A DNA stretch of 64,000 nucleotides. It comes from Panopea generosa. Lineage: Eukaryota; Mollusca; Bivalvia; Adapedonta; Hiatellidae. Shown piece by piece: positions 1 to 64,000 of the stretch. Where the stretch lies: the NCBI GenBank assembly GCA_029582155.1, contig CM055894.1:30781707-30845706 (forward strand), written 5' to 3'. The notes beneath the pieces were generated by a model, which did no database searches, was not told where the DNA came from, and saw only the letters and a list, made by a program, of their open reading frames with translations. A program made the translations under genes and the position numbers. Numbering within the stretch: position 1 is the first letter of the stretch; every line of letters begins with the position of its first letter.

Positions 1-132
1 ACCATCACCTCATTGACATGTTTGTATTAAAAATTTAATACACTACACACTTGCAGACACTTTCATTTTAATTTTTATAAAAAATATTAAAGAAATATCT
101 TCTTTAATTTTCTATTTTTTATATTTCATACC

Positions 133-480
133 TGGTAAGTGTATTTTGTTAGAATACCTAGTGTTAGTTTTCCGCTATATAGGGCTATCAGACAATCAAT
201 TAATCTAACCACTGCTTCCTGGGATCCTGGAAGATTAAACAGTACTCCCATTCCATATGGAGAGTCCCACCTGGCCACATTCTCCATGATAATTGAAATA
301 AGACATTGTGTCACTTCATCTCTCACCACTGATTCAAGTGGGAAAAATATCAGTAACTTGCAGAGATGGGCATGCTTGAGTAACTGGTTAACCTTCCAGG
401 GTCCAAGGAAAGAATGGTTAGGTTCACTGATTGCCTGTTAGCCCTCAAAGGCATAAAAATGATATTAAATATTCCAACAA
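133..480. repeat. Head-to-head pair of tRNA-SINE body fragments
   Basis: The segment about 180-285 is the reverse complement of SINE-body sequence that appears in forward orientation at about 300-475. Both halves share the phrases 'CCTGGGATCCTGG' / 'CCAGGGTCCAAGG' and 'GTTAGCCCTCAAAGGCATAA'. The same body occurs at 9905-10175, 27371-27630 and 40335-40650, but neither half here keeps a tRNA-like head. The short reading frames across it are incidental. Confidence 0.65.
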
Positions 481-1113
481 ACAAATAGACGATATCATTC
501 CGCCACTACTGAAGTTGTTACACGAGTAAGTAAGCATATTGACCATGCATATATATTAGTCTAAGCCAGAGCATCATGAAGTAAAATAGGAGGGCATCAT
601 TATAAACAAGTGTTGCATAAATACAGGAAATTTGATTTTATTACAAAATCTGAAATTCGGTCCTTTAATTAAGTCCTGTAGCAAATCGAAAAGTTGACTA
701 AAGATACAAATAAAAAAGCTGTGCTGGTCAACTACCAATGTGTTTTACAGAGACAAAAATTAGTGGCATAGCAGTATTACATTTCAAATAAAACCACCAC
801 AAAACCAGTTGCTTTTAACAATGACATGTGATTATGCAGGCAATTAGTTATTGTCTTCGTCTAATTCTATAATTCTAGTATATTGGTATTTCTCTTTTTT
901 TAATTACCGGGATGTGTCTACCATATGGCACTGACAGATACATAACCATCATTGGTATTTTAGTAAAGAGTATCCAGCATTCTTGACTTAGGAACATTTT
1001 TTTCTTACTTTAATGTTTATACATGTATTACCATGGTAATTAGATCATGAATCATGGATTAATTACCTATGTTGGACAATGGTTGTCTCTGGTATCCCGT
1101 CTAGTTTTGGGTA
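481..1113. other. No gene or recognisable repeat seen
   Basis: AT-rich sequence without a convincing open frame, splice-site pair or repeat that I can match elsewhere in the window. Confidence 0.6.
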
Positions 1114-1506
1114 CCATATATTCCCTTATTAACACCACCCTCTCGGAAAATGTGGTTAGTCTGTGTATGCTGAAAGCTCATTGTTCTACGTTGATAAGAG
1201 CAAGCATCCAAGTGATTTCAAGTGAAGAGTACACTGACCATAAATTCGGATATTCCAGTACGCGGACTAGTAAATTCATACAGATTTTCAGCTTTTTTCA
1301 TCCTATGTCGATTATTTCATTCACTCTCAAATAATTCTGAACCACTTTTTCGGGGATTTAAACCGGATTTAAGGGTTTTTCCAGGGCTTTATTGGTTTTA
1401 TTGTATTTTTAACTGTTGTTAAATTGCTTTTTTTATCTTTAATAAACGCCCCCACCTTGTAAAATGTAACGCCCCCCCGGGGCGTTTAAAATAAGGGAAT
1501 ATACTG
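1114..1506. mobile_element. MITE with TA target duplication (about 393 bp)
   Basis: The left end CCATATATTCCCTTATT is repeated in inverted form at the right end (AATAAGGGAATATACTG). TA dinucleotides flank both ends at 1112-1113 and 1507-1508. The inside holds a C/G-rich stretch (AATAAACGCCCCC and GCCCCCCCGGGGCG) and no transposase. TA duplication plus inverted repeats fits a non-autonomous Tc1/mariner or pogo relative. The element at 46531-46813 has similar termini. Confidence 0.65.
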
Positions 1507-1508
1507 TA

Positions 1509-2050
1509 TATGTCTGTCTTGGACACGGCACTACCAGTATGAAGCTGGACCACCATTAATTTCACATAGACCATAATATTAGTACAATAGACTGTCACAC
1601 TTACAGTTGTACTCCAAACTCATTGAGAATTTCCAGAATTCATATTCAATTCAAGCGGAACACAAAAAACAGTTAAAAACATGGGCATTAACTGCTTCCA
1701 ATTTCACAATTTTGCTCAAAGTGAAAGTAGGTGTTCCTATTTCACATACAGAGGTCAAATCAGCCAAATTATGCAAAATTCTTACTGTCTAAGAAAAAGT
1801 CCCATCTGCGTGTTATAGCTACCAGTCCACTCAATTTTGCACCATTCTCTGGAAAAATATATTCCCTTCACAAGTTCACATTGCAATAGTACCTGTCAAG
1901 TGCATTTTCACACTCACACCATCTTGAATGACCACTGTCAATTTTTCTATGGAACTACTTTCGGGTACTACCATTATGACCCCCTGGTTCCTGGTCTAAG
2001 TCCAGTATCTCCCTTACAACATCAACACAATATTCAATCCTGATTACCAA
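1509..2050. other. No gene seen; possible eroded upstream part of the LINE
   Basis: Short open stretches up to 2043 could be decayed endonuclease-side sequence of the element that follows. I see no clear endonuclease motif, so the upstream edge of that LINE is not fixed. Confidence 0.4.
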
Positions 2051-4691
2051 TTGCAGCTATCATATAAATATTATATTGAAAATGATGTACATTGTGGTAA
2101 AATCCTTAATAACTCTATTAGATCGACCTCAGATATTGATAACCTATATAAAACAATTGTTAATTCCCTCAATAATGCTACTGATGCATGTTTCCCTAAG
2201 ACAAAATTCAGACACTTTTTGAAGCCTTACTGGGATGAAGAACTAAGAAATGCTCATAAGTGTATGACAACTAAACGTAAAAGTTGGATTGGGGAGGGCA
2301 AACCTAGGGGAGTATCATTTTTGTCTTATAATGAATATAAAGGGGCGAAATGTTTATTTAGAAAAATTGCACAGACATAAAGTTGAACTCTATCTACAGA
2401 AACAAAATGAAGAAATAGATAAAGCTGCGGAAATTGATAGTGCCTCATTCTTGAAGCTTATTAATTCCAGAAAGAGAAAATCAAACATGTCACCTGGGAC
2501 AGAAATGAAATTTAATGGCACCACATACCGGGATCAAAAATCAAATACAATTCAATGGGGGTATTTTTTTAAAGAGCTATACACACCTGATAATCCTATT
2601 TTGTATGATGGATTAATAAATGACAGTTACAAAAGTGAATACCACAGGATAAATAACTTATTATTGCATGTAACATACACAAATGTTCCGTCTATAAGTA
2701 CTAACGAAGTGCTTGTAGCCTGCCGAAAAGCAAAACAGTTTAAAGCTTGCGGGTGTGATAATGTTTATTACGAAAATATTACCTATGGTGGTGAAATAGT
2801 ATTGAAACTCTTAGCAAAACTATTTCAAAATATGACTACATATTCGCATACGCCAAATGATATGAAGAAAGGTATAATCATACTTTTATACAAAGGTGGT
2901 AAAAAGGCAAAGACTGACCTGAATAGTTATCGAGCAATTACTCTCTCATTTGTACTGTTAAAATTATATGAATCTATACTACTCGATAGAATTGAACGCG
3001 ATTGTGCGTATCAGAAAATTAATAAGTTACAAGGTGGGTTTCAATGGGGTATTGGCTGCATAATGACTTCTTTTGTTCTGCGTGAATGCTCTTACTTCGC
3101 TAAAGAAAATGACAGTCAGTTAAATATTGCTTTTCTAGATGTACGCCGTGCATTTGATACCGTTTGGCATGAGGCTCTTATGGTAATATTGTTCAAATTT
3201 GGATTACCGTTATACATTCTTAAAGTTGTTTTTAACTTATATACCAATATGACCAGTTGTGTCAGAAACCAAGGTCACTTTTCAGACTGGTTCCCAGTAT
3301 TACAAGGTACCAGACAGGGAGGGATTCTCAGTCCTTTTCTGTACATCGTCTTTATAAATGATCTTATGGATAAGTTAGTAGCCTCAGAATATGGTTTTTA
3401 TATGTACAATATTAACTGCTCCTGTCCTACATCAGCTGATGATATGGTTTTATTATCTTTATCTTAAACTGGGTTAAGTCACATGATTGATATCTGCTAC
3501 AAATATGGTATCGAACACCATTATTTTTACAATGCTTCTAAATGCTCGGTCATTATATCTCATGAATCACGCAATAAATATAAATTAAACACAAGTAAAT
3601 GGATTCTTGGGGACAGTAAAGTAGATGAAGTGGAGCAGTATACACATTTAGGTGTGCTTTTCAATAAATACGAGAATAATAATGACATTATAAAGGAAGC
3701 GAACTACAAAATTAGGAGTACCTTTTAAATATAATAAATTGTGGCGTATATTCTGGGGGAATTCACCCAGCAACGGTGAAACAAATATTTAAGTCGGTTG
3801 TCTTGCCGAAAGCTTTGTACGGCTGTGAGCTATGGCATAATCTTACTAATACCCATATACTTACTATTGAAAGAGCACATAAATAGGTTCTGTTTAAAAC
3901 ACATTCAGTCAATACCAAAGTATACAAGAACAGACGTAGTACTAAGTATGTTAGGATGCCTATCAATGGAAGCTGAAATTGATAAAAGAAAACTTATATT
4001 TTTAGGTTAGCTCTGTAGGTTGTCACCATACATCATAGCAAAGCAAATATTTGTTAATCGTTTATTTGACTATAAGTTAATACCTACTAAAGTTAAAGGT
4101 TTCATTGCCGATATAAAATTTGTTTGTAAAAAATATGATATTTCATCGTACTTAGATGAATATTCTCAGACAAGTGTTTTTCCGTCAAAATTTCAATGGA
4201 AAAAAATAGTAAATACTGCTGTTTATGGGTTCGAAAACAAACAGTTACTAAATAAATGTCAAAATGATGACTCTCTCAATGGATTCAATCTTATCCATTG
4301 TAACTTTGATTTGTGCTTACTCTGGAAACTGAGTTAAACTGAAAGGATTTATACAGAATCAGGTAGTACAATGGCATATATAATGTGTAGGTTTTTCTCA
4401 AGACCATTTCAGCAAAATTGTTCCAAATGTGGATTGCCATCTTCATACTTAGTTGAACATGTTCTACTTGATTGTATTTATAACAATAGCAAACGGGATA
4501 ATTTATGGCAAAAATTATATGTGAGGTTTGGTGTAAAATTGTTTTGCTATATAATGTATATGCCAACACGTGTACAATTGATACATATGTTTACAGGAAT
4601 TAAATATTTCTTAAATGAAAAAGACAGCTTGGACTGTTTAAAAATATGTGTTTTAGCATTTCATAACATGTGGTATTGCAGTTATAAGTAA
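2051..4691 (+). pseudogene. LINE reverse transcriptase pseudogene
   Basis: The reading starts in one frame (2051-2380, with PYWDEELRNAH linker sequence) and moves by one base to the frame of 2289-3467 at an A-run near 2355-2362. The second frame carries the RT blocks: KKGIIILLYKGG, LNSYRAITLS, LQGGFQWG, FLDVRRAFDTVW, GTRQGGILSPFLY and SADD (residue 382 of that frame), where Tyr or Phe is usual before ADD. In-frame stops follow at 3465-3467, 3726-3728 and 4008-4010. Between 3729 and 3890 the LPKALYGCELWHN segment is in another frame. The C-terminal knuckle C-x2-C-x9-H-x4-C is still legible in 4371-4691. With several stops and at least two frameshifts it cannot encode a functional protein. Confidence 0.85.
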
Positions 4692-5188
4692 TATGTCATG
4701 CAGTTAATAAACTATCAAATATTAATCAAAATCGTGCCAACTGGCTTATTAAACCATATTAAACGTTCTCTATGGTTACCTTATATTTCGTTTCGATAAT
4801 GTAGCCATATTATAAAGAGAATATGTACCAATATGGATTCAAATGAATTTGCTTTTCATGTTAATAATTCTTAATTTTTGTTTCGATAGGGTTATTTCAT
4901 ATGAAAATAATTCATTTAGCGTCTGTGTATTTATGTGTGCGTGCGTGAGTGAGTGTGTTTGTGTGCGAGCGAGTTTGTCTGTGTGTGTGCATGATATTAT
5001 AGCTATCAAATGGACTGTATATCGTTTTGTCAATTGTAAATTATCGTTACTTTATATATGTATTCAATCTGTATAGTATTACCTTTTTTTCATTTGTCTT
5101 TTGTCAACAATGTATATTATTGTTTGTATCCTCTCCTGTATGATTTGGAGAAATAAAGATATATATCTTTGTCATGCATAAAAAAAAA
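2051..5188 (+). mobile_element. Degenerate non-LTR retrotransposon (LINE), 5' truncated
   Basis: A plus-strand element running from the linker upstream of reverse transcriptase to an AATAAA (5152-5157) and a nine-base A run (5180-5188). No endonuclease domain is recognisable, so it is probably 5' truncated or too decayed at that end. Coding remnants occupy 2051-4691; the rest is 3' untranslated sequence with a GT-rich stretch at about 4919-4990. It belongs to an endonuclease/reverse-transcriptase LINE group with a C-terminal CCHC knuckle. It differs from the Tx1-like elements at 21457 and 53850 and from the element at 57547. Confidence 0.85.
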
Positions 5189-5445
5189 TCTCTAATTATC
5201 AATCAAAGATTAAATATTGACCTTTTTCCCTGGGGGTCAACATAGGTTAAATTCTTGTTACAACAGATTTCAACAATAGCAAACAACACATTAAAGCAAT
5301 AATACACTACATTGAAAGCTAAACATTTTAATATAACTAAAAAATTAAATGATTTAATTGTTTTGCATTTTACTAAAAATAAAAGGGAAAGAATGTTGAC
5401 AGTAAACCCCAGATTTGAATCATTAAAAATTGTTTTTTAAATATT

Positions 5446-5590
5446 TAAAGGGAATATATCAGGATTTGAAAATAATATAATTTTATCATGTCTATATATT
5501 ATATATTCACTGATCCTCTATTACGGTACCGAAAGTATACCTATTGAAACATGCCAAAATAATATACTTATATTTTTTAAGACATTTATA
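5446..5590. repeat. Dispersed AT-rich repeat ('GGAATATATCAGGATTT' family)
   Basis: The phrase GAATATATCAGGATTT followed by TATCATGTCTATATA and CATGCCAAAATAATATACT is matched by the copy at about 44884-45025 (GAATATCAGGATTT, TATCATGTCTATGTATA, CATGCCAACATAATATACT), and more weakly near 29204-29290. No coding content or clear inverted ends. Confidence 0.55.
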
Positions 5591-6574
5591 GCACTTTTTC
5601 AACTGATAACAACCCTTTAAATTACCTTCATTTTTGTTTGTATGGGGTTTTGTGTTTTTTTTCCCCCAACAGTTTTTCAGTTATTTAATGGCAGCTAGTG
5701 CCAGTGTTCCTGGGATCCAATTGGTGGTTAAACCAGTACTAGACACATCTAATCTCTACAAGTCACTGACTACTTCCTACATGTTCAAAGGTTGGAGATT
5801 CATAGTTGTAGAACAAACTTCATGACCAAGGTTCACAGAGGCTATGACCAGGAAAGGATTGGACTCACAACCTCTGACCGACTTCAAAGTTGTGAACACA
5901 TTGCCTTAATTCAGTTATCAATCTTATTAATATAAACCGCTCTTCGACAACTTGTTATTTTAAAAACACCCAACTAACACTTTACACATTGTCAAGTATA
6001 GTTAGTGAATCGGAAAATTATGTTCATATCAAATCAATTGTATGATAATAATATTAGCATCCCTTAATCAATTATTATTTTGCCATACATGTAATATGCC
6101 TATAATCTTTTTGTTTAAAATATATTCTGCATAAACATTATTGTATCAGCAAAATGTCATAGAAAAACTCGTGAATGGAAAGATTTGATTGGAAATTTGG
6201 CAAAAAAATTACACATGTATACATTACATATCAATGCAGTATGTAATGGCATCATCAAAATGTGCTACAACTGCAGTGTGGCAGGTAAGCTGCAGCTACA
6301 TGGATTATAATATGCAGAGCTACAGGGGCTATAATAACATGTGTTTGCTTTATGCTACATTTATACAGTGGATTAAACTAATAGTGGAAGAAGGAAGGGA
6401 TTTTGAAAGGTTCATTAATAAAAACATTTACAAATGGTGCATGAGGTATACAATGCAGCGGTAGATCCAGGGTTTCAGTTTAGAGGGGGCATACTTATGG
6501 AAGTACATGGTTTTTAATAGAAACATATGGAATATTAATAGAATATGAGTCAGGGTGGGGTGGGGGATGCACTC
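5591..6574. other. Non-coding; possible SINE remnant at 5690-5910
   Basis: About 5690-5910 reads like a minus-strand SINE body ('CTGGGATCCAATTGGTGGTTAAACC', then 'GGACTCACAACCTCTGACC'), but its tRNA head is too eroded to assign. I see nothing convincing in the remainder. Confidence 0.4.
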
Positions 6575-6895
6575 CACCGCATTGGTAGTCTATGGGTAGT
6601 GTCTGCCTTGCATGCAGAGGGTCCTGGGTTTGATCCCTTGTATGTCATACAACAGACTTAAAATATGGTACTGTAAGCTTCCTTCCCTGGTGCTTAGCAT
6701 TTAGATGATAGTTCTAGGTCTGGTTGGCCCCATGTCAACATAATGTGACTGGGTGAGGTATCATACCATGTGTCTGAAGCATGATACTCCGGTGTGACAG
6801 CGCTTAAAATACTGTCTCAAGTAGACACTGTCGCTGAAAAATTGTTGAACGTGATGCTAAACACCACACAAGAACAACAATAGATGCTTTATAAA
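6575..6895 (+). repeat. tRNA-Ala-like SINE
   Basis: The head (about 6581-6640) resembles a tRNA: an A-box-like TGGTAGTCTATGGGTAGTG, an anticodon-arm-like CCTTGCATGCAGAGG compatible with an Ala (TGC) tRNA, and a B box GGGTTTGATCCC at 6626-6637. The unrelated body ends at about 6880-6895 with GCTAAACACCACACAAG and an A/C-rich tail. It is a retroposed SINE, not a functional tRNA gene, because the acceptor stem does not close. Confidence 0.65.
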
Positions 6896-7689
6896 ATGAT
6901 AGGAGTAATATAAAGACAAAGGTAAACTTTGACCAAGTGAGTGAGACGGACACTCAAGTCTTGTTCCTCTTAAAATGTCCATTATATCCTTTTCGAGCAA
7001 AAGGCTAAGCTTAATAAAGGTTCAACAGTATGCACAGTCATGTATGTCATTAAGCAGAAATGTCCAAAGAAGCATTCTTTTCATTTATATTTCGCACAGA
7101 CGTATAAAATATTGAACACTTTGCCCATAGTCAATCAAATCTGGCATAAAAAACCTCGTCTCGTAAGATCACAGCAAATATTTAACTTCATATAAGGCTG
7201 CAAACCCATTATGCATTTCATTATCATCCAACAGACTAAGTTTATCACCTAAGCAAGGTCAGAATATTAATTCTTGATAAACCATTAGTAATTCAAGGGC
7301 CATCACTCTGACATTGAATGTCAGCTGTAACTATAAGATTGGTCAAGATCCAATAAGTATATGGATGAACAAAAGGTGATCTTTAGTCTTCGGGCGAGGT
7401 GAGCTTATTAATTTTTGATTATGGGATTCCAGAAAGACTGAAAAAAGATGTCATCATAGATGACAGTGATGACACCAATGACCAAACGTAAGCAATTACA
7501 ATAGCTTAGGCAGAGAGCAATTATGTTGCATAATCTAGCAAAGCTTCTTTATAACACAACTGCATTGAATCTACACCATACAGATTGCATTAGCAATAGA
7601 GAACAAAAATTGTTCTGACATGGCCTTAGTTTAATCCAATTTATTTTAGCTCAATTTTTTGCACACAGAAAACTCAAAGCTTATATGAA
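6896..7689. other. No gene or recognisable repeat seen
   Basis: AT-rich sequence with no supported exon, long frame or obvious repeat. Confidence 0.5.
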
Positions 7690-7835
7690 CCGTTTTGGAG
7701 TCATGGGTAGAGCCAGTACTGAGTGTTGTCATTTTAGAAGCATAAGGTCAAGCTGTGAATCAAACCGAAAAATTATGGCATGGGCAGCCAACACTCTATC
7801 CACTACACTACCAGCCCGCTATACCTTGATTTTGC
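7690..7835 (-). repeat. tRNA-related SINE head (minus strand)
   Basis: Read on the minus strand, GGGCTGGTAGTGTAGTGGAT resembles an A box in the style GGTAGTGTAGTGG, and GGTTTGATTCACAG resembles a B box. An open frame that runs through it on the plus strand (from 7685) is chance read-through into T-rich sequence. Confidence 0.5.
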
Positions 7836-8349
7836 CAAGTTATTTTGCAGCAAACTTTGACAGGAACATTAATGAAGATGATAACATACCCTGGGTGATC
7901 AAGCAAACCACTTACGTTCGTTGTTTACGTCTTTTTTTCTTCCTCTTTTTTCTCTCACTTAATTCAATGTACAAAATATTGTTAGTTAAAGCTGTTAATA
8001 ATGCAAGAGTTTGCAACCAGAACCATCCAAAAGAAAACAAAAAAACACTGGTCAAGAGGGCCTGTGAAAACTCTACTGGCCACAATAAAGCATTTTGCAT
8101 ATATATATATGTATGTGATAGCTTAAGGAAACTCCCACGCACATTTGTCTATTGTTTATTTCATTTCTTGAAAAAATTGGTGCAGAAATATCTGAGATCT
8201 TAAATAGTAACAATATTTATTGAGATGATTATCCAAATAATAATATAGGATATAATAAGAATTTGCTAATTATGATGTTCACAAAAAATTACCTCACAGA
8301 AACTTGATAGCCAGAGGTGATGATGAAATATCACTGCTACACTGTATTA

Positions 8350-8377
8350 CTACACGGAGAGGCTTCGACCAGTAGAG
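8350..8377 (-). CDS. Candidate terminal coding exon of the minus-strand gene
   Basis: The acceptor ends ...TTATTATTCTAAG at 8378-8390. The previous exon (9413-9560) ends in phase 2 with AG; adding the first base here gives a Ser codon, then STGRSLSV and a TAG at 8350-8352. The last residues L-S-V would fit a hydrophobic-x-hydrophobic PDZ-type ligand, which is inference from the motif alone. Downstream sequence to about 8291 is less AT-rich than its surroundings and would be 3' untranslated; it contains a possible donor GAG|GTAATT. In another frame the same segment is open for 28 codons, so the assignment rests on phase only. Confidence 0.35.
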
Positions 8378-8390
8378 CTTAGAATAATAA

Positions 8391-9412
8391 TATAAAATCA
8401 AGCAGTATATTTTGTTGTACACCATTTTTCATTATTTTTTTCTTTCTTGAATCTCTCTTTTCTTAATTATATGAAGTCTATAATGAACATGACCATACAA
8501 GAGATGTCATAAGGACAGCATGCTCGACTATTCTAAAATACTTACAAACACTTAGTGTAAAGCATTTAATACTAAAAGAATATTTGTTCAAGTTATTAAG
8601 GGAACACCTGAATAATATGTAAATTTAACTTTTTTAATGACGATACAAACTTGGAAAGAGAGTTGAAAGATGTAAAAAAAAAAAGAAATATATCATCAAC
8701 AACAAAAATGTTGCTTAAACAAAGGCAGTGTCTTAAACAGAACTGTAATACATTGATAAGAAACTGCATTAAATTAAAATAAAAAGAGAACAAAAGCGTT
8801 GCACACAAGCAAAGGAACTAATTTACAAACAATTGCAACAATCACTTTACAAAGTTAACATTCTTACAAATATTACATCTACTACATTTTTTTTTCAAAA
8901 AACAAATAAAGAGCTTTGTATAAAATATTAAAAAATGCAACACAAATCTTCAAGAATAATTGGAAAAATAGCGGCCCAAATATTTGGACCTAAGTGGCTC
9001 ATCTGATTTCACCAGTCACTTGTTATCAAACTTTGAATGGACTAAGTCTATAAAGAACATTAATATAATATTATGTAGATGAAAAAAACAACAAAAATTA
9101 TCTGTTTTCCTATAGAATTGTTATGTAAAAAACCAAAGGCCCAAATACACCCAAGCTCCTTTATTTGAACAAACTTGAAACCCATAGTCAAAGAGATCAT
9201 TCAAAACAAATCTTGTTTGTCAGTTCTTGAAAAGATTTTTAAATTCAAAATTTCCCCATGTTGAGTTGATAAGTCCCCAAAGAAAGGCCAATTTTGAATG
9301 ATCACAATACCGTAGCTCACCCAAAGCTTTGCACAGATGAGCAAAAAACTACATAAGAGACAAATGACAAACTACAATCTATTTCCTTACGCATACAATT
9401 AAAGTATCATAC
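8391..9412. other. Intron-like AT-rich sequence
   Basis: Contains A- and T-runs and no supported exon. It would be the last intron of the minus-strand gene if the terminal exon call is right. Confidence 0.4.
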
Positions 9413-9560
9413 CTTTCATCCTCCTCTCTGACAACAGTAGGCTGTGGTCTGACTGATGCTGGCTTTTGTGGCAGTTTTTTCTTATCTTTTAATGACATTG
9501 CTACTGCACTACCAGTAACTCCAGAGCTTCCTGTACCTCCATTGTCTCTGTTCTCAGTAG
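9413..9560 (-). CDS. Cytoplasmic-tail exon of the minus-strand gene
   Basis: A 148-nt exon with a strong acceptor (CTGCTTTTTCAG, then CTACTG) and donor (GATGAAAG|GTATGA). It enters in phase 1 and leaves in phase 2, with no stop in that frame. It encodes a hydrophilic segment: TENRDNGGTGSSGVTG, then a basic patch (SLKDKKKLPQKP), then RPQPTVVREEDE. The low hydrophobicity, Lys cluster and Pro pairs fit a cytoplasmic tail with possible SH3-type proline sites (PQKPASVRPQP). The sequence is less AT-rich than its flanks, as expected for coding DNA. Its incoming phase matches the outgoing phase of 14418-14474. This is one of the best-supported host exons in the window. The family is not recognised. 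Confidence 0.7.
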
Positions 9561-9904
9561 CTGAAAAAGCAGTATGACATTTCTGACATCAATAATAATG
9601 CACAGGTGAGAAGAGAAGGGTGCAGGGCTGTCTGGATTATATTCAAGTCTTACTACAAATCAGTTATTTGCCTGCTTTTGACTCAATTCAAATCTCAAAG
9701 TTGTCAATGTGAATGTTTATATTTGTCTTCTAGTAATTTCAATATAACAATGTTGGATAATGGATAGTGATAAGTTTTTGTCACCAATCACAATGTGGTC
9801 AGGTTTATAAGCTTTTATTAATTACTGAATGCTGTTCTAGAGTACATGTACTGTCTTTTTTTTACACAATTTACTATTGTGGGTACAACAATGTAAAACT
9901 ATTT

Positions 9905-10175
9905 AGCTCATTTTTATGCCATTGAGGGCTAACAGATGATCAGTTAACCTAACCACTATTTTCTGAGATCCTGGAAGGTCAACAAGTACTCAAGCTCACC
10001 TATCTCCACAAGTAACTGATAACTTTCCCACTTGAATCAGCGATGAGAGACTAATGATAATGAGACGCAACGTCAAATATCAATAATCTCGGACACTGTG
10101 CCCTGACGAGGATTCTAACACATGACCCTGAATTGATAGTCAGATGCACTACTCACTAAGCTAACTGGGCCCCGG
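9905..10175 (-). repeat. tRNA-derived SINE (minus strand)
   Basis: On the minus strand the head reads GGGCCCAGTTAGCTCAGTGA, an A-box region, followed by a weakened B box TGTTAGAATCC at about 10108-10118. The body contains GATTCAAGTGGGAAAG and ends with GTTAGCCCTCAATGGCATAA. Same family as 27371-27630 and 40335-40650. Confidence 0.8.
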
Positions 10176-11757
10176 TAACTGGCTACGAAGCTGTGAAAGA
10201 TTGACTCGGTATCAGGCATATGAATTTTGATCAACACTGAATTTCAGGTAATTAGCATTTTATTTTTATTAGTTAAAGCAATCATTCTTGATTGTAAAGC
10301 AACAACAAGAATTACATTAATTTTGAAGAACACATTATACAAGACTCTAACAAAACACTTAAAGGTGACAATGACCATGCAACTCATTCCCATTGCTCTT
10401 AACAATGCTGTGAGTATTTATGGAATGTCTTATAATATTTGACAGTAACAACTCAATGAGTTTTTTTTTACTTACAGCAAAGATGACATTGGCCTTGAAG
10501 GTATAAACCATAATTTTGTAAATGACACACCTTCACATTGTCATAGATGTTTCAGTATGGATATAAATGGAATTATTCGTTTTTTGTATTTTTTCTATAA
10601 TTATATAAGTTTGATTTGTAATTTACAAACATCTGACATTTACAGGTGACCTTGAGCTTGAATGTTGGTATCTAAATTTTGTTAGCACACCACCTTCTCG
10701 TTGTCTAGACAATTTCCATTCAAATTGATGGAATTCCTGTATAGTTACAGTCGTGACATTATTGACAACATATGAACCTGAAACAGACTGACTTACAAAC
10801 ACCAGAACAACATCCTATATTTCGTGTGGGTATGATTTGTTTGTTTGAATATTTAGCGCCATTTTAATGCCATCGAACACTAAAAGACGATGTGTGGTTA
10901 TGAAAATAACGATGTAAAGGCACTGTCACTAAAGGAATTCCAAGCTGTCATAAAGAACAATCACAACTTGTACATGACATTGTCACTGGCTTCTTTTGGC
11001 CCCTAATGTTGTTTGTCTTCACGAAAGACATAGAGGTCATGAGCCTGTTTTTTTGTCAATGTTGCATCCGCACAGTGCCTATGGGTTTTATTAGTATGTA
11101 TAAATCCTCCATTGAGTAAGTTTAATTACCATTTTACAAGATGTGTGCATGCAGACATACTAAATAAAGAAACAAACAGCAAGGATCACAGTATACAGAA
11201 TCTTTCTTGAAACTTTCAGCATCAACACCATAGTTACAGATGAAACACCTTATCTATGGTAATGAAGCGGTTTCCGATAACCAAAATCCTCAAGAGCAGA
11301 ACTATCTGTCGTCATCATCAGATAAGCAAGAGAAATGGAATCTAAAAACAGTGGCTTTTAACAGAATTGTAGATACATCAAACATGAAAATACCCCTTAC
11401 TCCCAATTTAATGTTATCTAAAGAATGAAATCAACCTTACAGTGTAAGAATCTAAAACTTAATTGAGGTTCCAATCAAATAGTTGCAGATGCCTGCATAG
11501 CAACAAATACAAAAAATACATTTTGGTGCAAAAAGAATCACCAGTACATGTGGAGGTACCAGTATTGTGTACTAGGATCTTCTTACTTCCATTCCTTTGT
11601 GTGCAAAATATTTATCAAACAATATCTCAGACAGACAATGCCAAATCTGATGAAGACAGAAAAAAAAAAGCAGAAAAAATTATAGTAAATCAATGTTTGA
11701 GTAAAAAAAAACTTTGATAAAAAGATATGCAAAGCAACCATCTGATTATACTATTAT
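10176..11757. other. Intronic sequence, no supported exon
   Basis: Contains a short SINE-tail fragment at about 10862-10905 (TTTTAATGCCATCGAACACTAAAAGACG, minus). An 18-nt phase-compatible splice-flanked stretch at 10476-10493 is discussed under rejected items. No other feature seen. Confidence 0.45.
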
Positions 11758-12035
11758 TGGGTTGGTGGTGCAATGGATAGTGTTGAATGTTCAAGCCCAA
11801 GGCTAGTCATTTGCTCTCAGGCTTAACTAACTGGTCTTTCAAAATAACTCAATACTGGTTCTATCTTGATTAAAAAATAACTTAAATACTGGTTCTATCC
11901 AGATTTAAAAATAACTCAATACTGGTTTTATCCAGATTCAAATATAACTGGTTCTATCCATTTTCAAAAATAATTCAGTACTGGTTCTATCCAGATTCAA
12001 AAATAACTCAGTGCTGGTTCTATCCAGATAACAGA
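11758..12035. repeat. SINE-like head followed by about six ~33-bp tandem copies
   Basis: GGGTTGGTGGTGCAATGGATAGTG (11759-11782) resembles a SINE/tRNA-like head and is matched loosely at 18189-18215. From about 11850 to 12030 the motif ACTGGTTCTATCCAGATT recurs at 11853, 11888, 11921, 11947, 11979 and 12012, spaced 26-35 bp. Confidence 0.6.
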
Positions 12036-13559
12036 CCAGAGAGCAATTTTTTTGATATTCCATATACTGAGCTGGGTTCTTGAAAGAATGTACGTAGCTC
12101 AACAATTAATATAAACTCTAAGCTTACTTCACCATTGAGCTAAAATAAGTTAGTATAAACTTACTGTAGTCTTAATTCTTAATAGATAAAACTTCACCAA
12201 AAAAACATTTAGAAGCAGACATTTACAAAAGATTTACACACAGCATACCAAGACCAAAAAATTGCCCAACAAACCTAAAATATGGAATCCTGTTTAAATG
12301 AGTTTTCTAGTTTTTACTCTATTTATAGGTTATCACTGCATGCAAGAACCACAGTTCCTACTCTTGCCATCACTCAGGCAGTGCCCAGGAAGCACACAGA
12401 GGTTGATGATTTAACCACAATTTTATAATGAACCTGATAAAAAGTGGTGAAATGTACTTGATGATCATTTAGAGGAGAAACAGACAGTCAGCTCGTGTAG
12501 CTGAGCCTATAATGATGTGCAAGCCTATCAGATTATAGGGTGGTCTTGGGACTTGCCCCATCAAAAAAAGTTTAAATTTTAAGGATGCATTTCCTGTGTT
12601 TTGTGGGGTATTTTCAGGAGATATAACAATGCATTTGCAAGAATACATATATGTGCAAGCCAGGGCAGTGTGTGGTAAAGACAGCTGACGATGGTCCTAT
12701 TCTAGCTGGAAGTAAATAGCAGCAGAAACAGAAAGTGCACAAAGAAATATTGTTCATTCTCTGAACAGCAGTTTAAGAATTTCTATTGAACTGTAGAAGT
12801 TGTTCTGGAGAAAGCATGCACATTGAATATATAAGTAAGATGTCCTTGTTCTATTGTGGACTGTGACAACAAAAATAACACAAGAGATGTAACCATGTCT
12901 TTCAAACATTTTACCTATTCTGTAACTATAACTCTATTTCATGCCAGAATTTTAGTATACATTGAAGCAGAAAATAAAAAAGCATACAATTCAAATTTTG
13001 TTTTTTTATTTGTAAAACACTGATGCAATAGTTTTGTTAAAAAAGCACGAAATAAATTTTTTCTCTTGTTTCTGTGCTATTCACTGGTTGTTTGGATAAA
13101 ATATTACTTTCGTAATTCACATTATGAAAGATGTAATGTGATTATACTCGGATACAAATATGCATATTCATAAAATAATACATCAATATTTTCACATTTT
13201 GCATTGAGGCTTAAGTGGTGGTATTGTTTCCAGTACCCAAAGATAGGAGGTAAGTCACACATGCTCAACTGATAGCAACAATTTCTTAAACACGATGTTT
13301 GATTCTACAAATATATTACAAAACATTATGAGAAATTCAGCTGTGTTGTAAAAATTTTAAACGGACCTGTACATCTCTCTAATAATCATTTGTATTTTTT
13401 ATAATACTTTTTGCGTCATGGCTATCAACTGAGCAAGGGCACCCCAAACCATTTCCAAGATAAAAATGTGCATGTTAATGGAGTTTCATTTTAAAATGTA
13501 TCAATACATCAATCCAAACTTTTTTAGTATCTTCATCAAAATAACAAAAGAAAAAGATT
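12036..13559. other. Intronic sequence; one dispersed repeat segment
   Basis: About 12350-12470 (CTCTTGCCATCAC, then GTTGATGATTTAACCACAA and CCTGATAAAAAGTGG) is related to about 25915-26000 (TTCTTGCCATCAC, then GTTGATAATTTAACCACAA). No exon supported. Confidence 0.45.
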
Positions 13560-14300
13560 ATTTTTACTTTACCGCTAGAAAAATTGTAAAAGTTTGATTG
13601 CGGAAACAATCAATTTTAGCACTTTTGACTTATTAAAGGGCCATAACTCTGGAGATAATGGTCAGAATTGACTGATTATCAAACTTGGCTCAGGTTTTAT
13701 AGAGATATACACTGTGTGTAAGTTGGCTTCGGTAAGAAGACTCTAGTTATTGAGCGGAAACGGTAAATTTCACCATTTTTGACTAAGTAAAGGGCCATAA
13801 CTCTAAAGATAATAGTCTGAATTGGCTTGTTATTAAACTTGGCCTAGAGATTCACACTTTGTGTAAGTTTGCTTCAGTTCTGATAAAGAATAATCTAGTT
13901 ATTTAGCGGAAATGGGCAATTTTAGCATTTTTGACTAATTAAAGGGCCATAACTCTAAAGATAATGGTCTGTATTGGCTGGTTATCGAACTTGGCCTAGA
14001 CTTTATAGAGATGCACACTTTGTGTAAGTTTGCTTTAGTTCTGATTAAGAATACTCTAGTTATTGAGCGGAAACGGGCAATTTTTGACTAAGTAAACAGC
14101 CAGAACTCTGAAGGTAGTGGTCCGTATTGGCTGGTTATCAAACTTGGCCTAGATTTTATAGAGGTACACACTTTATGTAAGTTTGGTTCAGTTCCGATTA
14201 AAAATACTCTAGTTATTGAACGGAAACGAAAACCTTGATGCCGCCCATCCACCCGCCCGCCGACTTCGCCAATCGAATAACCTGGTTTTCAACTTTGAAA
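13560..14300. repeat. Tandem array, about 4 units of ~165 bp
   Basis: Each unit contains AAAGGGCCATAACTCT, GGTTATCAAACTTGGC and CTAGTTATTGAGCGGAAACG. The array runs into a G/C-rich tail (CCGCCCATCCACCCGCCCG, then AACCTGGTTTTCAACTTTG) at 14230-14310. The layout (dispersed element with internal tandem units) recalls the arrays at 32174, 36964 and 57405, but the unit sequence differs. Confidence 0.75.
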
Positions 14301-14417
14301 AACCTGGTTAACAACACAAACCTAAAAGGATAGCAACTTAGGTAATTGTTGTCACAAATTTGAACAATAATCGACTGGGAACTTAACAATGTAGACCTTT
14401 TTCAGAGAGTGACTTAC

Positions 14418-14474
14418 TTGCTGGCTGATTTTGGTCTGCTTTGTTTGCATCATTGGCATCATTGTGGGAGAAAG
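14418..14474 (-). CDS. Cytoplasmic exon of the minus-strand gene (57 nt)
   Basis: Acceptor AACTCTTAG, then CTTTCTCCC; donor CAGCAA|GTAAGT. Exactly 19 codons, phase 1 in and phase 1 out. The open frame reads FSHNDANDANKADQNQPA, hydrophilic and Asn/Asp-rich. The next exon (9413-9560) completes the split codon to Thr. The acceptor sits only about 10 bp from the end of a 21-bp-unit minisatellite, so the intron's 3' end has repeat DNA at its branch/pyrimidine region. Confidence 0.6.
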
Positions 14475-14483
14475 CTAAGAGTT

Positions 14484-14815
14484 GGTTATAAAAGTTGACA
14501 TGTTAGTTACCATGTATGGCATGTTAATTACCATAGTTACCATTTTAGTTACCATGGATGACATGTTAGTTACCATGGATGACATGCTAGTAACCACGTT
14601 ACTTACCATGAATGACATGTTAGTTACCATGGATGACATGCTAGTTACCATGGATGACATGCTAGTTACCACATTAATTACCATGGATGACATGTTAGTT
14701 ACCATGGATGACATGCTAGTTACCATGTTAGTTACCATGGGTGACATGTTAATTGCCATAGTTACCATGATTGACATGTTAGTTACCATTGTTGGCATGC
14801 TAACACAAAAAGCCA
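14484..14815. repeat. Minisatellite, 21-bp unit
   Basis: About 15 copies of GACATGTTAGTTACCATGGAT with substitutions and a few partial units. Because 21 is a multiple of three and neither strand creates a stop, both strands show an artificial open frame (MDDMLVT on plus, MVTNMSS on minus). It lies in the intron directly upstream of the 14418-14474 exon. Confidence 0.9.
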
Positions 14816-15208
14816 GGTAAAAGAGGTAATGTATGTATTACATACACGGGGACTTAATGCTTTGGAAGGTAATGCCGACATTGAGGAAGAATAATCTCCT
14901 GCTGCTATAATTATTCCAAAACAAAATTGACTCAGCCCCTAAATTATATTATTAAAATATCACAAAAAAAAATCATTATTTCTCTTTCTTTCATGTTGAT
15001 GAATGTTTTTACCAGTTAAATGTTGCCAAGTATCAAATATGTTTCTCTCATGTTGTAGAAGTTAAATATTTGCTAGATAAAATGGCTACATGTATAATAC
15101 CAGTCCTGGCAAAATGAGATAAAATAACATTTAGTTGAAGACTACCATTATCGTTTAGAACACAAAACTTCAGCAATGTAGATGTTGGAATTGTATTTAT
15201 ACTGGTCA
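14816..15208. other. Intronic sequence, nothing recognised
   Basis: AT-rich, no exon signals or repeats that I can match. Confidence 0.45.
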
Positions 15209-15210
15209 TA

Positions 15211-15427
15211 CCTAATACCGCGAGTCTAAAAAAAATTCAACTATGTAAAGAATGGCATCAATACTAAACAGTAATAAGGTTACTTTTAAGTGTGCTGAGT
15301 AAAAAACAGTTGCCGATACAAAATGCAAACAAATGCCGATGCTAACGGAAGTTGGAGCTTTGCGCATGTCTTCCCAGATTGTTATTATACGGGCATTCGC
15401 TGTAATAAGTATATCGCGGTATTAGGT
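15211..15427. mobile_element. MITE with perfect terminal inverted repeats (217 bp)
   Basis: The left end CCTAATACCGCGA and right end TCGCGGTATTAGG are perfect inverted repeats. They are flanked on both sides by TA (15209-15210 and 15428-15429), and the palindrome extends through the duplicated TA. No coding capacity. Consistent with a recent non-autonomous Tc1/mariner-type insertion; no second copy seen in the window. Confidence 0.8.
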
Positions 15428-15554
15428 ATACAAGGGATAATATGAATTCATCGAGTCAAAGTAACTGTGTTACTGCATTTAAGGTATTATTTGCTCAGAA
15501 CCATAACAATGCATACAATTAAGGACAATACAAATATATCCAAGAAGTTCTTTC

Positions 15555-15760
15555 TTTTAAATGGGGTTTAATGCCATTTTCAACACATTTAAGGTTATAT
15601 ATCCAGTTTTATTGGTGGAGGAAGACTGACAGAATAAATCTGAGTAGAACCAAGTAAATGACAAACTTTCTCACACAAAGTTTTTGGAGCGAGCGGTGAG
15701 AAGTAAGTGAACTTAAGACAGCCCCTTAGACCACTAGACCACAGAGTACCTTCTTCCCAA
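15555..15760 (-). repeat. SINE-like dispersed repeat (minus strand)
   Basis: GGGGTTTAATGCCATTTTCAACACATTT is matched by GGGGTTCAGTGCCAATTTCAACACATTT at about 29978 and, more loosely, by sequence at 18970 and 27640. On the minus strand a tRNA-like head (GTGGTCTAGTGGTCTAAGGG) falls at about 15722-15741. Confidence 0.6.
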
Positions 15761-16236
15761 GAAGTAACACATTGTTTGAATACTGGAACCGTGCAAAACC
15801 ACCACAGAAAAGTGTTTTACCTGGCTTAGGAATAAATGTGCAGAAACAAATGCAGCAAACAGAATAATGGAATATAATGTGTGCATCGAATTCAGAGCCT
15901 TTTAACAGAATTTTGGAAAGGCTCTATAGTTTGATTTACACACACAATTTTCAAACTTTGGGAGAAAAAAATGTGAATTTCTTTTTTGAGATAGATATTC
16001 AGTTTGGGGAAAAGTTTTGCTTAGAGAAGAAGCCAACAATCAGCAAAAGAGTAAACAAGGCCCTGGGGTTGAAACTTGGTTTGACGACTGGATGAGAAAT
16101 GAACATGCAGGAACAAGCAAGATCTACAATGGTATAAAACATTGGAACCCAAGCTTTGACTTTAGTAACATGCAAGCTCTTTTAGAAGCATTATACATAT
16201 TTGCATAAGTGTGTAAAAATAACATCGTTAACTTAC

Positions 16237-16263
16237 CAGTGACAATCTGTGTAAGTTGATTAG
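16237..16263 (-). CDS. Possible 27-nt microexon of the minus-strand gene
   Basis: Bounded on the minus strand by AG (ACCAAG, then CTAATC) and by a strong donor GTCACTG|GTAAGTTAAC. Phase 1 in and out, encoding NQLTQIVT plus split codons, so inclusion would not change the frame. The acceptor lacks a good pyrimidine tract, and a competing AG within the segment would leave only 10 nt. Confidence 0.3.
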
Positions 16264-16385
16264 CTTGGTGCCATGTTCACAGAAGGATGCCAAAATTTGT
16301 ACGGATCGTATTTAGCTACATATTTCTGCTTTGTAGTATACTGTCTCATTCTCACAATACAATAGTGATTATCAATTTAACTGCA

Positions 16386-18175
16386 AATACTGATGGACTC
16401 AGTGATATAATAACTGATATAACAATAATCAAAGGACTCGATGTAACTGATATAACAATAATAAAATGACTGGATGTAACTGATATAACAATAATCTAAG
16501 GACTCGATGTAACTGATATGACTCAATGTAACTGATACAACAATAATGAAAGGACTCGATGTAACTGATATAACAATAATCAAATGAGTAGATGTAACTG
16601 ATATAACAATAATCAAAGGACTGGATGAAACTGATATAACAATAATCAAAGGACTGGATGTAACTGATATAACAATAATCCAATGACTGAATGTAACTGA
16701 TATAACAATAATCAAAGGACTAGATGGACCTGATATAACAATAATAAAATGACTGGATGTAGCTGATATAACAATAATCAAAGGACTCCATGTAATTGAT
16801 ATAACAATAATCAAAGGACTCGACGTAACTGATATAACAATAATCAAAAGACTCGACGTAACTGATTTAACAATAATCAAAGGACTAGACGTAACTGATA
16901 TAACAATAATCAAAGGACTCAACGTAACTGATATTACAATAATCAAAGGACTGGATGTAATTAATATAACAATAATCAAAGGACTGGATGTAACTGATAT
17001 AACAATAATCAAAGGACTGGATGTAACTGATATAACAATAATCAAATGACTAGATGGATCTGATATAACAATAATAAAATGACTGGACGTAACTGATATA
17101 ACAATAATCAAAGGACTCCACGTAACTGATATTACAATAATCAAAAGACTCAACGTAACTGAAAAAACAATAATCAAAGGACTCTACGTAACTGATATAA
17201 CAATAATCAAAGAACTGGACGTAACTGATATAACAATAACCAAAGGACTCGACGTAACTGATATAACAATAATCAAATGACTCGATGTAACTGATATAAC
17301 AATAATCAAAGGACTAGATGTAACTGATATAACAATAATCAAAGGACTGGATGTAACTGATATAACAATAATCAAAGGACTGGATGTAACTGATATAACA
17401 ATAATCAAATGACTAGATGGATCTGATATAACAATAATAAAATGACTGGACGTAACTGATATAACAATAATCAAAGGACTCCACGTAACTGATATTACAA
17501 TAATCAAAAGACTCAACGTAACTGAAAAAACAATAATCAAAGGACTCGACGTAACTGATATAACAATAATCAAAGAACTGGACGTAACTGATATAACAAT
17601 AACCAAAGGACTCGACGTAACTGATATAACAATAATCAAATGACTCGATGTAACTGATATAACAATAATCAAAGGACTAGATGTAACTGATATAACAATA
17701 ATCAAATGACTAGATGGACCTGATATAACAATAATAAAATGACTTGATGTAACTGATATATCAATAATCAAAAGACTCCACGTAACTGATATAACAATAA
17801 TCAAAGGACTTGACGTAACTGATATAACAATAATCAAAGGACTCAATGTAACTGATATAACAATAATCAAAGGACTAGATGTAACTGATATAATAATAAT
17901 CAAACGACTGGATGTAACTGATATAACAATAATCAAAGGACTAGATGTAACTGATATAACAATAAACTAAGGACTCAATGTAACTGATATAACAATAATC
18001 AAACGACTAGATGTAACCAATATAATAATAATCAAATGACTGGATGTAACTGATATAACAATAATCAAAGGACTGGATGTAACTGATATAACAATAATCA
18101 AAGGACTGGATGTAATTGATATTAAAATAATCAAAGGACTCGATGTAGCTGATATAACAATAATCAAAGGACTGA
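16386..18175. repeat. Minisatellite, 33-bp unit, about 54 copies, with higher-order repeats
   Basis: The unit runs from GGACTCGATGTAACTGATAT to ACAATAATCAAA (33 bp). A variant unit TAGATGGAYCTGATATAACA recurs at 16721, 17051, 17414 and 17711; the spacings 330, 363 and 297 bp are exactly 10, 11 and 9 units. The blocks starting at 17051 and 17414 share the rare ACTGAAAAAACAATAATC unit as well, so an 11-unit block was duplicated recently. The minus strand shows long open frames with an 11-residue period (SPLIIVISVTS); I read these as a by-product of unit length. Confidence 0.95.
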
Positions 18176-18184
18176 ATGCTAACA

Positions 18185-18300
18185 TAAGTGGGGTGGTAGT
18201 GTGATGGAAAGTGTATTGGTGAGGTTCATTCTCTGGGTTGGCTTGATGGCCTCTCAAAAACAAGTTGGTACTGGTTTCCCTCTACACTGCAGAAATGGTT
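18185..18300 (+). repeat. SINE-like head fragment
   Basis: GTGGGGTGGTAGTGTGATGG, then AGTTGGTACTGGTTTCCC, resembles the 11758 element. No tail identified. Confidence 0.4.
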
Positions 18301-19095
18301 GACTCTCCTTGCTGGGGTCCTTTACTAAGCTTACAGTGACATGTAACGAGCACCCTGGTTGTTAAAGTCAATCAGCTAAAGGTGATCCATGTCGGAATTT
18401 GGTAAACACATAAGAGTGCTATGAATTGTGGCTATAGAATAGGGGTATGTCAAGTACTGGGATAAACCAGGTTTCCCCTAGAAAACAGACTTCAGAGTGA
18501 TTTATTAGAGCTCTGAGTTTACTTAGCAATTGAGCTATATAAATGAAGCATGACTGCTGGTCCATTCATAGTATCCTGAGCATTCTTGATGCCAAACTTA
18601 CACCATCCTATAGTTCAAATCTCATCCTTGGCTGAAAAGCGAGAAGAAACTACTCCATTTTTCTAATCTGACAGAATGCTCTTTCTACATTTCCAACATC
18701 TGATATTTATATACATCTTATATTTATATACATCTTATATTTATATACATCTTATATTCATATAATTCTATTGAGAGTTCTGTAAAGTATGATGAAGTCT
18801 TCCAAGGGCAAGTGGATTTGAAATGTTTTAGTTTATTAAATTTTCAGAGATATTCTGCTACATGGTTGTTAATTAATGTGTAATTTTGCTAATGAACTAT
18901 GATACCCTGGCAAAGTGCGTAAATTTGAAAATGTTTTATTTTGAAATAACAGCTTTTGAATTGAATGAATTGGGGTTTTATGGTGCATTAACGCATTAAG
19001 GTTATAAAGAGACCAACTGGAAGGACGATTCCAGACTCACTCTCCATGTACAAAAACAAATTGTCATGCAGGTGAAAAAAGACAAGTATTCTTAC
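18301..19095. other. Intronic; 17-bp tandem motif at 18703-18768
   Basis: TTTATATACATCTTATA is repeated about four times at 18703-18768. About 18970-19060 resembles the 15555 SINE-like family. No exon supported. Confidence 0.5.
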
Positions 19096-19119
19096 CATCA
19101 AACAGGGTAAATTGATAAC
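19096..19119 (-). CDS. Possible 24-nt microexon of the minus-strand gene
   Basis: Acceptor GTTTATGATTAG, then GTTATC; donor TTTGATG|GTAAGAAT. Phase 1 in and out, reading YQFTLFD plus split codons. The split bases complete to Gly after the transmembrane exon and to Ala before the next exon. It is symmetric like its neighbours, as expected of an optional cassette in a cytoplasmic tail. Only short splice signals support it, so it could be chance. Confidence 0.4.
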
Positions 19120-20469
19120 CTAATCATAAACAAGATAAAACAATGATAAAATGGACTGGTTAGCAGCCTTGAAAAGTAACCAAGTTGATGCTTTTCTACC
19201 ACCCCATTCTCCATCCAATAAAAGAACAATCACACAAAAAGAAAAAGAAAAACAGAACATGAACTCCAATAACAGCTGCAATTTTAAACAACAAAAACAA
19301 TTTTTGAAACACAAAAATTTACTATTCAAGCATTTAATAAATTAAAAAGAGCAGACTGATTGTGTTCAGGGTGACATAAAGCTGGTACTAAAGAGAAACT
19401 AGACACTGGTTCCAACTAAAATATTTATTACAGCAAGCTTAAATACAAGTATACTGTAACTATGAGGTTTAAAACTTTGTCCAAATCTTCCCATTATTTT
19501 ATTTATAAGAAATATGACAAAACTGTCAACTAAAGAAGGGGCCAAGACAAGTCCTTGATATGCTTTCTCATCTGAAGCAAATGAAACCATGAAACCATGT
19601 AACTAGGGTAAAATGTAATGGCTGCATCAAAAGTTGACTTGATAGAGGTCTAGTATATAATAGTATCTGTATTAACTACTCCTGGGGGCATTACATTTTC
19701 CAAATGGGCATGCCTTTGTTAGTCTGAAAGTAAGTTTGCTTATAATTTTCTTTTTTTTTTTCTTTTTCTTTTTTAAAAAAATATGTTAAAACTAAAACAT
19801 ATAATTATCATATATTCAATTTTTATTTTATTTAAAAAAAACAGTGGGTATGTTCATTAGGGAGGGGATATTTAACAGGGATATTATGGTAAAATAGAGT
19901 GGTTGTCATGTTTTGTTTAAATATAAATTTGTCTTAGGTTGTTCACAAATTTTATGCAATTCTCAAAATTTGTTTTTGATATTAAGTCAATAATTTGTTT
20001 AACAAATTATACCCTAAATTACCAAACTTACCTTAATTTACCAAAATTATAACACCTTGAAAAAGACAAATAAAAACAGGTTCAATAGTTACAGTAAATA
20101 TTAAGTAATTACAAACCAACGTACCCAAGTACTGGTACAGAGGACCAAAGGAGAGCTAACCAATGCTATAAGGGCTCAGTGGTATTTTGCTCAGACGAGA
20201 TTTCACACATCAAAGTAAATCAATGTTTTTTGCTGCATTTTGTTCATGTAAAATTGTATATTAAATAATCTTATTTATAATTTGGACAAAGTTTTACATT
20301 TTTCCAAATTATCATTACAACAGTTTTAAGAAATACTCAGAAAAAACTGTTTAATCAATATCTAAAAACAACCAAATATAATAGACAATCAAAGTAATAA
20401 GTAGGATTATTTACACATCTTGTGCTGATTATTGTTACTATTAATAGCATGACGTTACAATTTCCATTT
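19120..20469. other. Intronic sequence, nothing recognised
   Basis: Homopolymer runs near 19750-19790 and AT-rich sequence. The short frames seen on either strand have no supporting signals. Confidence 0.4.
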
Positions 20470-21456
20470 TGTAGTGAAAAATGTAGAAATTTATGTTATA
20501 TTTCTCCTGTTCCACTGTAATTGTGCAGTAAAAAAATGCAGAAATTTATGTTATATTTTCTCTTGTTCCACTCACTGTAATTGTGTAGCATATGTAGAAA
20601 TTTATGTTATATTTCTCTTGTTCCACTGTAATTGTGTAGTGAAAGATGTAGAAATTAATGTTATATTTTCTCTTGTTCCACTGTAATTGTGTAACATATG
20701 TAGAAATTTATGTAATATTTACTCTTGTTGCACTGTAATTGTGTAGTGAAAGATGTAGAAATTAATGTTATATTTTCTCTTGTTCCACTGTAATTGTGTA
20801 ACATATATAGAAATTTATGTAATATTTTCTCTTGTTCCACTGTAATTGTGTAACATATGTAGAAATTTATGTAATATTTACTCTTGTTGCACTGTAATTG
20901 TGTAGTGAAAGATGTAGAAAATAATGTTATATTTTCTCTTGTTCCACTGTAATTGTGTAACATATGTAGAAATTTATGTAATATTTTCTCTTGTTCCACT
21001 ATAATTGTGTATAGTGAAAAATGTAGAAATGTATGTATTAACATTTCTCTGCATTAAGTGAACTATGTACTAATTAAAGTTATAATTTCTTGTTCCACTG
21101 TAACTGCGTAGTGATATGTGTACAAAATAAAGTGTTCTAATTTCCCTTGTGTCACTGAAACTAATTAGGTGTTATCATATTTCTTGTACCATTGTAATTG
21201 TGTAGTGAAGGATTAGAACTTTTCGCTTTTTCCTATGTAACTGCGTAGTGATATGTGTACAAAGTAAAGTGTTCTAATTTCGCTTATAGAAATGAAACTA
21301 TTAAAGTGTTAACATATCTCTTATACCACTGTGATTGTGTAGTGAAAGATTAGAACTTTTCTCTTTTTCCTTTGTAACTGCGTAGTGATATGTGTACAAA
21401 GTAAAGTGTTCTAATTTCTCTTGTAGCAATGAAACTATTAAAATGTTAACTTATCA
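20470..21456. repeat. Minisatellite, ~55-bp units grading into ~125-bp units
   Basis: Units carry TGTAGAAATTTATGTTATAT and CTCTTGTTCCACTGTAATTG. In the first half they alternate between 'AACATATG' and 'AGTGAAAG' junctions, giving an apparent ~110-bp dimer. From about 21040 the units are longer and add AACTGCGTAGTGATATGTGT and AAGTGTTCTAATTTC. The array is interrupted at 21457 by a LINE and resumes at 23632. Confidence 0.85.
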
Positions 21457-23631
21457 ATTATATCTTTAAAGTGCTTAATTATTTTAATTTTGGAAATTCT
21501 TTTATTAGTTGGATTAAAATGTTTTATAATGATGCACAAAGTTGTGTAATAAATAATGGACACATGTCAGAATTCTTTAAAATAGATAGGGGAGTAAGAC
21601 AAGGATGTCCACTATCGCCATATCTGTTTATTTTAGCTATTGAAGTTTTATATAAATCTGTTCAAAACGATGTTAATATTAAAGGCATAACCATATACGA
21701 CAGAGAGATTAAAAATACTGCTTTTGCAGATGATGCCACATTTATGCTGGATGGAACAAAAAACACTTTTACAACCTTAATAAAGAAAATTGACAAATTC
21801 AGTAAACTATCAGGTCTTAAACTTAATTCTAGTAAATCAATAATTTTACGTTCAGGTGCTTTAAAAAACTCAAATGAAACTTTTAATACCAAAACAAAAT
21901 TCATATGGACATCTGACAGTGCAGCTACCCTGGGAATCACATTTACAAATAAAAAACAACTATATCATGAATTGAACCTTCTTCCAAAAATAAACCAATT
22001 TTGTAATTGCCTTAATCGATGGAAGAAGTATAATTTATCTATTATCGGAAAAATTGTAGTGATTAAAACATTTGCATTACCAAAACTGATATATCCGCTA
22101 ACCGTACTAGAAAATCCACCAATCGAATATTTTGATTTAATAAATAAGAGCATGTATAACTTTTTATGGGATAATAAACCGGATAAAATTAATAGAAAAA
22201 CAATTATACAAAATTACGAAAATGGGGGTTTAAAAATGATAGATCTGCAATTATTTATAAAATCGATTAAAGCCGGGTGGGTCAAACGTATTATAAATGA
22301 TCAAAATAAAGGGGACTGGAAACACATATACTTAAAACAATTAGATAAATTGGGAGGACGATTTTTATTTGAATGTAACATCAAAGGGACAGACCTAAAC
22401 AATACAACTCAAATAACTTCTAAATTTTTATCAGACATAGTATCATCATGGTCAAATATAAACTTTAGTGAACATACTGAAAATGTAAAAACGCAGGTAA
22501 TATGGAACAACTCCTTTATTAAAAACAATAACAAAACACTTTTCTACAAACCATGGTATGATAAAGGAATAAAATATATTGACCAACTCTTTGATAACAG
22601 ACATAAATTATTTCATACATTTCAATATATGAAAACTATACATGCTTTAGACAACACGGATTTTTTAAAATATCATAAACTTATTCAAAGTATACCTCGC
22701 TCTTGGAAGGTTAAACTCAAGAATGATATTATATCATCAAATACGCAACAAACAAAACTAGTACAACAAATTAAGACTTCAAACAGTCCAAACAAATATT
22801 TATATAATAAACAGTTAAATTGTATCGAAAACACGTTAGTCATCAAGCCGCATATTAAATGGGAGCAAGAAATAAATAACATAAACTGGAAAACTGTACA
22901 TACTATACCTATCAAATCTTTAATAAATACAAAATTAAGGGCGTTTCAATATAAATACTTGATGAGAATAATCCCAAACAACAAATTTCTGTTTAAATGT
23001 AATATTAATAACACAAGCTTGTGTGATTTTTGCAACATGCATGAAGAATCAAATAAACACTTGTTTTGGGAATGTCATATTTCGAGAAGTTTTTGGACAG
23101 AAATTCAAATGTTTTTAAATGAAAAACAGATACACATACATTTGAATTATTCAATGATCTCCTTTGGATATGTGGACCAGAGTAGCTACACTAACTTATT
23201 AAACTGTATATTGATATATGCAAAATACTTCATTTTTAAAAACAAATATGCAAACACAATACCGAATTTTAACAATTTTAAAAAATATTTAAAATACCAT
23301 GAAAACCTTGAAAGATTAATTGCACTGACAAAAGACAAAATTACACAACATGAAAACAAATGGAATAAACTGCAATTTTTCTAATACGAAATGTTAATCT
23401 ATAAAGTGTCAGTGTGGAGTAATTTACTTCTTTCTAAACAAAAAAATCTTATTCTTCGCCTTTTTTTTTTTCTCTTCTCTCCGACCTATTCTGTCAAAAT
23501 CCTAAACTTTATTTCTGATATTACGTTCATAAACAAATATATATGAAGACTGTAAATTGCATTATGTATGTAATAATAAATTGTATGTGAATGTACTATG
23601 GAAATAAAAAAAATTGAAAAAAAAAAAAAAA
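21457..23631 (+). mobile_element. 5'-truncated L1/Tx1-like LINE inserted in a minisatellite
   Basis: Begins mid-coding and ends after a 3' untranslated region and a run of A's (about 23617-23633). Possible imperfect target duplications are AACTTATCA (21449-21456 region) and AACATATCA (23632-23640). The minisatellite motif continues on both sides: ...ATGTTAAC before, CATATCATTTGAACCACTG after, matching ATATCTCTTATACCACTG of an uninterrupted unit. This is the hallmark of a target-primed reverse-transcription insertion with 5' truncation. Confidence 0.85.
21459..23384 (+). CDS. C-terminal two-thirds of a LINE ORF2 (reverse transcriptase palm to C-terminus)
   Basis: An open frame of about 640 codons with no stop until TAA at 23382-23384. 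There is no real start codon because the element lost its 5' end; counting below is from the GTG at 21471. It starts just after the first catalytic Asp block of RT. It holds GVRQGCPLSPYLF, FADD (residues 85-88), the SGLKLNSSKS thumb-side block and LWDNKPDKINRKTI. Near the C-terminus is a zinc knuckle CDFCNMHEESNKHLFWEC. The GCPLSP version of the block is typical of L1/Tx1-group elements. Endonuclease and part of the RT are missing, so it cannot move by itself. The intact remaining frame suggests a fairly recent insertion. Confidence 0.85.
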   Translation, partial: YIFKVLNYFNFGNSFISWIKMFYNDAQSCVINNGHMSEFFKIDRGVRQGCPLSPYLFILAIEVLYKSVQNDVNIKGITIYDREIKNTAFADDATFMLDGTKNTFTTLIKKIDKFSKLSGLKLNSSKSIILRSGALKNSNETFNTKTKFIWTSDSAATLGITFTNKKQLYHELNLLPKINQFCNCLNRWKKYNLSIIGKIVVIKTFALPKLIYPLTVLENPPIEYFDLINKSMYNFLWDNKPDKINRKTIIQNYENGGLKMIDLQLFIKSIKAGWVKRIINDQNKGDWKHIYLKQLDKLGGRFLFECNIKGTDLNNTTQITSKFLSDIVSSWSNINFSEHTENVKTQVIWNNSFIKNNNKTLFYKPWYDKGIKYIDQLFDNRHKLFHTFQYMKTIHALDNTDFLKYHKLIQSIPRSWKVKLKNDIISSNTQQTKLVQQIKTSNSPNKYLYNKQLNCIENTLVIKPHIKWEQEINNINWKTVHTIPIKSLINTKLRAFQYKYLMRIIPNNKFLFKCNINNTSLCDFCNMHEESNKHLFWECHISRSFWTEIQMFLNEKQIHIHLNYSMISFGYVDQSSYTNLLNCILIYAKYFIFKNKYANTIPNFNNFKKYLKYHENLERLIALTKDKITQHENKWNKLQFF

Positions 23632-23860
23632 AACATATCATTTGAACCACTGAAACTGGTTCTGAAATAATATTATGTAAAAACTAATGTGCTATAATTT
23701 TTTTTTGTTCCACTGTATTTACATAGTAAATATGGAACACTACTGTGTTACAATTAAACATTCTTGTTCCAGTGAAATTGCATAGCAAGGTGAAATATGT
23801 AAGAATGAAACTGTCAAATTTGTTCCTGTTCTTCTGAAAATAATCCTAATAAAACTTTAA
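23632..23860. repeat. Distal part of the split minisatellite
   Basis: Diverged copies of TTGTTCCACTGTAATTGCATAG and AAGTGTTCTAAT-like phrases continue the 20470-21456 array beyond the LINE. Confidence 0.7.
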
Positions 23861-25427
23861 AGGCAAACTCTTGTAGAACACTATATATAAAATCATTCAC
23901 ATTAGTTTTCCATACTGTATAACTCAGTTTGAAAGCCCTTCCTTTTCCCTCTTTCTCCACCTGTGTACTGAAACCTCCAAAAATTCATGAAATCTGCAAC
24001 ACTGTTTAGAATTAAAATTCCATTAAATAAAATTGTTTTCTTTATTTCAATTTAATACTACCATGAGACCGAATGAATAAAACTGTAATAAAATATCATA
24101 GACAATAGTCACACAAGGTGCAAATTATATTGTAATATAGTTATGTTCTTCAAAGGTGTCAAGTTTAACCTACACATCTAACTGTGGTAAAGTTATGGCG
24201 AATAAAACAATACCAAATATGTTTGTAAATAATGAAACTATGCCTTGCATGAAAGTTAAATAATCTCTATATTACACAAGATAAAAACAAGGCCACTATC
24301 ACAAGGAAATAGTGTAATGGTGGTGCATGTAACTGGGGACAGCAGAGGTGTTTGCTTCAACTGATTTCACACACAAGATTAGCTGAAATGTTATGAATGT
24401 GCAAGCAATTGCATTGAAAACTGTCATGAAATCTGCTTCAAGACCGAATGAGTTGTTGACTAAGAGGCTAAGCACTAGGCAGTGCTTTATGGCATGTGAA
24501 CATTCACAACAAAACGCGTTAAAACTGTGCAAAAGGAATACTATGTTTCTTTGCTTTGGTAGACTATTAAGGAATGCTGTGAACATTAAACATATCTGAC
24601 TCAATGTTATGCAAGGAGCAATACGAGTTAGTATATTTACACCAACTAAGACAGCGAGGTGTGTCAGATTTTAATCAGATTTATACAGTATGTCAATTGA
24701 TTAATAATAAATAAAGGAAAACGTTCATACGTAACTGATACGTAACTGATACATAAAGAACATGGACGCTTATATAAATGCAAAATCTCTTCAGACAATT
24801 ATAATACTCAATTAAAAATATGTTCAACTTCAAACCTTTCCAAAAAAGCAACAACCAGAAACAACAATAGAAAAGAAAGAATTGGAATTATCAATAGATT
24901 TTTCTGTTAAATTGCTTGTGAGCTAAAGTTATGCTTTAAAAACTTTATGTTATATAACAAACAAAATTTTATGTAGTGTAGACAATGAAAAGATTTTATC
25001 ATCAGACCAGCTAGGTCTTATGTCTTTAATTATGTAATCTCTGCTGAAAATATTTTCAAACATAACTGTTCAGTGTAGGTACTGGTCAAATGTTGCAATT
25101 CTTTTTAACTGGAAAGGTTTTGCTTGTGGTCAATTACATATCAAACAAGACAAAATTATGAAGTGAATTCATGTTCCAATCTCATAACTTTGCCTCAAAG
25201 GCACTTGTTGATAAATAAAATAATCAATTAACTCTTTTTACCTACATTAATTAATAACAAAATAATGCGGAATTAATATATCCACACATTTATAAGCTGG
25301 TATCTTTCCTTTAATTTTGACAAAGTAAATCTTCAGTTTCATAATTTTATCTGGTTTGATCTTATCAGACATCCATTGATAACTTATTCAAGTGCTTCAA
25401 TGTTTTAAAAAAAGTATATAAAACCGT
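23861..25427. other. Intronic sequence, nothing recognised
   Basis: AT-rich with short unsupported frames (for example 24299-24604). CGTAACTGATACGTAACTGATAC near 24729-24752 is a minor tandem. Confidence 0.4.
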
Positions 25428-25650
25428 TATAAACTAATAGCTAGATCATTATCCAATTTGTTCTTTAAAAGGGGGAATGGGGGGGGGGGGGAGATTTTAT
25501 CTTTTATTTATTTATTTTGAATTTTTTGTAGTTTTTTTTTTTTTAAAAAATGAAAAAAAAATTTTTTTTTTAATAAAAATGGTTGGGGCGGCATGAAAAT
25601 TAGGGGGTGGGCAGGGATGATAATCTAGCAATTAATTTATTATGGCTTAA
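25428..25650. mobile_element. MITE-like element, 'GCTAGATTATCATCC' family
   Basis: The left end AGCTAGATCATTATCC and right end GATGATAATCTAGCAATTAATTTATTATGG are inverted repeats enclosing G-runs, T/A homopolymers and GGCGGCATGAAAATTAGGGGG. Matching copies: 47938-48142 (both ends), 38228-38318 and 39526-39681 (right ends). Confidence 0.7.
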
Positions 25651-26365
25651 TGCAGTCACATAACAAATCACTCCTTGATGATATTTTAGTACCAACACAT
25701 TATAGGTTATTTGACGCCAACAGGAAGGAATATTCCAGGTTCACTCTACATGTACAAAACAACAAATTAACATACAGATTAAAAAAATACATCAACAAAT
25801 GAATATGCAGAATGAACCTAGAACCTTGATACCTGCAGAACTGCAGAGTTTCAGCAAATTCTATCGTAGTACTCAATTTGTCGCTTCTTACGACATGCAT
25901 AAGCCACAGTGATCCTATTCTTGCCATCACTTATGGCTCCCTGGAACCACACAGGGGTTGATAATTTAACCACAATAGTGAACATGAGAAAAAATGATAA
26001 AATGAACATGACACCCATTCGGATGATTCCTGCCCCTCTGCAGAGATCGACAGTGATTCTATTCTTAGCCGGAACCACACAGGCTCCAATACAATAGATA
26101 GCACTTTTGCCCATTTCCATCTGTCAAAACTAGAAATTTGTCTGTCAACACAAATGCCCCTGCTTTTGATCAGAAACCATTTTTTTAACAAAAATTATGT
26201 CGAAGCTCCTCTAAAATTTGACATGTAGACAAATCAAATTTGTCCTGCATTTTATAATTATACAGTTACACACAAACTATTTATCAAATACACAGCCCTT
26301 TTCAGAAATTATTGACTGGAAATACATTTTTTTACATCAGAAGGACAAAGGGTTGAATGTCAAAT
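25651..26365. other. Intronic; dispersed repeat related to 12350-12470
   Basis: The segment about 25905-26100 shares ATTCTTGCCATCAC and GGTTGATAATTTAACCACAA with 12350-12470, and contains an internal partial duplication (GATCCTATTCTTGCC / GATTCTATTCTTAGCC). No exon supported. Confidence 0.45.
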
Positions 26366-26521
<156 letters not shown>

Positions 26522-27370
26522 TTAATGCCCTATCGGCATTCATCAAAAATGTGTGGGCATAAAAAGAACAGATAATAGCAAGAACTGTTAGAGTCATACT
26601 CAACCACATCAATCCTGTCTCTAATAATATGAAATAGCAAATTTAAAATATGCAGTGAGCACTTCTATAACAAACACCACTATGTATATCTGGAGACAAT
26701 TCAGTCAACAGTAGAACTCCAAAACTAAAAGTCAACCGACTTTGACCAAGGTTAATACCTATACACTTTAACCATATTTAATCAACAAATATTAACAATA
26801 TCTTTCTGAATTATGTTTAAACTGACAATTTGATTTTGTATTATCAATCTTATGATAGGTCTTCAAAGTCAATGAATTCTGCCCAGAATCAAGTTTGATT
26901 GTCAGATGAGCAAATAGGAAAAGAAAAGGCAATATTTACAAGGTGACTTAGTAATTATACAAGTGTGTCACATTCCACAAACACACATAGGTATGATATA
27001 GACACTGTCCAGTACACACACATAAAATCATTACAAATATTACATTATATTTCACAACAAAAAAACATTTCTAGATGATACAAAACGTTATGTTTTAATT
27101 CTTTCCTTTATATAAGAATATTGAAATATTTATGTGTTATTTTTTTTAAAATGGAATTTAATCCCATTCCTGTTTTAATACAATAACTGCCATATATAAA
27201 TTTAGAGGACCATCTGAAACCTGCATACAAGCTCATGTACAAGAATCGGAGATGAGCTGCTTTTCTTAAGCAGAAATCTGGGAAATAATTTTGCAGAGGC
27301 TGTGCCAAAGATCACTCTACCATGGAGGACTTTTTAATTGGGTTTCATTTTCAGCTTAAATATTAAGCAT
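26522..27370. other. Intronic sequence, nothing recognised
   Basis: No splice-flanked frame or matched repeat. Confidence 0.4.
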
Positions 27371-27630
27371 AAATTTTATGCCATCAAGGGCTAACAGATG
27401 ATCAATAAGCAAACCACTCTTTCCTGGGATCCTGAAAGGTTACCCAGTTCTAAAGTGCACCCACTTCACAAGTAACTTTCCCACTTGAATCAGCAGTGAG
27501 AGACAAATGGCAATGTGACTCAATGTCATATATCAGTCTTCAGAGACTGTGGCTGGGCGGGGATTCGAACTCACGACCCCTGGATCGATAGTCAGACGTG
27601 CTATTGACTGAGCTAACTGGGCCTGGCTTT
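27371..27630 (-). repeat. tRNA-derived SINE, best-preserved copy
   Basis: On the minus strand: GGCCCAGTTAGCTCAGTCAA (A-box region, plus 27606-27622) and GAGTTCGAATCCCCG (B box, plus 27558-27572). The body has GATTCAAGTGGGAAAGTTAC and ends GTTAGCCCTTGATGGCATAA. The intact internal promoter boxes make this the clearest family member here. Confidence 0.9.
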
Positions 27631-27900
27631 TAATAGGGATTAAAACAATTTTCAACACATCACAGGTTATATATTGAATAAGGTATCCAATATTATGGCT
27701 GTAGCAGACCTTAGAATTAACCTTGAGCAAAAGCACTGTCCTTCTGCAAGAAGCTGGCAAACTTTCTCGTTTATAGTTATTGACAAAGAAACTGCCAAAC
27801 TTTCTCACTTATAGTTATTGACAAAGCTGGACTCAAACCAATTATCTTTGAATCAGTGAGAGGTTAGTGAGCCAAGGGCCTGTAATCACATAACTGTGTC
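27631..27900 (-). repeat. Second SINE-like repeat abutting the first
   Basis: TTTTCAACACATCACAGGTTATATATTG matches the 15555 family (TTTTCAACACATTTAAGGTTATATATCC). There is an internal near-duplication GCCAAACTTTCTC / GCAAACTTTCTCG with TTATAGTTATTGACAAAG. Possible minus-strand head near 27850-27890. Confidence 0.55.
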
Positions 27901-29447
27901 TCATTGATACGTTGTGTACAAAACTGCACAAAAAGACGCAAGCAGAGGTGTTTAGCTAAATGAGCCCTTATAGCTCAGCTTTGCCCAAGATGTAAAGAAA
28001 ACAAGTTTCCAAAATTTAAACAATGTAACCTAATGACTAGGTCATTTAAATTTCTTTTAAATATTTCTAATTTATAATATCTAACTTAAAATTCCGAATA
28101 CAAAATTCTTTTTCTATATTATTATGAATTGCTCAATGCAATGACAGAAAAAACACAAATAGTATAATTTTAGAAATTAAAAAAAATGTTAATAAAATGT
28201 TATATGTATATAGATACATGTACATACATACAACTGATTATTTATGTTTTTATGAATTATTCACATTGATCATCATTATATTATGAAAAAAATAAATTAT
28301 ACATGACACTGAATGATATTTTTATAATATTTACACATCAATATTATATAACAAAAAGCATTGTTTATTCAAATTCACATCTTTTGTTCACAATAGTCAA
28401 ACGAAATATACCTTTAGGAGAAGTTGCATTGAATTTGTTGTACAACCTGTACCAATTTTACATCAGCGTTTTGAATTCAAGCAAGATTTGTTTATTTATA
28501 TAATTTTGTTTTGCAGACTTTTAAAGTCATCATTTTAAGTGTAGCATATCTAACAACACCTTTTAGACAATACATAGTTACTACCATAATATATCGAGAT
28601 TCGAGAATGTGTTTCCATCTCACAACACTTTGTATATTCACATAAAATAGTAAACCATTAAATGCCTTAGAAGTTAAATTGAGGTATTCTCTGATTGGAT
28701 TTAGTATTGTGTCACATTAGGAATAAACCATAGATTATGAAAATGTTTGATAGTTACATGTGGAATTATACTTGTCCAATAATTGGTTCAAGGGTTGTTA
28801 TATCCACACAAGACCAAAGGCCACAGGTCAATAAGACTGAGAACCAATAATTGGGCCAATATAAAATCAGTTAACTAATATACATTTTATAAAACAACAG
28901 CTAGAATGATGATTAGGAGATGATCCAAACCAAAATTGTTCAATACCAAGGTATATGTTTTATTATTTGCAATACAAGAAAGTACATTAATTAACTATTT
29001 GCAATTGTTATGCTCCCAAATATGTCAAACTCCTCTTGTAAACGTGGATTTCTTCAGCAAAATGAAGGTATTTACACAACTTTAAAGTGGTACATATAAA
29101 AAATCATCATTTTACAGTACAAACTGGTTAACAGTGGCAAAAATTGCATACATTTGTTCTGAGATACAAAGAAAGTTTAATGTTAGTTTAGAATAATTTA
29201 AAAGGAATATATCAGGATTTTTTAAAAAAAAAATTAAATTGGTTACACAATTATATATTGTATATTGGAATATAAGATAAAAAATGTCCAAAAAAAATTG
29301 TTCTGCATAGGTTCCAGTGCTTAAACATATAGCTAATTAATGTATAGTTATTGTGTAACCATGGACAACGATGCAAGTTCCTTCAAACCATTATGGTGTT
29401 CTCTATTTTCCGATAATAAATTCCGGCTAGATTATTGATAGCCCCTT
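27901..29447. other. Intronic/intergenic AT-rich sequence
   Basis: About 29204-29290 has GGAATATATCAGGATTTT, a weak match to 5446-5590. Nothing else recognised. The 100 bp before 29448 contains TTTTCCG and ATTCCGG motifs that could belong to a promoter of the candidate plus-strand gene, but no TATA box is evident. Confidence 0.4.
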
Positions 29448-29474
29448 ATGTCCTCTACTTTGGCGGCCTGTAAG
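29448..29474 (+). CDS. Candidate first coding exon of a plus-strand nested gene
   Basis: ATG at 29448 opens MSSTLAACK and runs straight into a good donor (TGTAAG|GTAAGA), ending in phase 0. The surrounding 50 bp is richer in G/C than its flanks (TTTGGCGGCCTG). It matches in phase the 35121-35226 exon. If real, the gene lies inside the long intron of the minus-strand gene. Evidence is limited to start, donor and phase; no family is recognised. Confidence 0.35.
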
Positions 29475-31190
29475 GTAAGACAAAAAATGAAATTGTAATA
29501 ATGTATGGTAAAAGTTTTTCCCACATTTTGAACTGTGAAATCTATGTAAACCAATGTCACTTAGTCATGAATGGTAATTGCATGAATTAGTCCGGATTCT
29601 AATGAAATTTCCTCTTAAATTAATGGAAATAAGCTAAGTTGTGTTCTCATTTTTAAACTAAAGAAAACAAAAGTACTTTTGTAGCTAAATCAAACCACAA
29701 CCATTAAAAGTAGATTAAGCACTGCATCATACCAGCTGTTCATTCATGGCAGGTGTTTTTGATGACACGTTTTATCATGTTGTATTACAAAACAGAATTA
29801 TAATTCTAATCTCCCTGTCTGATAAATCACACAATAAATCTTCATGTATTTACTGTGTTAAAATCATTTATAAGTATGACAAAATATTACTTTCTAAGTA
29901 TTGAACACATTAAACCACACTAGAATACAGTAATTCTGGATAGACTGCACTATTAGCATTATTTTTATTTTGAAAATGGGGTTCAGTGCCAATTTCAACA
30001 CATTTCAGGTTTAGGACTGAATGGGACTCGAACCCATAACCACAGCGGTGAGAGGCAAGTGATCTTGAGATGGGGCCCAAGCCTACACATCCACAAAGGT
30101 TCATTAGGTTACATGATATCAGTAACTACATGATTGTATTACTGATTTTTTTACATGGTATCATAGTAACAATCCACCACAAATCTTTCAATGTAGCCAT
30201 TCTTATTCTAAACTGAGAACACAGAACTTTATCAGTGTTACTTAGATGTTATTGTAAAAAAATTATGTGCTGAATTAATATGGCAATAAATTTAATGATG
30301 TCAAGGGGATGATTATAAAATCATATTGAATTAATATATACTTTTTATGTCTGCACATTATTTTCACACTAAGTCAATTGGGAGTATTTTATTCATCTTT
30401 TATTTAAAAACACAGTTCAGAGGGTTACGAAATATCTAAACCTACTTAATTGAATGACTGCTGAATTCAATCCACATTATTTATTCATTCAGTTAATCGG
30501 TCAATGCAACTTCTGGTGGAAATAGTTTTGTATGACTACTGTGTTGTTCATTTGAGTGATATTTGATTTCATTAGAAGTTCCTCTTAAAATGATTATATT
30601 TTCACACAAGACCTTGATGATTAAATTACATTATCTTTTTATAGGGCCCAATTATGGCCAATCAGAATCAAATCACCAATATATTTTTAATGATTTGTTT
30701 ACACTGTGTTACAGTTTCCAATAACCGTGGTGAGAGTTGAATAAAATCTGGCTTAAAAAAATTTGGAACTTCAAAAAAGATAATTTAAGCTGTTTCTTTA
30801 TTATTTGTTGGTTTATGATTTTTATATTGTCAAAAACTTGATTTATTCAGATGAAATATCAGACACAATTGGTTATTTTCTAACTTTCAGACATTAGTCC
30901 TCATAAACTACAAGTTTGTGGTGCACAATTCTGTTTTACGAAGGAAATTGTCTCCTTTACATTGGTCAAATTTTAATATCAACTTAATGTTTTCACAAAT
31001 TGAAATAACAGGAAAGGTGAATTCTGTAAACCAACAAATAAAAAATAAATGGCTTTAAACAATTAAAAATAAATGTAACTCATGACAAAATATCCATATC
31101 AATTAAATAACAGATACACACAATTACAAATGATTGAAACATTTCTTATTCTTATCAAACAAATATTTCTCATTTTAATACAATGTATAA
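29475..31190. other. Non-coding; SINE-like copy at 29970-30090
   Basis: GGGGTTCAGTGCCAATTTCAACACATTTCAGG, then GGGACTCGAACCC (a minus-strand B box) at about 29977-30090, belongs to the 15555 family. The rest shows no supported feature. Confidence 0.5.
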
Positions 31191-31385
31191 AACAAGAGTG
31201 GTGTCCTTACACTTACACATCTAAATAAATAAATGTCCACTAAAATATTAACATTGCAATTACCTTTGCCCAAATTGATTTTTCCACCCAAAAAAACAAA
31301 ATGGTCATAATGTAGTGAAGTTGAAATTATATCTTTGAAAGAGAAACGAAAGTAGAGAATGATTATAAACTAGCTTGCAAGCATT

Positions 31386-31565
31386 GTCATAGTACCATGA
31401 AGCATATATACATACTTCTGTCACATTACATTTCATCATGCCAGTCTATGCCATTCTACACTGCCATAGTACCATGAAGCATATATACATTATGTCACAT
31501 TACATTTCATCATGCCAGTCTATACCATTCTGCATTGCCATAGTACCATGAAGTATATGCCATAT
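31386..31565. repeat. Tandem duplication, ~2.3 copies of ~80 bp
   Basis: CATAGTACCATGAAGCATAT is repeated at about 31389, 31464 and 31540, with CACATTACATTTCATCATGCCAGTCTATACC between. Confidence 0.8.
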
Positions 31566-32173
31566 GTCTGAAACAACCAATACACCAACTGCTATACATG
31601 GAAATGAGAGTATTTATCATTAACTACACATATATGTTTAGATTCATAAAAGAAAATGCTATAATAACTGTATATAAGGATAATCAACTAACTGTCCATT
31701 TATTTACTGAAAACCAATAACTATAGAATTATGTTACAACATAACTAAAGACTTAAGCTTAATTGGAAGCAATACTGATTTTATTAAGTTCATAGAAAAA
31801 ATTCAATTTCTATGCAAGTACAACTACATGTATTTTAGTTTGAAAAGCAATCATTTATTTAACTCTTTAATTTTCAAGTTATTTGAAACTTTTAACACAT
31901 TTTCTGGATGTCATTGACATTGACTTTGAACATAGCCATGATATATAAATGATCAATAACTTAGACACCTTTAACGTATTTTTGTGACCCATTAAGAAAT
32001 ATGTCCAAACAAATGACAAAAAATAGTGTAAGGTAAGTTCAATTTTCTATTAACAGCTGCTATAGAAAATTGCCAGGATCCGATATGATAAAACATTCAT
32101 AATATAGAAAATGTTATAAGCAATCATAATACAGTGCATCAGATCTCCAATTTCCAAGTAAATAAGATATATG

Positions 32174-33056
32174 AACAAGAGTGGTCAGAAGACAACAAAG
32201 CTTGCCGATGGGATAAAACTCACCACCAATGCAAAGATTGAGGTTGGAGGCAAACACCAAAAAAAAAAAAAGTTTAACCTGGGTGTCTACAGACGAAAAA
32301 TTAAGTCTTAAAGGGTCATAACTGTGCCAAAATGCAACCCAGAGTTATGGTTCTTGTCTTTGTGTATTTCAGTGATGATGGTGAACACACATGGAAAGTT
32401 TCATTCATATCCAATGAGTGGTTGCATAGATATCTTACCTGATAAAAAACTTTAACCTGAAAAATTAATTAAGTCGAAAAAGGGCCATAACTGTGCCAAA
32501 ATGCAATCCAGAGTTATGGTTCTTGTCTCTGTGTGTTCCATTGATGATGGTGAACACACATGTGAAGTTTCATTCACATCCAATGAGGGTTGCATAGATA
32601 TCTTAAACTTAAACGCAATTAAACGCAAAGTTTAACCTTGGTGTCTAAGTCCAAAAAAGGCAATCACTGTGCCAAAATGCAATCCAGAGTTATGGTTATT
32701 GTCTCTGTGTGTTTCATTAATGATGGTGAACACACATGCAAAGTTTCATTGACATCCAATGAGTGGTTGCATAGATATCTTAAACTTAAACGCAACTAAA
32801 TGCAAAGTTTAACCTGGGTGTCTAAGTCCAAAAAGGGCCATAACTGTGCCAAAATGCAATTCAGAGTTATGGTTCTTATCTGTGTGTGTTTCATTGATGA
32901 TGGTAAACACACATGCAAAGTTTCATTGACATCCAATGAGTGGTTTTATAGATAACTGAAACTTAAACGCAAAAGTTTAACATGGGTGTCTACAGATGAC
33001 GCCGACGCTGGGGTCATGACAATAGCTCTCCTTGGACTTCGTCCTGGCGAGCTAAT
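32174..33056. repeat. AACAAGAG-headed element with ~4-5 tandem units of ~175 bp
   Basis: Starts AACAAGAGTGGTCAGAAGAC, then AAAGCTTGCCGATGGG, and ends CTCCTTGGACTTCGTCCTGG, then CGAGCTAATAA. Between them are units containing GTTTAACCTGGGTGTCTA, CATAACTGTGCCAAAATGCA, CAGAGTTATGGTTCTTG and GGTGAACACACATG. The head GCTTGCC and tail GGCGAGC form a short inverted repeat. No coding capacity. Confidence 0.75.
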
Positions 33057-35120
33057 AAAAGGCAACAGTAAAATAATTACAATTGAACATTATACAAGAC
33101 AACTTGCACTATACAATAGTATATAGAAAGGACCAACTGAACGAATAAAATGAAGAGATATTAAAAGTAACAACAAGACCTGGCAAGAAAACACATGGGC
33201 AAAATGACACTGGCACCATGCAGTGATAACAGGACAACACATTTTTAGTCAGGATCTTGATCTTAGTCGTATATATCACAGGCAGCAGCTTTGGTAAATT
33301 TAAAAACAATAAACACAATTTATCATACTATAAAAGTATGGTTTGGGGCTGTTTAAATAACTCATCTGGAATTAATACTCAAACTGTGAAATGAGTGCAT
33401 ACAATATGGGGGCCTTGTATCACTAGCCTTTGTAAGTCTTAAATTTTTAAACGAACCATGGAGACTTCTTCATACTTTTCACTAACACAACATTATTGTG
33501 AATTTTCAATATGAATATTATTTATCAGGTTTACAACCTTGCATAATTATGATACATGATGTTGATAAAACACCAAATGTATATATTTTTAAGATTTCAA
33601 TATTTTTGCTAAGACAAACATCAGTAAAACGGGACCCAGTTGAAATACTGGTGATAATGATCAGGTGAAAATGACTAAATACTGAGAATTACTCTAAGTT
33701 GAAATCTTTATCATTTGTTAACAAACAATATTTTTCCATGTGTCATAATTGAGGAAAGTTGCATCCATAGCAAATTCAATTTTACCAAATAATTATACAA
33801 CTATGTAAAATGCTTTTTTAAGAATTAAATTTTCAACTTTGGCCCAACTTGCAGACTAGAGAAACACTTATTCCCAATGGGTGAAAGAATCCTTGATTAG
33901 GTTGTAATAGTTTCAAAGCTGATTAATGTAAATTCAATTGTTAATCTTAAAAAAATAATTTTAGCTAACAAGAAATAAACTTGCTAGGATATCAGTAACT
34001 TTTAATGCTTTTACAAACAGAGATGGATCATGCTGCATAATAAGCAAATGCCAGGTCTAATGAAAGAACATCAAATGAGACTTATGATAGGATGTGGATG
34101 ATTATGCACACAATTAAATTGCTGTTTTGAGGACACGATATATGACAATATAAGTATAATGCTACAAAAACTAAGTTTCATAGTTTTTGTATTAATTTTG
34201 TTAAAGAAAATATGATTTTCTGACATACAAACAATTAATTATTATACATTAGAAGAAGCTTTATCTATGTTTTTAACAGATAGGTTATTTGTTGTATGTT
34301 TTTTAAAGACTATAAAATGGGTATTTGACTTTGCCAAGAACTTTAAAGAATAGCTAAGTAAACTTTTGAAGAGTAGCTATGTTAATTATATCCAAAAGAA
34401 CCATACCTCTTTGTAAATACCATGTCAGAAATTGAATAGATAAATCAAACTTGGCCTTTTTAAAACATTCACACCTCTGCATGCATAATTAAAAATAGTC
34501 AATACTTTGGGTTTAAAATTAATTAAGAGTATAGTTATCAAGGTTTGGCATCACATTAGAACCAGTGTGAATATGTGCATCATAGTACCAAACTTCAAAA
34601 AATGCTGCATTATGGAACATTCTGAACATTGAAAACTTATTAATACATAGATTGGAAGTTGACTGAACTGACAACACTTTTTTCCCATTTGTGTGGTTAT
34701 TACTAGGTTTTACTACAGAAACAATCATTTATGTTTTGTTATTTGCAGACCACCACCTTGACAAACAGTTAAAGATGACAATGCATAGCATATTTCTCCT
34801 AATCAACCCAAAGTCAAGCCACCATCCCTCGGCGAGGGGCACAGTATTATATTATTGCACAAATTCTATTTCAAGACCAATTCATATTTGATTGTTCTGA
34901 CAGTATAGTTACCCCTTGTAACAAGCTGAAGTTAAATCCCATCTACACACCGATTTGTTTGTTGTGCAAATAATAATGATTTGCGCTTTGAATGGAACTG
35001 GTAAGTAGTGAACGATGGATACCACTGCAAGCTGATGTACTTATCCAGATAAATATCATGATTTTAATGTAACTTTGATGATTTTATACCAAACTGACAC
35101 ATTTTTCTTCAAATGCGTAG
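33057..35120. other. Non-coding sequence, nothing recognised
   Basis: AT-rich, with no convincing exon or repeat that I can match. Confidence 0.4.
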
Positions 35121-35226
35121 TATCTGGGTGCTATAACTAGAAGAAATAAGATACATTGCACAAGTGATGCAGACTTGGTTAACATGCAACAAAGGCAGAA
35201 GGTGCACAAGCAGAAAGACAATCCAG
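35121..35226 (+). CDS. Candidate internal exon of a plus-strand nested gene
   Basis: A 106-nt segment between a pyrimidine-rich acceptor (TTTTTCTTCAAATGCGTAG) and a donor (AATCCAG|GTAAAG). Only one of the three frames is open. It enters in phase 0, matching the 29448-29474 exon, and reads 35 codons (start YLGAITRRNKIHC, end QKVHKQKDNP) with phase 1 out. The basic, hydrophilic residues after a short N-terminus could suit a mitochondrial presequence region; that is speculation. I found no downstream exon with certainty. An acceptor at about 41124 would give only five more codons. Confidence 0.4.
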
Positions 35227-36022
35227 GTAAAGTACAAAATCATTTTTTTATAAGGTAAGGAATAACAAAACATCAAAATCCACCAAAAATAATTAGCAAA
35301 TATATTTTCAACTTCATCAAATAAAAAGTAAATGCCTTTTTGGCAATGATGACCTAGATAAGTAATTGATGACTGACGCTGAAAAAGTTATTAATATGTG
35401 AATCTTCCTACATATTTTGATGTTTTTCCTAGTAACAAAACAACACAACATTATTACAGGTGGAACGATTATAACTGAAATAATAAATGTTTCTAAAAAT
35501 TTTGTAATTAAATCCGTTGTTTATTACAAAATTCTATAGTGTTCCAGTTTTAAGCATATATTTTTAAAAAAAACCCCCAAAACTCCTGGATGTTAATTGT
35601 ATTTAATTTGGTGGGATATTCATACTTTTTTCTGTTGTTATAACTGTTGAAAGGGGCAAAGGAACATATTGTCACTATAGATAAGGCATTGTGGACAAAT
35701 TTTTATTTCAATGTGGTGATTTATATATGTTTATATTTTGTACACATGAGAAAATCAAAGTATATCGTCCAAGTTTTCTATGATACATTCCCACTAATAG
35801 CTAGTGTACAATTTTTTTATGCATTATTTTTCCACGCTTTTTCTTCTTTTTCATTTTTGGGTTTTAATTCATTTCCTCCTGTATTGGGCTTTTCTGTGAG
35901 TAGAGCAATGAAAAATAAAAGTATCATATCATATAATATTGACTCCCAATTTAAATGACTAAGTCGATGAACAATAAGTCTCAGACCTGGAGAAGGAAAC
36001 AATTAAAGCTCATTATTACATA
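35227..36022. other. Non-coding sequence, nothing recognised
   Basis: A 103-codon ORF at 35647-35958 is T-rich and lacks supporting signals. No repeat matched. Confidence 0.4.
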
Positions 36023-36225
36023 TAGTTGAACTTTGATGGCTTGAACTCAACAGGACTGGACAAAATAGTTTGACTTAAAGGTTGTTCGAGCCACATTTTG
36101 TTCAACATCATACCATACATGTACATGAATAAACATTGAAACAGAATTAGGCTGGGACAAGGTAAGTGGTTCAAGCTATATATGGTGTTCCAGCCATCCG
36201 TGTACGGGCTAACAAAGTTCTACTA
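36023..36225. mobile_element. MITE, Tigger/pogo-like (203 bp) with TA duplication
   Basis: The left end TAGTTGAACTTTGATGG and right end CTAACAAAGTTCTACTA are inverted and flanked by TA (36021-36022 and 36226-36227). Internal phrases GGACTGGACAAAATAGTTTG and TTCGAGCC match, in inverted orientation, the fragment at 56670-56745. Confidence 0.7.
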
Positions 36226-36963
36226 TAGAATTGGACCTGGGAACAATGCAGATTCCATGACATAATCGTTAACCTGAATTTAAGAGAGACACAGACAGAG
36301 TAAAAAGAAGCAAAATTATTACAAAATACAAACTACCATTTATTTTAAGGATCACAGTTTGTGATGTGTTCATGAAATAAAGTTCAGATCCGAATACAAT
36401 ACCTGGGCATAGAATTCCATAGAAATTTGTTTAATAGAAACAGCTTTTGGTATATAATATATTTAAATTCACATAAATTTAAACTCCCTTTTAATTTGTA
36501 TACATAACTTTTGTTTAAATTACTCTGTTAAATATTATAATCAAGATGAAGGGAATATGTACATTAAATTTTCTGAGCACTTAATAAGATTAAATCCAAT
36601 GAAATCAAATCTACTTCTGTATACTTCGATCTCATCTAAGTGAAAAATAACAGATCACAAAGCTTACACATTTGAATTGACAAATATTTTCAAATATTGA
36701 CATATCTTTGGTTGAGCTTACAAGCTTAATAAAAGTCTACAGTCATGTAAACTATCAGAGTCCAGGCTATTTCAGTTCTGAACATTGGACATATTGAATG
36801 TATTTCATCATATCTTATTATAGAATTTTTGCAACCTATAAGATCTTAAAGTCAAATAAAAGGAGACAATATTACAAAATCTAATAATAATTCTTTTGAT
36901 TATTAATATTAAAAATAGTTATCTAGAACTTGTTTGCTAATTAGTTCACAAGAAAGGTATTGG
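36226..36963. other. Non-coding sequence, nothing recognised
   Basis: No exon signals or matched repeats. Confidence 0.4.
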
Positions 36964-37857
36964 AACAAGAGGGGGCAATGATCACCTCGAGTTGCTCACC
37001 TGCGGCAAAATTATGAGATCATACCAAATACATGATTTTTGATAATTCAATTAATAGATTTAATATCTAGACATTAATTATCAACTCATGACTGTTTGAA
37101 AAATGTTCTGGGACCTTTTGGTGTAAATTAACTACTGTGTTTGGTGAAGATCCAGTCATAATGCAGGTACTTGAGCATCAAATAGGACAATTGCTCATTA
37201 TTCAAGGGCCTTAACTCTAACATTCATAATATCCTTTTAGGCCAGTTCAAGAACTTGTCCGAGATATAATAGTTATATAATTTGCCAAAGATTAAATGAA
37301 AAATGTGGGTGCCAGAGTGTACAATAGTACAATTTTTGGACAATTCATGACTATTACTCTGATATTTATAGTCCAATTTGGCCATTCAAACAATGTGTCC
37401 AAAATATTAGTTATATAACTACTGTGTCCATTTGGAGAAGATACATTTTTTTACAATTCAAGGGCTGCAGTAATTCCGACATTAACTATCAGATTTTGGG
37501 AGGTTAGGAAGTGTGCATAATATTAAGGTAATATTAATACTGCATAGGTTTATTGGGGATCCAATGAAAACTGTTCTAGAGTGCACATAAGGACAAATAG
37601 CTAAAGTTTTGACAATTTGAGGACCATAACTCTGACACAGATTATCTGATTTGGCCAGTTCAATCTTTTTATCAAGGATAGTATGATAATTACTATTGTG
37701 TAAATTTGGTAAAGATCAGATAAAACGTGGGTGCTAGAATACATACAAGTTTATATAAGGCATTTTTTTAAGATTTAAGGGCCTTTACTCCAATATTAAT
37801 TATCCAATATTTCACAAAATTCAATAACTTTTATAGAGAGATATATTTATAGAGCTA
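36964..37857. repeat. AACAAGAG-headed tandem array, ~5 units of ~165 bp
   Basis: Head AACAAGAGGGGGCAATGATC, then GAGTTGCTCACCTGCGG. Units contain CAATTCAAGGGCCTTAACTC, GGCCAGTTCAAGAACTTGTC, ATATAATAGTTATATAA and GTGGGTGCCAGAGTG. Same unit family as 38711-39117 and 57405-63466. The array ends where a Tigger-like end starts at 37858. Confidence 0.8.
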
Positions 37858-38017
37858 CAGTCAAACCTGTCTTAAGCAGCCAGTCAAGGAAGGAGCAAAA
37901 GTGACCTTTTAGGACAGGTTGTTGCTTAATACAGGTTAATAGACTCTGAAAGCATAGAAATGGGAAAAACAAAATATGACTGCTTAAGATAAGTAGCTGC
38001 TTAATAGAGGTGACAGC
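37858..38017. mobile_element. Tigger-like terminal fragment
   Basis: After TA (37856-37857) the sequence CAGTCAAACCTGTCTTAAGC, then GGACAGGTTGTTGCTTAATA, matches the inverted right end of the 61732-62978 element (CAGTCAAACCTGTCTAAAGC). A second internal motif GACTGCTTAAGATAAG, then GCTTAATAGAGGTGACAG, closes a short inverted structure. It is either a small MITE or a deletion derivative. Confidence 0.7.
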
Positions 38018-38710
38018 ATGCACAGGTATGTAAATTTGTCCACCCTGTCCAGATATATTGCATGTAATTCCATTGTATACAAGTCATGGTCGACACCAAA
38101 TTTATTGGTTTGGCAGACATTGTGTCTATGGTTTACATTGTAGCTAGGCGCACTCCCCATAGTCTGGTCTGTACATTTATGTCTTAGTTGTTCACAAATA
38201 ATTATCTCAATATATATATACATATATATTTTTTAATGAAAATTAAAAGGGTCGAGGCGGCATATATTTGTGGGTGGGTGGGGAGGATAATCTAGCAATT
38301 AATTTATTATGGCCTTAGCTTAAAATTGGGTTAGAAAAATGTGGAAAGGGACAAATTTAAAATATTTGGAATGTAAGGCTATACGAAATGTTTGATAAAA
38401 TTTGCAAAACGTAATATATGTAAAGTTGCAAATATGAAAGTATTTAACAACTGCTGTGTGTACAGTATTGCCTTAAGCAATATTAAATTCATCAAATACA
38501 TTTTACATCAATAAAAAAAATCTAATACAAGGATCCTTATAACAGAAACACAGATTTTGTCAAAGAAAATAAAATAGCAGACTTGGTTTCATGATGAGTA
38601 TTGAAATATGCAACAGCCCTATATCCCCTAAGCAAAGGCTTAAACGGTATTCTGATTTTGAATAACAGATGAACTCCATATTTCCAAGGCAATGGCAGAT
38701 CTACTCTTTA
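38018..38710. other. Non-coding; right end of the 'GCTAGATTATCATCC' MITE at 38228-38318
   Basis: 38228-38318 contains AAAAGGGTCGAGGCGGCATA and GGATAATCTAGCAATTAATTTATTATGG. No other feature. Confidence 0.6.
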
Positions 38711-39117
38711 AACAAGAGGGCCAGAATTGTCCTTACTTGCTAATATGCCGCAGAGGAGACAATGTCGAAGACAGCAATTTTTACAGGTGCTAGAGTGTAC
38801 ATAACATCATATTATGTAATTTTTGTTGATTCAAAGACTACAACACCCGATATTATTAATCCAATCTGGCCAGTTCCAAAACCCTGTCCAAGATATAATG
38901 GTTACAATCATAACAACTGTGTAAGTTTGATGAATATCGAATATAAACTGTGAGTGCTAGAGTGCATACAACATTAAATACACACAATTTTTAACCATTC
39001 AAGGGCCAAAACTCTGACAATATTTTTTCGATTGGATGGCCAGTTCAAGAATTCATTCAATATATTATGGTTACATAATAAGTGTGCAAGTCTGCCAATA
39101 ATTAAATGAAAACTACT
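38711..39117. repeat. AACAAGAG-headed array, ~2 units
   Basis: Head AACAAGAGGGCCAGAATTGTCC, followed by units with GGTGCTAGAGTGTACATAA, TTCAAGGGCCAAAACTCTGAC and GGCCAGTTCAAGAATTC, the 36964 unit family. Confidence 0.75.
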
Positions 39118-40029
39118 TTTAGAACTGGTCCTTGTCTCATAAGTATTAACAGGATATCCAAGTTTGATTAATATCTTGCTTCAAACAAGATTGAAAAGTG
39201 GGATTTTAGATAAATCGAAATGAGTAATTATTTCAGCTCTGACAATTGGAACAGACTGGTTTTAGAACTCATCTTAAGAAACTGGGTAACGGATATATTA
39301 CGTCATGTCCAGATTTGAATTAAATCCTATCAAAAACAAGTTGACTGCTTTTAAAAAGCATCCAATGGTTAGGTCTTATAAACGATGTGGCAATTAAAGT
39401 GAATGAATGTGTAAGTTTGGTTCCTTGGTTCCAATAACACTTTTATTGGATAAACAAGATGGGTATGCAGACAGACTATGTACAAAAGACAGCTTACCAC
39501 CACAAAATCATTCAGCTGGAGTAGCAATAAATTTTATTTTTTTTAAATTACATTATCACATTTGGTGGGTTTGTATTTTTTTATGTTTTTTTTGTTTTTT
39601 AAGAAAATAAAAAGGGTCGGGTGACATGAAAATTACAGGGCGGGGATGATAATCTAGCAATTCATTTGTTATGGCCTTAGATAATCAAGATGAAAGTGCT
39701 TTTTTCTTTATTTCAATTTTAGAACTGGTCCTTGTCTCATCAGTTTTAACACGATATCCAAGTTTGATTAATATCTTGCTATAAAACAAGATTGAAAAGT
39801 GGTATTTTAGACAAATCAAAATGAGAAATTATTTCAGATATGACAATTGAAACAGACTGGTTTTAGAACTTATCTTAAGCAAATTGAGTAATGGATATAT
39901 TACGTCATGGCGAGATTTTAATTAAATCCTATCAAAAACAAGTTGACTGCTTTTAAAAAGCATCCAGTGGCTAGGTCTTATAAACGATGTGGCAATTAAA
40001 GTGAATGAATGTGTAAGTTTGGTTCCTTG
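39118..40029. repeat. Long direct repeat (39118-39428 and 39717-40029) flanking a MITE
   Basis: Two ~310-bp copies start TTAGAACTGGTCCTTGTCTC and end GAATGTGTAAGTTTGGTTCC, with only scattered differences. Between them lie about 290 bp including a truncated 'GCTAGATTATCATCC' MITE (39526-39681). The second copy stops about 80 bp from the transmembrane exon's donor. Confidence 0.85.
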
Positions 40030-40109
40030 TACAGGGTACTAAATACATGGGTGATACCAAATTCCGACAAAATTCCGGCTGACACATTGAATTCGTGTAA
40101 AGAACTTAC

Positions 40110-40236
40110 CTTCTGCAAAACATAATGGTTTCTTACAATAAAGAACAATGATGGCGTTGATGCAGGATGACGACAACCTCTGCAATGACAATACCAACAA
40201 TTGCACCTGTTGGTAAGCCGCCACCACCACCACCAC
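40110..40236 (-). CDS. Transmembrane exon of the minus-strand gene, apparently frameshifted
   Basis: Strong acceptor (TTTTTTTTATTGCAG) and strong donor (GCAGAAG|GTAAGTTC). Entering in phase 1, as the upstream Ser/Thr-rich exons require, it reads a Gly run then GLPTGAIVGIVIAEVVVIL, the first part of a membrane helix. That frame stops at TAA in the exon. Leaving in phase 1, as the downstream exons require, the exon reads INAIIVLYCKKPLCFAE: the other end of a helix followed by a basic stop-transfer motif. The two halves are in different frames and the exon is 127 nt, one more than a multiple of three. A single-base insertion around 40155-40170, or a sequencing error, would explain it. The Gly run is encoded by a (GGT)n tract. 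Confidence 0.7.
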
Positions 40237-40334
40237 CTGCAATAAAAAAAATAATAATATATTTAATATGGGCAGTCCAAGTATATTAGTGATTATAATT
40301 CTATAACAAACTTTCTTTTAGATCACATCCCTAT

Positions 40335-40616
40335 GTTTTTGGCAATCCTGATCAGTCAGCACTCTGGACTTTTTCTGCTTCACAGTCTGATTATCAATCC
40401 AGGGGTCGTGAATTCGAATCCCCGGCAACAGTCTCCATAATGACTGATATACGACATTGTGTCTCATTATCATTCGTCTCTCACCGGAGATTCAAGTGGG
40501 AAAGTTATCATTACTTGCTGAGATGGGGTGTGCTCGAGTTCTAGTTAATCCTAGGAAACAGTGGTTAGGTTAACTGATCGTCTGTTAGCCCTCAATAGCA
40601 TAAAAATGACGCTAAT

Positions 40617-40650
<34 letters not shown>
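40335..40650 (+). repeat. tRNA-derived SINE with (CAAT)n tail
   Basis: B box GAATTCGAATCCCC at 40409-40422 after a degenerate A box. The body has GATTCAAGTGGGAAAGTTA and ends GTTAGCCCTCAATAGCATAA. The tail is about eight copies of CAAT (40618-40650). Same family as 27371-27630 in opposite orientation. Confidence 0.85.
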
Positions 40651-40652
<2 letters not shown>

Positions 40653-40708
40653 TCTGCTTCAAAAAATAAGGAAAACAACACCACCAATCTGTGTATGTTT
40701 GCACTGTG

Positions 40709-40915
40709 GCAACCCTTAGTGTAACAAAAACCTTTAGTTACACTAAGGGTAGAAATCACAACCATTAGTGTAGCAAAATCAATTTTTATTACACTAAGGG
40801 TCACAACAGCAACCCATAAATTAGTGTAACAAAAATTGGTTTTGTTAAAATACGCGTATGTTTTGTACATGTATTGACAATTGATTATAAAACGGGTTCA
40901 CTTAGTGTAACAATT
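40709..40915. repeat. Clustered inverted repeats of TTAGTGTAAC
   Basis: ACCCTTAGTGTAAC (40712-40725) and GTTACACTAAGGGT (40737-40750) are perfect 14-bp arms around an 11-bp loop. The motif recurs as ATTAGTGTAGC, ATTACACTAAGGGT, TTAGTGTAACAAAAATTGG and CTTAGTGTAAC to about 40910. Confidence 0.85.
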
Positions 40916-41322
40916 TTTTTCAGCTAGAGACTCATTTGTCCCTGCTATGAAATGGGGGGCATTTTGTGTTACCCATGTTCATCGGCCCATCTGGTCTGTT
41001 GCAAAGTGCTTCCATGTGCTTCTAAATCGCATTTACACAAACTTTTATGTTAATGATATCAAAATAAAGAAGATAAAATATATTGGTGGATTTTTGTGTA
41101 ATATTACATTTTGTGTTATTTCAGGAGCACTGATACCATAAATAGAATAATATTATTAGGGGCGTAGTTTGGCTGTGTAAGCACAGTTGTAGGGCGTCCG
41201 GGTCATGCTCTCCCGAAAAAAAATTCAGCTAGGTTGTCATGGGTGCATTTACATGTTTTTTAGGGTCCTGGTTATCCTTATTATTAACTTTAAATTCTAA
41301 GTTTTATAACCAAATAAATTCA

Positions 41323-42473
41323 AACAAGAGGTCCAAGAGGGCCTGAGGACGCTCTACCAGTGGCTGTAGCACTTTTTGAAATACCACAATATTTACCCTC
41401 TTTTTTGGAGGGGGGGTCGTCTTAACAACTTATGGATAAATACCCCCATCACACCCATACTGAACAAAAACTTAATTGCTATGAAAAGGAAATACTCTAA
41501 ATTCCCATGCCATTCATCAGTAAAAAAATTATAGTCCCCTGTACAGATCCCTTATACAACCAAGCCCCTTAATTTGTCAGAACTTCAATCACCCATTCCT
41601 AGCAATTTGTTATGAGCAGAAATGATTCAAATTTCAAAAAGAAGTTTGTTTTGTACACATGGATGCAAAATGAAAAAAATCAGTTTTCCTATGAAAAGGA
41701 AATACTTTAAATTCCCATACCATTCATCTGTAAAAAAAATATAGTCCCCTGTACAGAACCCTTATACAACCCAGCCCCTTACTTTGTTAGAACTTCAATC
41801 ACCCACTCTTAGCAATTTGTTATGAGCAGAAATGATTCAAATTTTAAAAAGAAATTTGTTTTGTACACATGGATGAAAAAATCAGTTTTCGTATAATATT
41901 CCTATGTAAAAGTCACATAACAGGGCCCCAATATATCCCAGCCTTGCGATATGCTGAATCTTCAATCCTGGCTGATGTAAGAATAATTTATTTCAAATAT
42001 GAACTAGTTTGACAGAAAGGTTATTGAGAGGAAATTTGTGAAAATTCCCAATTTTAACCTTATTGCCCATCCACCCCCTGGCCTCTTATGGAAATTCAAT
42101 CCTCTTTATTGAACAAAATCAAATTTATTGTTACTAGGCAATGCTTTAGATCTTAATTTGAACAACATATTTACCCAAATGGACAAAAAAATGAGAATTT
42201 TCCATTTTACCTTAGTATTCCTACGTAAAACTCAAAAACCCCTAACAACCCTCTATAAGATTTCTTAGTCATAGGGATAATTAATATCAAATATGAACAA
42301 ATTTGACTGACCGGTTGTTGAAAATAAGTTTTATGACAATGTTTAATTTTAATCATTTTGTGACCCCACCTGGCCCCTTTTAGAAAGTCAATCCTTCGTA
42401 TCAAACAAAATCATATTTGTTATGAAGTTGCTTCAAAACTCAAACCGAAAAAAAATGTCATAAATGAATGATA
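41323..42473. repeat. AACAAGAG-headed array, ~3 units of ~210-230 bp
   Basis: Head AACAAGAGGTCCAAGAGGGCC. Units share GAAAAGGAAATACTCTAAAT, TATAGTCCCCTGTACAGA, CTTCAATCACCCA and TTATGAGCAGAAATGATTC, decaying after 41900. Ends against the next AACAAGAG head at 42474. Confidence 0.7.
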
Positions 42474-43345
42474 AACAAGAGGGCCAAGATGGCCTTATAT
42501 CGCTCACCTGACTGACTTTGAGTCTCCCAACTTAAGTAGATTATATAATACATGTACACTCAAAATTCCAGAAAGACGAGATGGGCAAGTAGTTAGAATT
42601 TTCATTTGTTTTGAAGATGTAACAGATGTGTAGAAGAGTTCAAACTTGGTAGAGGTTCACCCATGGTAAATGTCACTGAAATATAGCTTATAAAGTAAAT
42701 TGGACCCCGCCCCCCCCCCCCCCCCCCCCCCCCCGGCTGCCATGTTTTTTGACAAATCAAGATGGCTTGAACAAACTTGGTAGAGGGTCAACCAACGAAC
42801 ATTTCTGTGAATTATTTTAAAATCAAGCCAGTAGTTTCTGACAAGAAGATTTTTTAAGTTTTTACTATAGCTTATATAGAAAACTAACCCCACCCCCTGG
42901 CGGCCATGTTTTTTGACGAATCAAGATGGCTTGAACAAACTTGGTGGAAGGTCACCCAAGGAACATTTCTGTGAATTATTTTAAAATCAAGCCAGTAGTT
43001 TCTGACAAGAAGATTTTTTAAGTTTTTACTATAGCTTATATAGTAAACTAACCCCACCCCCTGGCGGCCATGTTTTGATACGAATCAAGATGGTTTGAAC
43101 AAACTTGGTAGAGGGTCAACCCAAGGAACATTTCTGTGAAATTATTTTAAAATCAAGTCAGTAGTTTCAGACAAGAAGATTTTTTAAGTTTTTACTAATT
43201 AAACTTGCCCTGCCCCCTGGAGGCCATGTTTTTTTGACGAATCAAGATGGCTTGAACAAACTTGGGAGAGGGTCACCCAAGGAACATTTCTATGAAGTTA
43301 TATAAAAATTTGCCCAGTGAGCCTTCAGTTCAGGTGAGCTAAAAA
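42474..43345. repeat. AACAAGAG-headed element with ~4 units of ~150 bp and inverted ends
   Basis: Head AACAAGAGGGCCAAGATGGC, then CGCTCACCTGACTGA; tail TTCAGTTCAGGTGAGCTAAA. GCTCACCTGA and TCAGGTGAGC are perfect inverted repeats. Internal units contain AATCAAGATGGCTTGAACAA, GGTCACCCAAGGAACATTTC and AAGAAGATTTTTTAAGTTTT. A C-run of about 26 bases interrupts unit 1 (42706-42734). Confidence 0.85.
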
Positions 43346-43734
43346 TATTGAAAATAAAAACCCAATCTTAAGAAAAGGCACTACTTCTTCATCATCAGCT
43401 TGACATGTGACAAAGCCTTGTGAAGTTACAGGTTTGGAGTTAAAAAATTTGTTCTGCAAATGACAAATTTTGATATTTCAACTAATCTTTTCCAAGGTAA
43501 CATAAAATTACTGAAAATGAAAACTCCCATACTGCAAATGGCACTAGTAGACCACTAGGTTAACATGTAAACAAAGTTTTGTGCAGTTACATTTAACAAT
43601 TTTGGAGTTGTGGGAGGGGTTGAAAAAAGGAAGATTATTTATTTTAATACAGTCTTCAAATAATATTTTCCAATTGCTAGTAAATAGTACATCTAATGCA
43701 AAAAAACAGACTTTGCTGCAATATGTCCAAATAA
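43346..43734. other. Non-coding; two loose copies of a ~125-bp unit
   Basis: ACATGTGACAAAGCCTTGTG, then AGTTACAGGTTTGGAGTT (43400-43442), resembles ACATGTAAACAAAGTTTTGTG, then AGTTACATTTAACAATTTTGG (43563-43606). Confidence 0.45.
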
Positions 43735-44830
43735 TGTTGAATATGCAACAAAGAGGAGGATAACAGTGATATTTTTTGTCTAAAGCATTGCCAGATATAT
43801 GGAACTGGGAGCTGAGAAGCTTCTTATATGCCTGCACCTGCATTAACATGTAGGAAGATAGGACCTAAGTCTTAAGCATTGTCGGATATGGGAAAAGGGA
43901 ACTGCAAAAGCACCTGCTATAACATAATTTAGGACGACAATACTGTTATGTTTTTTTTTCTTAAGCATTGCCAGATAATTATAGAAGAAGGGGAGGCAGA
44001 AGCTGTTGATGCCTGCACCGGCTAATTATAACATACTGTAAAATCGTTAGTACAGGCATAATACAAGTCATGTCTAATAAACATAATAAAATCTTTAAAA
44101 TATTTTTGAAAGTGACTGGAAAACTTCATTTTCAAATAAATTCCTCTTTTCAGAAAATTGTACTAGATTTTAGTTTTATATAGACTTGAAAAGATGTACC
44201 AAAATCACAAAGTTCTCTTTTGATTGAGATTTCTAATATTTTGTTAATGCGTGTAAAAACTAAAATTTCTCTACAGCAGTAACTGATTTCACTGGAAATA
44301 ATTGATATAGCGCATACATACATCATGTGTTCAGGGGTGTACACTATACACGGGTGCCAAAAAGCGCATACACTTTTTCATGGGGACTCCTGTGGGGATG
44401 AAACAAAGCCCAGGGTATTCACAGTAGTCAGCTAGTAAGCCTGCAAAACTAGACTTAGCTGACTCCATCATTAAAAAGAAGTGTCAATAGTTTTTACTAT
44501 GTGATTCAGGTTCTATCATGTAGTTATACATACTAGTTGTATCAGAAGCGGATGAAGATGAAATGTTAGTTGGTACAGATGTTGTCTGTTGTGAAGCTGT
44601 AGTTGAAATTGCTAGTGCTATATCAGAAATAATGAAATTAATAAAATATTGTACTGAATGAAAATAACAAGAAAATTATAGAGATTCTCTTGTATCAGGA
44701 AAAGCAAAACAACTTAAACACATGAAAATATAATATTATCCAATGAAATCAGTCAATCTTTGATATATTGTAATCAAATTCAAATTTAAAAACAATCAAC
44801 ACAAAAGTATTCAAAGGAACTGTTTGCAAT
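43735..44830. repeat. Segmental duplication, copy A
   Basis: Co-linear with 51330-53690. Matching blocks: the ~98-bp GCAGAAGCTGTTGATGCCTG tandem units; CATACTGTAAAATCSTTAG; CTTGAAAAGATGTACCAAAATC; GTAGTTATACATACT; TATCAGGAAAAGCA; and GGAACTGTTKGCAATTTTTA at the far end. It carries the coding exon 44534-44617. Confidence 0.8.
44534..44617 (-). CDS. Ser/Thr-rich extracellular exon of the minus-strand gene (84 nt)
   Basis: Acceptor TTTCTGATATAG and donor GATACAACTA|GTATGT. Exactly 28 codons, phase 1 in and out. About 16 of 28 residues are Ser or Thr, including an SSSS run, and there is one N-glycosylation sequon (N-I-S). This composition is typical of mucin-type O-glycosylated stalks. The split codon completes to Ser with the transmembrane exon (40110-40236). 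A shorter paralogous exon with the same splice signals lies in the other copy of the segmental duplication (53407-53436). Confidence 0.65.
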
Positions 44831-45766
44831 TTTTACTTTATTCAACCAGCTGCATTACTAAATTAAACCTATGTTTTTCTTTTAAAGAATGAATATCAGG
44901 ATTTTTCATAACTTTAAAATTGGTTAAAGGCATTTTTGTCCAAATATATCATGTCTATGTATACAAAATGGCCTCATATTGCCCTAAGTACATCTATTCA
45001 AACATGCCAACATAATATACTGTAATGGGGTTTCAGCTGCCCAAAGCAAAATGGTTGGCATTTGCTCCAAACAGTTAATTCATTCCTTTCTGAATAATTT
45101 ACTATGATCCAGAATAATTTACATTTATTTTGATAATGAATTATTTACAATTGCGCAAATTAGAATGATTACATTTGTGGATAAGTGTTGGCCACTCATA
45201 CCTGAGCCACGGCTCTCCCAAATAGCCTCTTAAAACCAACTGTCAGTTCTGATTCTACCCAGGAAATGGACTCAAGAATAATTCATATTTTTGTGATGGG
45301 GCAAAAATAAATTTAAAATAAAAGCATCACCTGATAACCTCAGAGTGAATCTGAGTAAAACAATAATTTCTGTCCTTTAGCAAGTAACTGGAAAACTTCA
45401 TCACATAAAGAATTTGAACCAAGCTGGATTCGAACCCATGACCTCAGCAGTGTAATTCAATTAAATTTCAAGCAAAATTATCTACATCTTCTCCAGTCAG
45501 AATGGCTTACAGTTGTCTCACTTGATCCGCCCAGTCAGAAGGAGGCAATAACTTGATGTCCAGTCCAACTTTTTAAATTAAGATTCTGTCTGCGTCACAT
45601 TTAATATCAAGCAATGGTAAACCATCCTATGGTTTTAAAACAATAAAAAATACTTTTACTATTTAAACAATATATCTTTGTATTATAATTTGTACATTAA
45701 GCTACATTTAAGTTCTAAGTACATATGTATAGATTATGTTTTGAATACTTTAAAAATGTCCATCTC
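44831..45766. other. Non-coding; dispersed repeats
   Basis: 44884-45025 belongs to the 'ATCAGGATTT' family. 45320-45470 resembles a minus-strand SINE head (GGATTCGAACCCATGACCTC). No exon supported. Confidence 0.5.
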
Positions 45767-46440
45767 AACAAGAGGCCTAAGTGAGTCTTATGTGACTCAC
45801 TGGGTAATATAGAACTCCGCAGTGGGGTCAAATATTTCCCAAGGGTTATGATTAATATAATGAAATTGACAAAATTGCTTTTTCACTATTTCGGTGGTTT
45901 GATAACACACCTTTATTTTTGACAATTCTGCCAATTCATTGCAGTATGTGTATCACACTTCGCATCTTTACACTGTTAAAGCTTTATCAACTTATAGCTG
46001 TACCCAATGTCATCCAATTTTGACAGAACTCATGAAAAGGTTCCAATGTTCTCATAATTATTTACAAAGAAATATCACAATTTTATGCATTTTCAACAAA
46101 ATTAATGCATCATTACCACACTTCATGCAAAATTTCAATTTTGATTTCTTAGACCAAACATTTACGAAAATAGTCTAGGTCATCCAAAAACAATGGCACA
46201 ACCCATTACACAACTCTAGACCACATATGGCGACTCCAACAGTTTTTGCATAGAGAGCTTAATGCAGATATTAACATTCCACTGTTGTCTAATCCGCCAC
46301 AGAGAAATTTACAAATGCCAAAAAAACAACAACACCAAAAGCCACATAACATTATACAGCAACCTTTTTTTTATATAAAAATACAAATATATAAAATAAA
46401 CAAAAGTCATGATTATGCAAAATATCAGCATTGCTCAATT
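45767..46440. repeat. AACAAGAG-headed element, no clear internal array
   Basis: Head AACAAGAGGCCTAAGTGAGTC, then GTGACTCACTGGG. Its downstream end is unclear and no tandem units were recognised. Confidence 0.45.
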
Positions 46441-46530
46441 TCATAGCCAAGACAATAATAGCAAATATATAATACAATACTTAATCTTGATTATGATAGG
46501 ACTGGTATACATTATACAAAAAATCAACAT

Positions 46531-46813
46531 ACAGTATACCCCCAAATAAACGTATCTGTAAAATGAGAGTATTACTGCCAGTGAAATTGGTTTATATTTT
46601 GTATGAAATATGTGTGTAAAATGCAATAACACTGCCAGTGATGAGACAAATAGTCAACTTTTAAATGTTTCAAACATATTTCAATTTTGTAATGAACATG
46701 TTATTTATTTGTATAAAAGATCAATTTCCAGAGTGTAGTCATTTTATATTCTATATAAATAGGTAAGGGGTGCGGTGGGGTTATAAGGAAGGAGCATTTA
46801 TTCAGGAGTATAT
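46531..46813. mobile_element. MITE with TA duplication (~283 bp)
   Basis: Left end CAGTATACCCCCAAATAAACG and right end CATTTATTCAGGAGTATATGG are imperfect inverted repeats, both flanked by TA. The ends resemble those of the 1114-1506 element (CAGTATATTCCCTTATT). Confidence 0.6.
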
Positions 46814-46976
46814 GGTATATTACATAACATTTCAAGAGGCAGATAAGGGCCTGAGGACACTTCTGATTATAGTGGCAATACATGGTTCATACAGACCAGG
46901 GAAGATTTTTTTAAAGGACTTTTCAAAGGCTTATTTTGAATTTCAAGGAGAAATTCAGTTTGTGCATAATGTACTA

Positions 46977-47331
46977 CTAAATTGCAAGTATGAAAGAGCA
47001 TGTACTGCTACCACTGCTGGTGAGAGTTGGAGGAGGAATATGCAATTCTCCAACCTCCAGGGTTGATGTTTGCTGCTCTTTCAAAATAGACTGTTTATCA
47101 ATATAAGATTTAATGCCGTTGGTGCTAGGCTTGGAATTTTGATAATTTGTTTTGTGTTTTTCCCCTTTGATATGTGACTTCAATACACTTTCCCCCATAT
47201 TTGATACATCGATAATTTGATCGCACACTGTACATAACGCCTTAGGTTTGTCAGCTTTAAATAGCTTTACCCAGCTATTATACACAGGATTGCCCTCCCA
47301 TTTTGTATTGTACACACTGTCTTTTGTTCAT
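46977..47331 (-). pseudogene. BED-type zinc-finger N-terminus of a hAT-like transposase, frameshifted
   Basis: The open frame (minus, 47315 to 46977, about 112 codons) starts at a GTG and has VYNTKWEGNPVYNSWVKLF. Its finger has Cys pair CTVC and His pair HIKGEKH (C-x2-C...H-x5-H), the BED layout used by hAT transposases for DNA binding. The only good ATG (47329-47331) opens MNKRQ in a neighbouring frame; one extra T near 47316 separates it from the finger frame. The frame ends just past a possible donor (CAGCAGTG|GTAGCAG), so the original may have spliced onward. No hAT dimerisation or catalytic region follows in the window. Confidence 0.65.
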
Positions 47332-47937
47332 TCTATGGTATTGGTATAAAAGCCACATTCTGTTTTACACAAACAGTGTGCGACATTAACGGCGGCACGA
47401 TGGTCCGGGGCTATGATAAATTGCCTCTGGCTATCATAAATTTTAAGTTCATGGACCATTGGGCCATGACAATATTTTTGCAATTTGAAGAAAACATCTT
47501 TGAAAACAACGTACGCTGCAACAAAAGCGCTGATATATTATACCCGGTTTTAGGTTGTTTGTATATAAAGATGAAATGTTCAAATCATGAAACTTTTAAA
47601 AAAAGTCATGTTATTTTACTGTTATAAATGTACAGACGATAATTTATCTGGAAAACTTTTTATTTACAACGTCCGCCATTTTGCTTTATAAGGTATTAAG
47701 ACGCACATGTGTGACTTTCTTATACCAGTTTAAACATCGGCTGGTCCATGTTTGCGGTGCCCTTTCCAGTCTTTGCAGCGACGTTTAAAAGGTTATGGAA
47801 AAATAAATAAACTTTTAGAAAATTATACTAATTCATTTTGAAAGAAATAAATTATGCTAAAAAAGATAATTTAATATTATTTGAGAAAAATTTCTGAAGT
47901 GTCCATTTAAATGTTTTAATTTTTTTTATTTTTAGGT

Positions 47938-48142
47938 AAAGCAATTACAAATCAATTGCTAGATTCTCATCCAAATTGTTTTTAAAAATGGGGAGGATGG
48001 GAGGATTTTATTGTTTATTTGATTTCTTAATTTTTTTTCATATTTTTAAAAAAAAAAATTATGAAAATAAAAAGTGTCGGGGCAGCAGGAAAATTAGGGG
48101 GCGGGCGTAGATGATAATCAAGCAATTAATTTATTATGGCCT
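47938..48142. mobile_element. MITE-like element, 'GCTAGATTATCATCC' family, nested in the hAT element
   Basis: Left CAATTGCTAGATTCTCATCC and right GATGATAATCAAGCAATTAATTTATTATGG are inverted repeats around GGGGAGGATGGGAGG and GGGGCAGCAGGAAAATTAGGGGG. Same family as 25428-25650. Confidence 0.75.
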
Positions 48143-48646
48143 AACACAAATGCTTCTTAGAACAAAAAACATAGCTTTGTTTTACAAGGAGTATAATGCT
48201 TAGTAACGTTAAACATGTAGCTCAGTTTAAGTATTAAAATTAATAATTTTATTAGTGTTTTTCATTGAAAATAGATAGGGCCATGATAATTCTGCTTGTG
48301 TCATGACGTTTGAAAAGTTAATGGCCCTGTGGCCATGATCATAAAAAAGTTAAGTCACACACTGCACAAACCCACAATGGCAACTTTTGCAAGATAAACT
48401 TTATGATACAAAATATCGGAATTTGGTACAATTCTAACAGAAAAACGTTCCAAAATACAAAAATGAAGAAGCTAACTTGCTACTATCATACTACAGAATA
48501 TTTCAAGGAGGTTTTACCAAATTTCAAGGAGTTTTTTTTACAAAATTTAAGCACTATTCCAGGACAAATTCCATTTTACCAACCTTCAAGTAGTTTTCAA
48601 GGATAAAACAGACTTCAAGGACTTTTCAAGGACTGTGCAAACCATG

Positions 48647-49324
48647 CAATAGTATTTTTTTTTTAAATTTCACAATATTAAACCTTTGTGAGTGGGGTGG
48701 GGGAGTGGGTAGTATTAACCCCTTACGGAAAAAGAAAAATACCCTGCCACACCCTTACTGAACAAACAAAAAGTTATATACTTATCATTACTTATACTAT
48801 CAAAAGGAATTGCTTTCAGTGGTGGTTTGTTTTCGGTCATTTTTATAGCTGTTGTTGGGTCATATTCCCATTGGCAAGTCAGTGGTAAAAATTCCCAATT
48901 GAAAGCTTCAAAAATTATTTTTTGTAAATTGAAACTCACCACAATTCCTTGATAAAATAAAGTTTCCTGCATTCCGAATTGAGTATGACATTGATTCTTT
49001 AATTAAATGGCCAGAGAAACAAGTGTACACATTTTTATGAAGCTGAGCAAATATATTTAATGCAAAAGTTTTCCCAGTGTTGATTAAAACACTGCTAAAA
49101 TTCCCGATTCTAAGGGTATGGGTCACCTTCTTAAATAGTGAAAAAAAAAACAATGGCTTTAATTAAATTCCATTAATGTTTGACCATGATATGACTCTGG
49201 TGCCATATACCATCAATGGTCAACCATCGTTTGACTATGGTCATAACATGGTTTAAACATGGATTATGATGAGAAATTATACAAAATGAAGGTTAACTAT
49301 CATGTTAATCTCAATGAGATCCCA
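48647..49324. other. Non-coding sequence, nothing recognised
   Basis: Small tandem phrases near 49160-49260 (TTTGACCATGATATGAC / TTTGACTATGGTCATAAC). No exon supported. Confidence 0.4.
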
Positions 49325-50890
49325 GTTACCTCCCACTGGGGTCTCAGTGTGGTAATCCCCTGTAACATTTTCTACTGGGATCTCAGTGTGGTAATCCCCA
49401 GTAACACTTTCTACTGGGATCTAAGTGAGGTAATTCCCTGTAATATTTTCTAATGGGATCTCACTGAGGTAATCCGCTGTAACATTTTCTACTGGGATTT
49501 CAGTGTGGTAATCCGCTGTAATTCTTTCTACTGGGATCTCAATTTGGTAATCCCCTGTAAGATTTTTTACTGGGATCTCAGTTTAGTTATCCCCTGTAAC
49601 ATTTTTTACTGAAATCTCATTGTGGTAATCCCCTGTAACATTTTCTACTGGGATGTCAGTGTGGTAATCCCCTGTTACACTTTCTACTGGTATCTCAGTG
49701 TGTTAATCTTCTGTAACACTTTCTACTGGGATCTCAGTGAGGTAATCCGCTCTTCTATTGGGATCTCAGTGTGGTAATCCCCTGTAACACTTTCTACTGG
49801 GATTTCAGTGTGGTAATCCTCTGTTACACTTTCTATTGGTATCTCAGTGTGGTAATCTTCTGTAACACTTTCTACTGGGATCTCAGTGAGGTAATCCCCT
49901 GTAACATTTTCTACTGGGATCTCAGTGAGGTAATACGCTTTTTTATTGGGATCTCAGTGTGGTAATCCCCTGTAACACTTTCTACTGGGATTTCAGTGAG
50001 GTAATCCCCTGTAATATTATCTACTGGGATCTCAGTGAGGTAATCCGCTGTAACATTTTCTACTGGGATTTCAGTGTGGTAATCCCCTGTAACTCTTTCT
50101 ACTGGGATCTCAATTTGGTAATCCCCTGTAAGATTTTTTACTGGGATCTCAGTTTAGTAATCCCCTGTAACATTTTTTACTGAAATCTCAGTGTGGTAAT
50201 CCCCTGTAACATTTTCTACTGGGATGTCAGTGTGGTAATCCCCTGTTACACTTTCTATTGGTATCTCAGTGTGGTAATCCACTGTAACACTTTCTACTGG
50301 GATCTCAGTGAGGTAATCCCCTGTAACATTTTCTACTGGGATCTCAGTGAGGTAATCCGCTTTTCTATTGGGATCTCAGTGTGGTAATCCCCTGTAACAC
50401 TTTCTACTGGGATTTCAGTGAGGTAATCCCCTGTAACATTTTCTACTGGGATCTCAGTGTTTTAATCCCCTGTAACATTTTCTACTGGAATTTCAGTGAG
50501 TTAATCCCCTGTAATATTTTCTACTGGGATCTCAGTTTGGTAATCCCCTGTAACATTTTCTACTTGGGTGTCAGTGAGGTAATTCCCTGTAACATTTTCT
50601 ACTGGAATCTCAGTGTGGTAATCCCCTGTAACATTTTCTACTGGGATCTCAGTGAGGTAATCCCTGCAACACTTTCTACTGGTATGTCAGTGTGGTAGTC
50701 CACTGTAACATTTTCTACAGGGATCTCATAAGTGGTAATCCCCTGTAACATGTTCTACTGGGATATCAGTGAGGTTATCCCCTGTAACATTTTCTACTTG
50801 GATCTCAGTGTGGTAATCAATCCCCTGTAACATTTTCTTCTAGGATCTCAGTGTGGTAATCCCCTGTAATATTTTCTACTGGGATATCCA
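49325..50890. repeat. Minisatellite, 39-bp unit, about 40 copies, with higher-order structure
   Basis: The unit runs from CTGGGATCTCAGTGTGGTAA to TCCCCTGTAACATTTTCTA. Shortened 25-bp units (AATCCGCTTTTCTATTGGG type) occur near 49744, 49931 and 50354. A multi-unit block is duplicated: the variant AATTTGGTAATCCCCTGTAA is at 49541 and 50112, a 571-bp spacing equal to fourteen 39-bp units plus one 25-bp unit. The plus strand reads VIPCNIFYWDLSV; the minus strand reads VENVTGDYHTEIP. Both frames are broken by the 25-bp units. Confidence 0.95.
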
Positions 50891-51329
50891 AAATGAACTG
50901 ATTGTTGTTACTACAAAATTTAATATTTTGCCAAAAAATACACCACAGACATTAATGCTTTTATTTACAAACATAAATTATATAACCATAATCAAGATGA
51001 GAACAATGAGCAGTGTCATAGTTTCAAACATCATTAGTAGGAGATCATTATTTCTTATGTACTCATGAAAACTATGCCTTGATTTAAATATTTTAGATAC
51101 ATGTATTATTTTTCTTGAAAAACAATGTGAGACTAATAAACTGAAATGAGCAATTTGATGGTTAGAATATTTCAAACAAAGGACCATACTATTATTTTAG
51201 TTTGTGACCAGAAAAAAATGTCATTATGGTGATCTTTAATTGCCAGTAATGGGTAAATACAACTGATGCAAAAACTATAGACTTTGTTGCAGCGAGTCAT
51301 CCTGTGATGGATAAATAGTAATATCAATA
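50891..51329. other. Non-coding sequence, nothing recognised
   Basis: AT-rich spacer between the 39-bp minisatellite and the segmental duplication. Confidence 0.45.
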
Positions 51330-51439
51330 TATAACTAATAGGAGGACATAGTATTGTGATGTTTCTGTAATTGCCAGATATAGGGACATTCCAAACTGTT
51401 TCTTATAACAGCTATTGCTATATAGGCGGGTATAAGTAC

Positions 51440-52210
51440 TGTGATAATCCTTATCAGGTACTGGGAACCGAGAGGCAGAAACTATTTATGCCCGCACCTG
51501 CTTTATAACATAATTACATATAGCATGATGGCGCAGTGATAATTTTTGGCTTAAGCATTGTCAGGTACAGGGAACTGGGAGGCAGAAGCTGTTTATGCTT
51601 GCAACTGCTATATAACATATAGCAGAATAGTGCAGCGATGGTTTTTGTCTTAAGCTTTTTCAGGTACAGAGAACCGGGAGGCAGAAGCTGTTGATGCCTG
51701 CACTTGCTATATAACATATATCAGGATAGTGCTGTGACTGTTTTTGCGAGCCCGGCGGCAGAAGCTGTTGATACCTGCACTTGCTATATAACATATAGCA
51801 AGATAGTGCAGCAATGGTTTTTGTCTTAAGCATTGTCAGGTACAGGGAACTGGGAGGCAGAAGCTGTTTATGCCTGCACATGCTATATAACAGATAGCAG
51901 GATAGTGCAGTGATGGTTTTTGCTTTAAGCAATGTCAGGTACAGGGAACCGGGAGGCAGAAGCTATTTATGCCTGCACCTGCTATATAACATATAGCAAG
52001 ATAGTGCAGTGATGGTTTTTGTCTTAAGCATCGTCAAGTACAGGGAACTGGGAAGCAGAAGCTGTTGATGCCTGCACCTGCTATATAATATATAGCAGGA
52101 TAGCACAATGATGGTTTTTGCCTTAAGCATTGTCTGGTATTATTTAGGGAACTTGGAGGCAGAAGCTGTTTATGCTGGTACCTGCTATACAACATACTGT
52201 AAAATCCTTA
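51440..52210. repeat. Tandem array, ~98-bp unit
   Basis: Units contain TACAGGGAACTGGGAGGCAG, AAGCTGTTTATGCCTGCACC and TGCTATATAACATATAGCAG, the last being a short palindrome. At least seven copies, with one partly deleted unit near 51740. Confidence 0.85.
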
Positions 52211-52325
52211 GAAGAGGCATAATTCAAGTCATGATTTATAACTTTTGTTCACTTTAAGAAAAAAAAATGTTTTTATTAAAACTGGTGAGAAAAACAAATT
52301 TAAATTAATTATCTTTAATTATCAA

Positions 52326-52425
52326 CATGGTTCATATAGACCTTAGTGACAAAAATTCAAGGACTTTTCCAGGACTATTTGTCAATTTTCACAGACTCAT
52401 ATGTGCGGACAAACCTTGTAATATA
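52326..52425. mobile_element. Short hAT-type MITE
   Basis: Left CATGGTTCATATAGACC, with internal TTCAAGGACTTTTCCAGGAC, and right GTGCGGACAAACCTTG, an imperfect inverted match to the left end. The ends match those of the 46881-48646 element. Confidence 0.5.
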
Positions 52426-52698
52426 TTTTTTGAAAATGACTTGAAATCAAAGGAACTACATGTATTTATCACTTCACTTTCAAATAAATCCCTCTTTACA
52501 AATAAGTATACATGTATTTGTCACTGCACTAGATTTTACAGTTTTATATAAACTTGAAAAGATGTACCAAAATCACAAGTTCAATATATTTCTTGTTATT
52601 AAATATTACTTTAATTACATATAAAAAGGAAAAGCACACAATTAATTGATAATTGAGAATAGCTTAATTCCTAAGCTTGCTGGTCTTGTACAGTGAAT

Positions 52699-53205
52699 CA
52701 CTAAGGTACCATTAAGATGTGTTCCTGCAAAGATATTATGGGTTATTGAAGACCATAAGGAATAACAAAATAACAAATGATAAAAGGTACCACAATTGTA
52801 CACTAAGGTGCCATTAAGATGTGTACCTGCAAAGATACTATGGGTAATTGAAGGCCATAAGGAATAACAAAATAACAATGGATAAAAGGAACCACAATTG
52901 TACACTAAGGTACCATTAAGATGTGTTCCTGCAAAGATACTATGGGTAATTGAAGGCCATAAGGAATAACAAAATAACAATGGATAAATGGTACCACAAT
53001 TGTACACTAAGGTACCATTAAGATGTGTTCTTGCAAAGATATTATGGGTTATTGAAGACCATAAGGAATAACAAAATAACAATGGATAAATGGTACCACA
53101 ATTGTACACTAAGGTACCATTAAGATGTGTTCTTGCAAAGATATTATGGGTTATTGAAGACCATAAGGAATAACAAAATAACAATTGATAAATGGTACCA
53201 CAATT
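52699..53205. repeat. Tandem array, exactly 102-bp unit, 5 copies
   Basis: CTAAGGTRCCATTAAGATGT recurs at 52701, 52803, 52905, 53007 and 53109, exactly 102 bp apart. Unit length divisible by three and absence of stops give a 180-codon minus-strand frame with a 34-residue period. Repeat-to-repeat identity is high, indicating recent expansion or homogenisation. Confidence 0.95.
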
Positions 53206-53406
53206 TTTTAAAGGCTTTATGTAAGGGAATTACCACAAAATCTCTCATGGCATTTAAAGAAAAAACTACATTAAGCGATGAACAAAGCATGGCGTATTCA
53301 CATAGCCAACTAGCAAGCCTGTGAATGAAGTAAACTCCATCAATAAAACAAGTAGCTTAATATTTTTAACTTTGTGATTAAGGTACTTTCATGTAGTTAT
53401 ACATAC

Positions 53407-53436
53407 TTGGTGAATTGAAAGTAGTTGTTGCTGATG
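53407..53436 (-). CDS. Paralogous Ser/Thr-rich mini-exon (30 nt) of the minus-strand gene
   Basis: Acceptor TTTCTGATACAG and donor TCACCAA|GTATGT are near-identical to those of 44534-44617. Ten codons, phase 1 in and out, reading SATTTFNSP plus split codons. It is the counterpart exon in copy B of the segmental duplication. The retained frame and splice sites in both copies argue that they are coding; the difference in length reflects gain or loss of Ser/Thr codons. Confidence 0.5.
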
Positions 53437-53654
53437 CTGTATCAGAAATATTGATTTTAACAAAAATAATTTACTTTATGAAAATAATATGAAATAATAG
53501 TAATTAAAATTACTATGTTTGAACAAATGATATAGACTGTCTTATATCAGGAAAAGCAGAACAATTAAAAAAAAATATAAACATACCATCCACAAAATAG
53601 GTCATCTTTTATATATTGAAATCATATTCAAGTTAATAAATAACATAAAATTAT

Positions 53655-53849
53655 TTGAAGGAACTGTTGGCAATTTTTATTTCATTATTTCATTCTATTA
53701 ACTATATATATAAATTGTTTAAAGGAACTGTTGGCAATTTTTATTTCATTATTTCATTCTATTAACTATATTTATATAAATTGTTTAAAGGAACTGTTGG
53801 CAATTTTTATTTCATTATTTAATTCTATTAACTATATATTTATATATTG
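53655..53849. repeat. Tandem array, ~65-bp unit, 3 copies
   Basis: GAACTGTTGGCAATTTTTAT at 53661, 53725 and 53791, with TTTCATTCTATTAACTATAT between. The LINE at 53850 begins directly after the last unit. Confidence 0.85.
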
Positions 53850-55450
53850 AAAATAAATTTTTGATTTCACAATATGCAGATGACACCTCAGTTGTTTTAG
53901 ATGGTACAGAAAAATCATTGTTAAATACCCTTAAAGTTTTAAAATTCTATGCAGAAATCTCCGGCCTTAAAATGAATATTGAAAAAACTAAGACGGTGTG
54001 GCTAGGATCAAGAAAAAACTGTCAAGAAAAATTATATGAGGGATGGCATCTTTCTTGGGTAAATAAATTCACAATATTAGGTTTAAAATTCTTTGTAAAT
54101 TTAAATGAAATAATAAATATTAATTATAAAGAAAAAATTCAAGACATTAAAAAACTTCTTGCCAATTGGTCAAGGAGAATTTTAACTCCAATAGGCAAAA
54201 TATTAGTTATAAAAAGTTTAGCATTATCAAAATTAAACCATCTGATAATGACATTGCCAAGTCCAACTTGTGCAATGATAAGATAACTAAAATCATTATT
54301 CTTTAAATTTTTATGGGATGGTAAACCAGAAAAAATAAAACGTGCAGTTATATACCAGTCATATGAAAAAGGTGGTTTAAAAATGTTTGACATTGATGTT
54401 TTCTTTGGCTCCTTGAAATTGACATGGATAAGACGGCTTTTTCAGTCAAACAAACCATATTTATCTATTTTTAAAACTATGTACCCCTATATTATAAATT
54501 TTTCTTCATTTGGAGCAGATTTCATTTCTCGACATGTTAATTAAATAGATAACCCACTCCATTATGGCACAACCCTCATATTAAGGTCGGAGGATCTAGT
54601 ATTTTACCGGAATATTGGTTTAAAAAAGGAATATATTATATAAATGACCTCCTGAATACAAATGGCAGTTTCGTCACATACAGAGAATTCACTGAAAAAT
54701 ATAGTGTTAACACTAACTTTATCGAATTTGAAGGACTCGTAGCATCAGTCAGACACTACTTAGATAAGTTATCTTTTCAACATTTATCATGCATTTGCCT
54801 TAACCCTTTAATACCATATACAATGTCAACAATCCTGAAAGATAAAAAAGGGCTGTAGAACAATTTACCAACATTTCATGAATAAAGATTATATTCCAAC
54901 TTCTAAAACAAAATGGGAGAATGATTTAAATATTCGAATTAATCTGAGAGATAGTAAGTATTACGCTCTTCCTTTCAATGTCACTAAAGACACAAATTTA
55001 CAATGGTTCCAATTTAGAATTAATCACAGAATTCTTGGAACAAACGCATTGCTTAAAAAAATGAAGATTAAAGAATCCGATGTATGTTCCTTTTGTCAAA
55101 GAGAAACCGAAACTATTAAACATATATTTATTGATTGCATAGTAACGCAACAATTTTTTCAAAGTTTTAAAAATTATCTGAATGAAAAGTGCAATACAGT
55201 AAATACAGACTGGTCATCTTCAGACATAATCTTTGGCAGTATGAAATTCGAAACTGTTTTGAGTAGGCTGCTTTATACTGCTAAACACTTCATATACTGT
55301 CAAAAAATGAAAAACAATATTCCTATTTTTGAACCATTCAAACACTATATTAAAATGTTGTATGAAACAGAACGATGTATTGCCAAAAATAACATTGAGG
55401 TGGAAAAATTTGATTTGTTATGGAACCTATACATTCCCCTTATATCTTAA
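53850..55450 (+). pseudogene. LINE ORF2 remnant (RT to C-terminus)
   Basis: The first open part (to 54286) has SQYADDTSVVLDG, the RT catalytic Asp pair, then EISGLKMNIEKTKTVWLGS. A TAA at 54284-54286 interrupts it, but the same frame resumes with FFKFLWDGKPEKIKRAV and YEKGGLKMFD. A further in-frame stop near 54542 and a frameshift in the NPL-WHNP region (about 54555-54570) follow. The last part (54878-55450, 190 codons) is open and includes CSFCQRETETIKHIFIDC. Non-functional. Confidence 0.85.
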
Positions 55451-55660
55451 AAATAAAGACTATTAATTTTACATTTTTCAGATTTATGTATTATAAAAGT
55501 TGCCCTCCAGGATGGCCTCTTTGCTTATTTTGTGTAGACAGTATTTTAGTGAAAATCTCCTGCTACCTTGATATTTTCTATTGTTGTTTTTGTTTTTTCT
55601 TTTTCTACTTATATATTGTTTTATATTGATCCAACTTCTGTTTTATTTTTTATTAAAAGA
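53850..55660 (+). mobile_element. 5'-truncated, decayed L1/Tx1-like LINE
   Basis: Begins within the RT catalytic block and continues to the C-terminal zinc knuckle and a T-rich 3' region. No poly(A) tail or target duplication is clear. It is diverged from the 21457 element but has the same domain order (RT thumb, FLWDGKP block, CCHC). Confidence 0.8.
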
Positions 55661-56639
55661 AAAGGAAAGTGTTTATATAACAATTTTACATCTGGTCATA
55701 GAGCACATGTGTACTCTAACTAGAGTTTATCTTATTTGTGAAAGCAAATTTTGCAATAATATAAGATCTTAATTACTGTTTACATCAATAGTATAGCCTA
55801 TATTTTTTGTGTCACAAATGGAATCATTATAATTATAAGGGACTATGTTAAACTATAAATATCTGCTTGGAAATAGTGTTTACACATGTACACTCTTAAT
55901 AATGTTTCTTTCAAAACAATTGTTGTTTCATCTTATTATTTTTTAATATTTGATTTTTAAAAATCAACAACAAAAAAATCCTTACACTACACACCTGTCT
56001 CTCTTGAATTCACATATAAGTTTGTTACTTATTCTTTCTGTATATTTATATACATAATTGACATAATATTTTAGTTTGTATGTGAATATGCTTAATTTTT
56101 CATGAAGTATATGCAAATGAGAAATATATTACACTAATATTCAACCAATCCAATAACTGAAAACACATGTTTTATAAAATTTAAGAAATAGGTGATTCTT
56201 TTGTGTTTTCTGATTCTCAAATAAAGTTAAATTTTACTAGAAAAATATCAAATGAACCAAGGTATCTTTGAAATTTTATTAATGTCTTCTCCTGGCTTTC
56301 AATAAACACCATCAATAAACACACAAAAAATTGTGTTTATAAACCATTCCAATTATAGATACCTCTAATAAATATAAACACACAAAAACAACCCCAATAT
56401 AATAAAATTCATGTAATTATTGCCACTTTATCTTTTCTGTGAAAAGGGATAAACCAAAATACATATTTAATATTTATTAAGGTCCTACACCAAGCCAGCC
56501 ACTATGGACTTAAGAGAGAAAAATCTCCTGAAGTCATTAGACAACATAATTTTCTTATACTATCATCCACTGTGTCAAATTATATTTTATTTCTGTTTGA
56601 TTTCTGTTTTAGCTCGAGCTTCAATCTATAATTTGTTTA
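55661..56639. other. Non-coding sequence, nothing recognised
   Basis: AT-rich spacer with no exon signals or matched repeats. Confidence 0.45.
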
Positions 56640-56745
56640 GACTGGTGTGTCCCTTTAAAATTAATGTATATATGTGTATATACAACCCTTAACTCAAACT
56701 ATTATGTCCAGTCCCATCGGGTTCGAGCTATCGAAGCTCTACTGT
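56640..56745. mobile_element. Tigger/pogo-like MITE end
   Basis: ACTCAAACTATTATGTCCAG, then GGGTTCGAGCTATCGAAGC, ending CTCTACTG at a TA. Its reverse complement matches the left part of the 36023-36225 element (GGACTGGACAAAATAGTTTG). The other end is not found. Confidence 0.6.
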
Positions 56746-57404
56746 ATTTGACTGAATGGCTGTTAAATTAAAACGATTTTCAGAAACAGAAATTTCCCTG
56801 CAAATTGTTCCATAAAAACTTTTACTGTATCTACTAATGTAGATAATCTCATATATGACAGCTATGTAAAAAGGTTAATGATCTACCATATTACCACGAC
56901 CAGAAAGAGTCTTTTTTTTTTTCAATTTTTGCATAATTGGGGACATAGCAGCCCGACCTATTGACACTCCCAATAAAAGATATCTTTATACCCCTCGACC
57001 TGCTTGCCATCACTATTCAGGCATAGTACTACCACAAGAAACAGGAAATACTTCTGTGCAGTAGTCGCATAATGGCGGTTATAAATAATCCTTATTCTTA
57101 TTTGAAAATACAGTTTCCTTATTTTGATGCTGTTTTTTTTTAAAATTTGAATGGCATTATTGATGTATTTTGAACATTGGAAATCAATGTCATATTTAAA
57201 TTGTGAATTTAGAAAAAAAAGATGCTTGGAAATGGGGTATAAATACACGATTACGGAATTCTATTTTCACTATGTCAACAGTGCACACTGAACAGAAAAA
57301 AATCTCTTACATGCTTAATGGCACCTACTTTTCTCATCATATTTTGGAAGTGCAGAGGTTGTCAAAACAATAAAATGTCAATATCACTTGTTTCATTTGG
57401 GTCT
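56746..57404. other. Non-coding sequence, nothing recognised
   Basis: No exon signals or matched repeats. Confidence 0.45.
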
Positions 57405-57546
57405 CTCTATGTATGACTAGATGCACGCAAGGTCAAATAACACAATTTTTGACAATTCAAGGGCCGTAACTCCAACACTAATTATCCGATTTTGCCAGTT
57501 CAAAAATTTGTCTTAGATATTATAGTTATATAACTCCTGTGATAGT
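57405..57546. repeat. ~163-bp-unit array, first segment (split by LINE)
   Basis: GACAATTCAAGGGCCGTAAC, CCGATTTTGCCAGTTCAAAA and TATTATAGTTATATAACTCC are the 36964 unit family. The unit continues on the far side of the LINE at 61567. Confidence 0.8.
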
Positions 57547-57909
57547 GCAAAACGAAATTTGAATGGGTCACAGTTTTCTGTACGCGAAGACTACACGGAT
57601 CGCGTGAAGCTACACAGACGCGAACTCGGCAAACGACTGGTTGAGGCACGGGCGAATGGACACTACGCATCAATGAGATACGATAAACTTATAGTAAACG
57701 ATGACGTATTCAAATACGACGAAGGGAACCAAACCATAGTTGGTATTGGATCAGCCAGGGGAAAGCCGGGCACTCGATTTAACGCTAAGAACAACATTGG
57801 AACACGTGATACACAGGAAAGGCGCGAAACCGTTCGTGTGGGACAGCGATTGGACAACACAGCGCGCGGAGGTGGAGTCAATAACGGGATAAACAATGCT
57901 ATTGCCTAG
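57547..57909 (+). CDS. ORF1 C-terminal part of the LINE
   Basis: Open from the truncated 5' end to TAG at 57907-57909, about 120 codons. It contains VREDYTDRVKLHRRELGKRL, then HYASMRYDKLIVNDDVFKYD. This is the charged C-terminal part that follows the RNA-recognition-like domain in ORF1 proteins of this LINE type (my recollection of the family). A Gly/Asn-rich end (GGGVNNGINNAIA) precedes the stop. No own ATG remains. It is in the same frame as ORF2, with just the TAG between them. Confidence 0.7.
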   Translation, partial: AKRNLNGSQFSVREDYTDRVKLHRRELGKRLVEARANGHYASMRYDKLIVNDDVFKYDEGNQTIVGIGSARGKPGTRFNAKNNIGTRDTQERRETVRVGQRLDNTARGGGVNNGINNAIA

Positions 57910-60900
57910 GACAACGGTCAAGGCCCATTGGTCACACATTATGTACCTAGTTATGAACAATTGAATATTTTAACCTGGAATATTGGTGGACTTATAAAAT
58001 ATGTGGACGATTTGTTATTTAAACAATATTTACAAACATATGATATTGTAGGACTTGTTGAAACGTGGAGTAGCTTTAAAGGCGAATATGATTTGTTTTT
58101 ACAGCAGTTCACTCATTTTGATTGTATAAGACAGAAACTTGGTAATGCAATTCGAAACAGTGGTTGGGTTAGTGTATTTGTAAAAAATACTTTAACTAAA
58201 TCTGGTTTAATTAGGCAAATATTCCCAGAGTTTTCAAATTGCATTGTTTTATATATTAAATCTAGCGTTTTTCATTTCATGAAGGATATTTTATTATACA
58301 TTGCTTATGTCTCACCCGAAGGATCACCCACTTATAATGCGAATGAGAAAAATGGTATAGTTTTGTTAGAAAATAATATTTCAATGTTAAAAAATGTATA
58401 TCCAGAATGCTATTTATATATTTCTTGGGACATGAACGCCCGAACTTTGAATTTGCTTGATTTCATTCCTGATGATACTTTAGATCATATGTATACATTT
58501 TCGGTTGACTATGACACAGACACGTTCGACTTGCCGCAAAATAATAAGGATACAGATAGGTACAATCTATTCGGTAAATCACTTGTAGAGCTTTGTTGCA
58601 CTCATAGTGTGCATATTATAAATGGCCGGCTACATGGGGATACATCTGGGAACTTTACGTGTATTGCAAATGATGGCCATAGTGTTGTCGACTACCATAT
58701 CGCTTCTTCGGAATTATTCCCGATTATTTCAGATTTTAATATTGAAGAACGTGATAATTCCGATCATTTCCCAGTATATGCCCAACTTACGTTAAAGTGC
58801 AATCAAACAGAACAGGTCGAATGCGACAGAGAAAATCGCTCGCAAGAATTCGAATTCTTCGAGCAATATAAATGGAGAGATAGTCTACGTGAAGATTTTA
58901 TTCGGTCGTTTAGAAAAAAATTGGAATTAAAGTATAATGAAATTACTGCTTTAATCGGTGTGAATGTAAACGATGCGGTATTAATCATACTTGACCTCTA
59001 TAAACAGTCGGCCAAAACTATGCGTTCGTTACCGAAAGCATCGTCTGCTACAAATATACAACCTTTATGGTGGGATAGTGAGTGCAACGAAGCAAAACAT
59101 TATAAATATGCATTGTTAAGACGATTTCGCTGGACAAATAGTGCAACGGATTTTAACAACTATAAAGCTGCTCGTAATACATTTAAGTATATTTGTACGA
59201 CAAAAAAGTTAAAGCTACAATTTGATCGGCGGCAAAGCCTCATTAATGCACGAAACGATCCGAAAAGTTTCTGGAAATTAATTAAATTACAAAACTTGAA
59301 TAATACGGCAATAACGGGAACTGGGCGGATACATGTAGAAGATTGGTTAACGTACTTTAAAAGTCTTTTATTTAAAGAAGGTCAGCCGCCTGCTTCAGAT
59401 ATAAACTTGCATGATTTTCAAAATAATGATGATATGGATATTTTATTGAATGCACCGATTTCAAACGAGGAAATAAACCGAAGCATAGCTAAACTTAAAA
59501 CAGGGAAATCCTTCAGAAATGATGGGATAGGAACACAGTTTTACAAACACACTTGCGATTTCATAGTGCCCATACTGCACATATTATTCAATAAAATATT
59601 AGACTCTGGTGAATTTCCAGCAATATGGTGCGATAGCATTATAGTTCCTATTTTCAAATCGGGTTCGAGGGACGATCCATCAAATTACAGGGGGATATCT
59701 TTGATTAATATAATGTATAAGATCTTCTCAAGCATAATTAATGACAGAATTACTAAATGGTCGGAGCAGTTTAAAATTATCGATGAAGCCCAGGCGGGGT
59801 TTAGGGCGGGTTACTCGGTTATAGATAACATATTCAATTTGCAAAGTATGGTCCAGAAATATATTTCGAAACCAGGTGGTAGGTTCTATGTACTATACGT
59901 AGATTTTCAGAAAGCATTTGATTCTCTAGTTCACTTTAAACTATTTTCAAGCCTTCTGAAGAAAGGCATCAACGGTAAGCTTGTGCATGTGTTAATATCT
60001 ATGTATTCGAACATCCAGTCATATGTTAGGGTTGGAAACAAGTTTACTAAGCCATTTAAATGCAATATTGGAGCGAGACAATGTGATTTAAATTCGCCGA
60101 TAATTTTTAGTCTTTACATAAATGACCTTTGTACCCACCTCAGAGAGAAATGTCATAATGGAATATTTATTACTAATGATATACCAGATATTCTTTGCTT
60201 ACTTTTTGCGGACGACGTAGCTAACTGTGCGGACACAGCAAGGAACTTACAAATACAGCTCAACGCAATTTCTGAATTTTGTGATAACACGGGCATGCAG
60301 GTTAACATCAAGAAAACTGAAATAATAGTATTTAGAAATGGCGGTCCACTGCGAAATTATGAAAATTGGTCCTTTAATGGAAATAATGTAAACACGACAT
60401 CTGTATATAAATATATGGGATTACTTTTTACACCTAAACTCTCATGGACATCTGCTAAGTGTAAATTGGCTGCACAAGCTAGGAAGACAATATTTTCTAT
60501 TAAAGGATATCAGAGGACATTTGGAAGTTTTATGCATAAAGATATATTTAAATTATTTGATTCGATGGTAGTGCCAATACTCACATTTGGTTCGAAAATC
60601 TGGGGACATGAATACGCCGACAAGATAGAACAAATACAAGTGCAATTTTGTAAATATTTTCTAGGTATTACTTCTACTGTTAATAATTTTGTAGCTCTTG
60701 GAGAGTGCGGGAGACTCCCACTATGTGTAATATATTATACCAAGTGCATAAAATACTGGTGTAAATTGCTTCAAATGTCTAACAATCGCTTTCCTAAGAA
60801 CTGTTACAAAATGTTGAAATCTCAAGACGATATTGGTAGAAAAACTTGGGCCACAAACGTTAAAACATTATTGTATAGGTATGGGTTTGGGTGTGTGTGG

Positions 60901-61404
60901 CTAGCACAAGATGTTGGTGACATTAACCTATTTGTCTTAACATTTAAACGAAGGATCTCAGATTGTATTACTCAAACTTGGCATGATGATATAATCAACT
61001 CACCCAGGTGTGATACATATAAACATATTAAATCCTTATTAAATCCTGAAAGATATTTAAACATTGACCTTTCGTTCAATCTCAAACGATCATTTGCACG
61101 TTTTAGATGCTCCTCTCACAGACTAAATATTGAAATTGGTCGACATTTTAACATTGAAAGAGAAAATAGAATATGTTTTTTTTGTTTCTTAAATTCCAAT
61201 ATAATGGTGATAGAAAACGAATACCATGTATTTTTTAATTGTTCTAAGTATACTCATGTTAGAGAAACACATCTGTATAATTGGTATATAAGGCATTCAG
61301 AACATGCAGATTTTTATCGATTGCTTCAAAGCGAGAATCCAGAGACTATTAGAAAAATTGCTCTTTTTATAACAAAACTATTTGAAATTATAGATAAAAC
61401 ATAG
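57910..61404 (+). CDS. LINE ORF2: endonuclease-reverse transcriptase, uninterrupted
   Basis: An open frame of about 1,165 codons ending TAG at 61402-61404. Numbering from the TTG at 57928 gives 1,158 residues. The endonuclease has LNILTWNIGG near the N-terminus, then VETW, WDMNAR, VVDYH and SDHFP (Ser278-Asp279-His280): the metal-binding and catalytic set of APE-type endonucleases. The RT has LINIMYKIFSSII, VDFQKAFDS (Asp659) and FADD (760-763). The usual RQGD turn is RQCD here (Cys719). The C-terminal knuckle is Cys1083, Cys1086, His1100, Cys1105. There is no in-frame ATG near the start, so translation would depend on read-through or reinitiation after ORF1. It should nick target DNA and copy its own RNA; the Gly-to-Cys change may weaken it. 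Confidence 0.9.
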   Translation, partial: DNGQGPLVTHYVPSYEQLNILTWNIGGLIKYVDDLLFKQYLQTYDIVGLVETWSSFKGEYDLFLQQFTHFDCIRQKLGNAIRNSGWVSVFVKNTLTKSGLIRQIFPEFSNCIVLYIKSSVFHFMKDILLYIAYVSPEGSPTYNANEKNGIVLLENNISMLKNVYPECYLYISWDMNARTLNLLDFIPDDTLDHMYTFSVDYDTDTFDLPQNNKDTDRYNLFGKSLVELCCTHSVHIINGRLHGDTSGNFTCIANDGHSVVDYHIASSELFPIISDFNIEERDNSDHFPVYAQLTLKCNQTEQVECDRENRSQEFEFFEQYKWRDSLREDFIRSFRKKLELKYNEITALIGVNVNDAVLIILDLYKQSAKTMRSLPKASSATNIQPLWWDSECNEAKHYKYALLRRFRWTNSATDFNNYKAARNTFKYICTTKKLKLQFDRRQSLINARNDPKSFWKLIKLQNLNNTAITGTGRIHVEDWLTYFKSLLFKEGQPPASDINLHDFQNNDDMDILLNAPISNEEINRSIAKLKTGKSFRNDGIGTQFYKHTCDFIVPILHILFNKILDSGEFPAIWCDSIIVPIFKSGSRDDPSNYRGISLINIMYKIFSSIINDRITKWSEQFKIIDEAQAGFRAGYSVIDNIFNLQSMVQKYISKPGGRFYVLYVDFQKAFDSLVHFKLFSSLLKKGINGKLVHVLISMYSNIQSYVRVGNKFTKPFKCNIGARQCDLNSPIIFSLYINDLCTHLREKCHNGIFITNDIPDILCLLFADDVANCADTARNLQIQLNAISEFCDNTGMQVNIKKTEIIVFRNGGPLRNYENWSFNGNNVNTTSVYKYMGLLFTPKLSWTSAKCKLAAQARKTIFSIKGYQRTFGSFMHKDIFKLFDSMVVPILTFGSKIWGHEYADKIEQIQVQFCKYFLGITSTVNNFVALGECGRLPLCVIYYTKCIKYWCKLLQMSNNRFPKNCYKMLKSQDDIGRKTWATNVKTLLYRYGFGCVWLAQDVGDINLFVLTFKRRISDCITQTWHDDIINSPRCDTYKHIKSLLNPERYLNIDLSFNLKRSFARFRCSSHRLNIEIGRHFNIERENRICFFCFLNSNIMVIENEYHVFFNCSKYTHVRETHLYNWYIRHSEHADFYRLLQSENPETIRKIALFITKLFEIIDKT

Positions 61405-61566
61405 TTCCACATTATAAACTGTACCAGTTTTCAGACACTTCAAATGTATATTTAATATATTGTAACACAACTTGTAAAACATCAATGATCAATAATTACT
61501 GTTGTATTTTGGGCCGGAGGCCTTTATTTACTCAATAAAACATCTTGTATCTTGTATCTTGTATCT

Positions 61567-61731
61567 TGTGTTAGTTTTAGTTTAATGAGGATGAAATAAA
61601 AGCTACAAGTGCTAGAGTGTACACAATATCAAAAAATGCATTTTTGATAATTCGAAGGCTATAACTGTGACAATAGTTATCCAATTTGACCAGTTCAAGA
61701 ACTTGTCCAAGATATTATGGTTATATAACTA
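61567..61731. repeat. ~163-bp-unit array, middle segment
   Basis: GTGCTAGAGTGTACACAATA, TTGATAATTCGAAGGC and GACCAGTTCAAGAACTTGTC, ending ATTATGGTTATATAACTA, where the Tigger element is inserted. Confidence 0.8.
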
Positions 61732-62503
61732 CAGTCAAAATTGTACTAACGGGCACCTGTAATAAGCGTGTCCCTCTGTTAAGCGGCCATTTTATTTCCC
61801 CCCGATGAAAATCTTTCTATAATTAAATTGACCTGTATTAAGTGTGAACTTGTCTAACGCGGCCAATGGCTGCCTAAATTGGTCCATTTTCACTCAAAAT
61901 CCTTGTATAAGCGTGCATTTTCGGCTAGTTTGAATGCCGATAACAAAGGGAGATAAAAATAAATAATTTAGGACGGCTGCTTAATTCATAGAATTGCTTA
62001 CCGATTTTATACAGAAAAACATATACGCGAAATATTAAACAGATAAATAACTTTTATTTGGTTATTCATTAGGCTGTATTTAATTTCAAAACGGACAAAT
62101 AAGAGTCAATAAAGGAGACATACAATTTAATTAACTCTTGTTTGCGTATAGTAATTTAGATAAGCGGCATCAATTATCATTTTACCGCTTAGATCATTGA
62201 TTTTTACAAAAACAAAGTAATTCGAGTATACAAGTGCGATCGACAGAGAAGATTAATAGTTGTTTGTTTGGTCATCAATTAAAGTGGTAAAAGGTAATAA
62301 TTACTGTGTTTTTAGCGAGAATGGGTCGTATTGTCATGCGTTAATCTCCTTGTTTGTTACGTGCATTGTATTGGTTTCAGTCAATTGTTTCGAAATTCGA
62401 TTGTGTGAAAATCTTTTAAGTGCGTGTCTGATTTTAATTCTTACCATTCTATAGTTATTATTTGCAGTGATAGGCTGAAATAATCTTCAACCTAATTTTT
62501 AGT

Positions 62504-62653
62504 ATGTCTTCTAAGAAAAGAAAAGTTCTAACATTAGATGACCCAATTAAAGTCATCAAACTTTTAGAAAGTGGAAAAAGTACTCGGCTAGTAGCTGAGG
62601 AATTTTGTGTTGGAAAAACCCAAGTTAAACAAACATTGAAGCGCAAAATTTGA
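62504..62653 (+). pseudogene. CENP-B/pogo transposase N-terminal helix-turn-helix remnant
   Basis: ATG to TGA, 49 codons: MSSKKRKVLTLDDPIKVIK, then LLESGKSTRLVAEEFCVGKT. This is the Psq-like first DNA-binding helix-turn-helix at the N-terminus of pogo/Tigger transposases and of CENP-B. The frame then stops (KRKI-stop), where a full-length protein would continue with a second helix-turn-helix and the DDE catalytic core. An (ATT)n tract follows 50 bp later. No catalytic Asp residues are present. It probably once bound the element's ends. The strong resemblance identifies the superfamily of the surrounding element. Confidence 0.85.
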
Positions 62654-62701
62654 TTCACATAAAAACAGTGCAGGACTAATTGGAATATTTACATTAATGT
62701 A

Positions 62702-62702
<1 letters not shown>

Positions 62703-62761
<59 letters not shown>
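62703..62761. repeat. (ATT)n microsatellite, about 20 copies
   Basis: Uninterrupted ATT triplets inside the Tigger derivative. Confidence 0.98.
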
Positions 62762-62762
<1 letters not shown>

Positions 62763-62978
62763 GTAAATAATGAAAATAGATATATATTTCCTTACTATGT
62801 TTTAATTTTTATTATTAAACCAATTCATTAATTAAATTGAGTTCTTTTCTATTTTTACTTTTATACCCAAAATATAGGTCATAAGTCGGTAAAAGAAAAA
62901 CTCTATTAAGCACCAACCTGTGTTAAGCAAGCGATTTTGAACTTTCTCTTGGCCGCTTGCTTTAGACAGGTTTGACTG

Positions 62979-63467
62979 TCCTATGTAAGTGTGGTGGACA
63001 TCAAGTGAAAGCTGCCAGTACTACAATGCATACATACAAGATCAAATAATGCAATCTTTGATGATAAATGGGCAGTAACTCAGACATTAATTACCCGATT
63101 TGGCCTGTTCGAGAATTTGTCCAAGATATGGTTATATAACAACTGTGTAAGTTTGGTGAGAATCAAATAAAAAATACTGGTGCTAGAGTACACACAAGGT
63201 AAAATTGTGCAGTTTTTGACAATTCAAGGGTCATTACTCTAACATTTATATTCTGATTTGGCCAGTTCAAGAACCTGTTCGAGATAGTATGGAACTACTA
63301 TGGAAGTTTGATGAGGATCAAATAAACAATGAGGGTGATAGAGTGCACACAAGGTCAAAATTAATACTGCATTATCTTATTGTTTCAATGGCTATAACTC
63401 TGACATTAATAATTGTATTTGGCCAGTTAAACAACTTGTCAGAGATATTATGGTTATATAACTTCTA
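62979..63467. repeat. ~163-bp-unit array, last segment
   Basis: Three units with GGGCAGTAACTCAGACATTA, GGCCTGTTCGAGAATTTGTC and AGATATTATGGTTATATAAC. They end at a TA (63466-63467), where another element begins. Confidence 0.8.
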
Positions 63468-63540
63468 CACTGCGGTCCCGTTATAACGCGGTCGGATATA
63501 ACGCGAATTCCTGGGGAAAAGTCATGATATAAAACTTAAA
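63468..63540. mobile_element. Terminal part of a second pogo/Tigger-like element
   Basis: After TA comes CACTGCGGTCCCGTTATAAC, then GCGGTCGGATATAACGCGAA. The GTCCCGTTATAACGCGG style is typical of Tigger-type ends. The opposite end was not found before the window edge, so the right boundary is only nominal. Confidence 0.5.
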
Positions 63541-63888
63541 AATCTGCGCAAATGATCAATTGACAACCAAACAATAGATCGTCGCCATGTTTTGATTTGA
63601 TAATCGCTCATCTTCTACTCACCAATTAGCCTTGATTATAACAAACTGTTCTAACCATTACCTCATGGTGGTATAAAGGATAGTTTAAATGATTGATTCA
63701 TGCCAGCATTGACTTTTAACAGTTTGTAATAATCCCGAGTGCTCCAATAAATGCTGAGACGCGTCAAACACGGAAGCCATATGCAAACTTTGTTATTATC
63801 GAGTGATCACGTGATCAAGCAACCAAGCGGTTGACAGGTATTGATATATCGCAGGTATCTTATCGGATCATAAACACAAATTTATTAT
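63541..63888. other. Non-coding; possibly interior of the preceding element
   Basis: No frame or repeat recognised. Confidence 0.35.
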
Positions 63889-64000
63889 TATGCCCCCCGC
63901 CCCAAAAATTTTTGGGTGGCATATAGTAATCGCAGTGTCCGTCCGTCCTTCCGTCCGGTATTTCGTTTCCGGTCTGTAACTTTGTCATGCATAGATGGAT
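63889..64000 (+). repeat. Start of a dispersed 'TATGCCCCCC...GTCCGTCCGTCC' repeat
   Basis: TTATGCCCCCCGCCCC, then AAATTTTTGGGTGGCATATA and GTCCGTCCGTCCTTCCGTCC; it runs off the window. The head holds a short inverted repeat (TATGCC and GGCATA). I recall similar sequences as common in molluscan DNA. Confidence 0.5.

Follow-up and report, generated by a model that had tools for sequence, protein, structure and literature searches.

Structure of the exon chain

The window, by which we mean the whole stretch of 64,000 nucleotides of the Panopea generosa genome analysed here, carries on its minus strand eight short segments that span about 45 kb and that the original prediction had joined into one gene. 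All eight were found at the positions predicted; AG precedes each of them, GT follows exons 1–7, and exon 8 ends at TAG rather than at a GT donor. The chain begins with two Ser/Thr-rich exons: exon 1 (53407–53436; 30 nt, phase 1-1, bounded by AG and GT), which encodes SATTTFNSP, and exon 2 (44534–44617; 84 nt, phase 1-1), which encodes a putative stalk that is 56% Ser/Thr and includes an N-I-S sequon. Exon 3 (40110–40236; 127 nt) is the predicted transmembrane (TM) exon and is out of frame in this copy. Two microexons follow, exon 4 (19096–19119; 24 nt, phase 1-1, YQFTLFD) and exon 5 (16237–16263; 27 nt, phase 1-1), then the tail exons 6 (14418–14474; 57 nt, phase 1-1) and 7 (9413–9560; 148 nt, phase 1-2), and finally exon 8 (8350–8377), which supplies the C terminus and the stop codon. 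Two AATAAA motifs on the same strand (8155–8221), 129 and 190 nt beyond the end of the coding frame, are possible poly(A) signals and weak evidence as such, because this motif occurs 93 times on the minus strand of the window.

The prediction described the segments as symmetric phase-1 exons that join in frame with one noted exception. The symmetry holds for exons 1, 2, 4, 5 and 6, each of which has two predicted flanking phase-1 introns and would count as a class 1-1 module, a concept of Patthy as presented in PMC8001218; exon 7, of phase 1-2, is asymmetric. All of the exons other than exon 3 are mutually in frame; the 127-nt length of exon 3 breaks the joined frame inside the TM exon, where it runs into a stop, and the window copy thus lacks an intact TM segment and cytoplasmic tail. 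A phase-0 reading of exon 3, open but less hydrophobic (1.69, compared with 2.27 for the phase-1 frame as written), was rejected.

Chance expectation within the window

Splice sites were scored with approximate human-type matrices and compared with first-order Markov sequences. Exon 3 has an acceptor in the top 0.2% and a donor in the top 0.1% of the minus strand, and its splice-score sum is the highest among the tabulated candidates shown; none of 60 Markov sequences holds a phase-1 open exon with an equal score, a comparison in which exon 3 itself is not open in phase 1. Exon 2 exceeds chance in its composition alone: phase-1 exons of 75 nt or more with a Ser/Thr share of 50% or more are absent from 20 Markov sequences and from the plus strand of the window, and by splice score it is equalled in 60 of 60 Markov sequences. 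Exon 7 is weakly above chance (equalled in 12% of 60 sequences), and exons 1, 4, 5 and 6 are not above chance by splice score (100, 68, 100 and 93% of 60, respectively). Exon 5 has a strong donor and an acceptor outscored by about 70% of all AG sites, and we regard it as a doubtful exon.

Phase-1 open AG..GT pairs of 15–60 nt number 1,505 on the minus strand, compared with 1,255 on the plus strand and 1,253–1,455 in five Markov sequences, so that the chain alone proves nothing. Splice scores and shuffles were accordingly dropped as the sole judge of the chain, microexons of equal quality being frequent. This abundance, and the chance-level splice scores of exons 1, 2, 4, 5 and 6, agree with the reading that the segments are chance AG..GT open stretches, seemingly kept only through duplication of whole blocks. 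Support for the whole chain that the window alone lacks is supplied by sequence comparison with its paralogues.

Paralogous loci on the same contig

A search of the 1.47-Gb assembly recovered five further copies of exon 7, all on the contig that contains the window (C1). The resulting family of six, located between 28.7 and 47.1 Mb, is a lower bound from one search with a single exon as query. We read 60 kb at each of three paralogues, namely P28 (C1:28714582–28767657), P42 and P47. P28 is collinear with the window between positions 132 and 53452, with about 32 kb aligned outside masked tandem repeats, and P42 and P47 are collinear over parts; across the three loci, tens of kilobases are shared in whole or in part. 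Six dispersed copies of exon 7, three of them read and collinear over many kilobases, constitute an interspersed duplication.

In P28, all eight exons keep AG and GT and join as one frame of 184 codons plus a stop; in P42, exons 2, 3 and 5–8 join as one frame of 161 codons that reaches the same stop, exon 4 having been deleted without harm to the frame. P28 retains exon 1, its length changed by a net 6 nt; the 60 kb read at P42 and at P47 yielded no counterpart. Exon 2 is kept in P28 and P42, and its form is the longest Ser/Thr-rich candidate in these two loci and in the window. Exon 4 is identical in P28 and has one synonymous difference in P47. Exon 5 survives in all three paralogues, and among control pairs of the same size 65 of 157 do so too. 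Exon 6 is kept gap-free in all three, which also share the reading frame and stop of exon 8. Exon 7 differs in net length by a multiple of 3 in four of its five further copies, the fifth (L005) carrying a frame-breaking difference. In P47, the TM region is missing and exon 2, like exon 1, was not found in the 60 kb read. With the window TM exon and exon 7 of L005, damage or loss thus affects three of the six copies.

Survival of single exons is common among control pairs (12–59%), as the chance reading would have it, but the product of these control rates for exons 1, 2 and 4–7 is about 4 in 10,000, a figure for events that are not independent; the arrival of the P28 and P42 frames at the same stop also counts against chance.

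The blocks that carry exons 1 and 2 are old duplicates of each other. Self-alignment pairs 43747–44842, which contains exon 2, with 51889–53686, which contains exon 1 and tandem repeats, in three pieces at 67–76% identity. The two acceptors align together in one pairwise alignment and not in the BLAST or MAFFT alignments, and the test of their retention is therefore alignment-dependent.

The transmembrane exon

The out-of-frame TM exon is confined to the window when this copy is compared with P28 and P42, in which the counterparts are 138 and 123 nt long, in frame and, by their flanking phases, candidate class 1-1 modules. Their hydropathy is 3.69 and 2.47, respectively, and the tail exons follow in frame, so that both loci would encode a TM segment with a cytoplasmic tail. 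A position-blind scan for hydrophobic phase 1-1 exons, with thresholds chosen after the TM exons of the paralogues had been seen, found one in P28 and two nested forms in P42, each of them where the TM exon lies, and none in the window, in P47 or on the four plus strands; Markov means were 0–0.24 per locus. That the scan picked one position in both paralogues, where chance would give fewer than 0.3 finds per locus, is difficult to reconcile with chance stretches, and we consider that reading very improbable. Together, the P28 and P42 frames and the position-blind TM finds indicate that the gene model is probably right in outline: one minus-strand gene of some 45 kb, made up of Ser/Thr-rich exons, a TM exon, microexons and tail exons, for a predicted protein that would cross the membrane once and bear a Ser/Thr-rich stalk. 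In P28 these pieces share one frame; an intact gene in the window is the part of the prediction that is not supported.

The window TM exon differs from that of P28 by 27%. Beside it, the intron stretch 39680–40094 cannot be aligned with P28 (415 nt in the window, 254 nt in P28), and 39717–40029 is a local duplicate of 39117–39427 (93%); the exon and the intron flank downstream of it together set the window apart from P28 as one block. These observations bear on whether the window copy is in truth intact, its out-of-frame TM exon being an assembly error or a rare allele. The mutual frame of the remaining window exons would suit such a copy, but the divergence of the TM exon and the unalignable flank point to a real rearrangement history of the region. 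Degeneration of the window copy is most likely, and an assembly error or damaged allele less likely; the latter has a modest chance at best and would be compatible with our preferred interpretation.

Selection and divergence

Purifying selection was not detected from substitutions among the paralogues. The pooled pN/pS, counted without exon 3 and the L005 copy, is 1.01 in the predicted frame and 0.41 and 0.90 in the two wrong frames; being close to 1 and not below the wrong frames, it reveals no constraint. Exons other than exon 3 diverge like their flanking introns. When exon 3 is set aside, 6 of the 7 net differences in exon length are divisible by 3; with it the figure is 6 of 9, lower because window exon 3 is out of frame. 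For intron gaps the share is 18–20%. Some length differences fall in 6- or 9-nt repeats, in which multiples of 3 are favoured without selection.

A pN/pS near 1 would be expected of chance stretches, and equally if all copies were pseudogenes of a gene that predates the duplication, now drifting neutrally with exons that stay readable for a while. Intron-like exon divergence and the damage in half of the copies also suit general decay. Against this, the exons recovered from P28 and P42 are free of stops and frame breaks, and the TM exons of these two copies, at 42–47% amino-acid identity, are both still in frame and hydrophobic, which is unexpected under drift; we therefore judge it unlikely that every copy is dead.

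Upstream sequence and database searches

Counting against the gene model, no start codon, signal peptide or homologue in another species was found for the exon chain. Inspection by eye of the minus-strand frames of 45 or more codons, taken from above 53.4 kb and below 8.35 kb, revealed no recognisable ectodomain. The best Pfam matches of the joined P28 peptide, all below cut-off, are podoplanin (PF05808; E = 3.2e-05), glycophorin A (PF01102; 0.0065) and dystroglycan (PF05454; 0.014). At 24.7 and 21.3 bits against a gathering cut-off of 30, PF05808 does not place the protein in the podoplanin family. Neither a SEA nor a VWD domain is among the matches of the joined P28 and P42 peptides, which cover the part of the gene found, and the window peptide from exon 3 onward has no Pfam match. 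PDB searches gave no useful match (best E = 0.47 and 0.066), Rfam gave none at the gathering score, and none of 593 pattern matches to exon 7 in bacterial and archaeal contigs was confirmed. The titles and abstract openings returned by a literature search included none on this gene.

Interpretation

We propose, with a probability of about 0.7, that the window contains the 3′ portion of a gene from a duplicated family, that the intact members of this family would encode a type I single-pass membrane protein, and that the window copy is damaged. The family appears to have spread as large segments along one chromosome. If spliced as predicted, the intact protein would consist of an N-terminal part encoded upstream of the exons found, a short Ser/Thr-rich stalk from two duplicated phase-1 exons, which is probably O-glycosylated, one TM exon with a basic stretch at its end, and a cytoplasmic tail, short and hydrophilic, built from one or two optional microexons and three tail exons. 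It would hold the glycosylated stalk and any upstream domain on the cell surface, the tail serving as an anchor or docking segment. Translation of the window copy, should it be expressed, would terminate a little beyond the initial part of the TM segment, and the product would have no tail.

The modular phase-1 idea in the original prediction is borne out in part by the old duplication of exons 1 and 2, the in-frame loss of exon 4 in P42 and the TM block that differs from P28. A bolder version, which we offer only tentatively and think rather unlikely, is a dispersed, fast-changing surface family whose copies trade blocks for the TM part, and perhaps for the stalk as well, and keep a nearly constant tail. 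Identity between P42 and the window is about 91% for the tail and exon-2 regions and patchy, mostly 67–83%, across the TM region. Such exchange, if real, would be a natural case of phase-1 modules swapped between duplicates, and a module-swapping system for surface diversity, possibly in recognition or defence. For the damaged family member that we favour, the wider points are that a chain of exons of 24–148 nt over 45 kb, recognised by eye in the raw sequence and missed by open-frame scans, can mark a real gene family, and that paralogues within the same genome can test such a gene model without RNA.

Comparison with known systems

Transmembrane mucins include MUC1, MUC13 and MUC17. Like these, the family has a predicted Ser/Thr-rich ectodomain followed by a TM segment and a tail; unlike them, the part found lacks a long PTS domain and a SEA domain. 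We follow the definition of a transmembrane mucin in PMC1552070. The label 'mucin-like' in the original prediction is not supported as a statement of family, as the stalk found comprises about 37 Ser/Thr-rich residues over two exons, and neither SEA nor any other domain scores above cut-off. The single-pass, sialomucin-like proteins podoplanin, glycophorin A and dystroglycan resemble the P28 peptide in having a Ser/Thr-rich stalk, one TM segment and a basic stretch after it; their matches are limited to the stalk and TM segment, and the tail has no counterpart in any of them. NPIP, carried by LCR16a in primates, is an unrelated protein in an unrelated animal, and the positive selection that PMC7419210 reports for it is not seen here; as described there, it is nevertheless similar in its large dispersed duplicates with both intact and broken copies, which in our case are intrachromosomal.

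Exon structure of the proposed gene

The eight minus-strand segments of the original prediction, running from exon 1 (53407–53436) down to exon 8 (8350–8377), are present in the extracted sequence, each with an AG upstream and, for exons 1–7, a GT downstream. Phase-1 junctions flank the Ser/Thr-rich stalk exons 1 and 2, the microexons 4 and 5 and the first tail exon (exon 6), all with lengths that are multiples of three; exon 7 is entered in phase 1 and left in phase 2, and exon 8 terminates in TAG. The eight do not join into one open frame in the window. The transmembrane (TM) exon, exon 3 (40110–40236), is 127 nt long and the frame breaks inside it, reading SGGGGGGLPTGAIVGIVIAEVVVILHQRHHCSLL in phase 1 and then a stop; we take this to be the exception that the prediction itself mentioned. 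Neither a start codon nor a signal peptide was found in the eight-exon window model.

To gauge chance, splice sites were scored with approximate human-type matrices, which gave 3,157 AG and 3,776 GT sites on the minus strand of the window. Phase-1 open AG..GT pairs of 15–60 nt number 1,505 on that strand, 1,255 on the plus strand and 1,253–1,455 in five Markov sequences. Counting equally good candidates in the interval of each exon across 60 Markov sequences, we found an equal in 100% of them for exons 1, 2 and 5, 93% for exon 6, 68% for exon 4, 12% for exon 7 and 0 of 60 for exon 3, which is itself not open in that frame. The composition of exon 2 beats chance: phase-1 exons 75 nt or longer with a Ser/Thr share of 50% or more are absent from 20 Markov sequences and from the plus strand. 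The acceptor of exon 5 scores lower than about 70% of all AG sites; no alternative within 300 nt gives a symmetric phase-1 open exon with its strong donor, and a better-scoring acceptor exists nearby but leaves an exon of 10 nt. On these splice-score and composition nulls, the window taken alone therefore supports the TM exon, one Ser/Thr exon and possibly a tail exon, but does not support the chain.

Exons 1 and 2 lie in homologous blocks (51889–53686 and 43747–44842, respectively) that align in three pieces at 67–76% identity. A pairwise alignment of the exon-bearing parts has 314 identical positions out of 383 ungapped and preserves acceptor, donor and frame despite a 54-nt difference in exon length, the acceptors lining up in this alignment and not in two others. 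Phase-1 candidates valid in both blocks amount to 2/17 and 2/11 in the forward direction, depending on the reference copy, and each time both are forms of this duplicated exon; the reverse direction gave 0/36 and 0/1.

Paralogous loci on the same contig

Searching the 1,474,161,289-base assembly (39 contigs) for exon 7 gave five additional copies on C1, the contig that carries the window, at 28.7, 42.9, 44.9, 46.2 and 47.1 Mb and all on the same strand, a lower bound with one exon as query. We compared 60 kb from each of three of the five (P28, P42 and P47, named by Mb position) and took two, L005 and L006, as 3-kb loci only. Outside masked tandem repeats, the chained alignment to the window covers approximately 32 kb for P28 (between 132 and 53452), 18 kb for P42 and 23 kb for P47, with little past 42.7 kb for the last. 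The exon-7 copy of L005 (1501–1665) has a length difference that breaks the frame, and that of L006 (1501–1612) is a net 36 nt shorter than the window's, in frame.

The TM exon is in frame, in phase 1-1, in both P28 (138 nt, reading TKSDEDGGLSIPEIVGIVVAVVAVVCIIIITIIVLLKKKMLSFAG) and P42 (123 nt, reading ADDKTHDSGLSDAEIAGIVIGSIAGVAIICATVFLYVKFK). The eight exons of P28 join into 184 codons plus a stop, exons 2, 3, 5, 6, 7 and 8 of P42 join into 161 codons with the same stop, and exons 4–8 of P47 are open as far as that stop; the window's own chain, in contrast to those of P28 and P42, is not open. A scan blind to position for phase 1-1 exons of 90–220 nt that had fair splice scores and exceeded 1.9 in hydropathy, thresholds chosen after the P28 and P42 exons had been seen, returned one candidate in P28, two nested candidates in P42 and none in the window, in P47 or on any of the four plus strands (mean chance level 0–0.24; 25 Markov sequences per locus). 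The longest match to a scan for Ser/Thr-rich exons in the window, P28 and P42 was a form of exon 2, alongside a few shorter unrelated matches, including one on the P42 plus strand and two on that of P47.

All three paralogues retain exons 5, 6, 7 and 8; in addition, P28 has exons 1, 2 and 4, P42 has exon 2 and P47 has exon 4. No exon 1 was seen in the 60 kb of P42, from which the stretch of about 615 nt holding exon 4 is missing; P47 is without the TM region (5.6 kb in the window versus 1.0 kb), and neither exon 1 nor exon 2 was seen in its 60 kb. As a control, we counted how often phase-1 open AG..GT pairs on the minus strand of the window stay valid in the paralogues: 227/382 at 15–35 nt in P28, 135/316 with two or more alignable paralogues and 65/157 with three; 41/139 at 36–70 nt with three; and 24/204 at 71–200 nt with two or more and 10/83 with three. 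Six of the seven exons tested (1, 2 and 4–7) are kept wherever alignable, and exon 3 fails because it is out of frame in the window. Multiplying the matching control rates of the six gives about 4 in 10,000, a guide only, as the retention events depend on one another and the controls, unlike exon 7, are symmetric exons; on these alignments, retention proves no single exon.

Selection and history of the TM region

Identity between the window and the paralogues is 89–100% in exons and 91–95% in flanks, with exon 3 apart (73% versus 91%). Pooled pN/pS is 1.01 in the true frame, compared with 0.41 and 0.90 for the two shifted ones (exon 3 and L005 left out), from ten pairs that are not independent and with small counts. 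No constraint is thus visible from substitutions, contrary to a simple story. Relative to the window, the net change in exon length is divisible by three in six of seven cases (exon 1 of P28, exon 2 of P28 and exon 7 of P28, P42, P47 and L006, not L005), or six of nine with exon 3 of P28 and P42 counted; for intron gaps no longer than 60 nt the figures are 57/285, 37/210 and 42/217. Raw exon gaps are 12, 9, 6, 1 and 5 in P28 (three of five are multiples of three), 12 and 9 in P42, and 12 in P47; we read the 1 and 5 as a single difference of 6 nt that the alignment has divided. Some length differences fall in repeats of 6 or 9 nt; one is common to several copies.

Between the window and P28, 60-nt bins are 87–97% identical in the intron preceding the TM exon and 70–83% over the exon itself; 415 nt of the window after it (254 nt in P28) cannot be aligned, beyond which identity returns to at least 90%. 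Two 93% local duplicates (39117–39427 and 39717–40029) lie just downstream of the TM exon, the latter within the unalignable stretch. P42 is about 91% identical to the window at 8–16 kb and 44.5–46 kb, and patchy at 18–43 kb, mostly 67–83% with short pieces up to 89%. Blocks may have been exchanged between the copies, or loss and divergence may have been uneven. Because the break in the window TM exon is shared with neither P28 nor P42 and an unalignable intron lies alongside, decay of the window copy is the likeliest reading, with an assembly error or an allele as possible explanations. If transcribed, the window copy would give a protein truncated after a stretch of about 15 residues, most of them hydrophobic.

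Repeats and mobile elements

The plus strand of the window carries a 1,164-codon LINE-type open frame at 57910–61404 (RVT_1, E = 6.6e-29; endonuclease match under the cut-off), reverse-transcriptase frames at 2268–3467 (RVT_1) and 53789–55450 (zf-RVT at 54839–55447), and a 644-codon LINE frame at 21450–23384 (RVT_1 and zf-RVT). Because this last has no counterpart in P28, where the corresponding gap of 623 nt leaves no room for it, it was either gained by the window copy through insertion or lost from P28. A dispersed repeat of about 200–270 bp occurs in both orientations (168–484, 9897–10171, 27356–27623 and 40385–40634, the last about 150 nt upstream of the TM exon); it looks SINE-like and had no Rfam match at the gathering score. 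Introns hold large minisatellites at 16411–18173 (33-bp units, about 53 copies), an array from which long minus-strand open frames arise, and at 49335–50885 (39-bp units, about 40 copies).

Predicted protein

We read the P28-type product as a single-pass membrane protein of type I whose short stalk is probably O-glycosylated; exon 2 carries an N-I-S sequon in the window, in P28 and in P42. As for the proposed mucin-like character, nothing in the part of the gene covered by the model, which lacks the 5′ end, requires mucin membership. Eight Pfam families matched the P28 peptide with E up to 1, all under the cut-off. Podoplanin was first (E = 3.2e-05), its 24.7 bits against a cut-off of 30 falling short of family membership, followed by glycophorin A (0.0065) and dystroglycan (0.014); podoplanin likewise came first for the P42 peptide (0.00036). 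The PDB gave 11 weak matches (best E = 0.066), two on the tail and most on TM segments, the amyloid precursor's among them. These Pfam and PDB matches are likenesses in build: a stalk, a TM segment and a basic stretch.
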